A DNA stretch of 64,000 nucleotides from an uncultured Flavobacteriales bacterium (GCA_913051865.1 CAJXHE010000001.1:17320-81319); one strand, 5' to 3'. Counted from the first letter of the stretch, positions 1 to 64,000 are shown. Numbers and translations are program-made. Notes: generated by a model not told the origin, from the sequence alone.

Positions 1-259
1 CGGGTGACAAAACAACTTCAACTTCGGCGTCAGGATCGATTTCTCTTGCCGCTTTAAGGACATCTTTAGAAATAACTTCCGTCGCAGGACATCCTGAATA
101 GGTGGGAGTAATCACGCAAACAATGTGGCCGTTTTTGAAATTCACGTCTCGCAGAATCCCCATGTCAACGACACTCAGGAACGTGAGTTCAGGGTCCATT
201 ACATCTTGTAATTGACGGCTTACTGCTTTAACGAGTGAGGAAGGAGAGCGGTCAGTCAT
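1..259 (-). CDS. paaD: Phenylacetyl-CoA epoxidase subunit PaaD (partial, cut by left edge)
   Basis: Not in the ORF track because the reading frame runs off the window start. Reading leftward from the ATG at 259 gives MTDRSPSSLVKAVSRQLQ..., followed by DPELTFLSVVDMGI and PTYSGCPAT, the signature of the MIP18/DUF59 family to which PaaD belongs. About 86 residues of the N-terminal part are visible; the C-terminal zinc-type cysteines would lie outside. PaaD is thought to help mature the iron centre of the PaaABC(E) monooxygenase. It follows paaC after about 19 bases in the same direction, so it is the fourth gene of a paaABCD operon. A generic SufT/MIP18 protein is excluded mainly by this context. 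Confidence 0.9.
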   Translation of the reverse strand, partial: MTDRSPSSLVKAVSRQLQDVMDPELTFLSVVDMGILRDVNFKNGHIVCVITPTYSGCPATEVISKDVLKAAREIDPDAEVEVVLSP

Positions 260-278
260 TTGCGTCAAGAAAGTCTGT

Positions 279-1040
279 TTACCAGCTCGCGCCAGGATGT
301 GTGCGTGGGAGTATCTGCATTTCGGCAAGCATTGTGCCGAGTGCTTCCGTGTGAATCCCCATTCTGCCACCTGTTTTCATTGCGCCATCTTGTGGTCGCA
401 CGAGTTTTGCTTCAGCAAGTACGCTGTCGATCTCTATATCCCATTGTGTTTTCAAAGCACTGAGGTCGGGCAGGAGTCCTGCAATGGATCCCGCAATGTC
501 CACGTCATCAGCCGTAAACATCTCACCAGTATACGCCCACAAATCGTTGATTGATTTCTGAATGCGTGAGTGACTTTCTGAGGTTCCATCACCAAGTCGA
601 ATGATCCATTTGCTGCTGTGGGCCGCATGATATCGGATTTCTTTCACTGCTTTTGTAGCTATGGCAGCTGCATCCAAATCGTATGTTTGTTGTGCGACAT
701 GTTTAGCGCGTAACAGCGCATATTGGTCGAACAAAAATTGTCGCGCAATTGTGTCCCCAAAATGTCCATTTGTTTGCTCTACAAGAAGTAAATTCTTGAA
801 TTCGTTCTCAGAACGAAGGAAAGCGAGTTCGTCATCTGTTTTAGGAGCGTCCGGGTCGAGTGATCCAGCCAGGGAGAGATAGGATTGGGTTTGGCCTATG
901 AGGTCAAGCGCAATGTTAGTGAGTGCAATGTCTTCCTCAAGGGCGGGCGCATGGCCGCACCATTCACCCAAACGTTGGGCAAGGACAAGGGCGTCGTCTC
1001 CTAAGCGCAAAAGCGCATGCATATGTTGGGTCTTGTTCAC
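279..1040 (-). CDS. paaC: Phenylacetyl-CoA epoxidase structural subunit PaaC
   Basis: A 253-residue protein with the PaaC pattern: LLRLGDDALVLAQRLGEWCGHAPALEEDIALTNIALD near the N-terminus, then EQTNGHFGDTIARQF and a helical ferritin-like body (KEIRYHAAHSSKWIIRLGDGT). In the family PaaC is the catalytically silent partner of PaaA, holding the oxygenase core together as an A2C2 heterotetramer that forms the ring 1,2-epoxide of phenylacetyl-CoA. Full length for the family (about 250). It starts 6 bases after the paaB stop, consistent with one transcript paaA-B-C-D. The ATG start is the first in frame and fits family N-termini. Confidence 0.95.
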   Translation of the reverse strand: MNKTQHMHALLRLGDDALVLAQRLGEWCGHAPALEEDIALTNIALDLIGQTQSYLSLAGSLDPDAPKTDDELAFLRSENEFKNLLLVEQTNGHFGDTIARQFLFDQYALLRAKHVAQQTYDLDAAAIATKAVKEIRYHAAHSSKWIIRLGDGTSESHSRIQKSINDLWAYTGEMFTADDVDIAGSIAGLLPDLSALKTQWDIEIDSVLAEAKLVRPQDGAMKTGGRMGIHTEALGTMLAEMQILPRTHPGASW

Positions 1041-1046
1041 CTTAAG

Positions 1047-1340
1047 TTACATGTGGTTAACCTCGTCTGGAAGGACGAAGAATGTGGGGTGACGGTAGAT
1101 CTTGTCGTTCGCCGGGTCAAATAATGCTTCAGAATCTGCAGGAGCACTCGCCGTAATGGATTCAGCAGGGACAACCCAAATACTGACACCCTCTTGTCTT
1201 CGGGTGTAGACATCACGTGCGTTTCCAATCGCCATCTCCGCATCAGAGGCGTGAAGACTCCCCACGTGTTTGTGTCCAAGGCCTTGACGACTTCTCACAA
1301 AAACTTCCCATAGGGGCCAGTTGCTTTTATTCTCACTCAT
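1047..1340 (-). CDS. paaB: Phenylacetyl-CoA epoxidase subunit PaaB
   Basis: The ORF track begins at 1397, but the family starts at MSENKSNWPLWEVFVRSRQG, so I place the start at the ATG at 1340, giving 97 residues. The sequence FVRSRQGLGHKHVGSLHASDAEMAIGNARDVYTRRQEGVSIWVVP is diagnostic of PaaB, a small subunit that bridges PaaAC units and is required for activity. The new start leaves only 2 bases after the paaA stop, while the longer ORF would overlap paaA by 55 bases, which also argues for the shorter form. Same operon as paaA, paaC and paaD. Confidence 0.93.
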   Translation of the reverse strand: MSENKSNWPLWEVFVRSRQGLGHKHVGSLHASDAEMAIGNARDVYTRRQEGVSIWVVPAESITASAPADSEALFDPANDKIYRHPTFFVLPDEVNHM

Positions 1341-1342
1341 CG

Positions 1343-2281
1343 TTATGTATTTGCGTTTCTTTTTTCTGAATAGGCCACCGCAGCATCTCTCACCCATTCA
1401 CCATCATCGTGTGCTTTGTTTCGGTCTTCCAATCGTTCTTTGTTACAAATGCCGTTTCCAGCGATGACATCATAGAATTCTGTCCAATCTATTTCTCCGA
1501 AGTCATGACCTCCTTTATCTTCATTCCATTTGAGATCAGGATCTGGCATTTTCAGTCCGATACATTCTGCTTGAGGAACGGTCATGTCTACCATACGTTG
1601 TCTAAGCTCGTCATTGGAGAAGCGTTTGATATTCCACTTCATATTCTGTGAGCTGTGCATGCTTTCACTGTCACTCGGCCCAAACATCATGAGGGCTGGC
1701 CACCACCACCTGTTCAGCGCATCTTGTGCCATTTCTTTTTGCGCATCGGTGCCTTTCATCAATTGCATCATGATTGAATATCCTTGACGTTGATGAAAAC
1801 TTTCTTCCTTGCAAACGCGCGTCATTGCTCTGGCATAAGGTCCGTAACTGCATCTGCAAAGCGGGACTTGATTCATAATTGCGGCACCATCAACGAGCCA
1901 ACCTATCGCACCAATATCGGCCCATGTGAGTGATGGGTAATTAAAAATGCTGCTGTACTTTGCTTTGCCTGAGAGCAAATCAGCCACCAAATCAGCCCTG
2001 TCTACGCCCAAGGTTTCTGCTGCAGAATATAAATACAATCCATGCCCCGCTTCATCCTGTACTTTTGCGAGTAAAATTGCCTTACGTTGGAGGCTTGGCG
2101 CACGCGTAATCCACTTGCCCTCGGGGAGCATCCCCACAATTTCAGAGTGTGCATGTTGCGAGATTTGACGTATCAAAGTCTTGCGATACGCATCAGGCAT
2201 CCAGTCCTTCGGTTCAATCTTCTTATCCGCAGCTACATAGGCGTCGAACTCTTTTCTTAAATGCTCTTGAGTTTCAATCAT
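1343..2281 (-). CDS. paaA: Phenylacetyl-CoA 1,2-epoxidase catalytic subunit PaaA
   Basis: 312 residues, the usual size. PaaA carries the diiron centre that epoxidises the ring of phenylacetyl-CoA. Ligand-bearing motifs are visible: [17 protein letters not shown] (E..H type) near residue 75-90 and [18 protein letters not shown] near 160-175. The gene heads the leftward paaABCD operon. A TATCTTTG box ends 4 bases before its ATG, so the mRNA is probably leaderless. The gene is divergent from paaE, and a 19-base inverted repeat lies between them. No paaK, paaG or paaF is visible; they may lie left of the window. Confidence 0.96.
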
Positions 2282-2285
2282 ATAC

Positions 2286-2293
2286 CAAAGATA
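2286..2293 (-). promoter_or_regulatory. paaA -7 promoter box
   Basis: The minus strand reads TATCTTTG, a perfect match to the Bacteroidota sigma-A -7 consensus TAnnTTTG, ending 4 bases before the paaA ATG. No TTG -33 element is seen at the expected distance, which may mean the promoter needs an activator or tolerates a weak -33. Confidence 0.65.
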
Positions 2294-2316
2294 CTCGCAT
2301 AAGGTTTTTTTTAGAT

Positions 2317-2335
2317 ATGATTTCGATCAAATCAT
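2317..2335. promoter_or_regulatory. Palindromic operator candidate between paaA and paaE
   Basis: Perfect 7-base arms ATGATTT and AAATCAT separated by CGATC. Its centre (2326) is almost equidistant from the paaA box (2286-2293) and the paaE box (2357-2364), so it touches both predicted -33 regions. This is what a TetR- or PaaX-like dimer controlling both promoters would need. No regulator gene is visible in the window. Confidence 0.5.
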
Positions 2336-2356
2336 TAAAAATACATTTTCCCGAAT

Positions 2357-2364
2357 TATCTTCG
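2357..2364 (+). promoter_or_regulatory. paaE -7 promoter box
   Basis: TATCTTCG, one mismatch to TAnnTTTG, ending 4 bases before the paaE ATG at 2369. It mirrors the paaA box on the other strand around the palindrome at 2317-2335. Confidence 0.5.
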
Positions 2365-2368
2365 CGCC

Positions 2369-3439
2369 ATGTCTAAATTCCATAATCTTAGGGTCGTTGA
2401 AATAAGAAGAGAAACAGTTGATTCAGTTTCCTTGCTTCTGGAGTCCGTTTCCGGAGAAACTTTTCATTATAAAGCAGGGCAATACCTCACGCTTCGCACC
2501 ACCATTGATGGGGAAGATGTACGCAGAAGTTATTCTCTTTGTTCTGCACCTTACGAAGGCGTTTTGCGTGTTGCTGTCAAGGAAGTGCCCGACGGAAAAT
2601 TTAGCACATATGCAAACCGTGTTCTTGCAGTAGGGGATGTTTTAGAGTCAATGCTCCCTGATGGGAGGTTTACTGCAGACACCACTTCTAATGAGAATAA
2701 TCATTTGGGGTTTGCGGCCGGTTCCGGGATTACACCCATCATCAGTATTATTAAAGAAACGCTAAATTCTTCAGCAGAATCACGGTTTGCCCTTTTCTAT
2801 GTCAATAAGGAAACAGCAAGCATTATTTTCAAAGATGAACTCGCTGATCTTAAAGATGTCTACCTTGAAAGACTTCAGATTTTCAATCTGCTCACCAGAG
2901 AGCCAGTAGAAATTGAGATGTTCGGAGGGCGACTTGATCGCGCGCGTTTCGACAGAATCTTCTCCGAAGTTGTTTCCCCCTCTTCATATGATGTGTCTTA
3001 TCTGTGCGGTCCTGAAGAAATGATATTGGCTGGCAAGGACGCGCTTCTAAGTGCAGGTATGGATGAGTCGAAGATAAAATTTGAGCTGTTCACATCTTCG
3101 TCTCCTGCAAAAGAAAAGATTGCCCAAGTTCCTGACGCTTCGGCTTCTGGCGATCACGTTGATGTCGCTGTTGTTCTAGACGGGGTGACAACGACTGTCA
3201 GCGTAAAGCGTTCAGGGAAATCTATTCTCGATGTTGCACTTGATGCTGGTCTCGATGCTCCGTTTTCTTGCCAAGGTGGCGTATGTTGCTCGTGTCGTTG
3301 TAAAATGACTTCTGGTCGTGCATCTATGGATCTCAACTATGCACTTGAGCCCGATGAGGTTGAGAATGGTTATGTTCTGTCTTGTCAAAGTCATCCAGTA
3401 GGGGACGGTCCATTTGTTATGGACTTCGATCAGCCATAA
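2369..3439 (+). CDS. paaE: Phenylacetyl-CoA epoxidase reductase subunit PaaE
   Basis: A 356-residue flavin/iron-sulfur reductase that feeds NADPH electrons to the PaaABC diiron oxygenase. Order of domains: FAD-binding barrel (RRSYSLCSAPYEG near residue 53), NAD(P)-binding region (GFAAGSGITPIISIIKETL near 112 and YLCGPEEMI near 210), then a C-terminal plant-type 2Fe-2S ferredoxin domain with CQGGVCCSCRCKM and LSCQSHP supplying the four cysteines. Length matches E. coli PaaE. It is transcribed away from paaABCD instead of sitting downstream as in E. coli. The start sits 4 bases from a -7-like box, so the leader is extremely short. Confidence 0.95.
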   Translation: MSKFHNLRVVEIRRETVDSVSLLLESVSGETFHYKAGQYLTLRTTIDGEDVRRSYSLCSAPYEGVLRVAVKEVPDGKFSTYANRVLAVGDVLESMLPDGRFTADTTSNENNHLGFAAGSGITPIISIIKETLNSSAESRFALFYVNKETASIIFKDELADLKDVYLERLQIFNLLTREPVEIEMFGGRLDRARFDRIFSEVVSPSSYDVSYLCGPEEMILAGKDALLSAGMDESKIKFELFTSSSPAKEKIAQVPDASASGDHVDVAVVLDGVTTTVSVKRSGKSILDVALDAGLDAPFSCQGGVCCSCRCKMTSGRASMDLNYALEPDEVENGYVLSCQSHPVGDGPFVMDFDQP

Positions 3440-3449
3440 ACCACTTGGT

Positions 3450-5345
3450 TCAGGCTCTTTCAGAGAGCTCCAGCCAGCGCATTTCAGATGCGTCTAGTTC
3501 TTCTGTGATCTTGCCTAGCTTTTCGCCCAAACGTATAAGATCTTCGTGCGCGTTGCACGCTTCAAGTTCAGTTGCCAATAAATCACGCTGTATTTCAAGC
3601 GCAGTGATTTTGGGCCCCAGGGTCTCATATTCAAACTTTTCTTTATAGGATAGCTTTTCAGTGTAATTTCCTTTTACATCTGATGAATGTTCTTTTGTTT
3701 TTTTTGATGTGGCTGTTGCTGCTGTTGCTGCGGCTTGAGACAACGCAATTTGTTCTTTTCTTGCGAGTCTATACTGGGTGTAGTTGCCAGGATAGTCTCT
3801 TACAGATGTCGCACCACCTTCGCCTATAGCCCAAACATGTTCTACGATCTTGTCCATGAAATACCGATCGTGAGACACCACCAACAGGCAGCCCGTAAAA
3901 TCAAGTAGGAACTCTTCGAGTACAGCAAGAGTGAAGATATCTAGGTCGTTTGTGGGCTCGTCGAGTATAAGGAAATTGGGATTCTTCATCAACACACGAA
4001 GCAGGTGGAGACGTTTCTTTTCGCCTCCGCTTAACACCTTGATGTATTGGTAATGCATGTGCTTCGGGAAGAGGAAGCGTTCCAAGAGTTGTGCTGCGGT
4101 AAGTTTGCCTCCTCCTTTTAAAGGGATGTAATCAGCAATTTCCTTCACGGCATCAATGACTTTCCAATCTAAGCTGAAGTTGCCTCCGAGTTGATGATAG
4201 TGTCCGAACACAACGGTTTCGCCCACAGAGACCTTTCCCGAATCAGGCTTCTGTAATCCGAGGATCATGTTTAACAGGGTTGTCTTTCCCGATCCATTTG
4301 TACCTACAATTCCAATTCTCTCTCCTCTTTTGAAGTGGTGTGTTAGTCCATTAAATAGTGTGCGATCACCAAATGCACATGAAATTTTGTGTAATTCGAC
4401 GACCTTTCCTCCAAGACGTTCAGGAATCACTGAGATGTGCATGGGGTCATTTTTCAATCGTACAGCCGCTTCTTTCTTGATTTCATAAAAACGGTCGATC
4501 CTGCTTTTGCTCTTTCCTGTTCTGGCAGAAGGCGTGGAGCGCATCCAAGCCAACTCTCTTTTCATCGCTTTTTGGGCCCTGTCTTTTGCAGCTTGCGCAT
4601 TTTCTCGATGTTCATCACGCTTTTCGAGATAGTAACTGAAGTTGCCTTTGTATGAATAGAGTTGGTTGTTCTCGATCTCTAAGATGCGGTCACAGACATT
4701 TTCGAGGAAATATCGATCGTGTGTGATCATAAAGATGGTCGCGTTGGTCGATTTAAGACGTTTTTCGAGCCATGCGATCATTTCTAAATCAAGATGGTTT
4801 GTGGGCTCATCTAAGAAAATCAAATCCGGCGCTTCAAGGAGAACAGCGGCTAGCGCTGCGCGTCTTTTTTCTCCACCGCTTAAAGTGCCAACCTTCCGTG
4901 TGAGATCATGTAAGTTGAGTTGGCCTAAAACTTCTCGCGCTCTGGCTTCGTAGTTCCACGCTTGGGTTCGGTCCATCGCGTCACAAGCATCCTGAAATTT
5001 GACACCTTCAGCTCCCTTTGACAATTCGCGTTCGTAGTTCTTCATGGCTACGACCGCAGGATTGTCTCCTATATATAAGGTGTCGAGCAAGGTCGCTTCG
5101 GCATCCAAGTCTGCTTCTTGCTTCAAAAAGGACCATCTTACACCTCCTTCAAAAGCAATTCTCCCCTCATCTGCGGGTTCGATATCACACAGAGCACGCA
5201 TCAATGTGCTCTTGCCTGTTCCGTTTCTTGCAACCAATGCAACCCGGTGTCCCCGACCCAATCCAAAGGTTAAATTCTCAAAAAGCATGCGTTCGCCATA
5301 CCTTTTGGACAACCCCTCTACTGATAAAACGTTCTGTTCTGCCAT
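3450..5345 (-). CDS. ABC-F family ATPase (Uup-like)
   Basis: 631 residues with two ABC domains and no membrane segments, the hallmark of ABC-F ribosome-associated ATPases. Domain 1 has Walker A VARNGTGKST, signature LSGGEKRR and Walker B DLIFLDEPTNHLDL. Domain 2 has GTNGSGKTT, LSGGEKKR and NFLILDEPTNDLDI. A charged inter-domain linker (residues about 240-300) and a C-terminal coiled coil (EKFEYETLGPKITALEIQRD) point to the Uup branch, which binds nucleic acid or ribosomes. The first Walker A has Ala where Gly is usual at position 1, also common in this clade as far as I recall. An alanine/threonine-rich stretch precedes the coiled coil. Convergent with paaE; single gene with its own box. Confidence 0.88.
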   Translation of the reverse strand: MAEQNVLSVEGLSKRYGERMLFENLTFGLGRGHRVALVARNGTGKSTLMRALCDIEPADEGRIAFEGGVRWSFLKQEADLDAEATLLDTLYIGDNPAVVAMKNYERELSKGAEGVKFQDACDAMDRTQAWNYEARAREVLGQLNLHDLTRKVGTLSGGEKRRAALAAVLLEAPDLIFLDEPTNHLDLEMIAWLEKRLKSTNATIFMITHDRYFLENVCDRILEIENNQLYSYKGNFSYYLEKRDEHRENAQAAKDRAQKAMKRELAWMRSTPSARTGKSKSRIDRFYEIKKEAAVRLKNDPMHISVIPERLGGKVVELHKISCAFGDRTLFNGLTHHFKRGERIGIVGTNGSGKTTLLNMILGLQKPDSGKVSVGETVVFGHYHQLGGNFSLDWKVIDAVKEIADYIPLKGGGKLTAAQLLERFLFPKHMHYQYIKVLSGGEKKRLHLLRVLMKNPNFLILDEPTNDLDIFTLAVLEEFLLDFTGCLLVVSHDRYFMDKIVEHVWAIGEGGATSVRDYPGNYTQYRLARKEQIALSQAAATAATATSKKTKEHSSDVKGNYTEKLSYKEKFEYETLGPKITALEIQRDLLATELEACNAHEDLIRLGEKLGKITEELDASEMRWLELSERA

Positions 5346-5349
5346 GTTC

Positions 5350-5357
5350 GCAAGGTA
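5350..5357 (-). promoter_or_regulatory. -7-like box of the ABC-F gene
   Basis: The minus strand reads TACCTTGC, 4 bases before the ATG at 5345. It lies between two direct copies of GTTCGCA on the plus strand (5346-5352 and 5358-5364). Confidence 0.4.
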
Positions 5358-5450
5358 GTTCGCATATGTCGAGATACCTCTGTAAACCCCTAAAACATTG
5401 ATTATACAGCCTGTGTTAACAATCTTACGTTCATATATATGGGGGGCGTG

Positions 5451-5458
5451 TATATTTG
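5451..5458 (+). promoter_or_regulatory. -7 box upstream of the small outer-membrane protein gene
   Basis: TATATTTG is a full match to TAnnTTTG, about 50 bases before the ATG at 5508. Unlike most boxes in this window it would give a real 5' leader of roughly 40-45 bases. A run of six G residues precedes it. Confidence 0.5.
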
Positions 5459-5507
5459 ATGTGCTTTTACCATCGGATATTGGGCCAAACCTTAAAACAT
5501 TGGTTCT

Positions 5508-5945
5508 ATGAAAAAATTATTTACATTATTTGCGTGTGCTTCTTTGGCATTTACGCTATCGGCTCAGGATTCTTCGCAACCTGCTGGCTCTTGGTATCTA
5601 GGGAGTGGTGATGCCACTTCAATGTTAAACATCTTCTCCTCAGGGGTAGACATGCACGCTACAGTTGGCTACGCTGTTGCTGATGATATCGTTTTGACTG
5701 CTAAATCTACATTCGGCGGAGAATTCGATGCCCTTGACCTCTCCGTTGGAGCGGCATACTTTATGGGAGATTACTATGTTGGTTTGGGTGTACACGATCC
5801 AATCAATGATCTCGACTTAAGTATTAATGCTGGTCGTTACATTGATTTTAAGGATGTGCTATACTTAACACCTCAACTCAATATTGACGCGTTGTTAGGC
5901 GATCCAAATGTTTCTTTTACTATTGGTTTCGGAGCGCGCTTCTAA
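5508..5945 (+). CDS. Small outer-membrane beta-barrel-like protein (hypothetical)
   Basis: 145 residues with a clear signal peptide (MKKLFTLFACASLAFTLSAQ, cleavage after SAQ). The mature part alternates short hydrophobic strands and turns (DDIVLTAKSTFGGEF, DYYVGLGVHDPIN, DVLYLTPQLNIDALL) and ends in FTIGFGARF, an aromatic C-terminus typical of proteins inserted by BamA. This suggests a small porin-like or OmpW/OmpX-size barrel of about eight strands. I cannot assign a named family. The gene stands alone between its own promoter box and a strong hairpin terminator, so it is monocistronic and possibly well expressed. Confidence 0.75.
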   Translation: MKKLFTLFACASLAFTLSAQDSSQPAGSWYLGSGDATSMLNIFSSGVDMHATVGYAVADDIVLTAKSTFGGEFDALDLSVGAAYFMGDYYVGLGVHDPINDLDLSINAGRYIDFKDVLYLTPQLNIDALLGDPNVSFTIGFGARF

Positions 5946-5963
5946 GACATCTTTACTGATTTG

Positions 5964-5997
5964 AAAAAGGGCAGCCTTCGGGTTTGCCCTTTTTTTT
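5964..5997 (+). terminator. Rho-independent terminator after the small OMP gene
   Basis: Stem AAAAAGGGCA / TGCCCTTTTT with an inner GCC-TTCG-GGT tetraloop, followed by a run of eight T. It begins about 18 bases after the stop codon. Confidence 0.9.
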
Positions 5998-6089
5998 GTG
6001 GTTATAAAATAAAAGACTGTAATTTGTATGTGAGATCTGCGAAAAAACCTCACCTTCACTTTCTCATATCAAGATAAAGAATCATTTTA

Positions 6090-6587
6090 ATGCCCAATTT
6101 GTCAAAACGCACTTCTTCATTCAATTTTTTCACTTCTTTTTGGGGTGATTTGACACGTGATGAACTTCATGCGATTCTCCGTTTGAGAATAGATGTCTTC
6201 GTTGTGGAGCAAGATTGTCCATATTCAGAGTTGGATGGGAAAGATTTGAAGTCAATTCATGTCTATGCTTTTAAATCAGACGATGATATGGCTTCCGGAG
6301 ATGCTGCAGCTGCGACTGTTCGTATTTGCGCTCCGGGTTTGAGCTATTCTGAACCCAGTATAGGTAGAGTGGCTACAAGGTCCGATTGTAGAGGGGTAGG
6401 GCTTGGAATCGAGATTATGAATCGTGCGATTGCGGAATGTGACAAGCAATATCCAGGGTTGGGAATTCGCATTTCAGCACAATGCTACCTTGAGAAATTT
6501 TACGCTGATTTGGGCTTTAAATCAACGGGGGAGACCTATCTCGAAGATGACATCCCCCATATTCAGATGTTTAGAGCGAGTCGCTAA
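6090..6587 (+). CDS. ElaA-like GNAT N-acetyltransferase
   Basis: 165 residues. The N-terminal block LTRDELHAILRLRIDVFVVEQDCPYSELDGKD is the recognisable ElaA signature, followed by the acetyl-CoA-binding GNAT core (GRVATRSDCRGVGLGIEIMNRA, motif A) and YLEKFYADLGFKSTGETYLEDDIPHIQM (motif B end). Length agrees with the family (about 150). The substrate is unknown. The gene is followed 3 bases later by the convergent stop of pyrG. The region 5998-6089 is AT-rich, with a TAATTTG stretch that could be a promoter. Confidence 0.85.
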   Translation: MPNLSKRTSSFNFFTSFWGDLTRDELHAILRLRIDVFVVEQDCPYSELDGKDLKSIHVYAFKSDDDMASGDAAAATVRICAPGLSYSEPSIGRVATRSDCRGVGLGIEIMNRAIAECDKQYPGLGIRISAQCYLEKFYADLGFKSTGETYLEDDIPHIQMFRASR

Positions 6588-6590
6588 AGG

Positions 6591-8288
6591 TTAGGCGCGA
6601 AGCGAGTCCTGTTTGTTTTCAGCATTTAGAGTGCCTGGTCCAGCTAATACAGCTGCGCGGACGAATGAAATAAAGAGTGGGTGAGGTGCGAGAACAGTCG
6701 AGGCGTATTCCGGATGAAACTGAGTAGCGATGAAGTATTGGTGGGCGGGGATCTCAATGATTTCCACCAATTCACTCACTGGGTTGATTCCTGTTGCAAT
6801 CATTCCTGCCTTCTCAAATTGCGCTCTGTATTCCTCGTTGAACTCATATCGATGACGGTGACGCTCTTCAATAGACGATGTGCCGTAGATCTCACGAACT
6901 TTTGAGCCTTCCATGAGGTCGCACGGGTAGGCGCCGAGGCGCATTGTTCCTCCCATGTCTGTAATTGATTTCTGCTCAGCCATCAGATTAATGACAGGGT
7001 GAGGCGTGTACTCTTTGATTTCAGAAGAGTGTGCATCCGTGAGGTCGAGGACGTTTCTCGCATATTCAACCACTGCGCATTGCATTCCGAGGCAGATGCC
7101 GAAGAATGGAATGTCGTTTGTTCTTGCAAAATGAATGGATTCAAGTTTGCCGTCGATCCCACGAGATCCAAACCCAGGGGCGACAAGGATTCCATTTAAG
7201 TGTCCCAGTTTTTCTTGGACGTTTTTACGAGAGATTTGTTCGGAGTGAATCCAGTGAATGTCGACTCTGGTTTTGAGATTTGCGCCAGCATGTGAGAGCG
7301 CCTCAGCGATGCTTTTATAACTGTCTTTGAGCTCGACATACTTTCCTATCAGACCTATGTGAACGGTTTGGTCTGGGTTTTTAAAACGGTATAGGAAGTT
7401 TTTCCACTCCGTAAGATTGGGTTTATCTACCTTGCTAAGGTCTACATCTAATTTATTGAGAACCACTTCGTCAAGCCTCTCGTCTTGCATTAATAGTGGA
7501 ACATCGTAAATGGTCTCTGCGTCGATGGATTCGATGACTGAGTCGTGACTTACGTTGCAGAATTGAGCCAGTTTTGTTCTTATGGAAGGCGTGAGGTTGT
7601 GTTCCGTTCTACAGACGAGAATGTCGGGTTGAACACCCAGTTCAAGCAATTGCTTCACGGAGTGTTGCGTGGGCTTTGTTTTAAGTTCTCCAGCAGCTTT
7701 TAAGTAGGGTATAAGCGTTAAATGGATCACAAGTGTGTCCTTGGGATTTTGCCATTTCATTTGGCGTACTGCCTCAATATATGGGAGTGATTCTATATCA
7801 CCTACTGTTCCGCCGATCTCAGTAATGACAAAATCAAACTCACTCTGTGATCCAAGAATTTGAATTGAGCGCTTGATTTCATCTGTAATGTGAGGTATAA
7901 TTTGAACGGTTTTCCCCAAGTACTCACCTCTACGCTCTTTATTGATCACAGACTGATAGATGCGGCCTGTGGTAATGTTATTTGCTTGGGTTGTACAGAC
8001 GTTAAGGAACCGTTCATAGTGTCCCAAATCCAAATCTGTCTCAGCGCCGTCCACTGTGACATAACATTCTCCATGTTCATATGGATTCAAAGTGCCTGGG
8101 TCAACGTTAATATATGGGTCGAGTTTCTGTATTGTCACACGGTAACCTCTCGCCTGAAGTAGCTTTGCCAAAGAGGCACTTACAATGCCTTTTCCCAAAC
8201 TGGAACTCACGCCTCCAGTCACAAAAATATAACGGCTATTGTGGCCATTAATGCTTGATTTACTGGACTCTAAAGGTGTGTTAGGCAT
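6591..8288 (-). CDS. pyrG: CTP synthase
   Basis: 565 residues. PyrG makes CTP from UTP, ATP and glutamine. The N-terminal synthetase domain opens with YIFVTGGVSSSLGKGIVSASLAKLL (P-loop-like) and contains YINVDPGTLNPYEHGECYVTVDGAETDLDLGHYERF. The C-terminal class I glutaminase domain has GLIGKYVELKDSYKSIAEAL, the nucleophile loop PFFGICLGMQCAVVEY and the His/Glu pair QFHPEY. All catalytic parts are intact and the length is normal (about 540). The extra N-terminal residues up to INGHNSRYIF are a non-conserved tail. A TACCTTTG box lies about 30 bases upstream. Confidence 0.98.
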   Translation of the reverse strand: MPNTPLESSKSSINGHNSRYIFVTGGVSSSLGKGIVSASLAKLLQARGYRVTIQKLDPYINVDPGTLNPYEHGECYVTVDGAETDLDLGHYERFLNVCTTQANNITTGRIYQSVINKERRGEYLGKTVQIIPHITDEIKRSIQILGSQSEFDFVITEIGGTVGDIESLPYIEAVRQMKWQNPKDTLVIHLTLIPYLKAAGELKTKPTQHSVKQLLELGVQPDILVCRTEHNLTPSIRTKLAQFCNVSHDSVIESIDAETIYDVPLLMQDERLDEVVLNKLDVDLSKVDKPNLTEWKNFLYRFKNPDQTVHIGLIGKYVELKDSYKSIAEALSHAGANLKTRVDIHWIHSEQISRKNVQEKLGHLNGILVAPGFGSRGIDGKLESIHFARTNDIPFFGICLGMQCAVVEYARNVLDLTDAHSSEIKEYTPHPVINLMAEQKSITDMGGTMRLGAYPCDLMEGSKVREIYGTSSIEERHRHRYEFNEEYRAQFEKAGMIATGINPVSELVEIIEIPAHQYFIATQFHPEYASTVLAPHPLFISFVRAAVLAGPGTLNAENKQDSLRA

Positions 8289-8319
8289 GTTCCCGAATTC
8301 GAAGTATGAATACGGGGTT

Positions 8320-8327
8320 CAAAGGTA
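8320..8327 (-). promoter_or_regulatory. pyrG -7 promoter box
   Basis: The minus strand reads TACCTTTG, a perfect TAnnTTTG match about 31 bases before the pyrG start; a TTTG lies 16 bases further upstream. The remaining intergenic bases 8328-8451 are AT-rich with an AAAATTA/TAATTTT inverted repeat and a nine-T run; no gene is seen there. Confidence 0.5.
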
Positions 8328-8451
8328 GAAGAAAGATTGTCTACAAATACCTATTGTTTAAAATTAGTTTAATTTTAATTCTAACGATTTTTTTTTGCTC
8401 TGTGAAAAGTGGGTCAGGCAATTGAATCAAATACTTAAGGTGTTCGAAAGC

Positions 8452-9540
8452 TTATTTAATATTTTCTGTAAGGGCGTCGATAAACTTAAATCCAGAGAGA
8501 AATTCTCTTGCGACGATTCTAATGAGTGTGTATCCTGGTATGGCAAGGACCATTCCTGAGACTCCGCCCAAGAGGCCAGCCATGCTTATGACGATGAAAA
8601 TCTCGAGGGGGTGAGCCATCACTCTGTTTGAGAAGATAAAAGGCTGTGTGAAGAAGTTGTCGACGAGCTGGGCTACGCCGTAAATTATAGCGGTATAAAG
8701 GATTTGTAGCCCCCAACCAGACGGGTCTCCGGAATATGTTGTGGCGACAATGAGAAGGCCTAGCGCTGTTGACGCCAGGGGGCCTAGGTATGGAATCAGG
8801 TTGAAGATGCCCGCAATAAATCCCAACAAGAGTGCGTGTTCCGATCCGACAATGGCCAGTCCCGAACTGACCATGACGGTCACGATTGTAACTTGAATAA
8901 TCAGTCCGCTGAAGTATCTCGTGAGTAGGTATGATGATGATACCATTACATGCTCCATTTTTTCTACCTGAGAATTTGGCGTCAGCGTGACAATCATTTT
9001 GTGAAATAAGTTTCCGTCTTTAAGAAAGAAAAACGTCATAAACAGGATGGAGAAAATAGCGACAAAAGCACTTCCTAAAAAGCCAAATAAGCCGCTGAAG
9101 ATGCTGCCGACTCCGTCAAGTCCGATGATGGATTGGATTTGGTTTGTAAGAAAACCCGTGGGGGTTTGGTCAGAAAGATTCAGTTTTGAGGAAAGTGCAT
9201 CTGCGTGTGACATCCATTCATTCACAGTCGCTGTTATTTGTTGAGGGTCAAGAGAATTCAGAGCTCTGGCTTCAGAAGTGACAAGGGGGCCAAACATTGC
9301 AATAACAAAACTCCCCAGTGTGATGAAGCACAAGAGTGCCAAGACTGCACCGACATAAGAAGGGAGGTTGTGTCCTTTTATTTGCACTTTAGAAATAAGG
9401 TTAACGATAGGCCGGCCGGCAAAACTAAGAGCTACTGAAATGAGGAGGTAGCCGACGATTTCTCGAAAGAAATACAATGCGTAGAGTCCCAATAGGACGC
9501 CCAAGACTTGGAGGATAGTTCTCGTAGTTGAATTCTTCAT
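8452..9540 (-). CDS. AI-2E family transporter (PerM-type permease)
   Basis: 362 residues with about eight hydrophobic segments arranged as in the AI-2E exporter-like family: two or three near the N-terminus (LQVLGVLLGLYALYFF, VGYLLISVALSFAGRPIV, YVGAVLALLCFITLG), a soluble stretch at residues 85-130, then TM pairs including FVAIFSILFMTFFFLKDG and the conserved IAGIFNLIPYLGPLASTALG block and QLVDNFFTQPFIFSNRVMAHPLEIFIVI. The last two motifs identify the family. The real substrate is unknown for most members. It lies 25 bases downstream of sixA in the same direction. Confidence 0.9.
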   Translation of the reverse strand: MKNSTTRTILQVLGVLLGLYALYFFREIVGYLLISVALSFAGRPIVNLISKVQIKGHNLPSYVGAVLALLCFITLGSFVIAMFGPLVTSEARALNSLDPQQITATVNEWMSHADALSSKLNLSDQTPTGFLTNQIQSIIGLDGVGSIFSGLFGFLGSAFVAIFSILFMTFFFLKDGNLFHKMIVTLTPNSQVEKMEHVMVSSSYLLTRYFSGLIIQVTIVTVMVSSGLAIVGSEHALLLGFIAGIFNLIPYLGPLASTALGLLIVATTYSGDPSGWGLQILYTAIIYGVAQLVDNFFTQPFIFSNRVMAHPLEIFIVISMAGLLGGVSGMVLAIPGYTLIRIVAREFLSGFKFIDALTENIK

Positions 9541-9565
9541 TTTTACTTCATCTTATGAAAGCAAG

Positions 9566-10048
9566 TTAGGGTCTGTAGTCACTCAGAACGTTCCCTGTAC
9601 CGTCAAATACTTCATGCCAATCGTTGATAAGTAGCTCCATCTTCACGCAAGCACCTGGTGTCATTGTGATTTGTGAGCCTGACAGTATGGTGATTAAGTC
9701 TGAAATGCCAGGGTTATGCCCTACAACAATGCAGGTGGTGATTTCAGAGGGGAGCTTTTCGATGTGCCTTAACCAAGTTCCTGGGGCTGCGAGGTATCCT
9801 TCTTCAATGTAGTTTGCTGAAATATTTAGGTTATGAAGCCCAGAGAGTAACAATTGAGTTGTTTCTGTAGTGCGTCTTGAAGGCGAGGAGAGGAGGGTGA
9901 TTTTATCCGTTGCGAGTTCTCGTTCTTGTTCGGCAAGCTCGATGCCAAACCGTTTGATGTCAAGCCTTCCTTGTTCACTGAGTGGACGGTCAAAATCGGG
10001 GCTTCCTGGTGAGGATTCTCCATGACGAAAGATAAAAAGTTTAGGCAC
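9566..10048 (-). CDS. sixA: SixA-type histidine phosphatase
   Basis: 160 residues of the histidine phosphatase superfamily. The phospho-accepting RHG motif is at the N-terminus (LFIFRHGESSPGSPDFDRPLSEQG) and the second catalytic histidine is in VVGHNPGISDL. The small size and RPLSEQG spacing match SixA, known in E. coli to act on phosphohistidine of phosphotransfer proteins; a phosphoglycerate-mutase-like role is the alternative. The start codon is GTG at 10048. It lies upstream of the AI-2E gene, probably cotranscribed, and is divergent from the DtxR-type regulator. Confidence 0.85.
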   Translation of the reverse strand: MPKLFIFRHGESSPGSPDFDRPLSEQGRLDIKRFGIELAEQERELATDKITLLSSPSRRTTETTQLLLSGLHNLNISANYIEEGYLAAPGTWLRHIEKLPSEITTCIVVGHNPGISDLITILSGSQITMTPGACVKMELLINDWHEVFDGTGNVLSDYRP

Positions 10049-10074
10049 GGCTAAATATTTTAATAAGGATGGTG

Positions 10075-10082
10075 TAAATTTG
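10075..10082 (+). promoter_or_regulatory. -7 box before the DtxR-type regulator gene
   Basis: TAAATTTG is a perfect TAnnTTTG match. It contains the TTG proposed as start by the ORF track (10080), so it argues that the real start is the GTG at 10104. Confidence 0.5.
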
Positions 10083-10103
10083 CAGATACAAATTACTTAT
10101 AAA

Positions 10104-10772
10104 GTGACTTCATTACCAACTACAAGTAACAGACAAGATTATCTCAAAGCAATATTGTCGATTGAGCTGAAAGGTGGCAAAGCAAGCACTTCGGCCATCG
10201 CAACTCGTTTAAGCACTCAGCCAGCATCAGTGACAGGGATGTTGAAGGTGCTTTCAGACCACAATCTTGTGTCTTATGTGCCCTATCAGGGCGCCGAACT
10301 TACGTCAACCGGTAAAGTCCAAGCCATTAACCTTGTCAGAAAACACAGGTTGTGGGAGACGTTTATGGTGGAGAAGTTGGGGTTCGGTTGGGAGGAGGTT
10401 CATGATGTTGCTGAACAGCTTGAGCACATTGATTCCCCCAAGCTTATTGAGAAACTAGATGCATTTTTAGGTCGTCCGCGCTTCGACCCCCATGGAGACC
10501 CTATTCCTGATGCGGACGGAAACATACTAGACAGAAGGTCTCTTGTTGAAGTCAGTGCGCTAAAGGTTGGAGAAAAGGCTTCTGTTCGTGGGGTTCTAGG
10601 GAGCAGCGATTCGTTTTTAAAACATTTGGACGATTTGGGAATCAAGCTCGGTCTTGAGTTTTCTGTAGAGAAAATATTTGAATATGATGGGAGTTTTCAG
10701 GTGAAGGTCTTGAAGGAAGAAAAGGTTTGGTCTAAGAAGTTAGTGGAACAATTATTAGTTGAGAAAAAATGA
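10104..10772 (+). CDS. DtxR/MntR-family metal-dependent transcriptional regulator
   Basis: About 222 residues. The N-terminal winged helix (RQDYLKAILSIELKGGKASTSAIATRLSTQPASVTGMLKVLSDHNLVSYVPYQGAELT) is followed by the dimerisation/metal domain (LWETFMVEKLGFGWEEVHDVAEQLEHI, DPHGDPIPDADG) and a C-terminal SH3/FeoA-like domain (LKVGEKASVRGVLGSSDSFLKHLDDLGIKLG). I prefer the GTG at 10104 over the TTG at 10080, because the latter lies inside a promoter box and the family fold begins at SNRQDYL. The stop overlaps the start of the ZIP transporter by 4 bases, so it likely controls manganese, iron or zinc supply through that transporter. Confidence 0.88.
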   Translation: MTSLPTTSNRQDYLKAILSIELKGGKASTSAIATRLSTQPASVTGMLKVLSDHNLVSYVPYQGAELTSTGKVQAINLVRKHRLWETFMVEKLGFGWEEVHDVAEQLEHIDSPKLIEKLDAFLGRPRFDPHGDPIPDADGNILDRRSLVEVSALKVGEKASVRGVLGSSDSFLKHLDDLGIKLGLEFSVEKIFEYDGSFQVKVLKEEKVWSKKLVEQLLVEKK

Positions 10773-11596
10773 CATTTGATTCATTGATATTATGGCTTGA
10801 ATCTATAGGTCCTATAAAGGCGGCTCTGGTCGCGACAACTTTCACATGGGCCTTAACTGCCGCAGGGGCATCGTTGGTTTTTTTCTTCAAATCAATGCAC
10901 AGAAAATGGTTTGATGGTATGCTCGGATTTACGGGTGGGGTTATGGTGGCAGCGAGTTTCTGGTCACTTCTGGCGCCTTCTATAGAGCTGTCGGGGGGTG
11001 AAGGGTTTGCGAAGGTTTTTCCCGCCGCAATCGGATTTGGGTTAGGGGCTCTTTTTATTTTCGGGTTGGATAAAATAACCCCTCACCTTCATATTAATTT
11101 CAACAAGGATGAAGCAGAGGGACCTAAAACAGATTGGCACAGTTCAACGCTTTTAATTCTTGCGATTACGCTTCATAACATCCCAGAAGGACTTGCTGTG
11201 GGAGTGATTTTCGGAGGAGCTGCGATGGGGCTAGATGGTGCCACAACAGCCGGAGCTGTAGCCCTTGCGATCGGAATAGGAATTCAGAACTTTCCCGAAG
11301 GACTCGCTGTCTCAATGCCGCTTCGCCGTCAAGGTGTGAGTCGCCGTAAGTCATTTATGTACGGACAACTTTCGGCTGTCGTAGAGCCTATTGCGGGCGT
11401 TATAGGTGCGTTGCTTGTCGTCCAAATGACACCCATCCTTCCTTATGCTCTTGCTTTTGCAGCCGGAGCAATGATTTTTGTCGTCATTGAAGAAGTGGTT
11501 CCCGAAACCCAGCGCGACAAGTATACAGACTTTGCGACGATGGGATTTATATTGGGCTTCATTGTCATGATGTCCCTTGATGTAGGGCTGGGTTAA
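10769..11596 (+). CDS. ZIP family metal transporter (GufA-like)
   Basis: 275 residues with about eight membrane segments. The two metal-path motifs are present: LAITLHNIPEGLAVGVIFGG and the second GIGIQNFPEGLAVSMPLRRQG, plus VIEEVVPE in a later helix. Between TM3 and TM4 is a charged loop with HLHINFNKDEAEG that may bind metal. ZIP proteins bring Zn, Fe or Mn into the cytoplasm. The ATGA overlap with the upstream DtxR-type gene implies translational coupling and a regulator/transporter unit. The QN variant in the second motif is normal for the GufA subfamily. Convergent with mpl. Confidence 0.92.
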   Translation: MTFDSLILWLESIGPIKAALVATTFTWALTAAGASLVFFFKSMHRKWFDGMLGFTGGVMVAASFWSLLAPSIELSGGEGFAKVFPAAIGFGLGALFIFGLDKITPHLHINFNKDEAEGPKTDWHSSTLLILAITLHNIPEGLAVGVIFGGAAMGLDGATTAGAVALAIGIGIQNFPEGLAVSMPLRRQGVSRRKSFMYGQLSAVVEPIAGVIGALLVVQMTPILPYALAFAAGAMIFVVIEEVVPETQRDKYTDFATMGFILGFIVMMSLDVGLG

Positions 11597-11616
11597 GTGA
11601 CGTGACGTGAAGGTTC

Positions 11617-12972
11617 TTATTGTGGGGTGTCTGCGCCACCAAACCTCCCCGAGCTCATCATGAGTACACAGTGATTTTCTTTTGGGATGTCTTGAAGCCG
11701 ATTCTCCAGTTGATCCACTGACGTTATGACCTCAACATCTTCTCTACCAAAACACGCGATGACTTCTTGTTTTGAAATTGCGGGAAGCCTTTTATGCTTG
11801 ACCACTTCAGGATCATAGAATACGATGGCATGATCAACAGCGTTCATGCTTCCTTTGTATTGCGGCAGGAATTGTTTATTCAAACTTGAGAATGTATGGA
11901 GCTCGAATACTGCAGTGACTGACCTGTCTGGATAAGACCCCACGACGCCCGCTTGTGTCGCTTTCAGTTTTGAGGGTGCATGCGCAAAATCTCTATAGAC
12001 GGTAAAGTTTTTCTCTGGTCTGTCAACAGCAACTTCAAGCCGTCTTGCTGCACCTGTAAATCCTTCGATGGCGCCATCGAATTCTCCGACATCTATCCCC
12101 AATGATTGACACACAGCTCTCGCTCCAGCAAGGTTTTGGAAGTTGTGTGCGCCCACAAGAGACGTTTTAACGCAGGTTTTATCCGAATAGGTGATCTCTG
12201 ATGCGCCATTGCCCGGAATGCTTTTAGGTGTCTCATAAGGTGTAAGATGAATATCTTTCCTTGCGATGCGGGCTTCTTCAATAAGATGCACGAGTTGTGG
12301 GTCTTCACTACAATAGGCCAGTGTTGCGCCTTTCTCCATCGTTCCTATAAACTCACGGAATGTGTCTAAGTAGCTTTCTTCAGTGGGGAAGACATTGATG
12401 TGATCCCATGCGATGCCTGTAATGATGGCAAGATGGGGCTTGTAGTGAAGGAATTTGGATCTGCGATCTATGGGCGAACTCAGATACTCGTCTCCCTCAA
12501 TAATAGCCAGATCGTTTGCTTCATCTAGCTTAAGCATCCGGTCAAACCCAGCGAGTTGAGCACCCACCATATAATCTGCATTCCTACCTAGTGCGTTAAG
12601 GACGTGAAGAATCATAGATGTGATCGTTGTTTTTCCGTGCGACCCACCGACGACGACCCTTTGTTTGTTTTTAGTTGCTTGGAATAAAAATTCTGGATAC
12701 GATTGTATACTCAGCCCTAGCTCTTTCGCTTTTGCAAGCTCCGGATTATCTCTAAGGGCATGCATGCCTAGGATGACAACATCTATATCTTTTGTGATTG
12801 TATCGGGATACCAACCTTCATTATCTGGTAAAAGCCCTGCGTCTTCAAGCCTGCCACGACTCGGTTCAAAGATTTGGTCATCACTGCCTGATACCTCATG
12901 TCCCAAATGATCAAGTGCAAGTGCAAAATTATGCATCGCACTGCCTCCTATCGCTATTAGATGAATCCTCAT
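11617..12972 (-). CDS. mpl: UDP-N-acetylmuramate:L-alanyl-gamma-D-glutamyl-meso-diaminopimelate ligase
   Basis: 451 residues of the Mur ligase family. The N-terminal UDP-binding part starts MRIHLIAIGGSAMHNFALALDHLGHEVSGSDD; the ATP loop is VVVGGSHGKTTITSMILHVL; the central domain has IIEGDEYLSSPIDRRSKFLHYKPHLAIITGIAWDHINVFP; the C-terminal domain has YRDFAHAPSKLKATQ. The GGSAMHN and AHAPSK features separate Mpl from MurC (which has GIGG and DYAHHP). Mpl reattaches recycled murein tripeptide to UDP-MurNAc, so the cell recycles peptidoglycan. Single gene between two rightward genes. Confidence 0.93.
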   Translation of the reverse strand: MRIHLIAIGGSAMHNFALALDHLGHEVSGSDDQIFEPSRGRLEDAGLLPDNEGWYPDTITKDIDVVILGMHALRDNPELAKAKELGLSIQSYPEFLFQATKNKQRVVVGGSHGKTTITSMILHVLNALGRNADYMVGAQLAGFDRMLKLDEANDLAIIEGDEYLSSPIDRRSKFLHYKPHLAIITGIAWDHINVFPTEESYLDTFREFIGTMEKGATLAYCSEDPQLVHLIEEARIARKDIHLTPYETPKSIPGNGASEITYSDKTCVKTSLVGAHNFQNLAGARAVCQSLGIDVGEFDGAIEGFTGAARRLEVAVDRPEKNFTVYRDFAHAPSKLKATQAGVVGSYPDRSVTAVFELHTFSSLNKQFLPQYKGSMNAVDHAIVFYDPEVVKHKRLPAISKQEVIACFGREDVEVITSVDQLENRLQDIPKENHCVLMMSSGRFGGADTPQ

Positions 12973-13039
12973 GTGGTAAAGTTGAACATTTGTCTCCTCA
13001 CTTTTGCGTTATTCAAAACCTTTTTCCCACATTGCACTT

Positions 13040-13885
13040 ATGAAAATTACGCATGGCTTCTCAGATGGTATCCGTACTTCTTTTAAGGCGCTTCCTTTTA
13101 TGTTCAAGCATAAAATGCTGATTTGGTTCCTTCCCGCATTTTTTTTAACGCTTGCTTTAAGCTACGGTGCTTTTGCGCTCATCGATATGGCTGTTGATTT
13201 TGTGGACCGTCTTTACACAAATGCTTTTGGAGCACATTCTTTGGATGTGTGTGGAGAAGGGGTGATTGTCATGGATTGCATTGAAGAAGTATGCATAGCC
13301 TTAGGGTCTTACATGTTGGGTATCGTGGTTTGGGTGGGGCTGTTTTGGCTAAAGATAAAATTATTGAAATATGTCGTGCTTGCTTTTCTGGGGCCTGTCA
13401 TGTCTGTCATATCCGATGTGACAGAAGAGAAATTAACGGGCGTTAAGCATCCTTTTTCTTTAAAGAAATTTATTCGAGATGTTTTTCGTGGCATCCGAAC
13501 AGCGCTTCTTTATTTGTTTATAGAATTATTCCTCGCGTTACTTTTGTTGGTCGTTGCACTTGTTGCGGGGTGGGTCTTTCCTGTATTGCTGCCTTTCCTT
13601 GCGCCCCTTGAAGTGATTGTTGCGTTCATCATCGGCGCTTTCTTCTACGGAGCAGTGGCCCTAGATTATGTATGGGAAAGAGAAGATGTGGGTGCATTAG
13701 GATCGTTAGGGTTGGCTTATAAATCCCGCAGATTAGCTGTTGGAATAGGTGTTCCTTTTGCGATTTGGATGGCAATTCCCATTGTTAACTTCACGCTGGC
13801 TCCCATTTTCGCGCCTGCTTTGGCGACAGTGGCTGCAGTTCTCGCATTAAAGGGAGGTGAAGACAAGCACTCAAGCCCTGAGTGA
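13040..13885 (+). CDS. EI24/CysZ-like membrane protein
   Basis: The track start (13004) adds 12 residues; I prefer the ATG at 13040 (MKITHGFSDGIRTSFKALPFM), giving 281 residues. The motif GFSDGIRTSFKALPFMFKHKMLIWFLPAFF and the later FLGPVMSVISDVTEEKLTG and RDVFRGIRTALLYLFIELFLALLLLVV fit the EI24 domain family that includes CysZ, a sulfate permease in E. coli. About five to six hydrophobic segments. No cys genes are near, so a sulfate role is only a possibility. The stop codon lies inside a hairpin (13878-13902). Confidence 0.78.
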   Translation: MKITHGFSDGIRTSFKALPFMFKHKMLIWFLPAFFLTLALSYGAFALIDMAVDFVDRLYTNAFGAHSLDVCGEGVIVMDCIEEVCIALGSYMLGIVVWVGLFWLKIKLLKYVVLAFLGPVMSVISDVTEEKLTGVKHPFSLKKFIRDVFRGIRTALLYLFIELFLALLLLVVALVAGWVFPVLLPFLAPLEVIVAFIIGAFFYGAVALDYVWEREDVGALGSLGLAYKSRRLAVGIGVPFAIWMAIPIVNFTLAPIFAPALATVAAVLALKGGEDKHSSPE

Positions 13886-13902
13886 CAACATCGGTCACTC
13901 AG
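13878..13902. terminator. Hairpin between convergent genes (probable bidirectional terminator)
   Basis: Perfect 9-base arms CTGAGTGAC and GTCACTCAG with a 7-base loop between the stops of the EI24-like gene and aroA. There is no T tract on either side, so it may act as a transcript-end stabiliser rather than a classical intrinsic terminator. Confidence 0.5.
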
Positions 13903-13919
13903 TCAAAAGGGATGGGGTG

Positions 13920-15200
13920 TTATTTAACTTCTTGAATGATGCCACCTATAGAAGCGAGATCGTCAAAGAAGGTGGGGTAGCTTTTTGCGACACATCCCGC
14001 ATTTAAAATCTCCACTTCTGCACCTCCTGCGCATCCCAAGATAGCTGCGGCCATCACAATGCGATGATCTCCATGTGGATTGATTCTGCAGGCCTTGGTT
14101 TTTCCGGGGTGGACAATGAGATCGTCCTTGTCACGTTCGATCGTAATCCCCGCTTTTGCAAATTCTGAGATGAGAACGGACGCTCTGTCAGATTCCTTTC
14201 CCACAAGTCTATGTGCCCCACTTAATCTTGAGGGTTTGTTGCTGAAGCAAGCCAAAGCGGCAAGAACAGGGAAGAGGTCAGGCGCGTTTGTAAGGTCGAG
14301 ATTAAATGCTCTGGGGCGTTTCTTCTTAATGCTCAATCCCTCATCTGTCCCTAGAATATGATATCCTGCAAAAAGCAATGCGCCCTTAATGCCTGAATCA
14401 GCCTGGGTAAAGTCACCTCTTATTCCAGTAACTTCTAAGTCAGGTTGTGCACACAGTGCCCCCAAAACCAAAAGTGTGGCGGCCGCGCTCCAGTCAGCAT
14501 CAATGCTAAAGTTTCCACCGCGCCCAGTTTGGTTGGAAGGGATATGAAACACATCAGTTTCATCAGATGTTTCATGTGTATAATCCAGATCAAAAGTTCT
14601 CAGGACCTCAAGCGTCATGTCAATGTAAGGGCGGGATGTAATCCCTTTAACAGTGACTTTAGAGTCATTCTCAGCATACGGTAATGCCAAAAGGAGTCCG
14701 GTAAGAAACTGCGAGCTAACACTTCCATCAAGATGTATATCTCCACCGACCAGAGGGCCTTCTAATTCAAGTGGTAAAGTGTGCGATGCAGCACATGATG
14801 CACCTAGTTTTTGCAAGCCATCAGACACCATGTCCATGGGTCGAGACAACAATGTTCCCTTTCCAGTCAACAAGATGGTCGTATTCGCTAGTGCAGCAAT
14901 GGGAGCCATCATTCGGGCTGCGAGACCAGATTCACCAGCGTTGAGTTCTTGTGAGCGAGGACGTGGTATTCCGCCCGCGGTGGGTGTGATGCGAATGGCT
15001 TCTTTTCCAAGTTCTATTTCTGCGCCAAGAACGGCAGCCATTTCTAGCGTGGAAGTCGTGTCGTCACTATCGCTAATGCCATGTATCATTGACGGTGAAT
15101 CTGCAAGAAGTGCGGCAGCGATGAATCGAGCACTTAGGCTTTTTGAAGGAGGCGCAGCGACTTCTCCTGACAGTGTGCTAGGTGTCACGCGAAGAATCAT
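13920..15200 (-). CDS. aroA: 3-phosphoshikimate 1-carboxyvinyltransferase (EPSP synthase)
   Basis: 426 residues. AroA joins shikimate-3-phosphate and PEP to form EPSP in the chorismate pathway. Visible motifs: VAAPPSKSLSARFIAAALLADSPS at the N-terminus (substrate Lys/Ser/Arg), LNAGESGLAARMMAPIAALANTTILLTGKGTLLSRPM (N-A-G-E/S region), DGSVSSQFLTGLLLALPYA and the C-terminal NPHGDHRIVMAAAILGC. Normal length. The start overlaps the menG stop by 4 bases (ATGA), so it is translated with menG; both serve chorismate/menaquinone supply. aroC is found elsewhere in the window at 46.7 kb. Confidence 0.96.
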   Translation of the reverse strand: MILRVTPSTLSGEVAAPPSKSLSARFIAAALLADSPSMIHGISDSDDTTSTLEMAAVLGAEIELGKEAIRITPTAGGIPRPRSQELNAGESGLAARMMAPIAALANTTILLTGKGTLLSRPMDMVSDGLQKLGASCAASHTLPLELEGPLVGGDIHLDGSVSSQFLTGLLLALPYAENDSKVTVKGITSRPYIDMTLEVLRTFDLDYTHETSDETDVFHIPSNQTGRGGNFSIDADWSAAATLLVLGALCAQPDLEVTGIRGDFTQADSGIKGALLFAGYHILGTDEGLSIKKKRPRAFNLDLTNAPDLFPVLAALACFSNKPSRLSGAHRLVGKESDRASVLISEFAKAGITIERDKDDLIVHPGKTKACRINPHGDHRIVMAAAILGCAGGAEVEILNAGCVAKSYPTFFDDLASIGGIIQEVK

Positions 15201-15952
15201 TTGGCTGATGCTGGCTTGCGTCCGACATAAATACTTGCAATCCCTCCAGTTAGAGGTGTAACGCTCAGGTCTTCAAAGCCTATTGAGGCAAGACGGTCAA
15301 GGAAATCACGTCCTTCGGGAAATGCCATCACACTTTCTGGCAGGTAAGTGTATGCGGCTGGATCTTTGGAGACAAGTTTCCCTAAAGTCGGCATGATATG
15401 CTTAAAATAAAACCCAAATAACTGCTTGATAGGAAAATGTTTAGGCTTGCTAAACTCAAGTATTACAGTAAGTGAGTTGGGTGCTAGTACGCGATACATT
15501 TCTGAGAGTCCACGGTCTAGATTTTCAAAATTCCGAACACCGAATGCGACTGTGTAGGCCTCAAAAGACGCATCTTCAAATGGAAGGTTTTCGGAGTCAC
15601 CTTGTATCAATGAAATGCTATTTGTAAGACCTTTTACTTTTAATTTTTTGACACCTACATCTAACATGCCTTGCGAAATGTCAATGCCTGTTATTTTTGC
15701 TTCTAGCCCCATTCGAATGGCTTCAATTGCGAAATCTCCGGTACCAGTCGCCATGTCAATGATGGTTTTCGGAGCCACCGCTTCGCGCTTTAAAATTCGG
15801 ATGCATCGCTTGCGCCAAAGCACATCTATTCCCAAAGAAAAGAAATGATTTAAAAAGTCATAGCGATGTGCGATGCTGTCGAACATTCTTTCGACTTGCT
15901 TTTTCTTGTCTTCCTTTTCAGGAGACGTATACGGAGTGACTTTTGTTCCCAT
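15197..15952 (-). CDS. menG: Demethylmenaquinone methyltransferase
   Basis: 251 residues, class I SAM methyltransferase of the UbiE/MenG family. Motifs: VERMFDSIAHRYDFLNHFFSLGIDVLWRKRCI at residues 20-50, SAM motif I IIDMATGTGDFAIEA, then ITGIDISQGMLDVG and the family block FEAYTVAFGVRNFENLDRGLSEMYRVLAP. It performs the last step of menaquinone synthesis. Since Bacteroidota use menaquinone and not ubiquinone, menG is the better name than ubiE. It precedes aroA with a 4-base overlap. A TAATTTG-like stretch lies just upstream. Confidence 0.94.
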   Translation of the reverse strand: MGTKVTPYTSPEKEDKKKQVERMFDSIAHRYDFLNHFFSLGIDVLWRKRCIRILKREAVAPKTIIDMATGTGDFAIEAIRMGLEAKITGIDISQGMLDVGVKKLKVKGLTNSISLIQGDSENLPFEDASFEAYTVAFGVRNFENLDRGLSEMYRVLAPNSLTVILEFSKPKHFPIKQLFGFYFKHIMPTLGKLVSKDPAAYTYLPESVMAFPEGRDFLDRLASIGFEDLSVTPLTGGIASIYVGRKPASAK

Positions 15953-16012
15953 GAATTTTATATCAAATTAACCGTTTACAGAAAGATCTTGGGGGTAATA
16001 ATTGCACACACG

Positions 16013-16987
16013 TCATATTTCAGATAAAAGTGTATTTAAATCGACTGTAACGACTCCACTTTGTTCACAAACAAGTCCACCTGCGAGGTTTGCGGTTTCA
16101 GCGATCTGCGAAGGAGAAGCTCCTGAAGCAAGCATCAGTGCCGCTGTAGCAATGACAGTGTCTCCCGCGCCACTTACATCAATGACCTTGCTTGGACGGC
16201 AAGGGAAATGAGTGTGTACAACACCCTGTGAGGGTGCGTGAACCCACATGCCGAAGTTCCCGAGTGTCGTAAGGGATACAGTCGGATAAATTTTTTCGTG
16301 TAAAGAACCTATCGCAGATGGCAATCCTTCTGGAATCCCAACCTCTTGTTCGAGACCTTCACGCAATTCCTTAAGGTTTGGCTTGAACAAATCAACACCA
16401 CGATAATTGAGAAATCCTTTTAATTTAGGATCTACCGCAACAGGGATCTTACGTTTTTTGGCTTCTCCAATGAGCCCCGAAATAAGTGTTTGCGTGAGTA
16501 CGCCCTTGTCGTAATCCTCAAAAATAAGGACGTCGATGCGTTTGTTGTCTAAAATAGAAATGCAAGAAGACAGGAGGGATGCAGACAGTTCCGCAGAGAT
16601 TTCTTCATCGGTTTCCTCATCTACCCTGAGCATATGAACTTCATCCCGGATAATTCGTGTCTTCACTGTCGTCGGTCGCCCCTTTGAAAGGATGCACCCT
16701 TCGATGCCCATTCCCCGCGCTTTGAAAAGTTCAAGCAAACGGATTCCTGCGGGATCATTTCCTATTACAGTCGCAAGATGAACGTCTGCGCCAAGTGCTT
16801 GAACATTACGCGCTACGTTTGCTGCGCCACCTGCTCTCTCATCTCGTCCCGTCATCAGGACAACAGGCACAGGCGCTTCAGGACTATCCCGTTCCACTTT
16901 CCCAAATAAGTATGCATCCATCATCACATCACCCACCACCAGTGCGCTAAGGTTAGAAATGTTGTGTAATGCTTCTTGTTTGTTCAT
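16013..16987 (-). CDS. rfaE1: PfkB-family kinase, heptose-7-phosphate kinase type (RfaE domain I)
   Basis: 324 residues of the ribokinase fold. SALVVGDVMMDAYLFGKVERDSPEAPVPVV is the specific opening of the RfaE/HldE kinase domain, then GGAANVARNVQALGADVHLATVIGNDPAG. The catalytic signature DVSGAGDTVIATAALMLASG is near the C-terminus, and DYDKGVLTQ/AVDPKLKGFLNY agree with family members. It lacks the second cytidylyltransferase domain found in E. coli HldE, so it would be a stand-alone D-glycero-beta-D-manno-heptose-7-phosphate kinase for LPS-type heptose; other sugars cannot be excluded. Downstream of the aminotransferase gene by about 39 bases. Confidence 0.85.
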   Translation of the reverse strand: MNKQEALHNISNLSALVVGDVMMDAYLFGKVERDSPEAPVPVVLMTGRDERAGGAANVARNVQALGADVHLATVIGNDPAGIRLLELFKARGMGIEGCILSKGRPTTVKTRIIRDEVHMLRVDEETDEEISAELSASLLSSCISILDNKRIDVLIFEDYDKGVLTQTLISGLIGEAKKRKIPVAVDPKLKGFLNYRGVDLFKPNLKELREGLEQEVGIPEGLPSAIGSLHEKIYPTVSLTTLGNFGMWVHAPSQGVVHTHFPCRPSKVIDVSGAGDTVIATAALMLASGASPSQIAETANLAGGLVCEQSGVVTVDLNTLLSEI

Positions 16988-17026
16988 GTGTTATTGAGTC
17001 ATACGTTTGATGTCACCCATTGTCAA

Positions 17027-18223
17027 TTATGAAAGTTTTCTGACGGCGGCATCAATCCTGCGCACAGCCTCCGCGAGAACATCATCTGCTGCAGCATAAC
17101 TGATTCGAATGCATTCGGGCGTCCCGAAAGCAGCGCCACTTACTGTAGCGACATGTGCTTCTTCAATGAGGAACATGGCAACATCTTCTGAGTTTTTGAG
17201 TGTTTTGCCGCCATAGCTTAGGCCGAAAAGATCGCTGATGTCCGGAAACAAATAAAACGCGCCCATGGGGAGGTTGAGTTTGACTCCCGGAACCTTGCTT
17301 AAATCGGCATGCATTGCATTTCTTCTTCGGAGAAACGCATCGAGCATAGAATCTGCAATGGAGGGGTCTTGATCAACCGCTTCCGCTGCAGCTGCTTGAG
17401 TGATGCTACAAGGCGCAGACGTAAATTGCCCTTGGATCTTTGTACACGCCGCAGCGATCCATTTGGGTGCGCCCATATATCCAAGTCGCCAGCCGGTCAT
17501 CGCAAACCCTTTTGAAACACCATTGACAGTGATGACTCTCTCAATCATGCCAGGCTCAGCAGCCAAGCTCGCATGACGTGAGGTGAAATTGATGAGTTCG
17601 TAGATCTCGTCAGAAATCGTAAATACGTTGTCATGCTTGCGAAGCACGTCAGCGATTGCGGCAGTTTCTTCTTGGCTATAGACGGAGCCTGAAGGGTTGC
17701 ACGGTGAGCTGTAGATAACCAGTCTTGTTTTCTCGTTAATCGCAGCCTCGAGCGCTTCAGGATTGATTTTGTAGTCTTCATTAATGGTCGTAGGAATAAT
17801 CACTGGAATTCCCCCTGCGACTTTGACGATTTCCTCATAACTGACCCAATAGGGTGCAGGAAGAATGACTTCGTCTCCTGGATTAACCAAGCTTAAGACA
17901 ACGTTTGCAAGAGATTGTTTGGCACCTGTACTGACGACGATTTGGTCTGGCGCGTAGTCAAGTCCATTGTCCCTTTTGAATTTCTTTGAAATGGCTTCTC
18001 TTATTCTAGGTGTTCCAGGAACAGGAGTGTAGTGGGACTCATTTGCATTGATGGCATCAATTCCAGCTTGTTTTAATACCGCCGGAGTGTCGAAGTCGGG
18101 TTCTCCCAAAGAAAGTGAGATGACGTCAACTCCAGACGCTTTGAGTTCACGAGCCATTCTCGCCATGGCAATCGTTGCAGACTCAGACAGGCGATTAAGA
18201 AGATCAGAAGTGCGGTTTTCCAT
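17027..18223 (-). CDS. aspC: Class I/II pyridoxal-phosphate aminotransferase (aspartate aminotransferase type)
   Basis: The track opens with a TTG; the ATG at 18223 (MENRTSDLLNRLSESATIAMARMARELKASG) matches family N-termini and gives 398 residues. Motifs: ISLSLGEPDFDTP, VVSTGAKQSLANVVLSLVNPGDEVILPAPYWVSY, YSSPCNPSGSVYS, the PLP-binding lysine in GVSKGFAMTGWRLGYMGAP and RISYAAADDVL at the end. This is the subgroup Ib aspartate aminotransferase that transfers the amino group from aspartate to 2-oxoglutarate. It may be cotranscribed with rfaE1. Related prephenate aminotransferases are hard to separate by eye. Confidence 0.88.
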   Translation of the reverse strand: MENRTSDLLNRLSESATIAMARMARELKASGVDVISLSLGEPDFDTPAVLKQAGIDAINANESHYTPVPGTPRIREAISKKFKRDNGLDYAPDQIVVSTGAKQSLANVVLSLVNPGDEVILPAPYWVSYEEIVKVAGGIPVIIPTTINEDYKINPEALEAAINEKTRLVIYSSPCNPSGSVYSQEETAAIADVLRKHDNVFTISDEIYELINFTSRHASLAAEPGMIERVITVNGVSKGFAMTGWRLGYMGAPKWIAAACTKIQGQFTSAPCSITQAAAAEAVDQDPSIADSMLDAFLRRRNAMHADLSKVPGVKLNLPMGAFYLFPDISDLFGLSYGGKTLKNSEDVAMFLIEEAHVATVSGAAFGTPECIRISYAAADDVLAEAVRRIDAAVRKLS

Positions 18224-18262
18224 TAGAAGCAAATAAAGCGATTTTTCAAGCCGTAAAGGTAG

Positions 18263-19729
18263 TTATTTCCTCGGAAGGAGTGCGAGTCCAAGCATAGTAA
18301 TTGCACCATTTACTGGAAGCAATGAAAACCCGAAACTAAAGCCCCAGTATTTTGATAAAAAGTACTCAAGTAAATAGCAGACAATAGGCGAAGCAATGGC
18401 GACATAGGGAATTAATTTTTCTCTCGGTTTGCTTTTAAATAGGATTCCGAAGAAAAACAAACCAAGAAGGGGACCGTAGGTGTAATTCGCGGCAGTAAAG
18501 AGCGCAGCAACGACGCTTGTGTCATTTACAGCCCTAAATGCCATGATTGCAATAAACAGTACGCCCGCCATTCCTAAATGAACTGTCTTTCTGACTTTCT
18601 CGGCTTTTTCTTCTTTCATTTTTTGGGTGCCGATGAGATCAACACAGGTAGAAGTAGTGAGTGCCGTTAACGCCGAATCTGCAGAACTGAAAGCAGATGC
18701 AAGAAGTCCGATAAGGAAAACGCCGCCTGCCATGGGACCCAATGACCCACCAAGGGCGAGTGTAGGAAAAAGCCTGTCCGTTGCTTCAGGTATAGAGATA
18801 CCTTCCGCACTTGCATGCAGATATAAAAGTGCGCCAAGTGACAGAAATAAGATGTTTGCAGCAAAGAGAACCACAGCGAAACTGGCCATGTTTAATCTTG
18901 CACTTTTGAGATCTTTGCAGGCGAGATTTTTCTGCATCATATCCTGGTCGAGTCCAGTCATTGCAATACACACGAAGGTGCCAGCAAGGAAGTGTTTCAC
19001 AAAGTGATTGCCTGCTTTCCAGTCATCAAAGACGAATATCTTTGTCATTCCACTGGACTTCACGAGTTCCGGAATTGCTGTCACAGATGCACCAAATGCA
19101 CTAGAAATAGCCAGTACAGTTAGGATGACGGCAGTGAGCATGCATGCAGTTTGGACGGTATCTGTCCAAATCACTGTGGCCATTCCTCCCTGCCTTGTGT
19201 AAATATATATAATGCCAAGGACCACAGCGACAATTGCAGCAAAGGCCCAACCAGGAACACCCCCTGTGCTGTTTGAAAAAAGAGGCTCAAGGATGGCAAG
19301 TTCCACGACGATTGCAACAAGAAACAGTCTGAAAGATGCCCCGATGACTCTGCTTAAAATAAAGAATGATGCCCCCGTTTTATAGGCACCATTGCCGAAT
19401 CTTTGGTCCAAATAAGTATAAATACTGGTAAGCCCTAACCGGTAGTAAAGAGGAAGAAGTACAGCGATAATAAAGAGATACCCCACCATGTATCCAAGGA
19501 CCATTTGAAGGTAGGTGAAACTTTGTGTATTTACCCAGCCAGGAATAGAAATAAAAGTGACGCCACTCAGTGATGCACCGACCATTCCGAAGGCCACAAC
19601 ATACCAAGGCGCCTTTTTTCCAGCCAAGAAAAAGTCAGATGCTTTTTTATCCCGGCCAGTGATGTTCCCTATTAAAAACAATACCCCAACGTAGAGGCAT
19701 GATATGAGAATAAATGTAGTTGCTGACAT
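18263..19729 (-). CDS. Sodium:solute symporter (SSS family)
   Basis: The track start at 19789 overlaps recR and adds 20 non-hydrophobic residues; the ATG at 19729 (MSATTFILISCLYVGVLFLIGNITGRDKKASDFFLAGKKAPW) is better and sits 5 bases after a TAAATTTG box. This leaves 488 residues with about 13 membrane spans. FFLAGKKAPWYVVAFGMVGASLSGVTFISIPGW and YTRQGGMATVIWTDTVQT are the SSS sodium-site region and family signature. The substrate (sugar, amino acid, sialic acid and similar) cannot be told from sequence alone, and no catabolic genes adjoin it. Confidence 0.9.
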   Translation of the reverse strand: MSATTFILISCLYVGVLFLIGNITGRDKKASDFFLAGKKAPWYVVAFGMVGASLSGVTFISIPGWVNTQSFTYLQMVLGYMVGYLFIIAVLLPLYYRLGLTSIYTYLDQRFGNGAYKTGASFFILSRVIGASFRLFLVAIVVELAILEPLFSNSTGGVPGWAFAAIVAVVLGIIYIYTRQGGMATVIWTDTVQTACMLTAVILTVLAISSAFGASVTAIPELVKSSGMTKIFVFDDWKAGNHFVKHFLAGTFVCIAMTGLDQDMMQKNLACKDLKSARLNMASFAVVLFAANILFLSLGALLYLHASAEGISIPEATDRLFPTLALGGSLGPMAGGVFLIGLLASAFSSADSALTALTTSTCVDLIGTQKMKEEKAEKVRKTVHLGMAGVLFIAIMAFRAVNDTSVVAALFTAANYTYGPLLGLFFFGILFKSKPREKLIPYVAIASPIVCYLLEYFLSKYWGFSFGFSLLPVNGAITMLGLALLPRK

Positions 19730-19734
19730 GGTCC

Positions 19735-19742
19735 CAAATTTA
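19735..19742 (-). promoter_or_regulatory. -7 box of the SSS symporter gene
   Basis: The minus strand reads TAAATTTG, a perfect consensus match ending 5 bases before the ATG at 19729, so the message should be leaderless or nearly so. Confidence 0.55.
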
Positions 19743-19768
19743 CATGTTCGAACACTGGGATTGGGTTT

Positions 19769-19776
19769 TATCTTTA
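19769..19776 (+). promoter_or_regulatory. -7 box of recR
   Basis: TATCTTTA ends 4 bases before the GTG start at 19781. It faces away from the symporter box at 19735-19742; the two divergent promoters share 26 bases. Confidence 0.5.
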
Positions 19777-19780
19777 CACC

Positions 19781-20449
19781 GTGCAACAACTCCCATCTCG
19801 GCTCATTGAAGCCGCCGTCGATCAGATTTCTACTCTACCTGGTATAGGTCGTAGAACGGCATTACGACTGGCCTTGAGCCTGCTAAGCCGGGACAGTGAA
19901 AGGGTGCAGTCTTTGGCGGATGCCATCGTCGCAATGAGTGAAGGAGTGAAGCCGTGTGACGTTTGTCATAACTTAACGGAACAGGTGAGGTGTTCGATTT
20001 GCACTGCGCCCACCAGAAATAAGAATCTGATTTGTGTTGTTGAAGACATTAGAGATTTGCTTGCAATAGAAAATGTAGGCACCTTCCGAGGTGTGTACCA
20101 TGTATTGGGTGGAATCATCAGTCCTATGGATGGTGTGGGTCCATCGGACTTAACGATTGAGCCATTGATTCGTAGACTTGCCGAAACAAACACGGTTTCC
20201 GGGGTCGATGTTTCAGAGGATTCTAATTCAGAAGGTTCACTCTCGGAAAGTGCCACAGAAATTATTTTTGCTTTGCCAGCAACAATGGAGGGAGATACGA
20301 CATCATTCTATTTGTTTAAAAAAATGGTGTCGTTCAACATCAAGATTACGACACTCGCGCGGGGTGTAGCCGTTGGGGAGGCTTTACAGCACGCTGACGA
20401 AGCGACCCTTGCGCGTTCAATGGATAACAGGACTTTATATGAGTGCTAG
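19781..20449 (+). CDS. recR: Recombination mediator protein RecR
   Basis: 222 residues, slightly longer than the usual 200. RecR, with RecO and RecF, loads RecA at gaps. The helix-hairpin-helix (ISTLPGIGRRTALRLALSLL), four zinc cysteines (CDVC and CSIC near 59-74) and the Toprim domain (LICVVEDIRDLLAIENVGTFRGVYHVLGGIISPMDGVGPSDL, ALPATMEGDTTSFYL) are all present. The odd part is a Ser/Asp/Glu-rich insert at residues about 137-157 (SGVDVSEDSNSEGSLSESAT) between two Toprim segments. GTG start fixed by the promoter box and by SRLIEAAVDQISTLPG. Confidence 0.95.
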   Translation: MQQLPSRLIEAAVDQISTLPGIGRRTALRLALSLLSRDSERVQSLADAIVAMSEGVKPCDVCHNLTEQVRCSICTAPTRNKNLICVVEDIRDLLAIENVGTFRGVYHVLGGIISPMDGVGPSDLTIEPLIRRLAETNTVSGVDVSEDSNSEGSLSESATEIIFALPATMEGDTTSFYLFKKMVSFNIKITTLARGVAVGEALQHADEATLARSMDNRTLYEC

Positions 20450-20452
20450 AAG

Positions 20453-22345
20453 ATGAAGTTATCGGTCATTATAGTCAGTTATAACGTTGAGCATTTCCTT
20501 GCGCAATGCCTTATTTCTGTGGAGAGAGCGATTGCAAATTTTTCAGGCCAAACACCTTCGAACCGTTCTCAAATTGATGTTTTTGTAGTCGACAACATTT
20601 CGGTGGACGGAACATGTGAAATGGTGAAGGAGCGTTTTCCATGGGTGACTTTGATTGAGAATTCCGAAAATGTCGGGTTTTCTAAAGCAAACAATCAAGC
20701 GATTCAGATTTCAAATGCCGAGTACGTTCTCCTTTTAAATCCCGATACGGTCATTCAAGAAGATACATTTTCAAAATCTATTACTTTTGCCGATGAAAAC
20801 CCCAAGCTTGGGGGGATGGGCGTGCCTATGTTTGATGGTTCAGGGACCTACCTTCCCGAGAGCAAAAGAGGGATTCCAACCCCTTGGGCATCTCTTTGTC
20901 GGATTTCAGGTTTGTTCCGTTTGGCACCGAAAAGCAAGCATCTGAATAACTATTATGCAGGACATTTAAGTGCAGAAGAGAATCAGAGAATTGACGTACT
21001 AAGTGGCGCGTTTATGTGGATGCGTAAATCGGCTCTGGATGAAGTAGGTGTCTTAGATGAAGACTTCTTCATGTACGGAGAAGATATCGATCTCAGCTGG
21101 AGAATCGTGAAAGGAGGGTGGGAGAATCACTATTTTACAGGCACAAGAATTATTCATTATAAGGGGGAGAGTACAAAGAAGGGCTCTCTAAATTATGTGT
21201 CGATTTTTTACAAAGCGATGTTGATTTTTGCGGCCAAACATTTTGAAGGTTCTCAAGCAAGATCATTTAATTTTTTAATTCGTATTGCGATTTATTTCAG
21301 GGCATTTATTTCTGTTTTACGCAGAATCGTCACGCGAATGAAATGGCCACTTTTAGAAGGTGTATTTCTTCAAATAGGGCTTTTTTTACTCCTCAAGTTT
21401 TACGCAAATTATTCGGGAATACAATATGACGCCTATGCAACAAATGTTGCGATGTTGATCTATTCTTCGGTATGGGTGTTTTTTCTTTGGGTTTGCGGAG
21501 GATATGACAAACCATGGATTCCAAGAAGGGTGTTGAAGGGCATCGCTGCCGGTTCAATTGTTCTCGTCGCTGGTTACGGATTGCTTCCAGAAGATTATCG
21601 TTTCTCGCGTGCCATTTTACTTTTGGGTTCGATTTGGTTTTTGGCAGTCGTGATTTTCGGTCGTTTCACTTTTGGCGTTTGGCGTTTGGGCGCGAAGCCC
21701 AAATCAAGACTTATTGTAGCGGGGAAGGAGGAGTCGCGTTCCATCAAGCAGCTTTTGGCGTCAATTGAACTTAGAGAAGGTATTTCAGAGGCGACACATG
21801 TAATCACTTCTCATGATCTGAGTACAATTGTAGATGTGGTCAGAGTACATTCAATTGGAGAAATCGTGTTTAGTGGAAGAGATGTCAGGTCTAAGGACAT
21901 TATTACGGTACTCGCTACCCTTGTAGACAAGGCAGTCGTGTGCCGAATTGCTTGGACTGATGACGGTTATGTGATGGGGTCAGGTGGGCCAGGCCCAGAC
22001 CCAGTGACCGAGTTAGATAGAGCAATATATGGACCGTCAGCCCGCCGTTCAAAACGTATTTTCGACCTATTCTCTTCCCTCACCCTGTTGCTTGTTTTTC
22101 CATTGCTTTTTATTTTCAGGCGGTCTGAATGGATTGCTTATTCATTCAAGGTATTCCTCGGTAAAGCCACATGGGTAGGCCTTAAGGGTGTTCACAAACC
22201 GTCGCGTCCTAACATTATTAATGCAGTTGAAAACGAAGACGTTAGAGTCAGAGAACGTCTCAACCTTGCGTATGCAAGAAAATACAATTGGTTTGAAGAC
22301 CTCAAGCTTGTCCTGAACGCATTACTTTTACAATCCGTAAACTGA
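20453..22345 (+). CDS. GT2 glycosyltransferase fused to a degenerate polyprenyl-phosphate sugar-transferase-like half
   Basis: 630 residues in two parts. Residues 1-270 are a GT-A family 2 domain of the WbbL/rhamnosyltransferase type (SVIIVSYNVEHFLAQCL, VVDNISVDGT, LLNPDTV, and GEDIDLSWRI near 209). Residues 300-404 hold about four hydrophobic spans. Residues 418-500 look like the Rossmann-like soluble domain of WbaP/WcaJ proteins. Residues 533-580 (ARRSKRIFDLFSSLTLLLVFPLLF, then FLGKATWVGL) resemble the membrane re-entrant helix and end of a phosphoglycosyl transferase, but the catalytic Asp-Glu block and the PRP segment are not there. I infer a membrane-anchored glycosyltransferase for surface glycans. 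It lies 3 bases after recR and 4 before the E2 gene. Confidence 0.8.
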   Translation: MKLSVIIVSYNVEHFLAQCLISVERAIANFSGQTPSNRSQIDVFVVDNISVDGTCEMVKERFPWVTLIENSENVGFSKANNQAIQISNAEYVLLLNPDTVIQEDTFSKSITFADENPKLGGMGVPMFDGSGTYLPESKRGIPTPWASLCRISGLFRLAPKSKHLNNYYAGHLSAEENQRIDVLSGAFMWMRKSALDEVGVLDEDFFMYGEDIDLSWRIVKGGWENHYFTGTRIIHYKGESTKKGSLNYVSIFYKAMLIFAAKHFEGSQARSFNFLIRIAIYFRAFISVLRRIVTRMKWPLLEGVFLQIGLFLLLKFYANYSGIQYDAYATNVAMLIYSSVWVFFLWVCGGYDKPWIPRRVLKGIAAGSIVLVAGYGLLPEDYRFSRAILLLGSIWFLAVVIFGRFTFGVWRLGAKPKSRLIVAGKEESRSIKQLLASIELREGISEATHVITSHDLSTIVDVVRVHSIGEIVFSGRDVRSKDIITVLATLVDKAVVCRIAWTDDGYVMGSGGPGPDPVTELDRAIYGPSARRSKRIFDLFSSLTLLLVFPLLFIFRRSEWIAYSFKVFLGKATWVGLKGVHKPSRPNIINAVENEDVRVRERLNLAYARKYNWFEDLKLVLNALLLQSVN

Positions 22346-22349
22346 TTAC

Positions 22350-23714
22350 ATGGCAATTATTGAAATCCTACTCCCTAAAATGGGTGAAAGTGTGGCTGAA
22401 GCAACGATCATTAACCTTTTGGTCGATGCGGGAGCTAGCGTTGAGGCAGACGAAGCTGTCGTTGAAATTGCGACAGATAAGGTGGATAGCGAAATTCCAG
22501 CTCCTGAAGATGGCGTGCTGTTGGAGTGGCTTGTCTCAAAAGACGATGTCGTTCAGGTGGGCGATCCCATTGCACGTTTCGAAATAGGAGGGGATGAAGT
22601 TGTTGTGCCTGTAGCTCCAGTTGCAGAAACCATAGACGATGGTGATTCTGTGCCAGCTGATGTTTCTAAATCAGCGGCAGTTGAACCTTCGGTTTCTGTA
22701 CATCAAGCTTTAGATCCTGTTTCAGCTCCAGAAAGAACGGGTGCGTCAGGCAGATTTTACTCCCCCTTAGTCAGGAGTATTGCGAGTGCTGAAGGAGTGA
22801 GTATGGAAGAATTGGAACAGATTTCAGGAACGGGGTCTGAAGGTCGGGTCACGAAGAAAGACATGTTGTCTTATCTATCTCGCCTTAAGAGTCACAGTCC
22901 GGCATCTCATATTCCTGTAAAAGAAATGCCCTCTAAGCCGTCACCAGTGATTTCAGCATCCTCAATGGATGTGCATCCTTCTTTTGCATCCATTTCTGGT
23001 GGGTACGAAGTTGTGGAGATGGATCGAATGCGCAAGCTGATTGCCAAACACATGGTTGATTCGGTGCATACATCGCCGCACGTGACTTCTTTTGTGGAAG
23101 CAGATGTGACGAATTTGGTCTTATGGAGAAACAAGAACAAGAACAAGTTTCTCGAGAAATTCGGAGAGAAACTGACGTTCACACCTTTGCTCGCAGAAGC
23201 GATTGTCAAAGCGATTGGAGATTTCCCCGGTGTGAATGCGAGTGTGGACGGTGACAATGTGATTATGCATAAAGGCATACACTTAGGAATGGCTGCGGCG
23301 CTTCCAAGTGGAAATTTAATTGTACCCGTGATTAAGAATGCGGATTCATTCAATTTGCAGGGATTAACTAGAGCGGTGAATGACTTGGCCAAACGTGCCC
23401 GTGCTGGGCAACTTGGTCCAGATGACATTGCTGGCGGCACTTATACAATGACAAACGTAGGAACGTTTGGAAATGTGATGGGGACTCCGATTATCAATCA
23501 GCCTCAAGTGGGGATTCTCGCACTGGGAGCGATTCGTAAAAAACCAGCTGTAATAGAGACACCGGAAGGAGATATGATTGGTATTAGACATATGATGTTC
23601 CTTTCTCACAGCTATGATCACAGAGTCGTTGACGGTCAGTTGGGAGGTCGTTTTGTCCGTCGCGTCGCTGATTATCTCGAGAATTTCTCGTCAGATAGAC
23701 CGATAGAAGGATAG
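22350..23714 (+). CDS. 2-oxo acid dehydrogenase E2 (dihydrolipoyl acyltransferase)
   Basis: 454 residues. One lipoyl domain (residues 1-76, lipoylated lysine in EIATDKVDSEIPAP), a linker rich in Val/Ala/Pro, an E3-binding domain (FYSPLVRSIASAEGVSMEELEQISGTGSEGRVTKKDMLSYL, about 130-170), then the catalytic acetyltransferase core ending in SHSYDHRVVDGQLGGRFVRRV with the active His and Asp. It could belong to the pyruvate, 2-oxoglutarate or branched-chain complex. The single lipoyl domain and GRVTKKD style favour a branched-chain or general 2-oxoacid type, but E1 and E3 genes are not near, so I give no symbol. Confidence 0.9.
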   Translation: MAIIEILLPKMGESVAEATIINLLVDAGASVEADEAVVEIATDKVDSEIPAPEDGVLLEWLVSKDDVVQVGDPIARFEIGGDEVVVPVAPVAETIDDGDSVPADVSKSAAVEPSVSVHQALDPVSAPERTGASGRFYSPLVRSIASAEGVSMEELEQISGTGSEGRVTKKDMLSYLSRLKSHSPASHIPVKEMPSKPSPVISASSMDVHPSFASISGGYEVVEMDRMRKLIAKHMVDSVHTSPHVTSFVEADVTNLVLWRNKNKNKFLEKFGEKLTFTPLLAEAIVKAIGDFPGVNASVDGDNVIMHKGIHLGMAAALPSGNLIVPVIKNADSFNLQGLTRAVNDLAKRARAGQLGPDDIAGGTYTMTNVGTFGNVMGTPIINQPQVGILALGAIRKKPAVIETPEGDMIGIRHMMFLSHSYDHRVVDGQLGGRFVRRVADYLENFSSDRPIEG

Positions 23715-23773
23715 CGCATATTGAATTTTATAATGCGTACACAAAGTCCACTTATTTAAATTAATTAAGTACT

Positions 23774-23781
23774 TAACTTGT
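23774..23781 (+). promoter_or_regulatory. -7-like box before the TPR/propeller gene
   Basis: TAACTTGT, ending 4 bases before the ATG at 23786, in an AT-rich gap (23715-23785). It supports ATG 23786 over the GTG at 23780, which would overlap the box. Confidence 0.4.
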
Positions 23782-23785
23782 GCGT

Positions 23786-25894
23786 ATGTTGAAACACCCG
23801 ATTCTATTTGCAATTATTTGTTTCTTTACGGTTGTATCGTCAAATAATATTCTAAGTCAGACCCATTCAAAATCTGCGCGTCATTCTCTGTCTCAGTCCG
23901 ACAGATTGGTGTTTGATCAAGCGTCTATGCTTACTGAAGAAGGAATATATCACGAAGCGGCAAGGATATGGAAGGGGCTCGTGGATGATTATCCAAACTG
24001 TGGAAATTACAGGTATCACTATGCTGTTTGTTTGTTAAATTCTGGCGCACCAGTTGAGTCAGTGAACCAAGAATTAACGACTGCCATGTCAATGTCGGGT
24101 TCTTTAATTTCGGGTTCAGGGAAATTTAATGAAGATATATGTGAAGCGCCTGTTGACGTTTTGGTGTATGCTTCTCAAGTAAAAATGTTGCTTTTAGAGT
24201 TTGATGACGCGCTTCGTTTGTTGTCTCGATTCAATGTCGAAGCAAAAAAATGGAACCCACTTCGACGTAACGCTGATCATCTTCTTTCGAATATTGACAT
24301 GGCCCAGAACCTTATTGCGAGTCCGATTGATGTCCAAGTGAGAAATATGGGGCCGCTAATAAACACGGAATTTGACGACACCCATCCAGTGATTAGGGCC
24401 GATGAAAAGCAACTGTTTTATTCTTCTCAAAGGGCCAGATCAAATGGGTCAAATCACGGATCTTTCGACCCGAACACGAAAGATCATTATGCTGACATTT
24501 ACGTGTCTGAACGTGACTCCGCTTGGGGAGAAGCTGAATGGGTAAATATTGGCCTTAAAAAGCACAAGTTTGCCTTGGCAATTTCTCCTTTCGGTGAGGA
24601 TCTTTCGATTGCACATTTGGATGGTTGGGATGAATTGGTTTTCCATTCAAATAAAAGAAAAGGAAAATGGCAAAAAGCTGTTGCCTCGAGTGTGATTCCC
24701 GATGCGCCGTCTGAAGGTGTTATTGTGTTTTCGCCAAACAATTCAATCGCGATCATGAGTATTGCTGACAGAAAGGGGAGAACCGGATTTGATCTGTACC
24801 AGTATACCAAGCTCTCAGACGGCAGTTGGTCAAACCCTGAGCTCATTCAAGGTCCCATCAATTCTGATAGAAATGAGATGTCTCCGTTTATCTCAGCTGA
24901 CGGTACTTTGTTTTTTGCCTCAAATCGTCAAACGAGTATGGGGGGCTATGATTGCTATCGTTCTGTGTTTGAAAATGGAAAGTGGAGTGATCCGGTGAAT
25001 CTCGGATTTCCTATTAATACTGTTGATGATGACAGATATTTTGCGATTTCTGCTGAGGGAACACGCGCTTATATTGCCTCTAGAAGAAACCGTCCCTTAA
25101 ATGATTATGACATTTTCGAAATCACGTTTACTGAAGCGTCACAAATTGTCAATGGCAATATTATGCTGTTAAATGCGCCGCTTGAGGTGGATTTTGATCG
25201 CATTACGCTGACATCTTTACAGTCTGGAAATACGGATGATGTCATGGTTTCAGAAGACAACGAACAATTTCTTCGCGCGGTGATATACGGAGGTCAATCC
25301 TACATCATTGATTACTTTAAAGACGGTGCTGTAATGATAACCGACACGCTAGAAATTGCGACAGATGCAGGATACCATGTCTATACTGACCCCATCGATT
25401 CATTTGAAGCGGGGATTTCTGGTGATGGTTCATTGCGCGTGGAGAAATATGTTGAACCAGAACCCGAGTTGATTGATGCTTCAATGTCATTGGAAGATTC
25501 GCTTGAACTTTTAAGTTTGTTTGGTCCGTCGCCGGAAGCGGAAAGTTGGATTTCTGTTTTTAAACTTAATTCACTCCAAATTCACACGCCCGGTATTGAC
25601 ATTACTTCAATGGCAAATGAGGTTTTAAGAAGAATCAATGAAGAAAGACATCCAGAACTGCTTGTCTCTTCGAGTGCATTTAGAGATGAAACAACATCCT
25701 TTGAAGATGCGAATGCCTTTTCGGGAAAGCGCTCAGCAAATGTTTTTATCAGACTGAAAAAGATTTTGCTAAATATGGGATACACAAATAAGGTGGATTA
25801 CACGTTCTTGCCTTTTGAAATAAAGGTTGTGACTGACCCAGACGACGACACACCTGATTACGTGAAAATAACAATAACTTCAAGCCTTCAATAA
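23786..25894 (+). CDS. TPR / PD40 beta-propeller envelope protein with a diverged OmpA-like C-terminus
   Basis: 702 residues from the ATG at 23786. A signal peptide (MLKHPILFAIICFFTVVSSNNILSQ) is followed by a TPR-like region (DQASMLTEEGIYHEAARIWKGLVDDYP), then PD40/TolB-type propeller blades (FDDTHPVIRADEKQLFYSSQRA, MSPFISADGTLFFASNRQTSMGGYDCYRS, RYFAISAEGTRAYIASRR), and a mixed domain around 450-560. The last 110 residues (NAFSGKRSANVFIRLKKILLNMGY) resemble an OmpA peptidoglycan-binding fold, but the GHTD aspartate is missing. The order of domains is that of PorE of the type IX secretion system. It is a cousin of the gene at 43148-45220, which keeps a canonical OmpA domain. Confidence 0.75.
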   Translation: MLKHPILFAIICFFTVVSSNNILSQTHSKSARHSLSQSDRLVFDQASMLTEEGIYHEAARIWKGLVDDYPNCGNYRYHYAVCLLNSGAPVESVNQELTTAMSMSGSLISGSGKFNEDICEAPVDVLVYASQVKMLLLEFDDALRLLSRFNVEAKKWNPLRRNADHLLSNIDMAQNLIASPIDVQVRNMGPLINTEFDDTHPVIRADEKQLFYSSQRARSNGSNHGSFDPNTKDHYADIYVSERDSAWGEAEWVNIGLKKHKFALAISPFGEDLSIAHLDGWDELVFHSNKRKGKWQKAVASSVIPDAPSEGVIVFSPNNSIAIMSIADRKGRTGFDLYQYTKLSDGSWSNPELIQGPINSDRNEMSPFISADGTLFFASNRQTSMGGYDCYRSVFENGKWSDPVNLGFPINTVDDDRYFAISAEGTRAYIASRRNRPLNDYDIFEITFTEASQIVNGNIMLLNAPLEVDFDRITLTSLQSGNTDDVMVSEDNEQFLRAVIYGGQSYIIDYFKDGAVMITDTLEIATDAGYHVYTDPIDSFEAGISGDGSLRVEKYVEPEPELIDASMSLEDSLELLSLFGPSPEAESWISVFKLNSLQIHTPGIDITSMANEVLRRINEERHPELLVSSSAFRDETTSFEDANAFSGKRSANVFIRLKKILLNMGYTNKVDYTFLPFEIKVVTDPDDDTPDYVKITITSSLQ

Positions 25895-25914
25895 GAGGTT
25901 TTACGACAATTAAC

Positions 25915-26763
25915 ATGGGAATAGAAGAAGGGTTAAAAAGGCTAAATCTCAAGCGTCCGCTCGTTGTTTTTGATTTAGAAACCACCGGAGTTCAGGTAGG
26001 GAGTGACAGAATAGTGGAGATTGCGATGATTAAAGTTTCTCCAGATGGGTCCATCGTCAGGAAGCCAGAGAAAGCAGGTGCAGAACATCGGATTCTCGTT
26101 AATCCAGAAATGCCTATCCCCCTAGAATCTTCTTTGGTACACGGCGTCTATGATGATGACGTAAAAAACAAACATACATTTGGCGCGATCGCACCTGGTT
26201 TGGTCAAGTTTCTTCAGGATTGTGACCTTGGTGGGTTTAATTCAAATAGATTCGATGTCCCCATGCTTGTGGAAGAATTTTTGAGAGTGGGTGTTGATTT
26301 TGGTTTAGAGGATCGGAATCTTATTGATGTCCAAAACATCTTTCACAAAATGGAGCAACGTACGCTTAAAGCGGCATATAAGTTTTATTGCGGAAAAGAC
26401 CTAGAGGGCGCGCATGAAGCTTACCCCGATACCGCGGCGACTCTTGAAGTCCTTGTCGCTCAACTCGACATGTATGCTGACAAGTCAATCATTGATACCC
26501 GAGGGGATACAGTAGGTCCTGTTCCGGCAGATATGGATTTGCTCCACGAATTCTGTCAACGTACGAAAAATGTTGATCTCGCGGGGCGTTTGATTTATAA
26601 TGATGCAGGAGAAATCATTTTTAATTTCGGCAAGCACAAAGGAGTGTCCGCAATTGAACTTCTCAAGAGAGACCCAGGATATTTTGGTTGGATGATGAAA
26701 GGAGATTTTCCGCGTTATACAAAGAGAGTGCTACAGCAAATAAAGGACGGGGAACTTAAATAG
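25915..26763 (+). CDS. DnaQ-like 3'-5' exonuclease with C-terminal DUF3820
   Basis: 282 residues. The DEDD exonuclease core shows Exo I in LVVFDLETTGVQVGSDRIVEIAMIKV, Exo II in LGGFNSNRFDVPMLVEEF and Exo III in EGAHEAYPDTAATLEVL (H...D, DEDDh type). After about residue 195 comes a separate small domain GRLIYNDAGEIIFNFGKHKGVSAIELLKRDPGYFGWMMKGDF, the DUF3820 fold often attached to such exonucleases. Likely involved in DNA repair or replication proofreading, but the exact substrate is unknown. Rightward, about 20 bases after the propeller protein and 6 before the GT4 gene. Confidence 0.88.
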   Translation: MGIEEGLKRLNLKRPLVVFDLETTGVQVGSDRIVEIAMIKVSPDGSIVRKPEKAGAEHRILVNPEMPIPLESSLVHGVYDDDVKNKHTFGAIAPGLVKFLQDCDLGGFNSNRFDVPMLVEEFLRVGVDFGLEDRNLIDVQNIFHKMEQRTLKAAYKFYCGKDLEGAHEAYPDTAATLEVLVAQLDMYADKSIIDTRGDTVGPVPADMDLLHEFCQRTKNVDLAGRLIYNDAGEIIFNFGKHKGVSAIELLKRDPGYFGWMMKGDFPRYTKRVLQQIKDGELK

Positions 26764-26769
26764 CTGTAA

Positions 26770-27876
26770 GTGAAAGTAGCCGTACTCGTATCCAACGACC
26801 TTTCTTTTGACCAAAGAGTAAGAAAAACCTGTAAAGTGTTAGTCGATGCAGGTCACGAACCCATCCTTGTGGGGCGTCTTCTTTCAGACTCAACGCCATA
26901 TGAAGGTCCAGGCTCTGCAATAAGATTTTCTTTGAAACATTCATCAGGGATGTTTTTTTATGCTGAATTACAATGGACGCTATGGAAGTGGTTAAAGACA
27001 GCTGAAATTGATGCGATATGGGCGAACGATCTTGACACGCTCCTTCCAGCTGTGATTGTCTCAAGAAGACGCAAGCTTCGAATTGTATATGATTCCCACG
27101 AATATTTTACGGAAGCAGCGGGATTGACTGGACGTCCATTGCGACGTTGGGTTTGGCTTACAATTGAAAAATATTGTATTCCCAAATTAAAGAAAATGCT
27201 TACGGTGAATGAATCCATTGCGAAGCATTATAGATCGCGTTATGAGATCCAGGTTGATGTGCTTAGGAATATGCCAGTATTGTCAGAGGTTCCAAACATT
27301 TCTCACCGGAAAGCGTTTGAAGAATTTAAGATCCCTACAGACCTTCCGATTTTGCTTTTACAAGGTGCTTTCATGGACCGTGATCGGGGAACAAGTGATG
27401 CCGTAGACGCTTTAGAACTTATGACCGATGTGCGACTCGTATTGGTGGGAGCAGGGATTGAATTCGAAGAATCCATCAAAAGGATGAATGATCCAAGATG
27501 GGAGGGACGACTGTACTGCATACCTCGACTCCCATATGAAAAACTCAGGGTACTAACAGCTTCTGCCGACGTTGGGCTTTCCCTAGACAAAGGAATGCAT
27601 GCAAATTATCTCTTGAGCTTGCCAAACAAACTGTTCGATTTCATTCATGTAGGTCTTCCTGTCGTAGCAAGCCCTATGGTTGAAGTGAGGCGGGTGGTTG
27701 AAGAAAATGGGGTAGGAGAAGTGATCGCGAAGGTCACGACAGATGAGATTGCCAGTGCTGTATCAAAAGTTCTTTCAAGTCCTCGAGAAATGTGGTTTGA
27801 AAAATGTATGGCTGCAAGAAAGAATCTTCACTGGGGCACAGATTCCTTTTTAATTCTGGAACATCTGGAAGGTTAA
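26770..27876 (+). CDS. Glycosyltransferase family 4 protein
   Basis: 368 residues with a GT-B fold. The N-terminal half starts VAVLVSNDLSFDQRVRKTCKVLVDAGHEPILVGR, the SNDLxxDQRV opening of many Bacteroidota GT4 proteins, and contains IWANDLDTLLPAVIVSR and IVYDSHEYFTEAAGL. The donor-binding half has LLLQGAFMDRDRGTSDAVDALEL, LVLVGAGIEFE, RLYCIPRLPYEKLRVLTASADVGLSL and LPNKLFDFIHVGLPVVASPMVEVRRVV (the E-x7-E like region). Start codon is GTG. It should add a sugar to a polysaccharide or lipid glycan; specificity cannot be read. The stop TAA is shared with the complementary stop of the convergent GT2 gene. Confidence 0.9.
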   Translation: MKVAVLVSNDLSFDQRVRKTCKVLVDAGHEPILVGRLLSDSTPYEGPGSAIRFSLKHSSGMFFYAELQWTLWKWLKTAEIDAIWANDLDTLLPAVIVSRRRKLRIVYDSHEYFTEAAGLTGRPLRRWVWLTIEKYCIPKLKKMLTVNESIAKHYRSRYEIQVDVLRNMPVLSEVPNISHRKAFEEFKIPTDLPILLLQGAFMDRDRGTSDAVDALELMTDVRLVLVGAGIEFEESIKRMNDPRWEGRLYCIPRLPYEKLRVLTASADVGLSLDKGMHANYLLSLPNKLFDFIHVGLPVVASPMVEVRRVVEENGVGEVIAKVTTDEIASAVSKVLSSPREMWFEKCMAARKNLHWGTDSFLILEHLEG

Positions 27877-28619
27877 GAGAGTTGTTTTTTTAACCATTTG
27901 AGACGGGTAAAAACATGATGTACGATTTGGTCTGGCATGGAGGGGAAGATGGTGCGCTTCATGGCTCTTTCTTCTCGATAAAGTGAATGCGTGAATTTCC
28001 TACTGACGCCTCCTGGAGCCACTTCAGAAATCACGGTATTAAAACACCTGCACGTTACGCCCTGTTTCCAGAGTGTGAGATTTAAATGATAATCTGCCAA
28101 GACTTTAAATCTTAAATCATAAGGCGTATTGCAAATGATGTCTCTTGAATAAATCACACCCTGATGATGTAATGTGTTTCTCCATTTTAAGGATGTATTC
28201 CAAACGGGTTGATAGAATTCAGGAACACCTGACTCTCTCGGTGGAAGCAGATGAACTCCGAAAGCCAATACTTCAGTTTCCGTGGCTTGTTCTAATGTGC
28301 GTATTAAAACATCAAAACCATCTTCAGATGGTAGATCACCTGTCCCGAAAAACAGGATCCATTTGCCTTTTGAAAGGGCAACTCCCTTGTTCATGGCGTC
28401 ATAAATCCCTTTATCTGCTTCAATTTGGAAGCAATCCATCGAAGCCTTGTTTTCTCTTATCCAATTGGGGCTGTCATCAGATGAGAGGCCATCAATGACG
28501 ATGAGTTCGACGCGTTTGTTACGGAATTTAGAGAAGGCATTCAGTGTCTTTTTTAACCCTTCAAGTTGATTGTAAGAGGGGATGATGATACTGAGGAGTG
28601 TTGGGGTCTCTTTTGTCAT
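27873..28619 (-). CDS. Glycosyltransferase family 2 protein (WcaA/colanic-acid type)
   Basis: 248 residues, GT-A fold. Motifs: LLSIIIPSYNQLEGLKKTLNAFSKF, VELIVIDGLSSDDSPNWI, FQIEADKGIYDAMNKGVALSKGKWILFFGTGDLPSEDGF and LADYHLNLTLWKQGVTCRCF. The DKGIYDAMNKG and GTGD blocks are typical of enzymes that add sugars in exopolysaccharide or O-antigen clusters. The end of the gene overlaps the convergent GT4 stop. The start overlaps the ftsE stop by 4 bases, so it is translated after ftsE. Two glycosyltransferases end to end and a third fused one at 20.5 kb suggest glycan work in this area, although there is no full polysaccharide cluster. Confidence 0.9.
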   Translation of the reverse strand: MTKETPTLLSIIIPSYNQLEGLKKTLNAFSKFRNKRVELIVIDGLSSDDSPNWIRENKASMDCFQIEADKGIYDAMNKGVALSKGKWILFFGTGDLPSEDGFDVLIRTLEQATETEVLAFGVHLLPPRESGVPEFYQPVWNTSLKWRNTLHHQGVIYSRDIICNTPYDLRFKVLADYHLNLTLWKQGVTCRCFNTVISEVAPGGVSRKFTHSLYREERAMKRTIFPSMPDQIVHHVFTRLKWLKKQLS

Positions 28620-29290
28620 TTAGAGGACCTTATCTCACCCTTTTCACAGATCAATATCTTACCAGGGAATTCGGTCATAGATGCATGGTCATGGGTTGCC
28701 ATGATGACACTGCATCCAGAGTCTGTAAGACCGTGCATTAAAGAAAGAATGTCTCTTGTGGTTTCAGGATCTAGGTTCCCCGTGGGTTCGTCAGCAAGAA
28801 ATAACAAAGGTGAATTTAACAGGGCCCTTGCGATAGAAACGCGTTGTTGTTCTCCTCCTGACAGTTCGTGAGGAAATTTATAGCCCTTGTGTGTCAGTCC
28901 CACGCGTTTAAGAACCTCATCTATCCTAAGCGCGATGTCTTTTTTCGATTTCCATCCCGTGGCTCTTAAGGAAAATTCGAGATTTTTACTGATTGTTCTG
29001 TCAGTTAAAAGGCCAAAATCTTGAAATACAATCCCCAATTTACGTCTCAGCGTATGTACGTTTTTTCTTGTCAATGAAGATAAATCCATGCCGCAAACGT
29101 TTCCGGTTCCGCTTGCAATATTAATGTCTCCATATAGCGCTCTAAGAAGGCTAGATTTCCCGCTCCCAGTTTTCCCAATGAGATATAGAAACTCACCTTG
29201 ACCAATCTCTAAATTGACATTGTTTAATACGACGTGTTCCTGTTGATTAAGAGATACATCTTGTAGGTTAACTAATGGCGCGTCTGACAC
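28616..29290 (-). CDS. ftsE: FtsE-like ABC transporter ATP-binding protein
   Basis: 224 residues, one ABC domain. Walker A LIGKTGSGKSSLLRALYGD, Q-loop KLGIVFQDFGLLTDRTISKNLEF, signature HELSGGEQQRVSIARALL, Walker B LLFLADEPTGNLDPETT, switch His in IMATHDHASM. The VFQDFGLL and short C-terminus match FtsE, the ATPase that works with FtsX to activate septal peptidoglycan hydrolases. FtsX is not adjacent, which is common in Bacteroidota as far as I know. LolD-type ATPases are close relatives, so the symbol is likely but not certain. In one leftward run with the M16 genes upstream and GT2 downstream. Confidence 0.82.
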   Translation of the reverse strand: MSDAPLVNLQDVSLNQQEHVVLNNVNLEIGQGEFLYLIGKTGSGKSSLLRALYGDINIASGTGNVCGMDLSSLTRKNVHTLRRKLGIVFQDFGLLTDRTISKNLEFSLRATGWKSKKDIALRIDEVLKRVGLTHKGYKFPHELSGGEQQRVSIARALLNSPLLFLADEPTGNLDPETTRDILSLMHGLTDSGCSVIMATHDHASMTEFPGKILICEKGEIRSSK

Positions 29291-29306
29291 TTCGGTTGTT
29301 GTTAGG

Positions 29307-31436
29307 TTAATCTAAGTTGAATAGCGCTGGGTCAATCTCAGGATTAACTACAACAGAACCAATACGAACTGCCATTGTTTGCGTTCCCGCAATGGTTACA
29401 ATCTCCATGGGAAATTTAAACCCATCACCAAGGTCGATGTAGTTATTAAATTTTGTTGTGACAGACATGGGGCCATCATCACCCCGTGAGATTGATTTTG
29501 TGAAAGCGAGTGTTTTCATGCTGAAATCAAAATAGCATGTCATGTTTATCGCATCATTGCCTTCTTCAGCGCCACAACAAGTGAATTGAATCACATGGTA
29601 CTTGCTCCCATTCATTTCTTCTACACCTATAAGTTCAGTGTTTATACCATTTTCATCTGCGTGAAGAAGGAATAGGGGGTCAAGTTCTTCCCATTGAGCG
29701 CTGAGTAGTTCGTTGTCGGTTGTCGCAATTCGAGGTCCCATTTGGGAAGAATACCCTCCTTTGTCAGTTACAACGTTTGTAATCACTTCTTGGCCACTCA
29801 TTGCGAATGTCGTTCGTGCCCCTCTTTTATTCTTTTTATAGGCTGCTGTATGCGTGAAGCTTAATGTCATGCCACCACCCATTTCCATAGATCCAGTGCG
29901 AAGTATACCACTTAACTTAGAAATGGCTTTAACCCCTCCTATAGCGTTGTAGTGTTCCTTGATGACAGATTCAGCCGTGACCCCGTTCTGAGCTGGAGAG
30001 AGTTCAATGAGCGGTTTGCCGTATGCGTCAAAAAACGCTACAATTCCATCGGACGCAAACTTGGTGAGTGATTCGGCGATACTTTTATTTCCAACACACG
30101 TGATATGTAACTGATCGGGTCGGAGGTGGTTTTTTGCAACCCGCTGAACATCTTCTATTGTCACCGCGTTGAGTTTTTCTAAATAGGTGAGGTAATAATC
30201 CGCTGGCAGATTGTACCGTTGAATATTCAGTGCAAATCTTGCTGCAGTATTTGGGTTTTCAAGTGAACGCGCAAAACTCCCTGTCATATAATTCTTGGTG
30301 ACCACAAAAGAAGCACTGTCAACGGGTTCGGTCGTCATGCGACGAATCTCATAAAGAAACTCAACAATGGCACTGTCAGTTACTTCATTTCGCACATCTG
30401 CGTATGCTGTGAAAGAGCCCAACAATGGGTCAGTAGAAATGTATGACCTTGCACCATAAGTGAAGGCTTTGTCCTCACGTAAATTCTGCATCAACCTGCC
30501 AGAAAAAGCACCTCCACCAAGTATACTATTCATCACAGAAACTGCAATAGCATCTTTGCTCCCTGGAGGTATTGTTACTGTGTGGGTAAGCTTTAAGACA
30601 CTTTGGACGGCACCGTCCAAAGGTGAGAAACAAACCTTATTCCCTTGTGGGCGAGATGGCGTCTCCCATCTTTTGTATGGAATGTTATCGCTTCTTTTCC
30701 AATCACCGAAAAATGAATTTGCTTTTCCAAATGCTGTATTCGCATCGATGTCACCAACGACGACGAGGAAGGCGATGTTAGGGTGAAAGTAGGTGCTGTG
30801 AAAATCCACGAAATCTTCTCTCGCTAAAGTGTTGATGCTTTCAGGAGTTGTGACTTCGCCGTAGGGATGGATGTCGCCATAGTTAAGTGATCGCGTTAGA
30901 ATATCTGATATTTCATTAGGTGAGCTTTCTGCAGCAACAAGTCCAGAAAGCGCTTGCGTTCGCAAGCGTTCCAATTCATTCTCTGGAAACGATGGCTCGA
31001 AAAGAATCTCTGACATCAATGTCAGGATTTCATTTGTATGCTTTGTAAGTCCAGATCCACGCATGCCTTTCGGACTGGCACTTATCGACGCTCCGAGAAA
31101 GTCAATGGCTTCGTCGAGTTCTGCCTTTGATTTATTCTTTGTGCCAGAACGCATCATTTCACCAAACAAGTCCAGCATTCCAACTTTGTTTCCCTCGAAA
31201 ATGGGTGCATACTCGAACGACAATGTCCAACTAATTTTGGGCTGTTTGTGGTTTTCTACAACAATTAGTTTCAAACCATTATCTAGGGTCAAAATCTTAG
31301 ACTCTCCAAGTTCTATGAGCGGAGCAGGTCCAGGCTCAGGCGCTTGAGATCTGTCTACTTGAGAATAAAAGCAAGTATGTGATAGCGAGGCTGTAGCAAA
31401 TAGAATTGCGAGGGATATGTTATGGAAGATTTTCAT
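29307..31436 (-). CDS. M16 peptidase-like protein lacking the zinc motif, with an extra C-terminal domain
   Basis: 709 residues. Signal peptide (MKIFHNISLAILFATASLSH...). The two M16 halves span roughly 45-470: LTLDNGLKLIVVENHKQPKISWTLSF at the start and NLREDKAFTYGARSYISTDPLLGSFTAYADVR in the second half, which holds the R-Y pair of M16B C-type subunits. Where HxxEH is expected (near residue 90) it reads MLDLFGEMM, so it should be catalytically inert. Residues about 490-709 (EHYNAIGGVKAISKLSGILRTGSMEM...) resemble an LolA/outer-membrane-lipoprotein-sorting-like fold. Its start overlaps the stop of the active M16 gene by one base (TAATG), typical of an active/inactive partner pair. Confidence 0.88.
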   Translation of the reverse strand: MKIFHNISLAILFATASLSHTCFYSQVDRSQAPEPGPAPLIELGESKILTLDNGLKLIVVENHKQPKISWTLSFEYAPIFEGNKVGMLDLFGEMMRSGTKNKSKAELDEAIDFLGASISASPKGMRGSGLTKHTNEILTLMSEILFEPSFPENELERLRTQALSGLVAAESSPNEISDILTRSLNYGDIHPYGEVTTPESINTLAREDFVDFHSTYFHPNIAFLVVVGDIDANTAFGKANSFFGDWKRSDNIPYKRWETPSRPQGNKVCFSPLDGAVQSVLKLTHTVTIPPGSKDAIAVSVMNSILGGGAFSGRLMQNLREDKAFTYGARSYISTDPLLGSFTAYADVRNEVTDSAIVEFLYEIRRMTTEPVDSASFVVTKNYMTGSFARSLENPNTAARFALNIQRYNLPADYYLTYLEKLNAVTIEDVQRVAKNHLRPDQLHITCVGNKSIAESLTKFASDGIVAFFDAYGKPLIELSPAQNGVTAESVIKEHYNAIGGVKAISKLSGILRTGSMEMGGGMTLSFTHTAAYKKNKRGARTTFAMSGQEVITNVVTDKGGYSSQMGPRIATTDNELLSAQWEELDPLFLLHADENGINTELIGVEEMNGSKYHVIQFTCCGAEEGNDAINMTCYFDFSMKTLAFTKSISRGDDGPMSVTTKFNNYIDLGDGFKFPMEIVTIAGTQTMAVRIGSVVVNPEIDPALFNLD

Positions 31437-32764
31437 TATTTTTCTTCTTCTTCTTGGTATAGGAAATAGAGTGTTGCACGCGTATTCTCGTCGTAATACT
31501 TCTTCGCAACACGTTGTATGTCGTCAGCTGTTATGGCCAGGTATCGATCGATCTCTGTATTGATCAGGTTCGCATCTCCAAAATAGGTGTGGTAGTTCGC
31601 GAGTTCTTCTGCAATACCTGCCATAGTTGAATTGCCTGACACAAATTGTGTTTCAATTTGATTTTTAAGTTTCTGCAGTTCTCTATCTGTAATATATTGC
31701 GTTTTCATCTTTTCAATCTCTTCATTCATAGCAGTTTCAACCTCAGAGGGTTCAACGCCCATGTTGACCATGGCAAAAGCAAAAGTTACCCCTGGATCTT
31801 CAAGTCCGAAACTGAAAGCTCCGCAGTAAAGCGCCAATTGTTTCTCATCGACAATAGACTTGTTGAGGCGACTAGAAGCACCTCCACTTAAGACTTGATT
31901 GAGCATGTCAACGGCGTAGTAGTCAGGTGTGCCCTGAGCTGGAATGGGGTAGGCCTGAATGACAACGGGAAGACGGTCTTTTCCATAGACGATGCTTCTG
32001 CGCTCTTCAGTTCTCTTAGGCTCGACTTCAGTGGGGCGAGGAATTGCCTTTGTCCCTTTTGGAATGTCTTGAAAGTACTTTTCAACCATGCGTTTTGCGC
32101 TTTCGAGATCGATGTCGCCTGCAATACTTAATGTGGCGTTATTTGGTACATAGAACGTGTCATAGAAATCCATGAAATCAGCATGTGTTGATGCATCAAG
32201 ATGTTCCATTGATCCTATGGGAGTCCACTGATATGGATGCACATCGTAACATGCGTCCATGGTTTCAGCGATCATGCTTCCATAAGGAGCGTTATCAACC
32301 CTTTGGCGTTTTTCTTCTTTCACAACTTCATTTTGTGTGTCGATGCCAATCTGTTGAATCTTTGCGTGAAGCATTCTTTCAGATTCTAGCCACAAGCCCA
32401 ATTCGAGTTGGTTTGAGGGGAGAAGTTCATAGTAAAAAGTTCGGTCTTGTGATGTATTTGCGTTAAGTACCCCACCTGCATTTTCCACATAATGGTCAAA
32501 TTCACCTCTTTCTATATTTTCACTGCCTTCGAAAAGGAGGTGCTCAAAGAAGTGAGCCATTCCTGTCCTGTTGGGGCTCTCGTTCTTTGATCCCACATGA
32601 TACATGACGGTGACAGCAACAATAGGTGTGGAGTGATCTTCGTGAAGAATCACATGCAAACCATTTTTTAGATCGAATTCTGTAAAATCTATATTGGTTG
32701 TGCTTTGGCCGTAAGCGCTTAAGAGTATAGACCAAACGAAGGTGCTACAAAGTAAATATTTCAT
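31436..32764 (-). CDS. M16 family zinc metallopeptidase (active subunit)
   Basis: The track ORF begins at 33097, but its first 111 residues overlap hutH on the other strand and are not M16-like. The ATG at 32764 opens a signal peptide, MKYLLCSTFVWSILLSAYGQS, giving 442 residues. The zinc site HFFEHLLFEGS (HxxEH) and the downstream glutamate in TQNEVVKEEKRQRVDN are present, as is the partner domain (DRLPVVIQAYPIPAQGTPDYYAVDMLNQVLSGGASSRL). Periplasmic or outer-membrane peptidase that degrades peptides, acting with the inactive homologue encoded directly after it. A TAACTTCG box is found 26 bases upstream. Confidence 0.93.
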   Translation of the reverse strand: MKYLLCSTFVWSILLSAYGQSTTNIDFTEFDLKNGLHVILHEDHSTPIVAVTVMYHVGSKNESPNRTGMAHFFEHLLFEGSENIERGEFDHYVENAGGVLNANTSQDRTFYYELLPSNQLELGLWLESERMLHAKIQQIGIDTQNEVVKEEKRQRVDNAPYGSMIAETMDACYDVHPYQWTPIGSMEHLDASTHADFMDFYDTFYVPNNATLSIAGDIDLESAKRMVEKYFQDIPKGTKAIPRPTEVEPKRTEERRSIVYGKDRLPVVIQAYPIPAQGTPDYYAVDMLNQVLSGGASSRLNKSIVDEKQLALYCGAFSFGLEDPGVTFAFAMVNMGVEPSEVETAMNEEIEKMKTQYITDRELQKLKNQIETQFVSGNSTMAGIAEELANYHTYFGDANLINTEIDRYLAITADDIQRVAKKYYDENTRATLYFLYQEEEEK

Positions 32765-32790
32765 ATCAATAACTGATGAATAATAGAAGA

Positions 32791-32798
32791 CGAAGTTA
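32791..32798 (-). promoter_or_regulatory. -7-like box of the M16 gene pair
   Basis: The minus strand reads TAACTTCG, one mismatch to TAnnTTTG, 26 bases before the ATG at 32764. The same octamer precedes yidC. Confidence 0.35.
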
Positions 32799-32812
32799 AC
32801 GCGAACGGGGTT

Positions 32813-32820
32813 TATCTTGC
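32813..32820 (+). promoter_or_regulatory. -7-like box of hutH
   Basis: TATCTTGC ends 4 bases before the hutH ATG at 32825; it lies 14 bases from the divergent M16 box. Confidence 0.45.
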
Positions 32821-32824
32821 CGGT

Positions 32825-34363
32825 ATGAAAGCGGATAATTTTATGCTCGATTCTGAGTGGTGGACACTGGATGATGTTTTTAATCGACTCTCTAATTTTC
32901 AGACAGGGGAATTCATTTCTGATATGGACACAGATGTGATTGCCAGGGTGGAGAAATGCCATGGTTATTTGGCAGCTAGAATTGCCGCCAAAGGAGAGGT
33001 TATTTATGGTGTCAATACAGGTTTTGGCGCTCTTGCACACACGAAAATTGCGCCAGACAAGTTGTCTGAATTGCAGGATAATATTCTGATTTCTCACGCC
33101 TGTGGGGTGGGTGACCCTGTTCCAGATGTAATCGTTCGTGCAATGCTTCTATTGAAGGCAAAGTCACTTAGCCAGGGTCATTCAGCAGTTAAGCCAGAGA
33201 CAATATTTCGTCTCTTAGATATGTTGGAAAACAATGTGACTCCTGTCGTTCCCTCTCAAGGTTCGCTCGGTGCCTCTGGTGATCTTGCACCGCTGTCACA
33301 TCTTGCAATCCCTATGATTGGTGAAGGGCAAGTTCGCATAGGCGGCGCAGAACCTGTCCACGCTTTAGAAGCCTTAAAAAGCTTTGGCTGGGACAAACTT
33401 CAACTCGATCCGAAAGAAGGTCTGGCATTAATTAATGGCACACAGCTAATGCTTGGCTATGGTGTGATTTCTATGCTTAGAATTGAAAGATTGTTAGAAT
33501 GGGCAGATGCAATCGGTGCGTGGTCTTTGGAGGCCTGGAGTGGATTGCCTTCGCCGTTCGATCACGATGTTCATCGAATTAGACACCAAGAGGGCGCCAT
33601 CGCAGTGGCAGAATCTGTGCGGAAGTGGTTAGAAGGTTCAGAAAAAATGTCCACGCCCAAGGATCATGTTCAAGATCCTTATTCATTTAGATGTATTCCT
33701 CAAGTTCATGGTGCTTCTAGAGATGTCATTTCTGCAGCTCGAAAACTATTCGAGAATGAAGTCAATGCTGTAACAGACAACCCATTGGTTTTTCCAGATG
33801 AAGACAAAGTCGTTTCGGGTGGAAATTTTCATGGGCAGCCACTCGCGTTAACCTTAGATCATCTCACCTTAGCGATTCACGAACTCGCATCTATTTCAGA
33901 GCGACGGACTTTTAAACTGATGAGTGGAACACGGCACCTCCCGGCATTTCTGGCTAAGGATCCTGGGTTGCATTCAGGCTACATGATCGCACAGTACACG
34001 GCAGCCAGTTTGGTGTCCCTGAACAAGCAACTTACGACGCCAAGTTCAGCTGATAATGCAGACAGTTCTAACGGGCAAGAAGACCATGTAAGTATGGGCG
34101 CAAATGCCGCTCTTAAGCTTTGGAAAGTCATTGACAATGCGGAGCAAGTTCTTGCAATAGAAGCACTATGTGCTGCTCAGGCATCTGACTTGGGAGGGGT
34201 GGCTGGACTAGGGCAAATGTCACCTAAGCTGATGAAGCTTCAAGAGTCACTTAGAGAAACAGTGCCTTTTCTTTCTCACGATGCATATATGGCGCCAATC
34301 TTAGGTGATGCGCTAAGCTGGATTAAAAACAACTTACCTGAAGACATAGATAAATGCCATTAA
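32825..34363 (+). CDS. hutH: Histidine ammonia-lyase
   Basis: 512 residues. HutH removes ammonia from L-histidine to give urocanate, the first step of histidine use. The MIO-cofactor-forming Ala-Ser-Gly is in VPSQGSLGASGDLAPLSHLAIPMIGEG (about residue 145), with YGVNTGFGALAHTKI upstream (catalytic Tyr), GLALINGTQLMLGYG, and YSFRCIPQVHGASRDVI, VTDNPLVFPDEDKVVSGGNFHGQPLAL. Length fits the family. An unusual feature is that hutU, hutI and ftcD are not beside it; hutI and ftcD lie 13 kb away and hutU is outside the window. The stop overlaps the next gene by 10 bases. Confidence 0.97.
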   Translation: MKADNFMLDSEWWTLDDVFNRLSNFQTGEFISDMDTDVIARVEKCHGYLAARIAAKGEVIYGVNTGFGALAHTKIAPDKLSELQDNILISHACGVGDPVPDVIVRAMLLLKAKSLSQGHSAVKPETIFRLLDMLENNVTPVVPSQGSLGASGDLAPLSHLAIPMIGEGQVRIGGAEPVHALEALKSFGWDKLQLDPKEGLALINGTQLMLGYGVISMLRIERLLEWADAIGAWSLEAWSGLPSPFDHDVHRIRHQEGAIAVAESVRKWLEGSEKMSTPKDHVQDPYSFRCIPQVHGASRDVISAARKLFENEVNAVTDNPLVFPDEDKVVSGGNFHGQPLALTLDHLTLAIHELASISERRTFKLMSGTRHLPAFLAKDPGLHSGYMIAQYTAASLVSLNKQLTTPSSADNADSSNGQEDHVSMGANAALKLWKVIDNAEQVLAIEALCAAQASDLGGVAGLGQMSPKLMKLQESLRETVPFLSHDAYMAPILGDALSWIKNNLPEDIDKCH

Positions 34364-35124
34364 TAGAAGATTTAGAGCGCTCCGGGTCTTGGCTTTTTCG
34401 TTGGCGTAGTTTTTTACCAGTTGTCGTTGTTCCCGCTGCTTTATATGTGTCATATATCGATGACAACAACCCCGCGTTTAATGACCCCCGATGGCTCGCT
34501 CTTTGTTTGGGAGTGGGTTTTTTAGGACAAATTATTCGCGCATTTACGATTGCCTATGTGCCCAAAGGAACATCCGGACGCAACACCACAGAAGGGCAGG
34601 TTGCGATGACCTTGAACTCTACGGGCATGTATGGTTACATTCGACACCCACTTTATACAGGGAATTTCTTTATGTGGCTCGGAATCCTCATGCTCACTGG
34701 GAATTGGATTTTCACGACAGCGATCTCAGTTGCATTTTGGATTTATTACACCCTCATTGCAATGGCTGAAGAGCGGTTTTTGAGACAAAAATTCGGGGAC
34801 ACTTACCTGGATTGGGCTTCTGGAATCCCAGCCTTCTTTCCCCGCACTTTTCGATGGAAGAGTCCTGGTGTCTTTTTCTCATTCAGAAATGTGCTTAAAC
34901 GAGAATACAACGGCGCTTTCGCCATGGTGATTTCTTATGTAGCTGTAAGTACGATGCACTCTTTTAGAGAAGGAATGCTTTCTGGTTTGTCATGGGAGGA
35001 TTCAATACTTCCAACGCCTCTCATGCAGTCTCTTTTGACCACGAGTGCCATTGCATTTCTGGTGCTCAGATTTTTAAAAAAGAGAACAAAGGTTCTCGAT
35101 GTGGAAGGACGAGAATATACCTAA
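34354..35124 (+). CDS. Isoprenylcysteine carboxyl methyltransferase-like membrane methyltransferase
   Basis: 256 residues with five or six hydrophobic stretches. The SAM-binding ICMT/PEMT signature is clear: GMYGYIRHPLYTGNFFMWLGILMLTGNW near residue 90-117 and AEERFLRQKFGDTYLDWASGIPAFFPRTF near 147-175. The later residues 190-256 add a region with weak hydrophobicity not shared by short ICMTs. Such enzymes methylate lipid or isoprenoid-type acceptors in the membrane; the substrate here is unknown, and a lipid A or quinone-related target is only a guess. Its start lies within the end of hutH (10-base overlap), so it is cotranscribed with it. Confidence 0.78.
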   Translation: MPLIEDLERSGSWLFRWRSFLPVVVVPAALYVSYIDDNNPAFNDPRWLALCLGVGFLGQIIRAFTIAYVPKGTSGRNTTEGQVAMTLNSTGMYGYIRHPLYTGNFFMWLGILMLTGNWIFTTAISVAFWIYYTLIAMAEERFLRQKFGDTYLDWASGIPAFFPRTFRWKSPGVFFSFRNVLKREYNGAFAMVISYVAVSTMHSFREGMLSGLSWEDSILPTPLMQSLLTTSAIAFLVLRFLKKRTKVLDVEGREYT

Positions 35125-35151
35125 AACGCTAACACCGAATGTGCTTAGTTC

Positions 35152-35964
35152 CTAAGTCACGGAAGCCTTGCGCATAATTCTACGTAACAGATTTGGAAAA
35201 AAGCGACTTATGTAAACGGCCAAGATTTCTGTCCTCCCTATTAAGATTTGTGCTTTGCGTTTTTCGACGCCTTTCACCAGTTTCCTTGCGCATTCCAAGG
35301 GTGTCATTCCCGCGCCTGTTTTTGCATCCATTGTCCCTTGCTTAGTGCCGTCTCCCACCACAGCATTTAATGAGATATCGGTGGCGATAAACCCTGGGCA
35401 CACCATGGTTATTCCTATGCCATCTTCATGGTGTTCAGCCCTCAGAGCTTCAAAAAAGCCATGTAACGCATGTTTTGCTCCACAATAGCCAGAACGCAAC
35501 GGTGATGAGAATAAGCCCATCAAACTTGTTACCACGACAAATTGCCCGGATTTCTTTGAGACAAAGTGGGGGAGTAGCTCCTTCGTCAATGCGACAGTTC
35601 CGAAATAATCGATTTCCATCACACGTCGATCGACCTCCAATGACGTTTCCGCAGCCAAAGAGCGTTGACTTATTCCACCGCAGTGAACGACAATATCAAC
35701 AGTGCCCACTCGATCTAATACGTCCTTTACAAGGTCAGGAAATGAGTTTGAATCATTCAAATCCAAAGGGGCAATGTCAAATGTCAATTCTCGGTTGAGA
35801 TCTAGTTTTTTGGAAATATCTTTTGCGACAGTCCTTAAAGCATCCTCTCTTCTAGAGGATAAGATGACCTTTGCGCCCTTTCCAGCATATATCTCTGCGC
35901 AAGCACGACCTATGCCGCTACTTGCCCCAGTAATCCAAACAGTACCCGGCCCATTGCTTTTCAT
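35152..35964 (-). CDS. Short-chain dehydrogenase/reductase (SDR family)
   Basis: 270 residues, classical SDR. Cofactor motif TVWITGASSGIGRACAEIYAGKGAKVILSSRR, structural DIVVHCGGIS (the NNAG position), catalytic Ser in VVTSLMGLFSSPLRSGYCGAKHALHGFFEALR with Tyr and Lys as YxxxK, and ITMVCPGFIATDIS after it. The end of the protein (ISRFFPNLLRRIMRKASVT) is basic. The family of DltE/YqjQ-like reductases fits but the substrate is unknown. Leftward, 10 bases downstream of gyrB, so perhaps cotranscribed with it. Confidence 0.88.
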   Translation of the reverse strand: MKSNGPGTVWITGASSGIGRACAEIYAGKGAKVILSSRREDALRTVAKDISKKLDLNRELTFDIAPLDLNDSNSFPDLVKDVLDRVGTVDIVVHCGGISQRSLAAETSLEVDRRVMEIDYFGTVALTKELLPHFVSKKSGQFVVVTSLMGLFSSPLRSGYCGAKHALHGFFEALRAEHHEDGIGITMVCPGFIATDISLNAVVGDGTKQGTMDAKTGAGMTPLECARKLVKGVEKRKAQILIGRTEILAVYISRFFPNLLRRIMRKASVT

Positions 35965-35974
35965 TTACGATGCG

Positions 35975-38005
<2,031 letters not shown>

Positions 38006-38142
38006 TTAAGCGAACAGAAGCAATATATAACCACTGAAAACAGTCAGTTTTACACGTAAAATCGAGGTTATACACAAGCGGAAACTTTAACGGTGATATC
38101 CGCAGTTAAAAGTCTTAAAGATTGTCTCAGTAATTAGACCAG

Positions 38143-39888
38143 TTAGAATGCGTAGCTCGCCCCGAAAAGTGCCTGGAATCTTTGTACAGGGTAGCCTATC
38201 CAATTCCTGTAACTTGAATTCGTGACGTTACTGCAACGTAACCATACAGCTGTTCTAGAGTTGTATCTGTATTCCACTCCGATGTTGGCATCAATGTATG
38301 AAGGCAACTTGACAGCATACGAATTGATGTCACCATTTTGCTGTATAGGCTCTGCATCCGCGTTAGGTAAGACTTGTGTTATAGCAGAACGAGAGCCAAT
38401 AATTTCAAAAGCGCAATCCACTTTGAATTTCTCAAGGAATCCATAACTCGCTTCAATACTCCATTTTGATGAAGGAAGATTCCATGCATTTTCAAGTCCA
38501 TTTTCATCGTACTTAAATAGAGTTCCAGCCAAACGTAGGTCTAAGTTGTCAATTAAATCTAATGTTATGTGACCGCCAATTTTCGTGACGGTAAGGGTAT
38601 CGTAGAAGGTTGAAAAGCGCGTTCCATTGTCCAACAACGTGTCGTTGACAAAGTACATGTAGTCTTCATAATGAGCGGATGATCCGAACACTTGAAAGCT
38701 TAACGCTTCGGTGATGGTGCCGCGCATCCCAATTTCTATATCCCTTGAAATGCTCGTGGTCCGAAATTCTGAATCCAGAGAAGAGTAGTAAAAGGGGTTG
38801 TCACGGACCACAGTTTCAAGACGATTTTGGTCAAGTCTGCCATCAAGACTGATGTAGGGGACAAAAACATCACGTAAGACACGCAATGATGCTTCTACTT
38901 TGGGGTAGAAATGAAACCTTGATCCATCACCATTGCGACTTTGCTTGTCGGCATCAATCCATAACCCAGCGCCCACACGAACCGTAAGAGGCCCTCTGTA
39001 ACTAGTCACCATAGGTGTTAAATTTGCAATTGCAGCATCTGTTTTCACTGTGTCTGGATTATTTGTTCCAATCACCAAGCGATCAATGTTCATATAGCCG
39101 GCTAGTGAGAAATGTTCTTTGCCTACAAATTTTCCCGCAACAAAAGAACCTTCGTAGTTGTTTTCTACAGTAGACTGCAGATTGCGCATTTGAAACCATC
39201 TCAGGGCGATTTCGTGATTCAGATCAGTGCTGTCCCGATGGTGGCTCTTAAAGGCCAAATCTGCACCCAACGTAATATAGCGCTCATATGATCCAAGGTC
39301 ATTCACGGGACGAATTGAGTCATTTTGTGCATTGCCATAAAAAACAATATTATTTCTCGACAAATCAGCTGAAAAATCGACACGTTCTTTGCCGATAAAG
39401 CGACTTATCCAAACGCCACCTTTGCTGTCTTTAAATCGTTCGTCAACCATCCCCAGTGGAGCATTAGTTGCGAAATGAGATCCATTAAACCCCCAAGTTC
39501 CTTCGCGTGATCTTAAATCAGTAAAACTGATGTCGATGAGGGGCGTGTTGTTTAATCCATATCCTGCACGTGCATATCCTCTGTAAAGTCGAGAAAGTGG
39601 TGCGTCTACGCGGAGTCTGATAGGCTCTATCATGGACCACGCAGGAGATACGTTCATTCGCTTTGCAAGCAGACGATACGAGAAGTCTCTATTGCTATTA
39701 TCGAGTTTACGAAGCTCAGGCCAGCTCTGTAATTTTAAAGCATCCTTCACGACCATTTCTCGCTCGCCGACAAATGTTACATCCATCTTGAGAGAGTCTG
39801 TACTCGTATTCTCCGAAGAGTTTTCCTGTGCAAACACGTTCGAACTTAACACGACAAGAGATAAAAAGGGGATAGAGAAATGATTCAT
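38143..39888 (-). CDS. Outer-membrane beta-barrel protein (TonB-dependent-receptor-like barrel without plug)
   Basis: 581 residues. Signal peptide MNHFSIPFLSLVVLSSNVFAQ, then a short linker (EREMVVKDALKLQSWPELRKL) and a series of amphipathic strands typical of a barrel (RGYARAGYGLNNTPLIDISFTDLRSREG, IEIGMRGTITEALSFQVFGSSAHYED, GVEYRYNSRTAVWLRCSNVTNSSYRNWIGYPVQRFQALFGASYAF) ending in Phe. No TonB box or plug domain is recognisable. The ATG overlaps the stop of the 1039-residue TPR gene (TAATG), so both are translated together; a complex of a barrel with a periplasmic TPR protein is likely. Substrate unknown. Confidence 0.75.
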   Translation of the reverse strand: MNHFSIPFLSLVVLSSNVFAQENSSENTSTDSLKMDVTFVGEREMVVKDALKLQSWPELRKLDNSNRDFSYRLLAKRMNVSPAWSMIEPIRLRVDAPLSRLYRGYARAGYGLNNTPLIDISFTDLRSREGTWGFNGSHFATNAPLGMVDERFKDSKGGVWISRFIGKERVDFSADLSRNNIVFYGNAQNDSIRPVNDLGSYERYITLGADLAFKSHHRDSTDLNHEIALRWFQMRNLQSTVENNYEGSFVAGKFVGKEHFSLAGYMNIDRLVIGTNNPDTVKTDAAIANLTPMVTSYRGPLTVRVGAGLWIDADKQSRNGDGSRFHFYPKVEASLRVLRDVFVPYISLDGRLDQNRLETVVRDNPFYYSSLDSEFRTTSISRDIEIGMRGTITEALSFQVFGSSAHYEDYMYFVNDTLLDNGTRFSTFYDTLTVTKIGGHITLDLIDNLDLRLAGTLFKYDENGLENAWNLPSSKWSIEASYGFLEKFKVDCAFEIIGSRSAITQVLPNADAEPIQQNGDINSYAVKLPSYIDANIGVEYRYNSRTAVWLRCSNVTNSSYRNWIGYPVQRFQALFGASYAF

Positions 39889-42800
39889 TATTTATCGTTT
39901 ACTTCGTTTTGTGTTCCAGTCTCAATTAAGTCTGTGCCATTCAGATCGCTGCCTTCCATCGACTCTATATCCATCATTAAATCACTGCATGCATTCTGTA
40001 CCCATTCAACATCAACATTTTCCATGATACTCTCTGCTGTAGCTCTGGCTTGAAAAAGATCGTTCAAGCCGATGTAGGTTCGCACCAGAAGAAGGAATCC
40101 TTTAAACTTCCATTCATCATATGCGGAGAAATCACTGACGAGGGTGAAGATATTTGATTCAGCACTTTCGTAATCCCCCAAATTGTATTTGATTTTCGAA
40201 ATCATAAATTGTGACTCAGCCCCTGCATTTCCTCCAAATTTTACGGTGGATTCAAAACAATTTAATGCCTCGTCGTATTCTTCAGCGTCGAAGTGAATCC
40301 TACCAAGCCAAATCAGTGCTGTTCTCTTGATTGATTCAGGTGTGCCTGGGTCTGAGTAAACATCTGTAGCGAATGCAAAAGCTTGTTCGGGTTGATCTAA
40401 TAGATAGTAACAACGCATTTGCCCAATCGATGACTCGAGCATGTTTGACTGAATGCTAGAAATATCTGCTAAGAGTCGGTAGTGGGTTAGTGCACGTGGG
40501 TAATCCCCCTCGTTCCATGCTAGCGTAGCGGCAGCGAGTGCTGCTGCTTCTGTAAAGTCTCCCGGAGGCAATGCTAAGACTGCTTCATAAGACAACAATG
40601 CGCCATTTTTATCGCCCGCATTGTTCAGGCAGGCAGCAAGGTAGTACTGAGCCTCATCGAGGTGGTTTCCATTCTCGTATTGCCTTAAATACTCTTCCAA
40701 TCTAGGGAGGGCTTGCGTGTATTTCTCCTCTAATGCTAACGACACAGCCGCATCAAATAGTCGGCTTTCGATTTCTTTTCCGGACAATCCTACGGCAGCA
40801 GGAAGATTGTCAAGGAGTCCACGATCTATAAGGAGTGGCTCCACAATGTTGTATGCGTCTGCTGCGATGGGGTCGTTTCCGTAAGTGGTACGGATTCTGT
40901 CCCATGTTTCTAGAACGTCATCTGGTCGGTTTTGTTTGATCCCTATCAGACATAAGTCAACGAGCGCTTCCTTTGTGCGTGGATTGCGTGGATGTGCGGA
41001 TAGGAGGACATCTAATCGACGACGCGCGTCTTCAAGTTCATCGCGCTCGATTTGGGTTCGCGCACTTTCATATAAGGCATCTACAACGAATCTCGATTTC
41101 GGGAAATCTAAGAGGAGTTTGTCCAGGCCTGAAATTTGTTCTAAGAGTGCTTCAGGTGCTTCAGTCAAGCTCATTGACATCGCTCTTTGGTAAAGGATGT
41201 AGTCAACATTCCCTTTGTTCTCGGTTGTTCTGTCTAAACATCTGTCGTAGTAGTTAACCGCGCGATCAAATTCTTTTTTTGCGTAAAAACAATCTGCAGT
41301 TCTTAATTCCGCATCGTGTATTCTTTTAGGTGCATCTTCTGGATGAGCTTCCAGATATGAACGGAACGCAGAAAGCGCGTCGGAATATTTCTTTCTTTTA
41401 AAGAGCGCGTATCCTCTTGCGTAATCAGCTGCAGGATAATATGTGCTTAAATATCCACCCGGGGCCCTCGAGAACTTTGAATAAGAACCTGTAGCGTTCA
41501 CATAGTCACGTAAAGAAAAATGACATTCGCCTTCCCAATAATGTGACTCTGCAGCGAGTTGAGCATCTATGGGGTATGTTCGGACTTTATCGAAATACAC
41601 CAATGCTTGCTTGTACTTGCCGCCTTGATATAGTTCAACCCCTCGGTTATATGCAAGGAGTTGATACGATTCACGTACCGTAAGATCTTTGTCTTTGATT
41701 TGTTCTAAGGCGTTAAGACCTTTTTCATAATCTCTGCTCGTGAGATATACATCTAAAAGAAATCGATAAGCTTCATCACGTCGCACAGAATTAGGGTATT
41801 GATCCAGATATTTCTGAAAAGCCACAATGGCATCATCAAAAGGGTTGTAAGAAAGCTCGAACGCAAGCTTTGCATAACTGAATAACGCATCCTCCATGAT
41901 CTCAATGTCGAAGTCTTTAGCTGCTGCTCTTCCGAATGCGCTTCTCGCTTTGCCTTTTTGACCGAGTTGAATATAACAATCCGCCATGTGGTAAGTTGCG
42001 TTTTGCCCCAGTTTGTCGTCTTCTCGCGCTGTTATCGCTAGGACGTCCAATGCGTCACTCCACGCCCCAATGCGATAGCGTGTATAGCCTACTTCATATG
42101 CGAATTCAGCCTTGCGACCTTGACCACGGGTTCCTTCCCACGCTTGTTCAAGGAATGGCGAAGCGGACTCGAAATCTTGATCCTTATAAAAGGCGTCTCC
42201 AACAAGCCGAGATATTTCAGTTCTTTCTTCCATGTCTAGTCCCGCGGACTCTTTGAGGAGGGGAGGTCCGTATGCTTTAAGTCTTGAAAATTGTTCAGTT
42301 GCGTGGAGCGTTTGGGCGATGTAGGTAGGAACAACATCAATGAAGTCTGGATGGGTAGATATCGCTTCAAATCCCTCAAGTGCCACCTGTGGATTCCCTT
42401 TCAAGTATGCGATGTGGCTGAAGTAATATGTTGAAGGCGCCAGATACGCACCCTCTTCTTTCATGACTTCGAATAAATCATAACGTGCAGCTTCAAAATC
42501 TTCTTCCTCAAATAAGCTGTGTCCTCTTTTAAACCTCAATTCTCGTTGTTGATCTTTTTGCAATCGTCTTAAATCTACTTCGTTGAAAGCTGCTGCGGCC
42601 TTTTTAAAATGTCTGCGTTTATAATGATGGTCTGCAATTTCCCACAATGCTTTCTGCACGTAGGGGCTCTCTGGATAAGCTGTGATAAAGGCATCGATTC
42701 GATATTCAGCGTCTCGGTTGTAAAGGTTCAATCCACACAATGCCTCGAAGTAAGCTGCTTTCACATACCGCTCAGACTTGTCATCTTCTTCAAACTCCAT

Positions 42801-43007
42801 GAAGTCGTCGAAACTCTTCATCGCAAGGGCATACTGTTCTTTTTCGTATGCGTCATTTGCTTTCGCCCAAGCCCTTTCTTTGGGCTCAAGCTCATGAGTA
42901 AGCTGTGATTTTACTTCTAATGATGGTGTCAAAAAGAATCCGCAACTGAGCATAAGCACGAGCTGGATTTTAGATATTTGACTTGAGTTTTTGAGTTTGC
43001 TGGGCAT
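39888..43007 (-). CDS. Large tetratricopeptide-repeat protein
   Basis: 1039 residues made almost entirely of TPR-type helix pairs from about residue 45 to 1000 (YEKEQYALAMKSFDDFMEFEED, HFKKAAAAFNEVDLRRL, YQGGKYKQALVYFDKVRTYP, EEYDEALNCFESTVKFGG). An N-terminal hydrophobic stretch (IQLVLMLSCGFFLTPSLEVKS) suggests export, although the lipobox is not canonical. Such long TPR proteins in Bacteroidota resemble the YbgF/BamD-like gliding and secretion partners, but I cannot assign a named protein. Translation is coupled to the barrel protein downstream. A TAAATTCG-like box lies upstream (about 43035). Confidence 0.8.
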   Translation of the reverse strand: MPSKLKNSSQISKIQLVLMLSCGFFLTPSLEVKSQLTHELEPKERAWAKANDAYEKEQYALAMKSFDDFMEFEEDDKSERYVKAAYFEALCGLNLYNRDAEYRIDAFITAYPESPYVQKALWEIADHHYKRRHFKKAAAAFNEVDLRRLQKDQQRELRFKRGHSLFEEEDFEAARYDLFEVMKEEGAYLAPSTYYFSHIAYLKGNPQVALEGFEAISTHPDFIDVVPTYIAQTLHATEQFSRLKAYGPPLLKESAGLDMEERTEISRLVGDAFYKDQDFESASPFLEQAWEGTRGQGRKAEFAYEVGYTRYRIGAWSDALDVLAITAREDDKLGQNATYHMADCYIQLGQKGKARSAFGRAAAKDFDIEIMEDALFSYAKLAFELSYNPFDDAIVAFQKYLDQYPNSVRRDEAYRFLLDVYLTSRDYEKGLNALEQIKDKDLTVRESYQLLAYNRGVELYQGGKYKQALVYFDKVRTYPIDAQLAAESHYWEGECHFSLRDYVNATGSYSKFSRAPGGYLSTYYPAADYARGYALFKRKKYSDALSAFRSYLEAHPEDAPKRIHDAELRTADCFYAKKEFDRAVNYYDRCLDRTTENKGNVDYILYQRAMSMSLTEAPEALLEQISGLDKLLLDFPKSRFVVDALYESARTQIERDELEDARRRLDVLLSAHPRNPRTKEALVDLCLIGIKQNRPDDVLETWDRIRTTYGNDPIAADAYNIVEPLLIDRGLLDNLPAAVGLSGKEIESRLFDAAVSLALEEKYTQALPRLEEYLRQYENGNHLDEAQYYLAACLNNAGDKNGALLSYEAVLALPPGDFTEAAALAAATLAWNEGDYPRALTHYRLLADISSIQSNMLESSIGQMRCYYLLDQPEQAFAFATDVYSDPGTPESIKRTALIWLGRIHFDAEEYDEALNCFESTVKFGGNAGAESQFMISKIKYNLGDYESAESNIFTLVSDFSAYDEWKFKGFLLLVRTYIGLNDLFQARATAESIMENVDVEWVQNACSDLMMDIESMEGSDLNGTDLIETGTQNEVNDK

Positions 43008-43147
43008 GTTCGAATGATAGAGCTCTATACAAACGAATTTAACGCGTAGGTATGGGTCTATATCGATATGCTCTTGATGTTCTCAACGGCTAGATGTGTG
43101 TGATTCGGATTTTTGGCACTGAAATTTAAGGTTTTTTTTGAACCCCT

Positions 43148-45220
43148 TTACCGATTGTTTTTTACAATAAATTCTGTCCGTCGATTTGCGGCTCGACCTT
43201 GATCTGTATTGTTAGATTCTTTAGGGCTGGATTCTCCAAATCCGCTCGCTTGAAGCCGTGAGGTTTCTACGCCAGATTCTTCAAAGAAACTTTTCACGGC
43301 TTCAGCTCTCGCTTGACTGAGTTTTAAGTTGTCTTCAGTTGTACCCACATCATCTGTATGACCTTCAATTTGCAATGTGTAATTTGGATTCGCAAGGATG
43401 TATTCTGCAAACTTCAACAGAATAAGTTTCGTTGTATATGTAAGTTCACTTTTGTTTGTTTCAAACTGGACGTCTTTAAGCTCAAAGGCGCCTATTTGGC
43501 TGGATTTTTTTGCACGCACTGTAATGGCTGGTGTGGGTTCTTGTGATTGGATTTTGTCATCATTTTGTTGTTTGTCTTCTTGTGCAACATGGACGACAGT
43601 AGCTTCAAATTCCAAATCCACTCCTGAGACGTTAAGAATTACATCCTCATTTCTTTCGATGTTGATTACTGCAGCAAATGACCCATCGTCCAGATTGAGT
43701 TCAATTTGCTCCACCTGTTTGCTTTGAACGTACTCCAGTGTAAGTGTGATGTCATCTGAAGGGGGAGTGGGGTCCACGACGCCATGGATCACTTTTACGG
43801 CTTCCGGTTTAAGTGTTTTTGGTAAAGGAAAACTCAGAATGTCTAATCCTTTCGTTCCGTTTCTTCGGCTCGCAAAAAAGGCCTCATTTCCGTTTGAGGA
43901 GACGACAAGTCCGTGCTCATCACCCGTTGTGTTGACAGGCATGCCTAGGTTAACAGGTTCTGACCAAACATTCATGGTGTCTCTTCTTGACACCCACAAA
44001 TCGTATCCACCTCCACTCGGGAGTCTCGTGCTGGAGAAATATAAAGTTTTGCCGTCTGGATGAATGAAAGGGGCCTTGTCCTGGGCACTAGACGATATGG
44101 GGAAAGGGAGTTTTTGTGCTTGTGACCACTCACCGTTTTGGTCTTTTTTGCTCACGTAAATATCCATTGTAGGGTTGCCATCGTCATCCTGGGTTGAATT
44201 CTCTCTGGCAGAAGCGAAAAACAGTTCGTCGCCCTCGGCACTTAAGGCAGGTTGAGATTCCCAACCCATGGGTGTGTTTATTTCAGGTCCCAGCAATTTT
44301 AAGTTGCCCCAGTAATAAGAAAAACCTCCGGCATCATTTTTCCCATTTACAATATATGTGGTTGTGAATAAGTCTATGTTTTGTGGGTTGTTAGGTGTGG
44401 GGTTTGATGCTGCTACGACAAGTAACCTGTTATCGATTGATAAGCTAACACCTCCGAAGTTTCCCCCATGATTGAATGGGTAGGTTAGCAATTCTCCGCG
44501 ATCAAATTCTTCTTCAGCGGACTCTCTTTTTGACCAAACAAAATCTTCCACTCTTCGTGTAATGACATCCCCTCTGAATCTCTCGTTTCTGGCTCTGGTA
44601 AAGAATAAGATGCTCCCGTCTGGAGACAAGGCAGGGAGGTATTCATCTTCGGTTTGGCTCGTGAAGGTAAGAGGTTCAGGCTTGTAAGCGTTGCGGTTTG
44701 CATAATACTGAACTTCGAAACGTGCCTCGGGAATCATTTCTAGGACATCACGTCTTTTTCGCTCAGTGCCCTTTGATAACGTCTCGTTCTCTGCTTCTTT
44801 GTCAGTTTTCGATATGAAAGCTTCGAATTCGATAAGGGCAGAAGAGGCGTCTCCAGAAACGAAAGCTAAGGCGCCAAGGATGTAGTTTGCATCGGGCTGA
44901 TCTCCACAGAGCTCAACCCAGCTTGCTGTCGCCGCAATGCATTCGTCTGAGAATTCTCGATCTTTTTTTGCCTGTTTAAATAAGAGCCCTGCCAGCGCTT
45001 CGTATGCTGCGCCGAAATCATACTGACGGTCGACAACTTCTCTCAGAATTTCTATCCTTTCTTCGTTTGTTTTCTTTTTCCTTTTATCTGTTGCTTTTTC
45101 GAAGAGGCTCATGGTTTTTGAGGAGACATCTTCTGGCGCGGGGCAAGTTTGTGCTACATATTTACAAGGGGTTAAAACCCCAATGAATATGGCGAACAGA
45201 AGGACAATAGACTTGTACAT
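43148..45220 (-). CDS. OmpA family protein with TPR and PD40 propeller domains (PorE-like architecture)
   Basis: 690 residues. Signal peptide MYKSIVLLFAIFIGVLTPCKYVAQ. TPR-like region about 40-170 (RIEILREVVDRQYDFGAAYEALAGLLFKQAK), propeller blades about 180-470 (EDEYLPALSPDGSILFFTRARNERF, GWESQPALSAEGDELFFASAREN, QDKAPFIHPDGKTLYFSSTRLPSGGGYDLWVS), a beta-sandwich-like linker (residues 490-560), and a canonical OmpA domain with QIEGHTDDVGTTEDNLKLSQARAEAVKSFF and GRAANRRTEFIV, which binds peptidoglycan. The order matches PorE of the type IX secretion system; orthology is inferred, not shown. Nine bases downstream of gltP. Confidence 0.85.
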   Translation of the reverse strand: MYKSIVLLFAIFIGVLTPCKYVAQTCPAPEDVSSKTMSLFEKATDKRKKKTNEERIEILREVVDRQYDFGAAYEALAGLLFKQAKKDREFSDECIAATASWVELCGDQPDANYILGALAFVSGDASSALIEFEAFISKTDKEAENETLSKGTERKRRDVLEMIPEARFEVQYYANRNAYKPEPLTFTSQTEDEYLPALSPDGSILFFTRARNERFRGDVITRRVEDFVWSKRESAEEEFDRGELLTYPFNHGGNFGGVSLSIDNRLLVVAASNPTPNNPQNIDLFTTTYIVNGKNDAGGFSYYWGNLKLLGPEINTPMGWESQPALSAEGDELFFASARENSTQDDDGNPTMDIYVSKKDQNGEWSQAQKLPFPISSSAQDKAPFIHPDGKTLYFSSTRLPSGGGYDLWVSRRDTMNVWSEPVNLGMPVNTTGDEHGLVVSSNGNEAFFASRRNGTKGLDILSFPLPKTLKPEAVKVIHGVVDPTPPSDDITLTLEYVQSKQVEQIELNLDDGSFAAVINIERNEDVILNVSGVDLEFEATVVHVAQEDKQQNDDKIQSQEPTPAITVRAKKSSQIGAFELKDVQFETNKSELTYTTKLILLKFAEYILANPNYTLQIEGHTDDVGTTEDNLKLSQARAEAVKSFFEESGVETSRLQASGFGESSPKESNNTDQGRAANRRTEFIVKNNR

Positions 45221-45228
45221 GTAATTTC

Positions 45229-46650
45229 TTAGCGCTTAACTTGTTCTAGTTCTCCTTCGCTCGCTGCCACAAGTGTGCTTACTGTTCCGTCACCAGTGAC
45301 ATTGACTACCGTTCGACACATGTCAAGTATTCGGTCCACAGGGAATATGAGTGCAATCCAAGCGGGGTTAAGGCCCACACTTTCGAGTACAATGATCATC
45401 AGAACCAGGCCTGCGCTTGGAACGGCTGCTGCGCCTATAGATGCCAACGTGGCCGTCAGAACAATGATTGATTGTTGAGCGATACTGAGGTCCACCATAT
45501 GAAATTGGGCAAGTGCGACCACCGCGATCGCTTGATATAAACTTGTTCCATCCATATTTACTGTTGCGCCTATCGGAAGGACAAAGCTCGAGCTGCGTTC
45601 TGACACACCTAAGTTTTCCTCTACACATTTCATGGTGACGGGCAACGTGGCTACGGAGGAGGATGTGGAAAATGCGGTGATCTGAGCATCACGCATCCCC
45701 GACGTAAATTGCTTCCAGCTCATCTTCTTTACAAACAATGAGACAATGGCAGGGTAAACGATGAATGCCATGATGAAAAGGCCCAAAATAACGACAATAG
45801 AATAGTACAATAGAAATGTGAGAAGCTGTTGAAAATGTTCCGGATCGGAACCTGCAGCCTTCACGATTTGGCCTGCCATAAGCGCAAACACAAAGACGGG
45901 CATGGCCTTCATCACCACCCAAACCATTTGAATGAACACTTCATTCAATGCGTCTACAGCTTTGACAACTGTTTTCTTTTGTTCTTCTTTCAGTCCAGTG
46001 ACCACGATTCCGAAGAAGAGTGCAAAGAAGATGATTTGCAACATTTGCATGTCGCTTAAAGATTGAAAGATGTTTTTAGGAACAACATCGACCAAGGGTT
46101 GAAGAGGGCCGCTGTTTTTTGTGTTTTCAGCTTTGTTCAGCTTGTCGCTGACCCATTCGTTGTTGTCAGTGACTTCTCCTTGTATGAGCTCCACTTTTTC
46201 TGCAAATTCAGGCAATGCAGAAATGTTGATGCCATCTAGCCGCGTAATGTCATTGGCATCTCGCCAGAGCTCATATCTTATTCTGTTGTCCTCTCTAAGT
46301 GTTTCGCTTGCTTGTGTTCCTGGTTTGAAAATATTCACAAGTGTTAAGCCCACAATCACGGCAAACATGGTAGTCGTCAGGTAGATGGCCAATGTTTTAA
46401 TCCCCATCCGGCCAAGCTTTTTCATGTCTCCGAGACTCGCCACACCACTTATAATGCTGAATAGAACGAGCGGAACAGCAATGAGTTTCAATAGATTTAT
46501 GAAAATGTCACCGAAGGGTTGAATCCACTTTAGAGTAAATTCATTCCAGCCAAACGCCACGCTCATCCAGGCATATATCACACCAAGTATCAGACCTATA
46601 ATTACTTTCCAGTGTAACGCAAGTCCTTTGTTTGTAGATTCTTTGCTCAT
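45229..46650 (-). CDS. Dicarboxylate/amino acid:cation symporter (DAACS family)
   Basis: 473 residues. The reentrant-loop signature TAFSTSSSVATLPVTMKCVEENLGVSERSSSFVLPIGATVNMDGTSLYQAIAVV is intact, with the further SIGAAAVPSAGLVLMIIVLESVGLNPAWIALIFPVDRILDMCRTVVNVTGDGTVSTLVA that holds the substrate-binding Asp and Arg. These define GltP/GltT-type carriers of glutamate, aspartate or C4-dicarboxylates driven by H+ or Na+. A soluble insert at about residues 105-185 (rich in Glu/Asp/Asn) between TM helices is longer than in GltP. The end lies 9 bases before the OmpA-type gene on the same strand. Confidence 0.92.
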   Translation of the reverse strand: MSKESTNKGLALHWKVIIGLILGVIYAWMSVAFGWNEFTLKWIQPFGDIFINLLKLIAVPLVLFSIISGVASLGDMKKLGRMGIKTLAIYLTTTMFAVIVGLTLVNIFKPGTQASETLREDNRIRYELWRDANDITRLDGINISALPEFAEKVELIQGEVTDNNEWVSDKLNKAENTKNSGPLQPLVDVVPKNIFQSLSDMQMLQIIFFALFFGIVVTGLKEEQKKTVVKAVDALNEVFIQMVWVVMKAMPVFVFALMAGQIVKAAGSDPEHFQQLLTFLLYYSIVVILGLFIMAFIVYPAIVSLFVKKMSWKQFTSGMRDAQITAFSTSSSVATLPVTMKCVEENLGVSERSSSFVLPIGATVNMDGTSLYQAIAVVALAQFHMVDLSIAQQSIIVLTATLASIGAAAVPSAGLVLMIIVLESVGLNPAWIALIFPVDRILDMCRTVVNVTGDGTVSTLVAASEGELEQVKR

Positions 46651-46685
46651 TTTTCTTTTTCAATTCTTTAGTCCAGAGGCCGTGA

Positions 46686-47798
46686 TTAAACGTTCGTTTC
46701 TAAACGTGCAGATCTTTGCCTCAACAGATGGTCTCCCAAAACCAATGCAACCATTGCTTCAACGATTGGTACGGCGCGAGGAAGAACACAAGGATCGTGC
46801 CTTCCTTTTCCGCTTATCGTTATTTCTTCACTGTCTCGGTTAACTGTGTTTTGTTCTTTTATAATAGTAGAAACAGGCTTGAACCCGATTCTTAAAACGA
46901 TTTCTTCTCCATTAGAAATCCCGCCTTGAATGCCTCCACTTCTATTTGTTTCAGTATTGACACGGCCATTCGTGTCTGTTCTGAAGGCATCATTGTGTTC
47001 TGACCCTTTCATAAGTGTGCCACTGAATCCCGAGCCCACTTCAATGCCTTTTACCGCAGGGATGCTCATGAGTGCTTTTGCCAGATCTGCTTCGAGTTTG
47101 TCAAAAACAGGTTCACCCCATCCCGAAGGAACATTTTTTGCCACGACAACAATTGCACCTCCTAAGGTATCACCTGTCTTTTTAACATCTTCAATCTTCT
47201 GAATCATTCTGTCAGCGACTTCCTTTGAGGGACATCTTACGATGTTCTCGTCAATCACAGATCTCTCAAAAAAAGCAGGAGGGAAGGGGACTGAGATATT
47301 GTGTACTCTTTCAACATAGGCGCTTATCTCAACTTTGCTTGCTGCAAATAGAAGTTGTTTTGCAATGGCGCCTCCCACAACTCTACACGCGGTTTCTCGT
47401 GCGGAAGATCTCCCACCGCCCCGAATATCTCTTAGGCCATATTTGGCTTCATAGGTGTAATCGGCATGTGAGGGTCTGTATGCGTTTTTTAGGTAAGCGT
47501 AGTCTTTGCTTTTTGCATCTTTATTCTTAATGCCAAACCCGATAGGAGTTCCCGTACTGATTAAAGAGTCATGTTCGTTTTTGATGACGCCAGAAAGAAT
47601 GTCGACAATATCGTGTTCTTTCCGAGCCGTAGTGAGGTGAGATGTGCCAGGCTTGCGGCGGTCTAGATCATCTTGAATCGACTCAATATCAATGATTAAC
47701 CCCGACGGCACCCCATCAAGAATGCCTCCGATAGAAGCCCCGTGAGATTCGCCGAACGTGGTTATTTGTAAGAGCTTGCCAAAAGTATTGCCTGCCAT
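46686..47798 (-). CDS. aroC: Chorismate synthase
   Basis: The track start is a TTG (47807); the ATG at 47798 gives [34 protein letters not shown], the family N-terminus with signature 1, leaving 370 residues. Other motifs: [29 protein letters not shown] (signature 2), the FMN site region and [46 protein letters not shown] (signature 3). AroC makes chorismate from EPSP with reduced FMN. The gene is divergent from hutI; their ATG codons are 26 bases apart in a mirrored promoter. Confidence 0.97.
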
Positions 47799-47827
47799 AG
47801 CCTGCAAGATATAACTTGCAGCCTATG
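47796..47827. promoter_or_regulatory. Mirrored divergent promoter of aroC and hutI
   Basis: A 32-base inverted repeat: CATAGCCTGCAAG and CTTGCAGCCTATG match in 12 of 13 positions around ATATAA. The inner arms (CTGCAAG/CTTGCAG) are perfect. The two ATG codons are the outer ends of the arms. Boxes TATCTTGC (minus) and TAACTTGC (plus) each end 5 bases before their ATG; a TTG is found 21 bases upstream of the hutI box (47788-47790). Confidence 0.6.
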
Positions 47828-49081
47828 CAAACACTCTTTAAAGACATCAAAGGATTGGTCGGTTGTTACAAAACCTCACCACCTTACTTGGCTGGATCTG
47901 ATATGAAGCAGTTTCCCGTACATGAAAATGCATGGATGACAGTTGAGGGTAAGAAAATAACGGGATTTGGGCCCATGTCAGAATGTCCCAAATGTGACGG
48001 TGAAACGGTTGTATGTTCAGGTCGCTACATTCTCCCTTCTTGGTGCGACAGTCACTCTCACCTTGTATATGCTGATGACAGAGCAGGTGAGTTTCTCGAT
48101 CGGTTAAGAGGATTGACATACGAAGAGATCGCAGCAAAAGGAGGTGGGATACTCAACTCAGCACGTGCATTACAGAAATTGCCTGAAGATGTTCTCTTTG
48201 ATATGTCACTCGATCGCCTTCTAGATGTTATCAAGCTGGGTGTAGGTGCGCTAGAGATTAAATCGGGTTATGGTCTTACGCTCAAAGCAGAGCGCAAGAT
48301 GTTAAGGGTGATTAAGCGTCTGAAGTCTGTGTCACCCATTCCACTTAAGTCCACCTTTCTTGGGTGTCATGCAGTCCCTGCTGAGTTCGACAATTCGTCA
48401 GACTACACCACGCACGTCATTGAGGATATGCTTCCAGAGTTTGTCTCGGAAGGGCTTGTGGATTATGTGGATGTTTTTTGCGAAACCGGCTACTTCTCAC
48501 TGGCGGATACACAGCGAATCATAGAGGCTGCTACGAAATTAGGTATTAAATCTAAAGTTCATGTTAATCAGTTTAATATACTAGGTGGGGTGGAGTTATG
48601 CGTTAATGGTAATTCGCTGAGTGTTGATCATTTAGAAGTCATCAGCGATGCAGATATTGCCGCTCTGAAAACAACGCTTTCAAAAGACAGAAACCATCCT
48701 ACTTTTCCTGTTGCTCTTCCGCTTTGCTCTCACTTTTTAGGCCTTCCATATACGCCAGGCCGTCAACTTGTCGATGCAGGTCTCCCTCTTGTGCTCGCAA
48801 CAGATCACAACCCTGGGACATCACCCTCAGGAGATATGACTGAAGTGGTACGTCTCGGGTCTTTGAAGATGGGGCTGGAGCCTATAGAGGCGATCGCTGC
48901 GGCAACTTTGAATGGCGCAGCAGCAATGGCGCTTTCAGATTCAGTGGGTACACTCTCATTGGGGAAGCGTGCAAATTTTATTTTAACCCGTGAAATGAGT
49001 GGCTTAGAGGAAATCCCTTACCGATTTAATGACGTCGTTGTTGAAAAGGTGTATGTGAATGGTGAAGTTTGGTTGGGCTAA
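47825..49081 (+). CDS. hutI: Imidazolonepropionase
   Basis: The ATG at 47825 is preferred over the track TTG at 47816, giving 418 residues. HutI opens the imidazolone ring to N-formimino-L-glutamate. Metal site SHSHLVYADDRAGEFLDRLRGLTYEEIAAKGGGILNSARAL is the family hallmark, with ALEIKSGYGLTLKAERKMLRVIK, STFLGCHAVPAEF, KVHVNQFNILGGV and ATDHNPGTSPSGDM later. Divergent from aroC and 29 bases upstream of ftcD in the same direction. hutU is not in the window. Confidence 0.97.
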   Translation: MQTLFKDIKGLVGCYKTSPPYLAGSDMKQFPVHENAWMTVEGKKITGFGPMSECPKCDGETVVCSGRYILPSWCDSHSHLVYADDRAGEFLDRLRGLTYEEIAAKGGGILNSARALQKLPEDVLFDMSLDRLLDVIKLGVGALEIKSGYGLTLKAERKMLRVIKRLKSVSPIPLKSTFLGCHAVPAEFDNSSDYTTHVIEDMLPEFVSEGLVDYVDVFCETGYFSLADTQRIIEAATKLGIKSKVHVNQFNILGGVELCVNGNSLSVDHLEVISDADIAALKTTLSKDRNHPTFPVALPLCSHFLGLPYTPGRQLVDAGLPLVLATDHNPGTSPSGDMTEVVRLGSLKMGLEPIEAIAAATLNGAAAMALSDSVGTLSLGKRANFILTREMSGLEEIPYRFNDVVVEKVYVNGEVWLG

Positions 49082-49110
49082 ATCTACATCTTGTGTGTTA
49101 GTTTTACTTC

Positions 49111-50802
49111 ATGCAAAGACTCATTGAATGTGTTCCTAATATTTCTGAAGGACGTCGTCCTGAAATAATCAATGCTGTAACCTCAGTTGTAGAGACTGTA
49201 GAGGGGTGTAGGCTACTAGATGTTGATCCAGGAAAAAGCACGAATCGTACAGTTATAACTTTTGTCGGTCCACCAGAAACAATTGGTGAAGCAGCATTCC
49301 GTGTCATAGAAAAGGCCGCTGAGCTTATCGATATGTCGAAACACGCTGGGGAACATCCTCGGATGGGTGCTACAGACGTATGTCCTTTTGTTCCCATCTC
49401 TGGAGTTACGATGGAAGATTGTATTCAAATAGCGCATGCCTTAGGCAAACGTGTGGGAGAGGAGTTGGGGATACCCGGATACCATTATGAATCTGCAGCC
49501 CACACCCCAGAACGTAAAAACCTTGCTTTTTGCAGAAAAGGGGAGTATGAAGGGTTAGAAAAACTGTCATCGGATGAGTTTCGACCAGATTTCGGCCCCA
49601 CGGCGTTCAATGATCGCGCTCAAAAAACGGGAGCAACCGCGATTGGCGCACGTGATTTCCTTATTGCGTACAACATCAATATTAACTCAACTTCTTCTCG
49701 ACGTGCGAACGCGATTGCCTTTGATATTCGAGAAGCAGGTAGAATGAAGCGCGAAGGGGGGAAGATTTCAGGTAAAATTATCAAGGATGCAAATGGTGCG
49801 CCACTTCGTGAACCTGGGACGCTCAAGTCTGTGAAAGGAATAGGATGGTATATAGAAGAATATGGAATTGCTCAGCTATCCTTAAACCTAACAGATATTC
49901 ATGTGACTCCGACTCATGTTGCATTTGACGAAGCGTGTTCAAAAGCCCAAGACCGTGGGATTCGTGTCACTGGTTCAGAACTTGTAGGTCTTGTTCCTTT
50001 AAAAGTAATGACGGACGCAGCAGATTACTTCCTGCGTAAACAACAAAGATCTACGGGGGTATCGGAATCTGAAAAGATTAAGATTGCCATTAAATCCCTT
50101 GGTCTGGATGATTTGGCACCATTTAATCCAGATGAACGAATCATCGAATATTTAATAGGTGGTCTTGGTACATTCCCGCTTCTTGAAAAAAACTTGCGAG
50201 AATTTTCTAACGAAACGGCTTCCGAATCACCTGCCCCAGGAGGAGGTTCCATTGCGGCTTATTCCGGTGCCCTTGGGACAGCGCTTTCTACAATGGTCGC
50301 TAACCTAAGTGCAAACAAACGCGGATGGGATGATCGTTGGGAGGAGTTCAGTAACTGGGCTGACAAAGGCCAAAGTTTCCATACGCGTTTGCTCGCGTTA
50401 GTCGATGCCGACACAGCAGCGTTTAACGGAATCATGGATGCCTATGGTCTTCCTAAATCAACAGATGACCAGAAGTTAACGCGTGATCAAGCGATACAGA
50501 CCGCGACAAAACACGCCATTGAGATCCCAATGCAAGTGGCGGAGGTCGCTCATGACGCTTTCGAGGTCGCTGAAGCCATGGCAGACTTTGGCAATCCAAA
50601 CTCCATTACCGATGCAGGCGTTGGCGCCATGTGCCTTAGAACAGCTGTTCTTGGCGCTATTCTCAACGCGAGAGTTAACACAGCTGATCTGAATGACAAG
50701 GTGTATGTGGCGGCTGTTCTTTCTCGATGTGAAACACTTATCTCGAGCGTAACATCTCGTGAGGCTGCAGTTTTGGCGCGTGTCGATGCGTTGTTGAGAT
50801 AG
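49111..50802 (+). CDS. ftcD: Glutamate formiminotransferase / formiminotetrahydrofolate cyclodeaminase fusion
   Basis: 563 residues, bifunctional. Residues 1-320 are the formiminotransferase (MQRLIECVPNISEGRRPEIINAV, GRRP typical, and LDVDPGKSTNRTVITFVGPPE, HPRMGATDVCPFVPISGVTMEDC), which transfers the formimino group of N-formiminoglutamate to tetrahydrofolate. Residues about 350-563 are the cyclodeaminase (SPAPGGGSIAAYSGALGTALSTMVANLSANK, FNGIMDAYGLPK, GNPNSITDAGVGAMCLR), which releases ammonia to give methenyl-THF. The fusion is as in animals and in many Bacteroidota. It completes histidine degradation together with hutI; a strong terminator follows. Confidence 0.96.
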   Translation: MQRLIECVPNISEGRRPEIINAVTSVVETVEGCRLLDVDPGKSTNRTVITFVGPPETIGEAAFRVIEKAAELIDMSKHAGEHPRMGATDVCPFVPISGVTMEDCIQIAHALGKRVGEELGIPGYHYESAAHTPERKNLAFCRKGEYEGLEKLSSDEFRPDFGPTAFNDRAQKTGATAIGARDFLIAYNININSTSSRRANAIAFDIREAGRMKREGGKISGKIIKDANGAPLREPGTLKSVKGIGWYIEEYGIAQLSLNLTDIHVTPTHVAFDEACSKAQDRGIRVTGSELVGLVPLKVMTDAADYFLRKQQRSTGVSESEKIKIAIKSLGLDDLAPFNPDERIIEYLIGGLGTFPLLEKNLREFSNETASESPAPGGGSIAAYSGALGTALSTMVANLSANKRGWDDRWEEFSNWADKGQSFHTRLLALVDADTAAFNGIMDAYGLPKSTDDQKLTRDQAIQTATKHAIEIPMQVAEVAHDAFEVAEAMADFGNPNSITDAGVGAMCLRTAVLGAILNARVNTADLNDKVYVAAVLSRCETLISSVTSREAAVLARVDALLR

Positions 50803-50826
50803 TCCATCTTACGTTTATTCGACAAT

Positions 50827-50862
50827 AAAAAAGCCGTCTCCTCAAAAGGGACGGCTTTTTTT
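50827..50862. terminator. Bidirectional terminator between ftcD and rplS
   Basis: AAAAAAGCCGTC and GACGGCTTTTTTT form a 12-base stem with T tracts on both strands, so it can end both the ftcD and the convergent rplS transcripts. Confidence 0.92.
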
Positions 50863-50900
50863 ACATTTATGAAAATGTATAAAGTTGTCTCGGTCGCTGA

Positions 50901-51248
50901 TTACATACGGCGCTCTTTAATACGCGCTGACTTACCAGTTAAGTTACGGATGTAGAATATTCTAGCTCTGCGAACAACGCCGTACTTGTTGACAACAATG
51001 CTGTCAATATGTGGGCTGTTGATAGGGAATATTCTTTCTACACCGATGCTGCTTGACATCTTGCGTACAGTAAAAGTCTCAGTCATTCCAAAACCTCGGC
51101 GTTGTAACACGACACCTTGGAAAGCTTGTAGACGTTCCTTTTTACCCTCTGTAATTTTGACGGTTATGGTCACTGTGTCTCCAGCACCAAACTTTGGCCA
51201 CTCACGTGCCTCAACCATCTTATTTGAAATCTCCTTAATGCGCTCCAT
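50901..51248 (-). CDS. rplS: 50S ribosomal protein L19
   Basis: 115 residues, the usual size. The protein is identified by FGAGDTVTITVKITEGKKERLQAFQGVVLQRRGFGMTETFTVRKMSSSIGVERIFPINSPHIDSIVVNKYGVVRRARIFYIRNLTGKSARIKERR. It lies at the 30S/50S interface in the ribosome. It follows trmD by 78 bases on the same strand as in the common rpsP-rimM-trmD-rplS order, although rpsP and rimM are not here. An imperfect -7 box (TAATATTG) lies in the gap with trmD. Confidence 0.98.
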   Translation of the reverse strand: MERIKEISNKMVEAREWPKFGAGDTVTITVKITEGKKERLQAFQGVVLQRRGFGMTETFTVRKMSSSIGVERIFPINSPHIDSIVVNKYGVVRRARIFYIRNLTGKSARIKERRM

Positions 51249-51326
51249 TATAATATTCTTAAGCCCGTCTAAATTCAGTTTGCAATATTACGAATAAATT
51301 CAGTACGCTCGGCATAAAATGTAACT

Positions 51327-52004
51327 TTATCCGAGAAGTAAATCTGGACGTCTCTCTTGGGTTCGTTTTAGCGCTTGATCTTCCTCCCATTTTTGGATTT
51401 TTGCATGGTCTCCACTCAGCAATACTTCGGGGACTTTTAAGCCTTGGTATTCTGCAGGTCTTGTGTAAACTGGCGGCGCCAATAATCCGTCTTGGAAAGA
51501 ATCAGTCAGTGCACTCATTTCGTCTCCAATCACACCGGGGACTAGCCTTACAATGGCATCTGTCAATACTGCAGCGCCCAGTTCGCCACCACTTAATACA
51601 TAGTCGCCAATCGATATTTCGAGTGTTACGAATTTGTCTCTGAGCCTTTGGTCTATTCCTTTATAGTGACCACAAATCATCAATATGTTTCCACAAAGAG
51701 ACAGTTGATTAACACGACTTTGTGCTAGTCTTTCCCCATCAGGTGTCAAAAAAATCACCTCATTGTAGACCCTTTGTGTTTGTAAATCCTCAATTGCATC
51801 GTGTATGGGTTGGATTGCGAGCACCATTCCCGCCGCCCCACCAAATGGCGTGTCATCCACTCTTTTATGCTTGTCCTTTGAGTATTTACGGATATCGTGT
51901 AAATGAACTTCCACTAGCCCTTTCTCTATACCGCGTTTCACGATGCTTTCTGCAAAAGGCCCATTTAAAAGTCCTGGCAGTACTGTTAGGATATCTATTC
52001 TCAC
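51327..52004 (-). CDS. trmD: tRNA (guanine-N1)-methyltransferase
   Basis: 225 residues with a GTG start. TrmD methylates G37 of tRNAs next to the anticodon to prevent frameshifting. Family features: MRIDILTVLPGLLNGPFAESIVKRGIEKGLVEVHLHDIRKYSKDKHKRVDDTPFGGAAGMVLAIQPI and the trefoil-knot SAM site ICGHYKGIDQRLRDKFVTLEISIGDYVLSGGELGAAVLTDAIVRLVPGVIGDE. Length normal. Its start codon is fixed by TACCTTTG 4 bases before it, with a TTTTTG element 21 bases upstream. Upstream of rplS in the same direction. Confidence 0.97.
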   Translation of the reverse strand: MRIDILTVLPGLLNGPFAESIVKRGIEKGLVEVHLHDIRKYSKDKHKRVDDTPFGGAAGMVLAIQPIHDAIEDLQTQRVYNEVIFLTPDGERLAQSRVNQLSLCGNILMICGHYKGIDQRLRDKFVTLEISIGDYVLSGGELGAAVLTDAIVRLVPGVIGDEMSALTDSFQDGLLAPPVYTRPAEYQGLKVPEVLLSGDHAKIQKWEEDQALKRTQERRPDLLLG

Positions 52005-52008
52005 GCAG

Positions 52009-52043
52009 CAAAGGTACTATTTAATAAATATGGAAAACAAAAA
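52009..52043 (-). promoter_or_regulatory. trmD promoter (-33 and -7 elements)
   Basis: The minus strand reads TTTTTG, 21 bases, then TACCTTTG, ending 4 bases before the GTG start. This is the most complete Bacteroidota sigma-A promoter in the window. The TTTTTG is also the T tract of the terminator of the upstream peptidase gene. Confidence 0.75.
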
Positions 52044-52074
52044 CCCCGAATGATCATTAAATCATTCGGGGTTT
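52038..52074 (-). terminator. Terminator of the S46 peptidase gene
   Basis: A perfect 14-base stem (AAACCCCGAATGAT / ATCATTCGGGGTTT) with a six-base loop, followed on the minus strand by TTTTTG and further T residues. It lies 26 bases after the stop of the leftward peptidase gene. Confidence 0.92.
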
Positions 52075-52099
52075 CCACAATTTAATGAGGAGTAATGTT

Positions 52100-54325
52100 T
52101 TATTCTTTATAACCAGCAGGGTCAGAGATTGTGCTGGTTTCAGATGAAGGCTCGGCTCCTTCGTTTTCCCAAACCAAGTCAAGCTCATCAATAATGTTTG
52201 TCGCACCCGCAAATTTATCTACGATCCACAAAACATATCTGATGTCCACAGAAATCGTTCGTTGCAGGGATGGCTCAAACGCGATGTCTCCGCTCATTGC
52301 TTCCCAGTTTCCGTCAAAAGCTAGCCCAATCAGGTCGCCATTTGCATTCATCACGGGAGACCCAGAGTTTCCACCAGTAATATCTGTTCCGTGTAAGAAG
52401 CAAATAACCAGTTCTCCGCTTTCATCCACATATTGACCGTAATCTCTGGCCATAAGAAGTTCTTCCAATCTAGCAGGTACGATAAACTCAGGATCTGTGT
52501 TGTCCATTTTCTGTAGAATTCCATTTGCCGTTGTCACGAAGTCGTATTGTACTGCGTCAGCAGGTGAATAGTCTCCCACAGGCCCATAGGTACAACGCAT
52601 TGTAGAGTTCGCATCTGGATAGAACGCTTTGTTCGGTTGCATTTCACGGAGTCCTTTTACAAACAATCGGTAACCTCGATCGTACTTGTCTTGTGCATTA
52701 CTCTCCATTGATCCAAAGTATGTTTGTAGAATACTCATCGCTGCATTGACAGCAAGGTCTTTGTTTAATGCTTTTTCAGAAGGATTCGCGATAAAGTTCC
52801 GTGCAGTTTCTTCATTGACTAGAAAGCTGTTTGCATACATCTTTGTCGCGTAACGCTTGATGCTTCCCTTGTACTTCTTGTTGACATTCGCAAAGAACGA
52901 AGGCAAGTTCTCAGGAGCGATGTCTGTTTGGTACTTCGTCATGAGGTTAATAAACAAGTCGCGGTCAGTGGCCATGTCATAATCCTTGAAGAAATCGTCA
53001 CACAATCCTGAAAGTCTTGCTTTTGTTGCGGCAATTTGATCTGCATCCTCTGAGAATAAACCTGGAGCTGTTCTTCCAAATCGTACGGCAAACAATGTGA
53101 TGTCTGAACCGATTAAGCCAGCTTCTAGCGCGTATGCGTCAGCTTTTGCAGTCGCATCAGTTGCAACGTAATACGCTTCAATGAGATTTAATGCGTCGCC
53201 ATACTCTGCTTCTAACTCTGGTGAAGAGGTCGCCCAAGATGAGAATCGCGCTTCAATCGCTTCCTTTTGACTTTGAACATCAAGTGCTTTAAGTCCTTTA
53301 GATTGTCCGATATAGTATTTCCAGTAATTTGCTGTTTGGGCATATTTAGCGGCATACTTAATACGCACACCAAGGTCTTCGTCCATATGCGATTTCATTG
53401 TTTTTAATTTAAGATCGCGAACATCCACAACACTCGGGTTATTAAGCGCCAGTGCTTGTTCGATTCCCCAACTGCTGAGAAAACGGTCAGTACTTCCAGG
53501 GTATCCCATGACCATGGTGAAATCGCCTTGGTCTACACCATCCATGCTGATTTTTAAGTGTCGCTTGGGAGTGTATGGTATGTTAGATTCCGAATAATCA
53601 GCAGGGTTGTTGTCTGCATCGGCATAAATTCTCAACATTGAGAAGTCCCCCGTATGACGTGGCCACATCCAGTTGTCTGTGTCGCCTCCGTACTTTCCAA
53701 CACTCTCCGGTGGCGCTCCAACCAATCGGATGTCTCGGTATGTGTTGTAGATAAACATGTAAAATTCGTTGCCATAGTAGAAGCTTTTCACCTCGTAGTC
53801 ATACCCGTGAACATCCGCGTCAGCGTATTCAATGTTGATTTCGTTTTGAGTCGTTTTTATCGCTTGATTTCGATCATCCTCACTCATGTCGTTTGTAACG
53901 TTTGCAAGAACACGGTCTGTGATGTCATCGATGCGGACAAGGAAACTGACCTCAAATCCTTCAATGTTCATTTCTTGGTCTTTACTTAAAGCGAAAAACC
54001 CATCCGTTAAGTAATCGTTCTCAGGTGAACTGAAACCTTGAATAGCGCCGTATGCACAGTGGTGATTTGTTAAGACAAGACCTTGAGAAGAGATGACTTC
54101 CGCAGTACAACTTCCGCCGTTAAGTCTAATAATGGCATCTTTGAGAGAAGCGTTGTTGATGTCATAGATGTCGTCAGCGTCCAGACGGAATCCGGAGTTT
54201 TGCATGGATTCTTCATTGATTTCTTCTAAAGTGTGCATGAGCCACATCCCCTCTTGAGCCTGGGTTGTAGGAGCAAGTAGGATTGCTGTTAACGCAATAA
54301 ATGCGATTGAGAAAATACGTTTCAT
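52100..54325 (-). CDS. S46 family dipeptidyl-peptidase (DPP7 type)
   Basis: 741 residues. Signal peptide MKRIFSIAFIALTAILLAPTTQAQ, then EGMWLMHTLEEI. The chymotrypsin-like catalytic triad is visible: His in GLVLTNHHCAYGAIQ, Asp in DTDNWMWPRHTGDF and Ser in TGGNSGSPVMNANGDLIGLAFDGNW. Eighteen residues after the catalytic Ser is Gly, equivalent to Gly673 of P. gingivalis DPP7 (Arg in the Asp/Glu-specific DPP11), so a broad or hydrophobic P1 specificity is expected. It cleaves dipeptides from N-termini in the periplasm, feeding peptide catabolism. Single leftward gene with its own terminator. Confidence 0.94.
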   Translation of the reverse strand: MKRIFSIAFIALTAILLAPTTQAQEGMWLMHTLEEINEESMQNSGFRLDADDIYDINNASLKDAIIRLNGGSCTAEVISSQGLVLTNHHCAYGAIQGFSSPENDYLTDGFFALSKDQEMNIEGFEVSFLVRIDDITDRVLANVTNDMSEDDRNQAIKTTQNEINIEYADADVHGYDYEVKSFYYGNEFYMFIYNTYRDIRLVGAPPESVGKYGGDTDNWMWPRHTGDFSMLRIYADADNNPADYSESNIPYTPKRHLKISMDGVDQGDFTMVMGYPGSTDRFLSSWGIEQALALNNPSVVDVRDLKLKTMKSHMDEDLGVRIKYAAKYAQTANYWKYYIGQSKGLKALDVQSQKEAIEARFSSWATSSPELEAEYGDALNLIEAYYVATDATAKADAYALEAGLIGSDITLFAVRFGRTAPGLFSEDADQIAATKARLSGLCDDFFKDYDMATDRDLFINLMTKYQTDIAPENLPSFFANVNKKYKGSIKRYATKMYANSFLVNEETARNFIANPSEKALNKDLAVNAAMSILQTYFGSMESNAQDKYDRGYRLFVKGLREMQPNKAFYPDANSTMRCTYGPVGDYSPADAVQYDFVTTANGILQKMDNTDPEFIVPARLEELLMARDYGQYVDESGELVICFLHGTDITGGNSGSPVMNANGDLIGLAFDGNWEAMSGDIAFEPSLQRTISVDIRYVLWIVDKFAGATNIIDELDLVWENEGAEPSSETSTISDPAGYKE

Positions 54326-54346
54326 TTATAGGGTGTTAAATTTATA

Positions 54347-54844
54347 TTACTTTTCTGTGTCGGGTTTCTCCACCCAATCAACGGTGCTTATTAAGTTTTC
54401 TATGCGTGAATAAAGATCCTTTAGGTCAGGTCCTTCATGACGGTTAAATACAGTTTTTCCATTAATGGTGGAGATTGCTGCTGGAATATCCATGATCATC
54501 GGATTGTCGTATCGATCCTCGAGCTTGAGATATTCGGTTTTTTCAGCAAATTTAGTGATTTTAGAAATCTCAGACAGTGAAATCGTACCTGTGTATTTTC
54601 CTTCATCGATATGTCTCCCAAAGGCCTTTTCTGCAAAACGACCTACGATCAACGTGGCTTGTCCATTGTTGAGCACTGAAAAATTAAACGATGGACACGA
54701 TCCATAACACATGGTCTTTTGTAAGCCTACCGATATCTCAAGAGGTATGTATGTATTGGATACATCCTTTTTTTGATTGCAGCTTGTAAAAGCAAGTGCA
54801 ACAAACACAAGAAGATATGCGGTATTTGCTTTGCAGAAGGTCAT
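54347..54844 (-). CDS. DUF6438-type lipoprotein (unknown function)
   Basis: 165 residues. A lipoprotein signal (NTAYLLVFVALAFTSCN, Cys at about residue 22). The core LEISVGLQKTMCYGSCPSFNFSVLNNGQATLIVGRFAEKAFGRHIDEGKYTGTISLSEISKI with the C-x-x-x-C pair (MCYGSCP) is the DUF6438 pattern. It is probably anchored in the outer or inner membrane, facing the periplasm. Function is unknown. It lies 2 bases after the yidC stop on the same strand, which may imply cotranscription and an envelope role. Confidence 0.75.
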   Translation of the reverse strand: MTFCKANTAYLLVFVALAFTSCNQKKDVSNTYIPLEISVGLQKTMCYGSCPSFNFSVLNNGQATLIVGRFAEKAFGRHIDEGKYTGTISLSEISKITKFAEKTEYLKLEDRYDNPMIMDIPAAISTINGKTVFNRHEGPDLKDLYSRIENLISTVDWVEKPDTEK

Positions 54845-54846
54845 GG

Positions 54847-56778
54847 TTACTTCTTTTTACGTCTCGTTTTGGCAGCCTTTATTTCCTTTGTTTTCTTTAC
54901 TTGCTCTTTTTGCATTTCAGCGAGCCTTTCTTGGAAAGCTGATTTCTTTTTAGGGTTCTTGACGTTTTTGTCAATTTGCGCTAGAATCTTATTTTCATCA
55001 ATGAAATATCGCTTGATAATAAGCATTTGACCTATAGAAACAAGATTTGCAGCAAGGTAATAAAGGCTCAGACCTGAGGCGAATTTATTAAAGAAGAACA
55101 ACATCGTAAATGGAATGAAATTCTGAATCACCTTCATGTTGGGCATGCCCGGTTGAGTGGGTTGAGGAGGTTGCCCTGCGGTGGTCATGCGCATGTAAAA
55201 GAAGATAGAAATCGCCATGAGAACGGTAAATCCACTGATGTGACTTCCATACATCGGAATTGTAAATGGGAGATCTACGATGCTGTCGAACGCAGCGAGG
55301 TCATCTGCCCAGAGAAAGCTCTTTCCACGTAAATCAATGTTTGCGGGGAAGAAACGGAACATTGCATAGAGTATGGGCATCTGAAGCAAAGCAGGAAGAC
55401 AACCAGCCATGGGGTTTACCCCCGTATTTCGGTAGAGTTCCATTGTCGCTTGTTGACGCGCAGTACTGTCGTCCTTGTGGTCTTCGTTAATTTTCTCAAT
55501 ATCCGGACGAAGCATTTTCATCTTCGCTGAGCTCAAGAAGTTCTTCCAGGTAATCGGGAAGAGGAACATCTTAATGATGAGCGTGATAATCAAAATGATC
55601 ATTCCAGCACTGGCAATCCTTGAGTTCAGAAGGTTGTAGATTGGAAGGATGAAGTTTCGATTCACCCAACCAAAGATCCACCATCCATAATCAATGATTT
55701 TCCCAATTTCATTAAGTCCAGTATTATTAAGAAGAACAAGATCGTTTGGCCCGAAGTAGAATGAAAGCTCTTGCTCCATTGTGTTTCCTCGAACCTCTGC
55801 GATCATAGGAAGGTCGGCAGAGAAGAAAAGTGTAGAGGCTGTATCTTCTTCGAAGAGCTCATTTGTCAACACAGCCCCTTTCTCAAATCCTCCATCTTTG
55901 GACACCAACACTGAGAAGAAATCTTGTTTGAATGCCATCCATTCTAGATTGTACTCTAAGGTCTCTTCGTCTGATCGGCCTTCACTTAAGTAGTCACGTC
56001 CCCTGTCCTTTTCCTTAAAGAATATAGAGGTGTGTTGTCTTTCCCACTCTAGACCCTTTTCATTTCTTAATCCAGTTGCAGACCAAACCAAATGTTGTTT
56101 GGGTAAGATTTCTCGTCCAAGGTCTCTGAATGTTATTCGTGTATCAAGTTCATAACCTACAAGCGTGTGAACAATCTCAATTGCGCCTCCTGATTCTGTG
56201 ACCGCTTTGAGGTACATCGTACTGTCCGTCTCTGACGTTAAAAGGAATGACAGATCGCTCATTTTGATGCGTCCTGTTCCAGGTACATCAAATTGAAGAT
56301 CCATAGCGCTGTTTAAAGGGTCCCACAATTGAATGGGGTCGCCTGCACTGTAACTCACGTTTCTGACGTTTCCGTCCTTTAATGTTGCAGAGTAGGGGAG
56401 TCCACCACGTGAATTCAACTTGATTTCTAACACAGACGATATGAGCGAATATTCTTGATCATCTCCAAATACAGCCAATGCCATCGGTCCGTATTGTTTT
56501 CTGATGTCCTCGGGAATAATTACTTTGCCTGTAGAATCGGGCCCCATATTTCCAAGAAGAGAGAAGCTTTGCGCTTTTTTTTCTTCCTCTAAGAAGTTCG
56601 CTTGAGTCTCTTCAGCCTCTAAGTTCTCAGAATCTTTCTTGTTTTCACGGTCTTCTTCTGCCTCAGCTTCCAGTCGCTCCATCTCTGCGATTTCTTCCTG
56701 AGAAGGTGCTGTATACCAATTGTAGCCCATTAAGAGCCCGAACATCAGTAAAAAACCTAAAATTGTATTTCTATCCAT
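54847..56778 (-). CDS. yidC: Membrane protein insertase YidC
   Basis: 643 residues. N-terminal TM (NTILGFLLMFGLLMGYNWYT), an acidic coiled linker (EEIAEMERLEAEAEEDRENKK), a large periplasmic beta-sandwich domain (about 100-360), then the conserved five-TM insertase core (IASAGMIILIITLIIKMFLFPITWKNFLSSAKMKMLRPDIEKI, NPMAGCLPALLQMPILYAMFRFFP, FIPFTMLFFFNKFASGLSLYYLAANLVSIGQMLII) and a basic tail (KTRRKKK). It inserts inner-membrane proteins with or without Sec. Normal length. A TAACTTCG box lies 7 bases before the ATG. Confidence 0.97.
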   Translation of the reverse strand: MDRNTILGFLLMFGLLMGYNWYTAPSQEEIAEMERLEAEAEEDRENKKDSENLEAEETQANFLEEEKKAQSFSLLGNMGPDSTGKVIIPEDIRKQYGPMALAVFGDDQEYSLISSVLEIKLNSRGGLPYSATLKDGNVRNVSYSAGDPIQLWDPLNSAMDLQFDVPGTGRIKMSDLSFLLTSETDSTMYLKAVTESGGAIEIVHTLVGYELDTRITFRDLGREILPKQHLVWSATGLRNEKGLEWERQHTSIFFKEKDRGRDYLSEGRSDEETLEYNLEWMAFKQDFFSVLVSKDGGFEKGAVLTNELFEEDTASTLFFSADLPMIAEVRGNTMEQELSFYFGPNDLVLLNNTGLNEIGKIIDYGWWIFGWVNRNFILPIYNLLNSRIASAGMIILIITLIIKMFLFPITWKNFLSSAKMKMLRPDIEKINEDHKDDSTARQQATMELYRNTGVNPMAGCLPALLQMPILYAMFRFFPANIDLRGKSFLWADDLAAFDSIVDLPFTIPMYGSHISGFTVLMAISIFFYMRMTTAGQPPQPTQPGMPNMKVIQNFIPFTMLFFFNKFASGLSLYYLAANLVSIGQMLIIKRYFIDENKILAQIDKNVKNPKKKSAFQERLAEMQKEQVKKTKEIKAAKTRRKKK

Positions 56779-56785
56779 TGCGGCG

Positions 56786-56793
56786 CGAAGTTA
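56786..56793 (-). promoter_or_regulatory. -7-like box of yidC
   Basis: The minus strand reads TAACTTCG, 7 bases before the yidC ATG. It separates yidC from the kdsC operon, whose last stop is at 56826. Confidence 0.4.
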
Positions 56794-56825
56794 GTTAAGT
56801 AAGCCGAAAATCGAATCGCGTTTTA

Positions 56826-57344
56826 TCACCATTTGTGAGCATGCTTTGAAGCCCAAATCCCTTTTAATCTCATGGCTTGCTCAATTAAATCTCTCACACA
56901 GCCCTTCCCGCCATTTTTCGGGCTGATGTAATGTGCGACACTCCTGATTTCTTCAACGGCATCGTCAGGGGCGACTGCCAAACCGACTTCACGCATCGCA
57001 GGTAAATCAGGGATGTCGTCCCCCATGTATGCGACCTTGCTTAGGGAGATGTCCAGTTTCAGGCACAGTGTTTTCAATGATTCGAGTTTATCCTCACACC
57101 CAAGGTGTACTTCTGTGACGCCGAGTTTTCTCATTCTGTCGCCCACGGCCTTATCATTGCCTCCGGTTAATACAGCAATCTTTAATCCTTGTTTCACGGC
57201 CCATTGAACCGCATAGCCATCACGTGTAGATGCTTGTCTGACTTGAGACCCGTCAGGAAATAACAGTACGATTCCGTCTGTAAAAACACCGTCGTAATCA
57301 AATACAAAAATCTCTATTTCGGCAAGTTTTGTTTTATAATTCAT
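56826..57344 (-). CDS. kdsC: KdsC-type HAD phosphatase (3-deoxy-D-manno-octulosonate 8-phosphate phosphatase)
   Basis: 172 residues. HAD motif I is EIFVFDYDGVFTDGIVLLFPDGSQVRQASTRDGYAVQWAVKQGLKIAVLTGG, motif III K in EDKLESLK and motif IV YMGDDIPDLPAMREVGLAVAP. The D-x-D-G-V-x-T-D-G pattern is typical of KdsC, which makes free Kdo for LPS. Without a Kdo operon in view the exact substrate is inferred. The start overlaps the end of the DUF2520 gene by 11 bases; a DUF2520-KdsC pair is frequent in Bacteroidota. Confidence 0.85.
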   Translation of the reverse strand: MNYKTKLAEIEIFVFDYDGVFTDGIVLLFPDGSQVRQASTRDGYAVQWAVKQGLKIAVLTGGNDKAVGDRMRKLGVTEVHLGCEDKLESLKTLCLKLDISLSKVAYMGDDIPDLPAMREVGLAVAPDDAVEEIRSVAHYISPKNGGKGCVRDLIEQAMRLKGIWASKHAHKW

Positions 57345-58119
57345 GGCTGTCTGCGATATGCTTGCTTACAAACTTGTAAAATTCAGTAAGTGCTTTGTTG
57401 TTTGAAAATCCTTTGAGTAATTCCAAGTGTTTCATTTGGCTTCCAAGATCTTTTCTAAGGGCGACGCCGGTCTGAAGTGAATATGAATTTCCCGATTTGG
57501 CGCCTTCCATCAATCCTTCTGCCAGGGGTCTCATCAGGTCTTTCGGTAAACCTTCTTCATCTAGAATTTGTTGCGAGAGCGCGAAGCAGTGATTTGAGAA
57601 GTTGTGTGTAAACACAGCTGCCAAATGGATTTTTGCGCGTGTTTGTGAGGATGCGTTAAAGGGTATTCCTCCACTTTCTTTCACCAACCTGTGAAGCATC
57701 GCTTGAAATTCCTTTGAGCCAGCTTCCACAGCGAAAGGTACCTCTGTGAGGTCTTCCACATGTGTGTTTGCACTGAAGCTTTTGATAGGCCAAATCACAC
57801 CATTCTCTCCACCTAAAACATCCTTGTCAGTCACGCCAGAAGTGTGGAATCTTTTGACTTTGTGAGGCAATGATTGTGCGACCTCTCGGATTGCGTCATC
57901 ACTGACTAACACCGCCACGGCATCAATGTCTGTGGACAATGTCGCGAGGTCATCGACAACGACTGCATTAAGTTTACGGCCTAATTCCTGAGCTCGATCT
58001 TGAGACCGTCCCCAAACCTCAACGATCTCTACACCCCCCTTTTGCCATGCCTGCCCGAGCGCTTGCGCCACTCTCCCTGTGCCAGCGATACTCATACGTA
58101 TGGGTTTAGAGATATTCAT
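57334..58119 (-). CDS. DUF2520 Rossmann-like protein
   Basis: The track ORF begins at 58200, but the ATG at 58119 (MNISKPIRMSIAGTGRVAQALGQAWQKGGVEIVEVWGRS) is the more likely start because it forms an ATGA overlap with the preceding gene. This gives 261 residues: an NAD(P)-binding Rossmann half (IAGTGRVAQALG, AVAVLVSDDAIREVAQSL) and the DUF2520 helical half (AKIHLAAVFTHNFSNHCFALSQQIL). It is related to pyrroline-5-carboxylate and ketopantoate reductase folds; the true reaction is not known. It is the third gene of a four-gene overlapped operon. Confidence 0.85.
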   Translation of the reverse strand: MNISKPIRMSIAGTGRVAQALGQAWQKGGVEIVEVWGRSQDRAQELGRKLNAVVVDDLATLSTDIDAVAVLVSDDAIREVAQSLPHKVKRFHTSGVTDKDVLGGENGVIWPIKSFSANTHVEDLTEVPFAVEAGSKEFQAMLHRLVKESGGIPFNASSQTRAKIHLAAVFTHNFSNHCFALSQQILDEEGLPKDLMRPLAEGLMEGAKSGNSYSLQTGVALRKDLGSQMKHLELLKGFSNNKALTEFYKFVSKHIADSHEL

Positions 58120-59069
58120 TCGGGTGTGGTTTGGACGGAATGATTGCGTTTCGAAAACAGTTGAATAATCCCGAAAGCTACGAGAAAAACACCAAACCAA
58201 ACCATGACGACTAGCTTGTATCGCGTGACGCGAAGCGCAATGATATTTGTGTGTTTCTTTGCCTTAGATTCTTCAATAATTTCCGTTTTTACGGTTGACC
58301 AAAAATTGTATTGAAGCGAGGCGGTGATGTCTTCCCCAGGAACCCCATTTTCCCATTCTTGAGCGGTCTCTTTTTGCGTTTTGTTAGGGAAGGGAATGCT
58401 GTTCCAAACGTCTTCTATGTCTGAAAAAAACGCTGCAGAGGCCAAATGTGTTTTGTTGGCTTTAAAAAACAGCTCGTCAAACCTGACAATGGCGCCTTTT
58501 TCATAACAATTGGGAATTCTTTCAAGGATGATTATTTCTTCGTCGGATACTGCATCTAATAATGGGGCGCAAATAAAATAGGATTCCATTTTCACGGTGT
58601 CTCCTTTGAAGATGTAAAGCGTGTCATTCCCATTCGTTCTCGAGATCACCTCTTTTGAGAGATCTACGTAAACCGCTCCAGAACAGACAGTTGCGATACC
58701 GATAAAAACCAGGGTTCCCTTTGGTTGAATGACTGCGTATGATAACCCCGTATAGAGAGATGCAAAGAACAGCACCAAATGGGGGTATTCATGAGGGTCA
58801 GCTTGTAAATGATTCTGGAGAATTAATGTAAGGAACGTTGATATGGTGACTGCGAGTAGGGGGCGCCAAAGTGCTTTCCTGGTTTTTAAGAAAGGAAGTG
58901 TGCCTGAAAGAAACAGCAAAAGAGTGAGCAGGGGGATTCCCAGTCTGACAAGTATATCCTCAAATTGGGGGAATAAAATCAGTGAGACGGCTGTTAGGAT
59001 TGCAAATAACAGAAGTGCATTTCTTAGAAAGAAAGTAAGTTCAATAAAGGTGGCACGCCCCTTTTGCAT
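58116..59069 (-). CDS. Hypothetical membrane protein with a large extracytoplasmic loop
   Basis: 317 residues, not recognised. Five hydrophobic spans in the N-terminal 135 residues (ALLLFAILTAVSLILF, IPLLTLLLFLSGTLPFL, LAVTISTFLTLIL, LVLFFASLYTGLSYAV, GTLVFIGIATVCSGAVYV), a soluble region about 140-280 with two cysteines (YFICAPLLD, RIPNCYEKG), and one C-terminal span (LVVMVWFGVFLVAFGIIQLF) with a basic tail. The stop overlaps the DUF2520 start by 4 bases and the start overlaps the exonuclease stop by one base. Confidence 0.6.
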   Translation of the reverse strand: MQKGRATFIELTFFLRNALLLFAILTAVSLILFPQFEDILVRLGIPLLTLLLFLSGTLPFLKTRKALWRPLLAVTISTFLTLILQNHLQADPHEYPHLVLFFASLYTGLSYAVIQPKGTLVFIGIATVCSGAVYVDLSKEVISRTNGNDTLYIFKGDTVKMESYFICAPLLDAVSDEEIIILERIPNCYEKGAIVRFDELFFKANKTHLASAAFFSDIEDVWNSIPFPNKTQKETAQEWENGVPGEDITASLQYNFWSTVKTEIIEESKAKKHTNIIALRVTRYKLVVMVWFGVFLVAFGIIQLFSKRNHSVQTTPE

Positions 59070-59620
59070 TAAACGATATTCATAGGTTTTGCAACTTTAA
59101 TAAAGAGTTCAGCCATATTTCTGGCATCGGCGATTGCTCTATGTTGCGTCCCATTAAACTCGAGTCCTTCATGAATCAGTGCGTTCTTAAGTCCGATTTG
59201 ATTCTTTGCACCTTTGTATTTGCTGTAATGTCTCTGAAGGCAAGCCCAATACTTTAACCAGTCAAGTTTTAGGTTGTGATGTCTTGCGTCTGCGACAAAC
59301 TGCCTGTGGTCAAATTCGCCCCAACTGAAGAGTGCTGTTCTGGCCGAAGCACAATCCATCCAGTCTTCAAATCGTTTAATAACAACATTAAAATGATCTG
59401 CGTACTCAACGTCTTCTTGTGTTATGCTTGTCAGTTTCGTGCAAAATTTATCAATCTGGGGATGTATCACAGGAAGGATGAACTCACTGAATTCATCGAC
59501 GATTTCCAAATCCTCATTGACTCTAACGGCTCCGATTTCAATAATTTCTACCTGCCTAGGTTTGGGGCTTCTCCAACAAGTCGCCTCTAAATCATATATA
59601 ATAAATTGTCTTTTTGACAT
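59069..59620 (-). CDS. ERI-1/KapD-like 3'-5' exonuclease
   Basis: 183 residues of the DEDDh exonuclease fold. The motif QFIIYDLEATCWRSPKPRQVEIIEIGAV and the downstream PQIDKFCTKLTSITQEDVEYADHF closely follow the ERI-1/Thex1/KapD subfamily (DxEATCW, P..FCT.LT.ITQ), distinct from DnaQ. The third motif NGTQHRAIADARNMAELFI supplies the catalytic His and Asp. ERI-1 family enzymes trim RNA in eukaryotes; the bacterial role is uncertain (RNA or DNA 3' ends). A TATCTTTA box lies 7 bases before the ATG. First gene of the exo-membrane-DUF2520-kdsC operon. Confidence 0.83.
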   Translation of the reverse strand: MSKRQFIIYDLEATCWRSPKPRQVEIIEIGAVRVNEDLEIVDEFSEFILPVIHPQIDKFCTKLTSITQEDVEYADHFNVVIKRFEDWMDCASARTALFSWGEFDHRQFVADARHHNLKLDWLKYWACLQRHYSKYKGAKNQIGLKNALIHEGLEFNGTQHRAIADARNMAELFIKVAKPMNIV

Positions 59621-59627
59621 CGATGTG

Positions 59628-59635
59628 TAAAGATA
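59628..59635 (-). promoter_or_regulatory. -7 box of the ERI-1-like exonuclease operon
   Basis: The minus strand reads TATCTTTA, 7 bases before the ATG at 59620, in the 31-base gap after accC. Confidence 0.45.
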
Positions 59636-59651
59636 CTTTACGCTGAGCCCA

Positions 59652-61160
59652 TTATCTCTCTTCTCGGTTTCTCCAAGGTGATCGAATGGTTACAATAGCA
59701 TTTTCTTGTTGAACTTTGGTTTTTTCGTCATTGACTCTTTGACTGAGTTCAGCGACCAGTGAGGCAAATATCTCGTCATCTACCGGAAGTTCTCGAATGA
59801 GCTTCTCGGCAGTAAAATGATCATTGACAAATCCAGTGTCGAAGTTTCCTGATCGAAACGCCTCGTGGTTTATCGCAAAACGGCCGAAGTCGAGCGTTGT
59901 TCTTACACCGCGAATCTCGTAGTTATCTATTGCATGAAGCATTTTCTCAATACAAGCTTCACGTGAAGAAGCATGCACGATCAATTTTGCGAGCATGGGG
60001 TCATAATGTATGCTCACTTCTCCACCTTGAATGACGCCATCGTCAACTCTGATTCCTGGTCCGACAGGAGGGACGTACTTGTTCAGGATTCCAGTTCCAG
60101 GAAGAAATCCCTTTGAGGCGTCTTCTGCATATACCCTTAATTCTATTGAATGTCCTGCGATACTTAAGTCACCCTGTGAAAAGGACAATTCTTGGCCTTC
60201 TGCGATCCTGATTTGTTCTCTAACCAAATCAATTCCGGTGATAAATTCTGTGACGGGATGTTCTACTTGAAGTCGGGTATTCATTTCAAGGAAGAAGAAG
60301 TTTTTATCTGCATCGACGAGAAATTCAACTGTTCCTGCCCCTACATAATTGCAAGCGCGAGCAACTTCGATGGCGCACTGCCCCATCTCATTTCTTAATG
60401 TATCATCGAGTAACGATGACGGTGCTTCTTCGACCACTTTTTGGTGCCTGCGTTGAATGCTACATTCACGTTCAAACAAATGCACACAATTGCCGTGCAT
60501 ATCTGCCAATACCTGGACTTCGATATGTCTGGGTTGAAGCACCAATCGTTCCATAAATACGGCACCGTTTCCGAAAGACCTTTCAGCCTCAGAAATGGCC
60601 CTGGTCAGCTCTTCTTCAACGTCTTCAATTTCAAAAACAGACCTCATTCCTTTTCCTCCTCCTCCTGCGCTCGCTTTGATGATGAGTGGCATGCCAATTC
60701 TATGCGCTTCCTTTAAAGCTTCTTTTGAATCTGAAATGGCGCCATCTGTTCCAGGAACTAAGGGGATGTTTCTCGCTTTTACGGCTTCTTTTGCTTGAAG
60801 CTTGTCACCCATTGTTCTTATTGCCATTGTGCCAGGCCCTATAAAAGCAATGCCTGCTTTTTCGACGCATTCAGCAAATTCAGCGTTCTCAGATAGAAAA
60901 CCATATCCAGGGTGGATTCCGTTTGCCCCCGTATCAATTGCTGCTTGTAAGACCTTATCTGAGAGAAGGTAACTCTCTGAGGAAGGTCCTGGACCTAAAC
61001 AAACGGCTTCATCAGCGGCCATAACGTGGGGAGCAACAACATCTGTTTCTGAATAAACAGCCACAGTAGAAATTCCCATTTCTTGAGCAGTACGAATAAT
61101 TCTCAAAGCAATCTCGCCTCTGTTGGCGATTAAAATCTTTGTAATTTTTCGGTTCGTCAT
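59652..61160 (-). CDS. accC: Biotin carboxylase subunit of an acyl-CoA carboxylase
   Basis: 502 residues. The ATP-grasp biotin carboxylase fold: KILIANRGEIALRIIRTAQEMG, HPGYGFLSENAEFAE, ASAGGGGKGMRSV (ATP), ERECSIQRRHQKVVEEAPS, LEMNTRLQVEHPVTE and RVYAEDASKGFLPGTG. It charges biotin on a carrier protein with CO2. It has no biotinyl domain, and no accB or carboxyltransferase adjoins. The C-terminal end (EVSIHYDPMLAKLIVHASSREACIEKM and FDTGFVNDHF) looks more like the propionyl/acetyl-CoA carboxylase alpha chains than like the 450-residue fatty-acid AccC, so the symbol is tentative. It lies 43 bases after the ffs RNA gene. Confidence 0.9.
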   Translation of the reverse strand: MTNRKITKILIANRGEIALRIIRTAQEMGISTVAVYSETDVVAPHVMAADEAVCLGPGPSSESYLLSDKVLQAAIDTGANGIHPGYGFLSENAEFAECVEKAGIAFIGPGTMAIRTMGDKLQAKEAVKARNIPLVPGTDGAISDSKEALKEAHRIGMPLIIKASAGGGGKGMRSVFEIEDVEEELTRAISEAERSFGNGAVFMERLVLQPRHIEVQVLADMHGNCVHLFERECSIQRRHQKVVEEAPSSLLDDTLRNEMGQCAIEVARACNYVGAGTVEFLVDADKNFFFLEMNTRLQVEHPVTEFITGIDLVREQIRIAEGQELSFSQGDLSIAGHSIELRVYAEDASKGFLPGTGILNKYVPPVGPGIRVDDGVIQGGEVSIHYDPMLAKLIVHASSREACIEKMLHAIDNYEIRGVRTTLDFGRFAINHEAFRSGNFDTGFVNDHFTAEKLIRELPVDDEIFASLVAELSQRVNDEKTKVQQENAIVTIRSPWRNREER

Positions 61161-61203
61161 TATTCGTTGTCTGATTTCTGATTCAAAATCGAGGCATAAT
61201 AAA

Positions 61204-61300
61204 GGGGCAAGCGATTCTTATCGCACCGCTCAACCGCATACCCTTGCTGCCTTCCGGCCCTGGGGGGTTCAGCGGGAGCTGGTCGTAAGAGACTTGCCCC
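61204..61300 (-). ncRNA. ffs: Signal recognition particle RNA (4.5S-type, ffs)
   Basis: Not in the ORF track. The minus strand gives a 97-base RNA closed by GGGGCAAG at the 5' end and CTTGCCCC at the 3' end. The apical part contains GGGCCGGAAGGCAGCAAGGG, which is the SRP domain IV core with the GGAA tetraloop and the asymmetric bulge that binds Ffh. Length and stem ends agree with the short bacterial 4.5S RNA, and a perfect TATCTTTG box lies 5 bases before the first G. It forms the signal recognition particle with Ffh to target membrane proteins. A T-rich stretch follows the 3' end and may serve as the terminator. Confidence 0.96.
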
Positions 61301-61305
61301 AAGTG

Positions 61306-61313
61306 CAAAGATA
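61306..61313 (-). promoter_or_regulatory. -7 promoter box of ffs
   Basis: The minus strand reads TATCTTTG, a perfect consensus 5 bases upstream of the predicted first nucleotide of the SRP RNA. Because the RNA end can be inferred from the stem, this fixes the box-to-start distance at about 5-6 bases and supports reading the boxes of the protein genes as leaderless. Confidence 0.7.
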
Positions 61314-61319
61314 AGGTAG

Positions 61320-61327
61320 TATCTTTC
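61320..61327 (+). promoter_or_regulatory. -7-like box of the DUF4199 gene
   Basis: TATCTTTC ends 4 bases before the ATG at 61332, with a TTG at 61294-61296 (23 bases upstream) inside ffs. It lies 6 bases from the ffs box and mirrors it. Confidence 0.5.
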
Positions 61328-61331
61328 CGGC

Positions 61332-61871
61332 ATGAGAATAAATCAACTAGTTTGGCAACATGGAGGGATGGCTGCTCTTATTTCAGTTATTCTCAGCTTA
61401 GTAGCTTATATTTTAGGTGTAGAATTGCTTGTCGGATGGCAGCTAGGGCTGGCCCAATCGGTACTTATCATCACGACAATGATCATTGTGAGCAGAGCAA
61501 TTCGTCGTGATGAGGGTGGGTTTATTTCATATTGGCGCGTTTTTCAACACATCATCTTGTCTTTGCTTTGTATCCTCTTCGCTTCTGCAGTATTTAATTT
61601 CGTATTATTCAACATTATAAACCCAGAACTAGTCGATGTTGTTGTGGATATAAGCCTTGAAAAAGTGGAGGAGATGATGATTTCGTTTGGACTAGAGGGT
61701 GATTTGCTTCAAGAAACACTTATTGAAACTGAGAAGGAAATACGCAATGGATATTCGCTTATAGGTTCTATTAAAGGTGTTGTGTTTTCTACTATATTCG
61801 GAGCAATAATCGCGCTGATTGTTTCAGCTACTCAGTATAAAATCGACCATCAAAAACCGAATTTTAATTAA
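61332..61871 (+). CDS. DUF4199 membrane protein
   Basis: 179 residues with four hydrophobic spans (MAALISVILSLVAYILGVELLVG, LGLAQSVLIITTMIIVSRAIRRDEGGFISYWRVFQHIILSLLCILFASAVFNFVLFNIINP, LIGSIKGVVFSTIFGAIIALIVSAT). The sequence IIVSRAIRRDEGGFISYWRVFQ fits the DUF4199 pattern, in which a short F.G...F.GF-type loop is common. Nothing is known of the function. It lies 8 bases before a GT2 of the DPM1 type, an association I know from other Bacteroidota. It is divergent from ffs and has a leaderless-looking start. Confidence 0.8.
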   Translation: MRINQLVWQHGGMAALISVILSLVAYILGVELLVGWQLGLAQSVLIITTMIIVSRAIRRDEGGFISYWRVFQHIILSLLCILFASAVFNFVLFNIINPELVDVVVDISLEKVEEMMISFGLEGDLLQETLIETEKEIRNGYSLIGSIKGVVFSTIFGAIIALIVSATQYKIDHQKPNFN

Positions 61872-61879
61872 TTCTACCC

Positions 61880-62830
61880 ATGGATATAAGTGTCGTCGTA
61901 CCGCTCTATAATGAGCAAGAAAGTCTTCCGGAGCTTATGGCCTGGATTGATCAGGCTTTGTCAGAACGTGACTATGAAGTGATTTTTGTAGATGATGGAT
62001 CAAGGGATGGCTCTTGGTCGGTCATTTCCGAATTGTACGCAACGTATTCAAACAAGGTCAAAGCCATTAGGTTTGCACGTAATTATGGAAAAAGTGCGGG
62101 GCTTCAGAAAGGGTTCGAAGCGGCCTCTGGCAAAGTTGTGTTCACGATGGACGCGGATCTTCAGGACAGCCCTGACGAGCTTCTTTCGATGGAGAAAAAA
62201 CTTCTTGATGAAAACCTCGATATAGTGAGTGGATGGAAAAAGAAACGCAAGGATCCCCTTTCAAAAACGATTCCGACCAAACTTTACAATTGGATGACAC
62301 GTAGAGTGAGTGGTATCTATCTCCACGATTTTAATTGTGGATTGAAGTGCTACCGTTTGGAGGTTGTGAAGGCAATTGAAGTACAGGGAGAAATGCACCG
62401 ATATATTCCATTGCTTGCAAAAGCCGCCGGTTTTGATCAGATTGGTGAGCATGTTGTGGTTCATCAAGCACGTAAATATGGTACGACAAAATTTGGACTC
62501 GAACGATTTACAAATGGAATGCTGGATTTATTGACGATTGCATTTGTTCAGCGGTTTGGTCGCAAGCCTATGCATCTTTTCGGTTTGTTAGGTACACTGA
62601 CTTTTGTGGTGAGTGTTTTGCTTTTTTCTGCCATCGCGGGCTATAAAACCTATGCAATATCGAATGGTATAGAAGCGAAGAATATCACCGAAATCTCTGC
62701 GTTTTATGTTGCTCTCACGGGGATGATCATGGGGTCTCAGCTTTTCATGGCAGGTTTTATTGCTGAAATGGTGTCAAGAACAGATCCCTCTAGAACGGCA
62801 TATCGCATTTCAGAAAATCTAGATCTCTAA
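61880..62830 (+). CDS. Glycosyltransferase family 2 protein (DPM1/GtrB type)
   Basis: 316 residues. N-terminal GT-A domain: ISVVVPLYNEQESLPELMAWIDQAL, VIFVDDGSRDGSWSVI, IRFARNYGKSAGLQKGFEAASGKVVFTMDADLQDSPDEL (DxD motif) and DFNCGLKCYRLEVVKAIEVQGEMHRYIPLLAKAAGF. Two hydrophobic spans at the C-terminal end (FGLLGTLTFVVSVLLFSAIAGY, ISAFYVALTGMIMGSQLFMAGFIAEMV). This is the undecaprenyl/dolichol-phosphate sugar transferase type that loads mannose or glucose on a polyprenyl phosphate. The two terminal spans show the GtrB/ArnC-like topology. Cotranscribed with the DUF4199 gene; ends 2 bases before the mnmA stop. Confidence 0.92.
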   Translation: MDISVVVPLYNEQESLPELMAWIDQALSERDYEVIFVDDGSRDGSWSVISELYATYSNKVKAIRFARNYGKSAGLQKGFEAASGKVVFTMDADLQDSPDELLSMEKKLLDENLDIVSGWKKKRKDPLSKTIPTKLYNWMTRRVSGIYLHDFNCGLKCYRLEVVKAIEVQGEMHRYIPLLAKAAGFDQIGEHVVVHQARKYGTTKFGLERFTNGMLDLLTIAFVQRFGRKPMHLFGLLGTLTFVVSVLLFSAIAGYKTYAISNGIEAKNITEISAFYVALTGMIMGSQLFMAGFIAEMVSRTDPSRTAYRISENLDL

Positions 62831-62832
62831 GC

Positions 62833-64000
62833 CTAGACCTCAATCGGTCCTGATCCGACGAGTCGGTCTTGGTCATACCAAACCGCAAATTGTCCAGCTG
62901 CGATTCCCTTTTGTGGTTCTTCGAAGTCGAGGTACAATGCTTCATCAGTCATGACGACCTTGCCATTTTGAAGTGGCTGGCGGTAACGAAAACGAAGTAA
63001 ATATTTTGATGATTGACCAGGCATAAGGGTATGTGAGGGCAGCAACCAATGCATGTTTTTCTTGGCGACTTTTAGAGCGCGACGCATAAGTCCAGGGTGT
63101 TTGTCACTCTGGCCCACATACACGATGTTTTTGTCCACATCTGTTCCAATCACGAACAATGGTTCTACTTTGCCTCCCACGTGAAGTCCTTTTCTTTGAC
63201 CTACAGTAAAGAAGTGCGCGCCTTGATGAGTCCCCACTTTTTCACCCATTTCAGGACTTAAAACAAACCCTTTTGCCCTTTTTGCTAAATCGTCATCCTC
63301 CCACGTTTTAAAAGTTGAATGTTTGGCAGGAATTTCAATGATATTTCCCACCTTTACACTTAATTTCTGTTGAAGAAAGTCGGGCAATCTCACCTTTCCT
63401 ATAAAGCACAATCCCTGGCTGTCCTTCTTGTCTGCATTAGGGAGTCCAGCCTTTCTTGCGGTATCCCTTAAATTAGGTTTCAGCATTTCACCAATCGGAA
63501 ACATGGCGTATTTCAGTTGCTCTTGGGTGAGCTGACAAAGAAAATAGCTTTGATCTTTATTTGGATCAGCACCAGCAATCAAATGATATTCACGCGTGCC
63601 GTCTGGAAGAATATGAGTGCTTTTCCGACAGTAGTGTCCTGTAGCGATTGCCTCAGCGCCTAATTTCTTTGCGGCATCGAGGAAAAGGTCAAACTTGATT
63701 TCTCTGTTACATAGGACATCAGGGTTGGGTGTGCGCCCCTGTTCGTATTCGTGAAACATATAATCAACGATTCTTTCGTGATATTCCTTACTGAAATCAA
63801 TGACTTGAAAAGGGATGCCCAGATGTTCGGCGACAAGCATTGCATCGTTTGAATCATCGATCCATGGACACTCATCACTGATGGTGACGGACTCATCATG
63901 CCAGTTGCGCATGAAAAGGCCTATCACTTCGTGACCTTGTTCAACCAGAGTCAATGCAGCGACACTTGAATCTACTCCGCCAGATAATCCTACAACTATT
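62833..64000 (-). CDS. mnmA: tRNA-specific 2-thiouridylase MnmA (partial, cut by right edge)
   Basis: The track ORF ends at an internal codon (63954). Reading on to the window end on the minus strand gives IVVGLSGGVDSSVAALTLVEQGHEVIGLFMRNW, so the real start lies outside. The PP-loop SGGVDSS, the catalytic cysteines in GRTPNPDVLCNREIKFD and in KKDSQGLCFIGKV, and AIATGHYCRK are all present, followed by the central and C-terminal domains (FFTVGQRKGLHVGG, PLYLDFEEP-like end). MnmA thiolates U34 of tRNA for Lys, Glu and Gln. About 389 residues are visible, close to full length. Confidence 0.96.
   Translation of the reverse strand, partial: IVVGLSGGVDSSVAALTLVEQGHEVIGLFMRNWHDESVTISDECPWIDDSNDAMLVAEHLGIPFQVIDFSKEYHERIVDYMFHEYEQGRTPNPDVLCNREIKFDLFLDAAKKLGAEAIATGHYCRKSTHILPDGTREYHLIAGADPNKDQSYFLCQLTQEQLKYAMFPIGEMLKPNLRDTARKAGLPNADKKDSQGLCFIGKVRLPDFLQQKLSVKVGNIIEIPAKHSTFKTWEDDDLAKRAKGFVLSPEMGEKVGTHQGAHFFTVGQRKGLHVGGKVEPLFVIGTDVDKNIVYVGQSDKHPGLMRRALKVAKKNMHWLLPSHTLMPGQSSKYLLRFRYRQPLQNGKVVMTDEALYLDFEEPQKGIAAGQFAVWYDQDRLVGSGPIEV

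Follow-up and report, generated by a model that had tools for sequence, protein, structure and literature searches.

Introduction

Leaderless initiation proceeds through recognition of a 5'-terminal AUG by 30S or 70S ribosomes together with initiator tRNA. Bacteria are known to contain leaderless genes, which have been predicted to be abundant in Actinobacteria and Deinococcus-Thermus (PMC3160421, PMC9581028), and the genomes of the FCB group were classed as using AT-rich non-Shine-Dalgarno sites (PMC9581028). In a survey that considered Pribnow-like boxes only, one of 37 Bacteroidetes/Chlorobi genomes was flagged, at 2.4% (Zheng 2011; PMC3160421). Published leaderless or short-leader fractions in Bacteroidota are 4-13%, and the mode is reported to be rare in this phylum: a leaderless share of 5.5% in Flavobacterium psychrophilum (PMC9723704), approximately 3.7% of 5' UTRs shorter than 10 nt in Bacteroides thetaiotaomicron (PMC7366714) and, in Flavobacterium johnsoniae, 13% of leaders at 10 nt or less and 87% longer than 10 nt (PMC6847099). 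The mapped start sites of F. johnsoniae lie 4-5 nt downstream of the -7 box (PMC6847099).

Here, we analyzed the position of -7 boxes relative to start codons in an uncultured marine Bacteroidota bacterium of the NORP19 genus (family coded f1), whose order is small and appears to stand apart from those families of its class that are well sampled. We consider it very probable that -7 promoter boxes are set in such a way that transcripts start at or near the start codon, which would make the mRNAs leaderless or nearly so.

Materials and methods

The window, i.e., the whole stretch of 64,000 nt that was analyzed, corresponds to contig C1:17320-81319 of a 1.97-Mb genome in 119 contigs. The gene set comprised 633 genes from 767 kb of this genome (the window plus further stretches; 39% of the assembly). 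Genes were called by our own caller, a hexamer coding model that is blind to upstream signal, and 330 of them were operon-first. The gap was defined as the number of bases between the -7 box and the start codon, and each site in the window was read directly. The EM mixture model was seeded with TAnnTTTG, after which both the position weight matrix and the spacing were refitted, the latter being left free. The Flavobacteriaceae control used the same pipeline (58 named loci, 611 operon-first genes), and G201, G044 and further G015/G016 genomes, which belong to other families, were compared by pattern counts.

Results

Boxes at named genes in the window

A preliminary description of this DNA had placed boxes at a gap of 4, 5 or 7 before 13 genes, and direct reading recovered all 13 at these distances. 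They are listed below with further sites.

2286-2293, minus strand: paaA -7 box TATCTTTG, 4 nt before ATG (2281); gap 4 also in G005 and G004
2357-2364, plus strand: paaE -7 box TATCTTCG, 4 nt before ATG (2369); gap 4 also in G005, G004 and G008
5350-5357, minus strand: ABC-F -7 box TACCTTGC, TAnnTTGY type, 4 nt before ATG (5345); kept in G005 and G004
12977-12984, minus strand: weaker box CAACTTTA of gene 11617-12972, 4 nt before ATG; weak match to the model
19735-19742, minus strand: sodium/solute symporter (SSS) -7 box TAAATTTG, 5 nt before ATG (19729)
19769-19776, plus strand: recR -7 box TATCTTTA, 4 nt before GTG (19781)
23774-23781, plus strand: PorE/OmpA-like gene -7 box TAACTTGT, 4 nt before ATG (23786); kept in G011 and G005
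32813-32820, plus strand: hutH -7 box TATCTTGC, 4 nt before ATG (32825); kept in G011, G005, G004 and G008
47804-47811, minus strand: aroC -7 box TATCTTGC, half of a palindrome, 5 nt before ATG (47798)
47812-47819, plus strand: hutI -7 box TAACTTGC, directly adjoining the aroC box in back-to-back orientation, 5 nt before ATG (47825)
49099-49106, plus strand: ftcD -7-like box TAGTTTTA, absent from the preliminary list, 4 nt before ATG (49111)
52009-52016, minus strand: trmD -7 box TACCTTTG, 4 nt before GTG (52004)
56786-56793, minus strand: yidC -7 box TAACTTCG, 7 nt before ATG (56778); gap 7 also in G011, G005 and G004
59628-59635, minus strand: ERI-1-like exonuclease gene -7 box TATCTTTA, 7 nt before ATG (59620)
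61306-61313, minus strand: small SRP RNA gene (ffs) -7 box TATCTTTG, 5 nt before the GGGGCAAGT stem
61320-61327, plus strand: DUF4199 gene -7 box TATCTTTC, 4 nt before ATG (61332); gap 4 also in G011 and G005

The boxes are TAnnTTTG or near variants thereof, namely TAnnTTGY at ABC-F, hutH, aroC and hutI, and TAnnTTCG at paaE and yidC. The gene at 23786, previously described as a propeller gene, matches PorE/OmpA-type families. The ffs gene had been taken to calibrate the distance between box and transcription start; the 5 nt between box and stem held in the window, but the distance proved softer across relatives (3-7 nt, mode 4). The 5' ends of SRP RNA can be processed. RNase P RNA gave scattered distances as a calibrator, the 5' end of its model not being sharp.

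Enrichment of the box at gap 4-5

Among the 330 operon-first genes, TANNTT was present at gap 4 in 43 cases and at gap 5 in 13, whereas gaps 10-49 averaged 4.55 each. With 43 occurrences against approximately 4.6 expected at gap 4 (Poisson p ~4e-27), the view that the spacing is too regular for chance was borne out over the 767 kb. The spike was greatest in divergent genes (31 of 174 at gap 4). The box relearned by the EM model was T.80 A.79 H C.53 T.97 T.98 T.66 G.64 (TA-H-C-TT-T-G), with G at -10/-9 at 0.04/0.00, and it agrees with the Bacteroidota sigma-A -7 element (TAHHTTTG, no G at these positions).

The same model assigned a box at gap 4-5 to 21.6% (~22%) of operon-first genes (bootstrap CI 16-25%) and to 28% of divergent genes, compared with 5.7% of operon-internal genes and 0.1-0.4% of shuffled sequence. 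A strict score that counted strong boxes above background gave 13-15% of operon-first and 20% of divergent genes. The share of operon-first genes with a box at gap 4-5 is thus about 13-28%, depending on the method, which is a substantial minority; the box stands at a short fixed distance in many operon-first genes but in few internal ones. The genome-wide enrichment that had been anticipated at spacing 4-5 was therefore present: it was large, specific to ATG and to the spacing, and centered on operon-first genes. The suggestion that leaderless translation is a major mode has to be read as this substantial minority: the model fitted more operon-first genes (39%) with a box 10-60 nt upstream, and most operon-first genes still look leadered.

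For other first genes, the model fitted the same box 10-60 nt ahead of the start codon, which indicates a promoter signal rather than a translation signal. It might be argued that the box is a translation-initiation element, such as a T-rich S1 site or the AT-rich initiation region of Bacteroidota: start regions in this phylum are AT-rich, and promoter and S1-site signals could not be parted by base bias in an earlier study (Nakagawa 2017; PMC5397173). However, the box was depleted in operon-internal genes, which showed plain A-richness instead, and it corresponds to the mapped -7 element, was fitted at leadered distances, and also precedes the SRP RNA and RNase P RNA genes. We regard this explanation as hardly credible.

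Anatomy of genes with the box at gap 4-5

Further features were examined in the 72 genes assigned as leaderless. Position -1 was C or T in 83% and G in none of the 72, and the start codons were ATG in 60, GTG in 12 and TTG in 0. A transcription start would be expected to show this pattern, with no G at -1 and a start base that is always A or G. The upstream TTG (-33) element included in the preliminary promoter model was only weakly visible, TTG being slightly raised at -37/-36 (10/72); this element is weak in F. johnsoniae as well (PMC6847099). The trait of the SM5 type (G at -6 and a pyrimidine at -5 after TAnnTT) was found in 11 of 56 gap-4/5 boxes, including those of ABC-F, hutH, aroC and hutI.

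Three divergent gene pairs only 25-29 bp apart, one of them aroC-hutI with an entire intergenic gap of 26 bp, each carry two back-to-back boxes at gap 4-5. Such pairs have no room for leaders, since any leadered transcript would need a start site within the opposing gene.

Another explanation is that the true starts lie downstream, with the promoters feeding ordinary short leaders and the upstream ATG being misannotated. In the window, the starts called at 23909, 61368 and 54676 indeed differ from the longest ones or from those chosen in the preliminary description, because the caller ignores promoters. However, a chance ATG would not fall exactly 4-5 nt from a box throughout the genome. The region upstream of the 72 genes had a non-coding hexamer score, and 49 of them were without an in-frame start further upstream; codons 2-10 scored like those of other genes, which also speaks against misannotation. 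The N-terminus of AroC, MAGN/MSGN, is common across the phylum and begins at the ATG behind the box, the TrmD and FtcD proteins match their profiles from position 1, and start codons are retained in orthologs. Based on these conserved N-termini and codons, the start codons are probably authentic, and misannotation appears highly improbable. The chance, translation-signal and start-misannotation readings were each tested and rejected as main causes.

Conservation of box and gap in orthologs

In aroC, TA[TC]CTTGC-N5-ATG was present in 12 of 12 genomes of the genus at protein identities down to 65%, and in recR, TAT[AC]TTTA-N4-GTG was present in 11 of 11, GTG start included. The box and a near-identical gap were found in most of four relatives for trmD, hutH, hutI, paaE, SSS, yidC and ERI-1. 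In particular, box, gap and GTG of trmD, as well as the hutI box, were retained in all four, the ERI-1-like exonuclease orthologs had a gap of 6-7 in four relatives, and the SSS box stood at gap 4-5 in G011, G005, G004 and G008. The paaE orthologs that retained gap 4 (G005, G004 and G008) share 67-72% amino acid identity. The weaker box CAACTTTA retained gap 4-5 in G011, G005 and G004. For ftcD, TAGTTTTA/G was present at gap 4 in G011 and G005 and TAATTTAG in G004; the box was looked for in G008 and was absent there, as it was in the G008 ortholog of ABC-F. In paaA of G008, a similar box is followed by a longer A-rich leader, i.e., a leaderless-to-leadered difference. G005, which belongs to the same genus, and the MAG "Bacteroidetes bacterium NORP19" share the same aroC.

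These data also bear on the possibility that scatter of the start site gives leaders of 1-10 nt and that functional initiation occurs via such short leaders. Gaps of 3, 6, 7 and 8 are also seen (7 in yidC and ERI-1), and start sites are known to lie 4-5 nt after the box (PMC6847099), both of which would fit this possibility. However, the mode at gap 4 is sharp, and gap 4 was retained in orthologs despite diverged upstream sequence. We therefore consider general initiation via short leaders unlikely and favor starts placed at or next to the start codon.

Distribution in the family, the order and the phylum

In the Flavobacteriaceae control, 2.3% (EM) or 0% (excess) of operon-first genes had a box at gap 4-5, which is compatible with the published rarity. 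The corresponding values were 14% (EM) and 12% (flexible excess) in other genera of the family (20 stretches), and 7% and 1% in other families of the order. The pattern TANNTTTG-N4-ATG occurred in 37 genomes of the family at 3.42 times its reversed-pattern control, compared with 1.09 times at spacing 12; in other families of the order, the ratios were 1.64 at spacing 4 and 1.34 at spacing 12. The per-genome ratio of gap 4 to gap 12 had a median of 2.53 in the family versus 1.26 in other families of the order (p 3e-7). In a wider survey of the phylum, most families were at approximately 1 by eye, and raised values were found in f35, f47 and one f15 genome. No enrichment was found in 25 family genomes when TANNTTTG-N4 was followed by GTG or TTG (ratios 0.75 and 0.69), so the GTG cases rest on conservation in orthologs.

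Since its N-terminus fixes the start, aroC offers a natural comparison between lineages. In Flavobacteriaceae, the best box mostly preceded the start by 13-25 nt or by approximately 40 nt; in NORP19 and several MAGs from outside Flavobacteriaceae it did so by 4-7 nt, with 5 nt in the genus of the window.

The proximity of promoters to genes could also follow from genome compaction, if short intergenic regions pushed promoters onto genes in the absence of a selected mode. The genome is small and the called sequence (767 kb) is 91% coding. However, the same enrichment is seen in members of the family with genomes of 3-4.6 Mb, and many genes assigned as leaderless have 80-500 nt of upstream space; we see little chance that compaction is the explanation. 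This alternative concerns the origin of the arrangement, not what the messages look like.

Discussion

Our results support the prediction of leaderless starts through the genome-wide enrichment, the conservation in orthologs, the occurrence throughout the family and the box-to-start distance of F. johnsoniae, from whose mapping we infer the start site. In the proposed mechanism, RNA polymerase would recognize the -7 element of the Bacteroidota housekeeping-type promoter (TAnnTTTG, with TAnnTTGY and TTCG variants) and would begin transcription 4-5 nt after the box, i.e., on the start codon or one base ahead of it, and at most about three bases off. Most of these messages should thus be leaderless or carry a leader of 1-3 nt, and leaderless translation is what we infer for them: ribosomes would have to pick out the AUG (sometimes GUG) at the 5' end with no binding site ahead of it, a recognition probably carried out by 30S or 70S particles together with initiator tRNA. 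The arrangement would serve about 13-28% of the operon-first genes of the family, alongside ordinary leadered genes; additional transcripts with leaders could arise from a second promoter lying further upstream.

A stronger version, in which at least a quarter of the operon-first genes of the family are leaderless and the ribosome is adapted, possibly including a decayed anti-Shine-Dalgarno core in the genus, seems to us rather doubtful. In one relative, the 16S anti-Shine-Dalgarno core reads ACUCC, not CCUCC. If a family-wide adaptation of the ribosome were true, it would amount to a natural experiment on translation initiation in a phylum without Shine-Dalgarno leaders. Bacteroidota are without such leaders, and for F. 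johnsoniae, leaderless transcription was explicitly dismissed as the explanation. Orthologs such as those of aroC and paaA, for which leaderless messages are predicted in one clade and leadered ones in another, form matched pairs in which the requirements of Bacteroidota ribosomes can be tested. In addition, gene-start prediction in these genomes should take the -7 box into account, and divergent genes 25-29 bp apart can each own a promoter.

With regard to known systems, no report of a leaderless-rich Bacteroidota family was found in the literature searched. The SM5 class of F. psychrophilum (TAnnTTGY) resembles the boxes of ABC-F, hutH, aroC and hutI, which fit it at the same -12 to -5 position; however, SM5 was attributed to what is likely an alternative sigma factor and was not tied to leaderless starts. 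The leaderless mRNAs of Flavobacterium and Bacteroides belong to the same phylum and share the TAnnTTTG -7 element and a start 4-5 nt downstream, but they are reported to be rare; by box spacing, our pipeline gave approximately 0-2% in pooled Flavobacteriaceae versus 13-28% here. Actinobacteria, Deinococcus-Thermus and the leaderless bacteria recognized by GeneMarkS-2 are similar to the present case in having a box at a fixed short distance from a large minority of first genes, and they likewise keep leadered genes alongside. In those clades, however, the boxes are of the Pribnow (-10) type and Shine-Dalgarno leaders are mostly present as well, whereas the boxes described here are Bacteroidota -7 elements in a phylum that lacks such leaders. 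What is new here is therefore the predicted leaderless-rich usage of the Bacteroidota -7 promoter in such a phylum.

Probable leaderless genes and compact divergent promoters

The intergenic region between the divergent genes aroC and hutI consists of two abutting -7 boxes, and two other compact divergent pairs resemble it:

Window 47799-47824: aroC-hutI intergenic region, 26 bp, near-perfect palindrome
Contig C7, 3850/3876: compact divergent pair, 25 bp
Contig C6, 19100/19130: compact divergent pair, 29 bp

Simultaneous occupancy of the aroC-hutI gap by two polymerases is hardly feasible, and this may couple aroC with hutI. Inspection of upstream regions also revealed a box 4-5 nt before the aroC start at eight comparison loci (L072, L089, L101, L110, L126, L127, L138 and L143), which belong to Nonlabens and to scattered MAGs from outside the Flavobacteriaceae. 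Therefore, leaderless aroC may be an old trait or one gained repeatedly. In the congeneric genome G008, the promoter box of paaA is similar, yet the A-rich leader that follows it is longer. Judged by upstream sequence, paaA is a natural case of a leaderless-to-leadered difference within the genus.

Leader and ribosomal RNA observations

A putative structured leader, hairpin-like in sequence (CCCCGTATTC...GAATTCGGGAAC, ~30 nt), follows the box of gene 6591-8288 and is conserved in three relatives:

Window ~8289-8328, minus strand: box TACCTTTG and leader

Separately, a 16S-like 3' end in one congeneric genome (G003:C129:2175-2196) reads GGATTAACTCCTTTT. The candidate anti-Shine-Dalgarno core in this single genome would thus be ACUCC, whereas other genera of the family have ACCTCC.

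Similarity to a known promoter class

Several boxes have the form TAnnTTGY, which fits SM5, a promoter class described in F. psychrophilum:

Window 5350-5357: ABC-F box
Window 32813-32820: hutH box
Window 47804-47819: aroC and hutI boxes

In F. psychrophilum, SM5 is associated with a putative alternative sigma factor and amino-acid scavenging genes.
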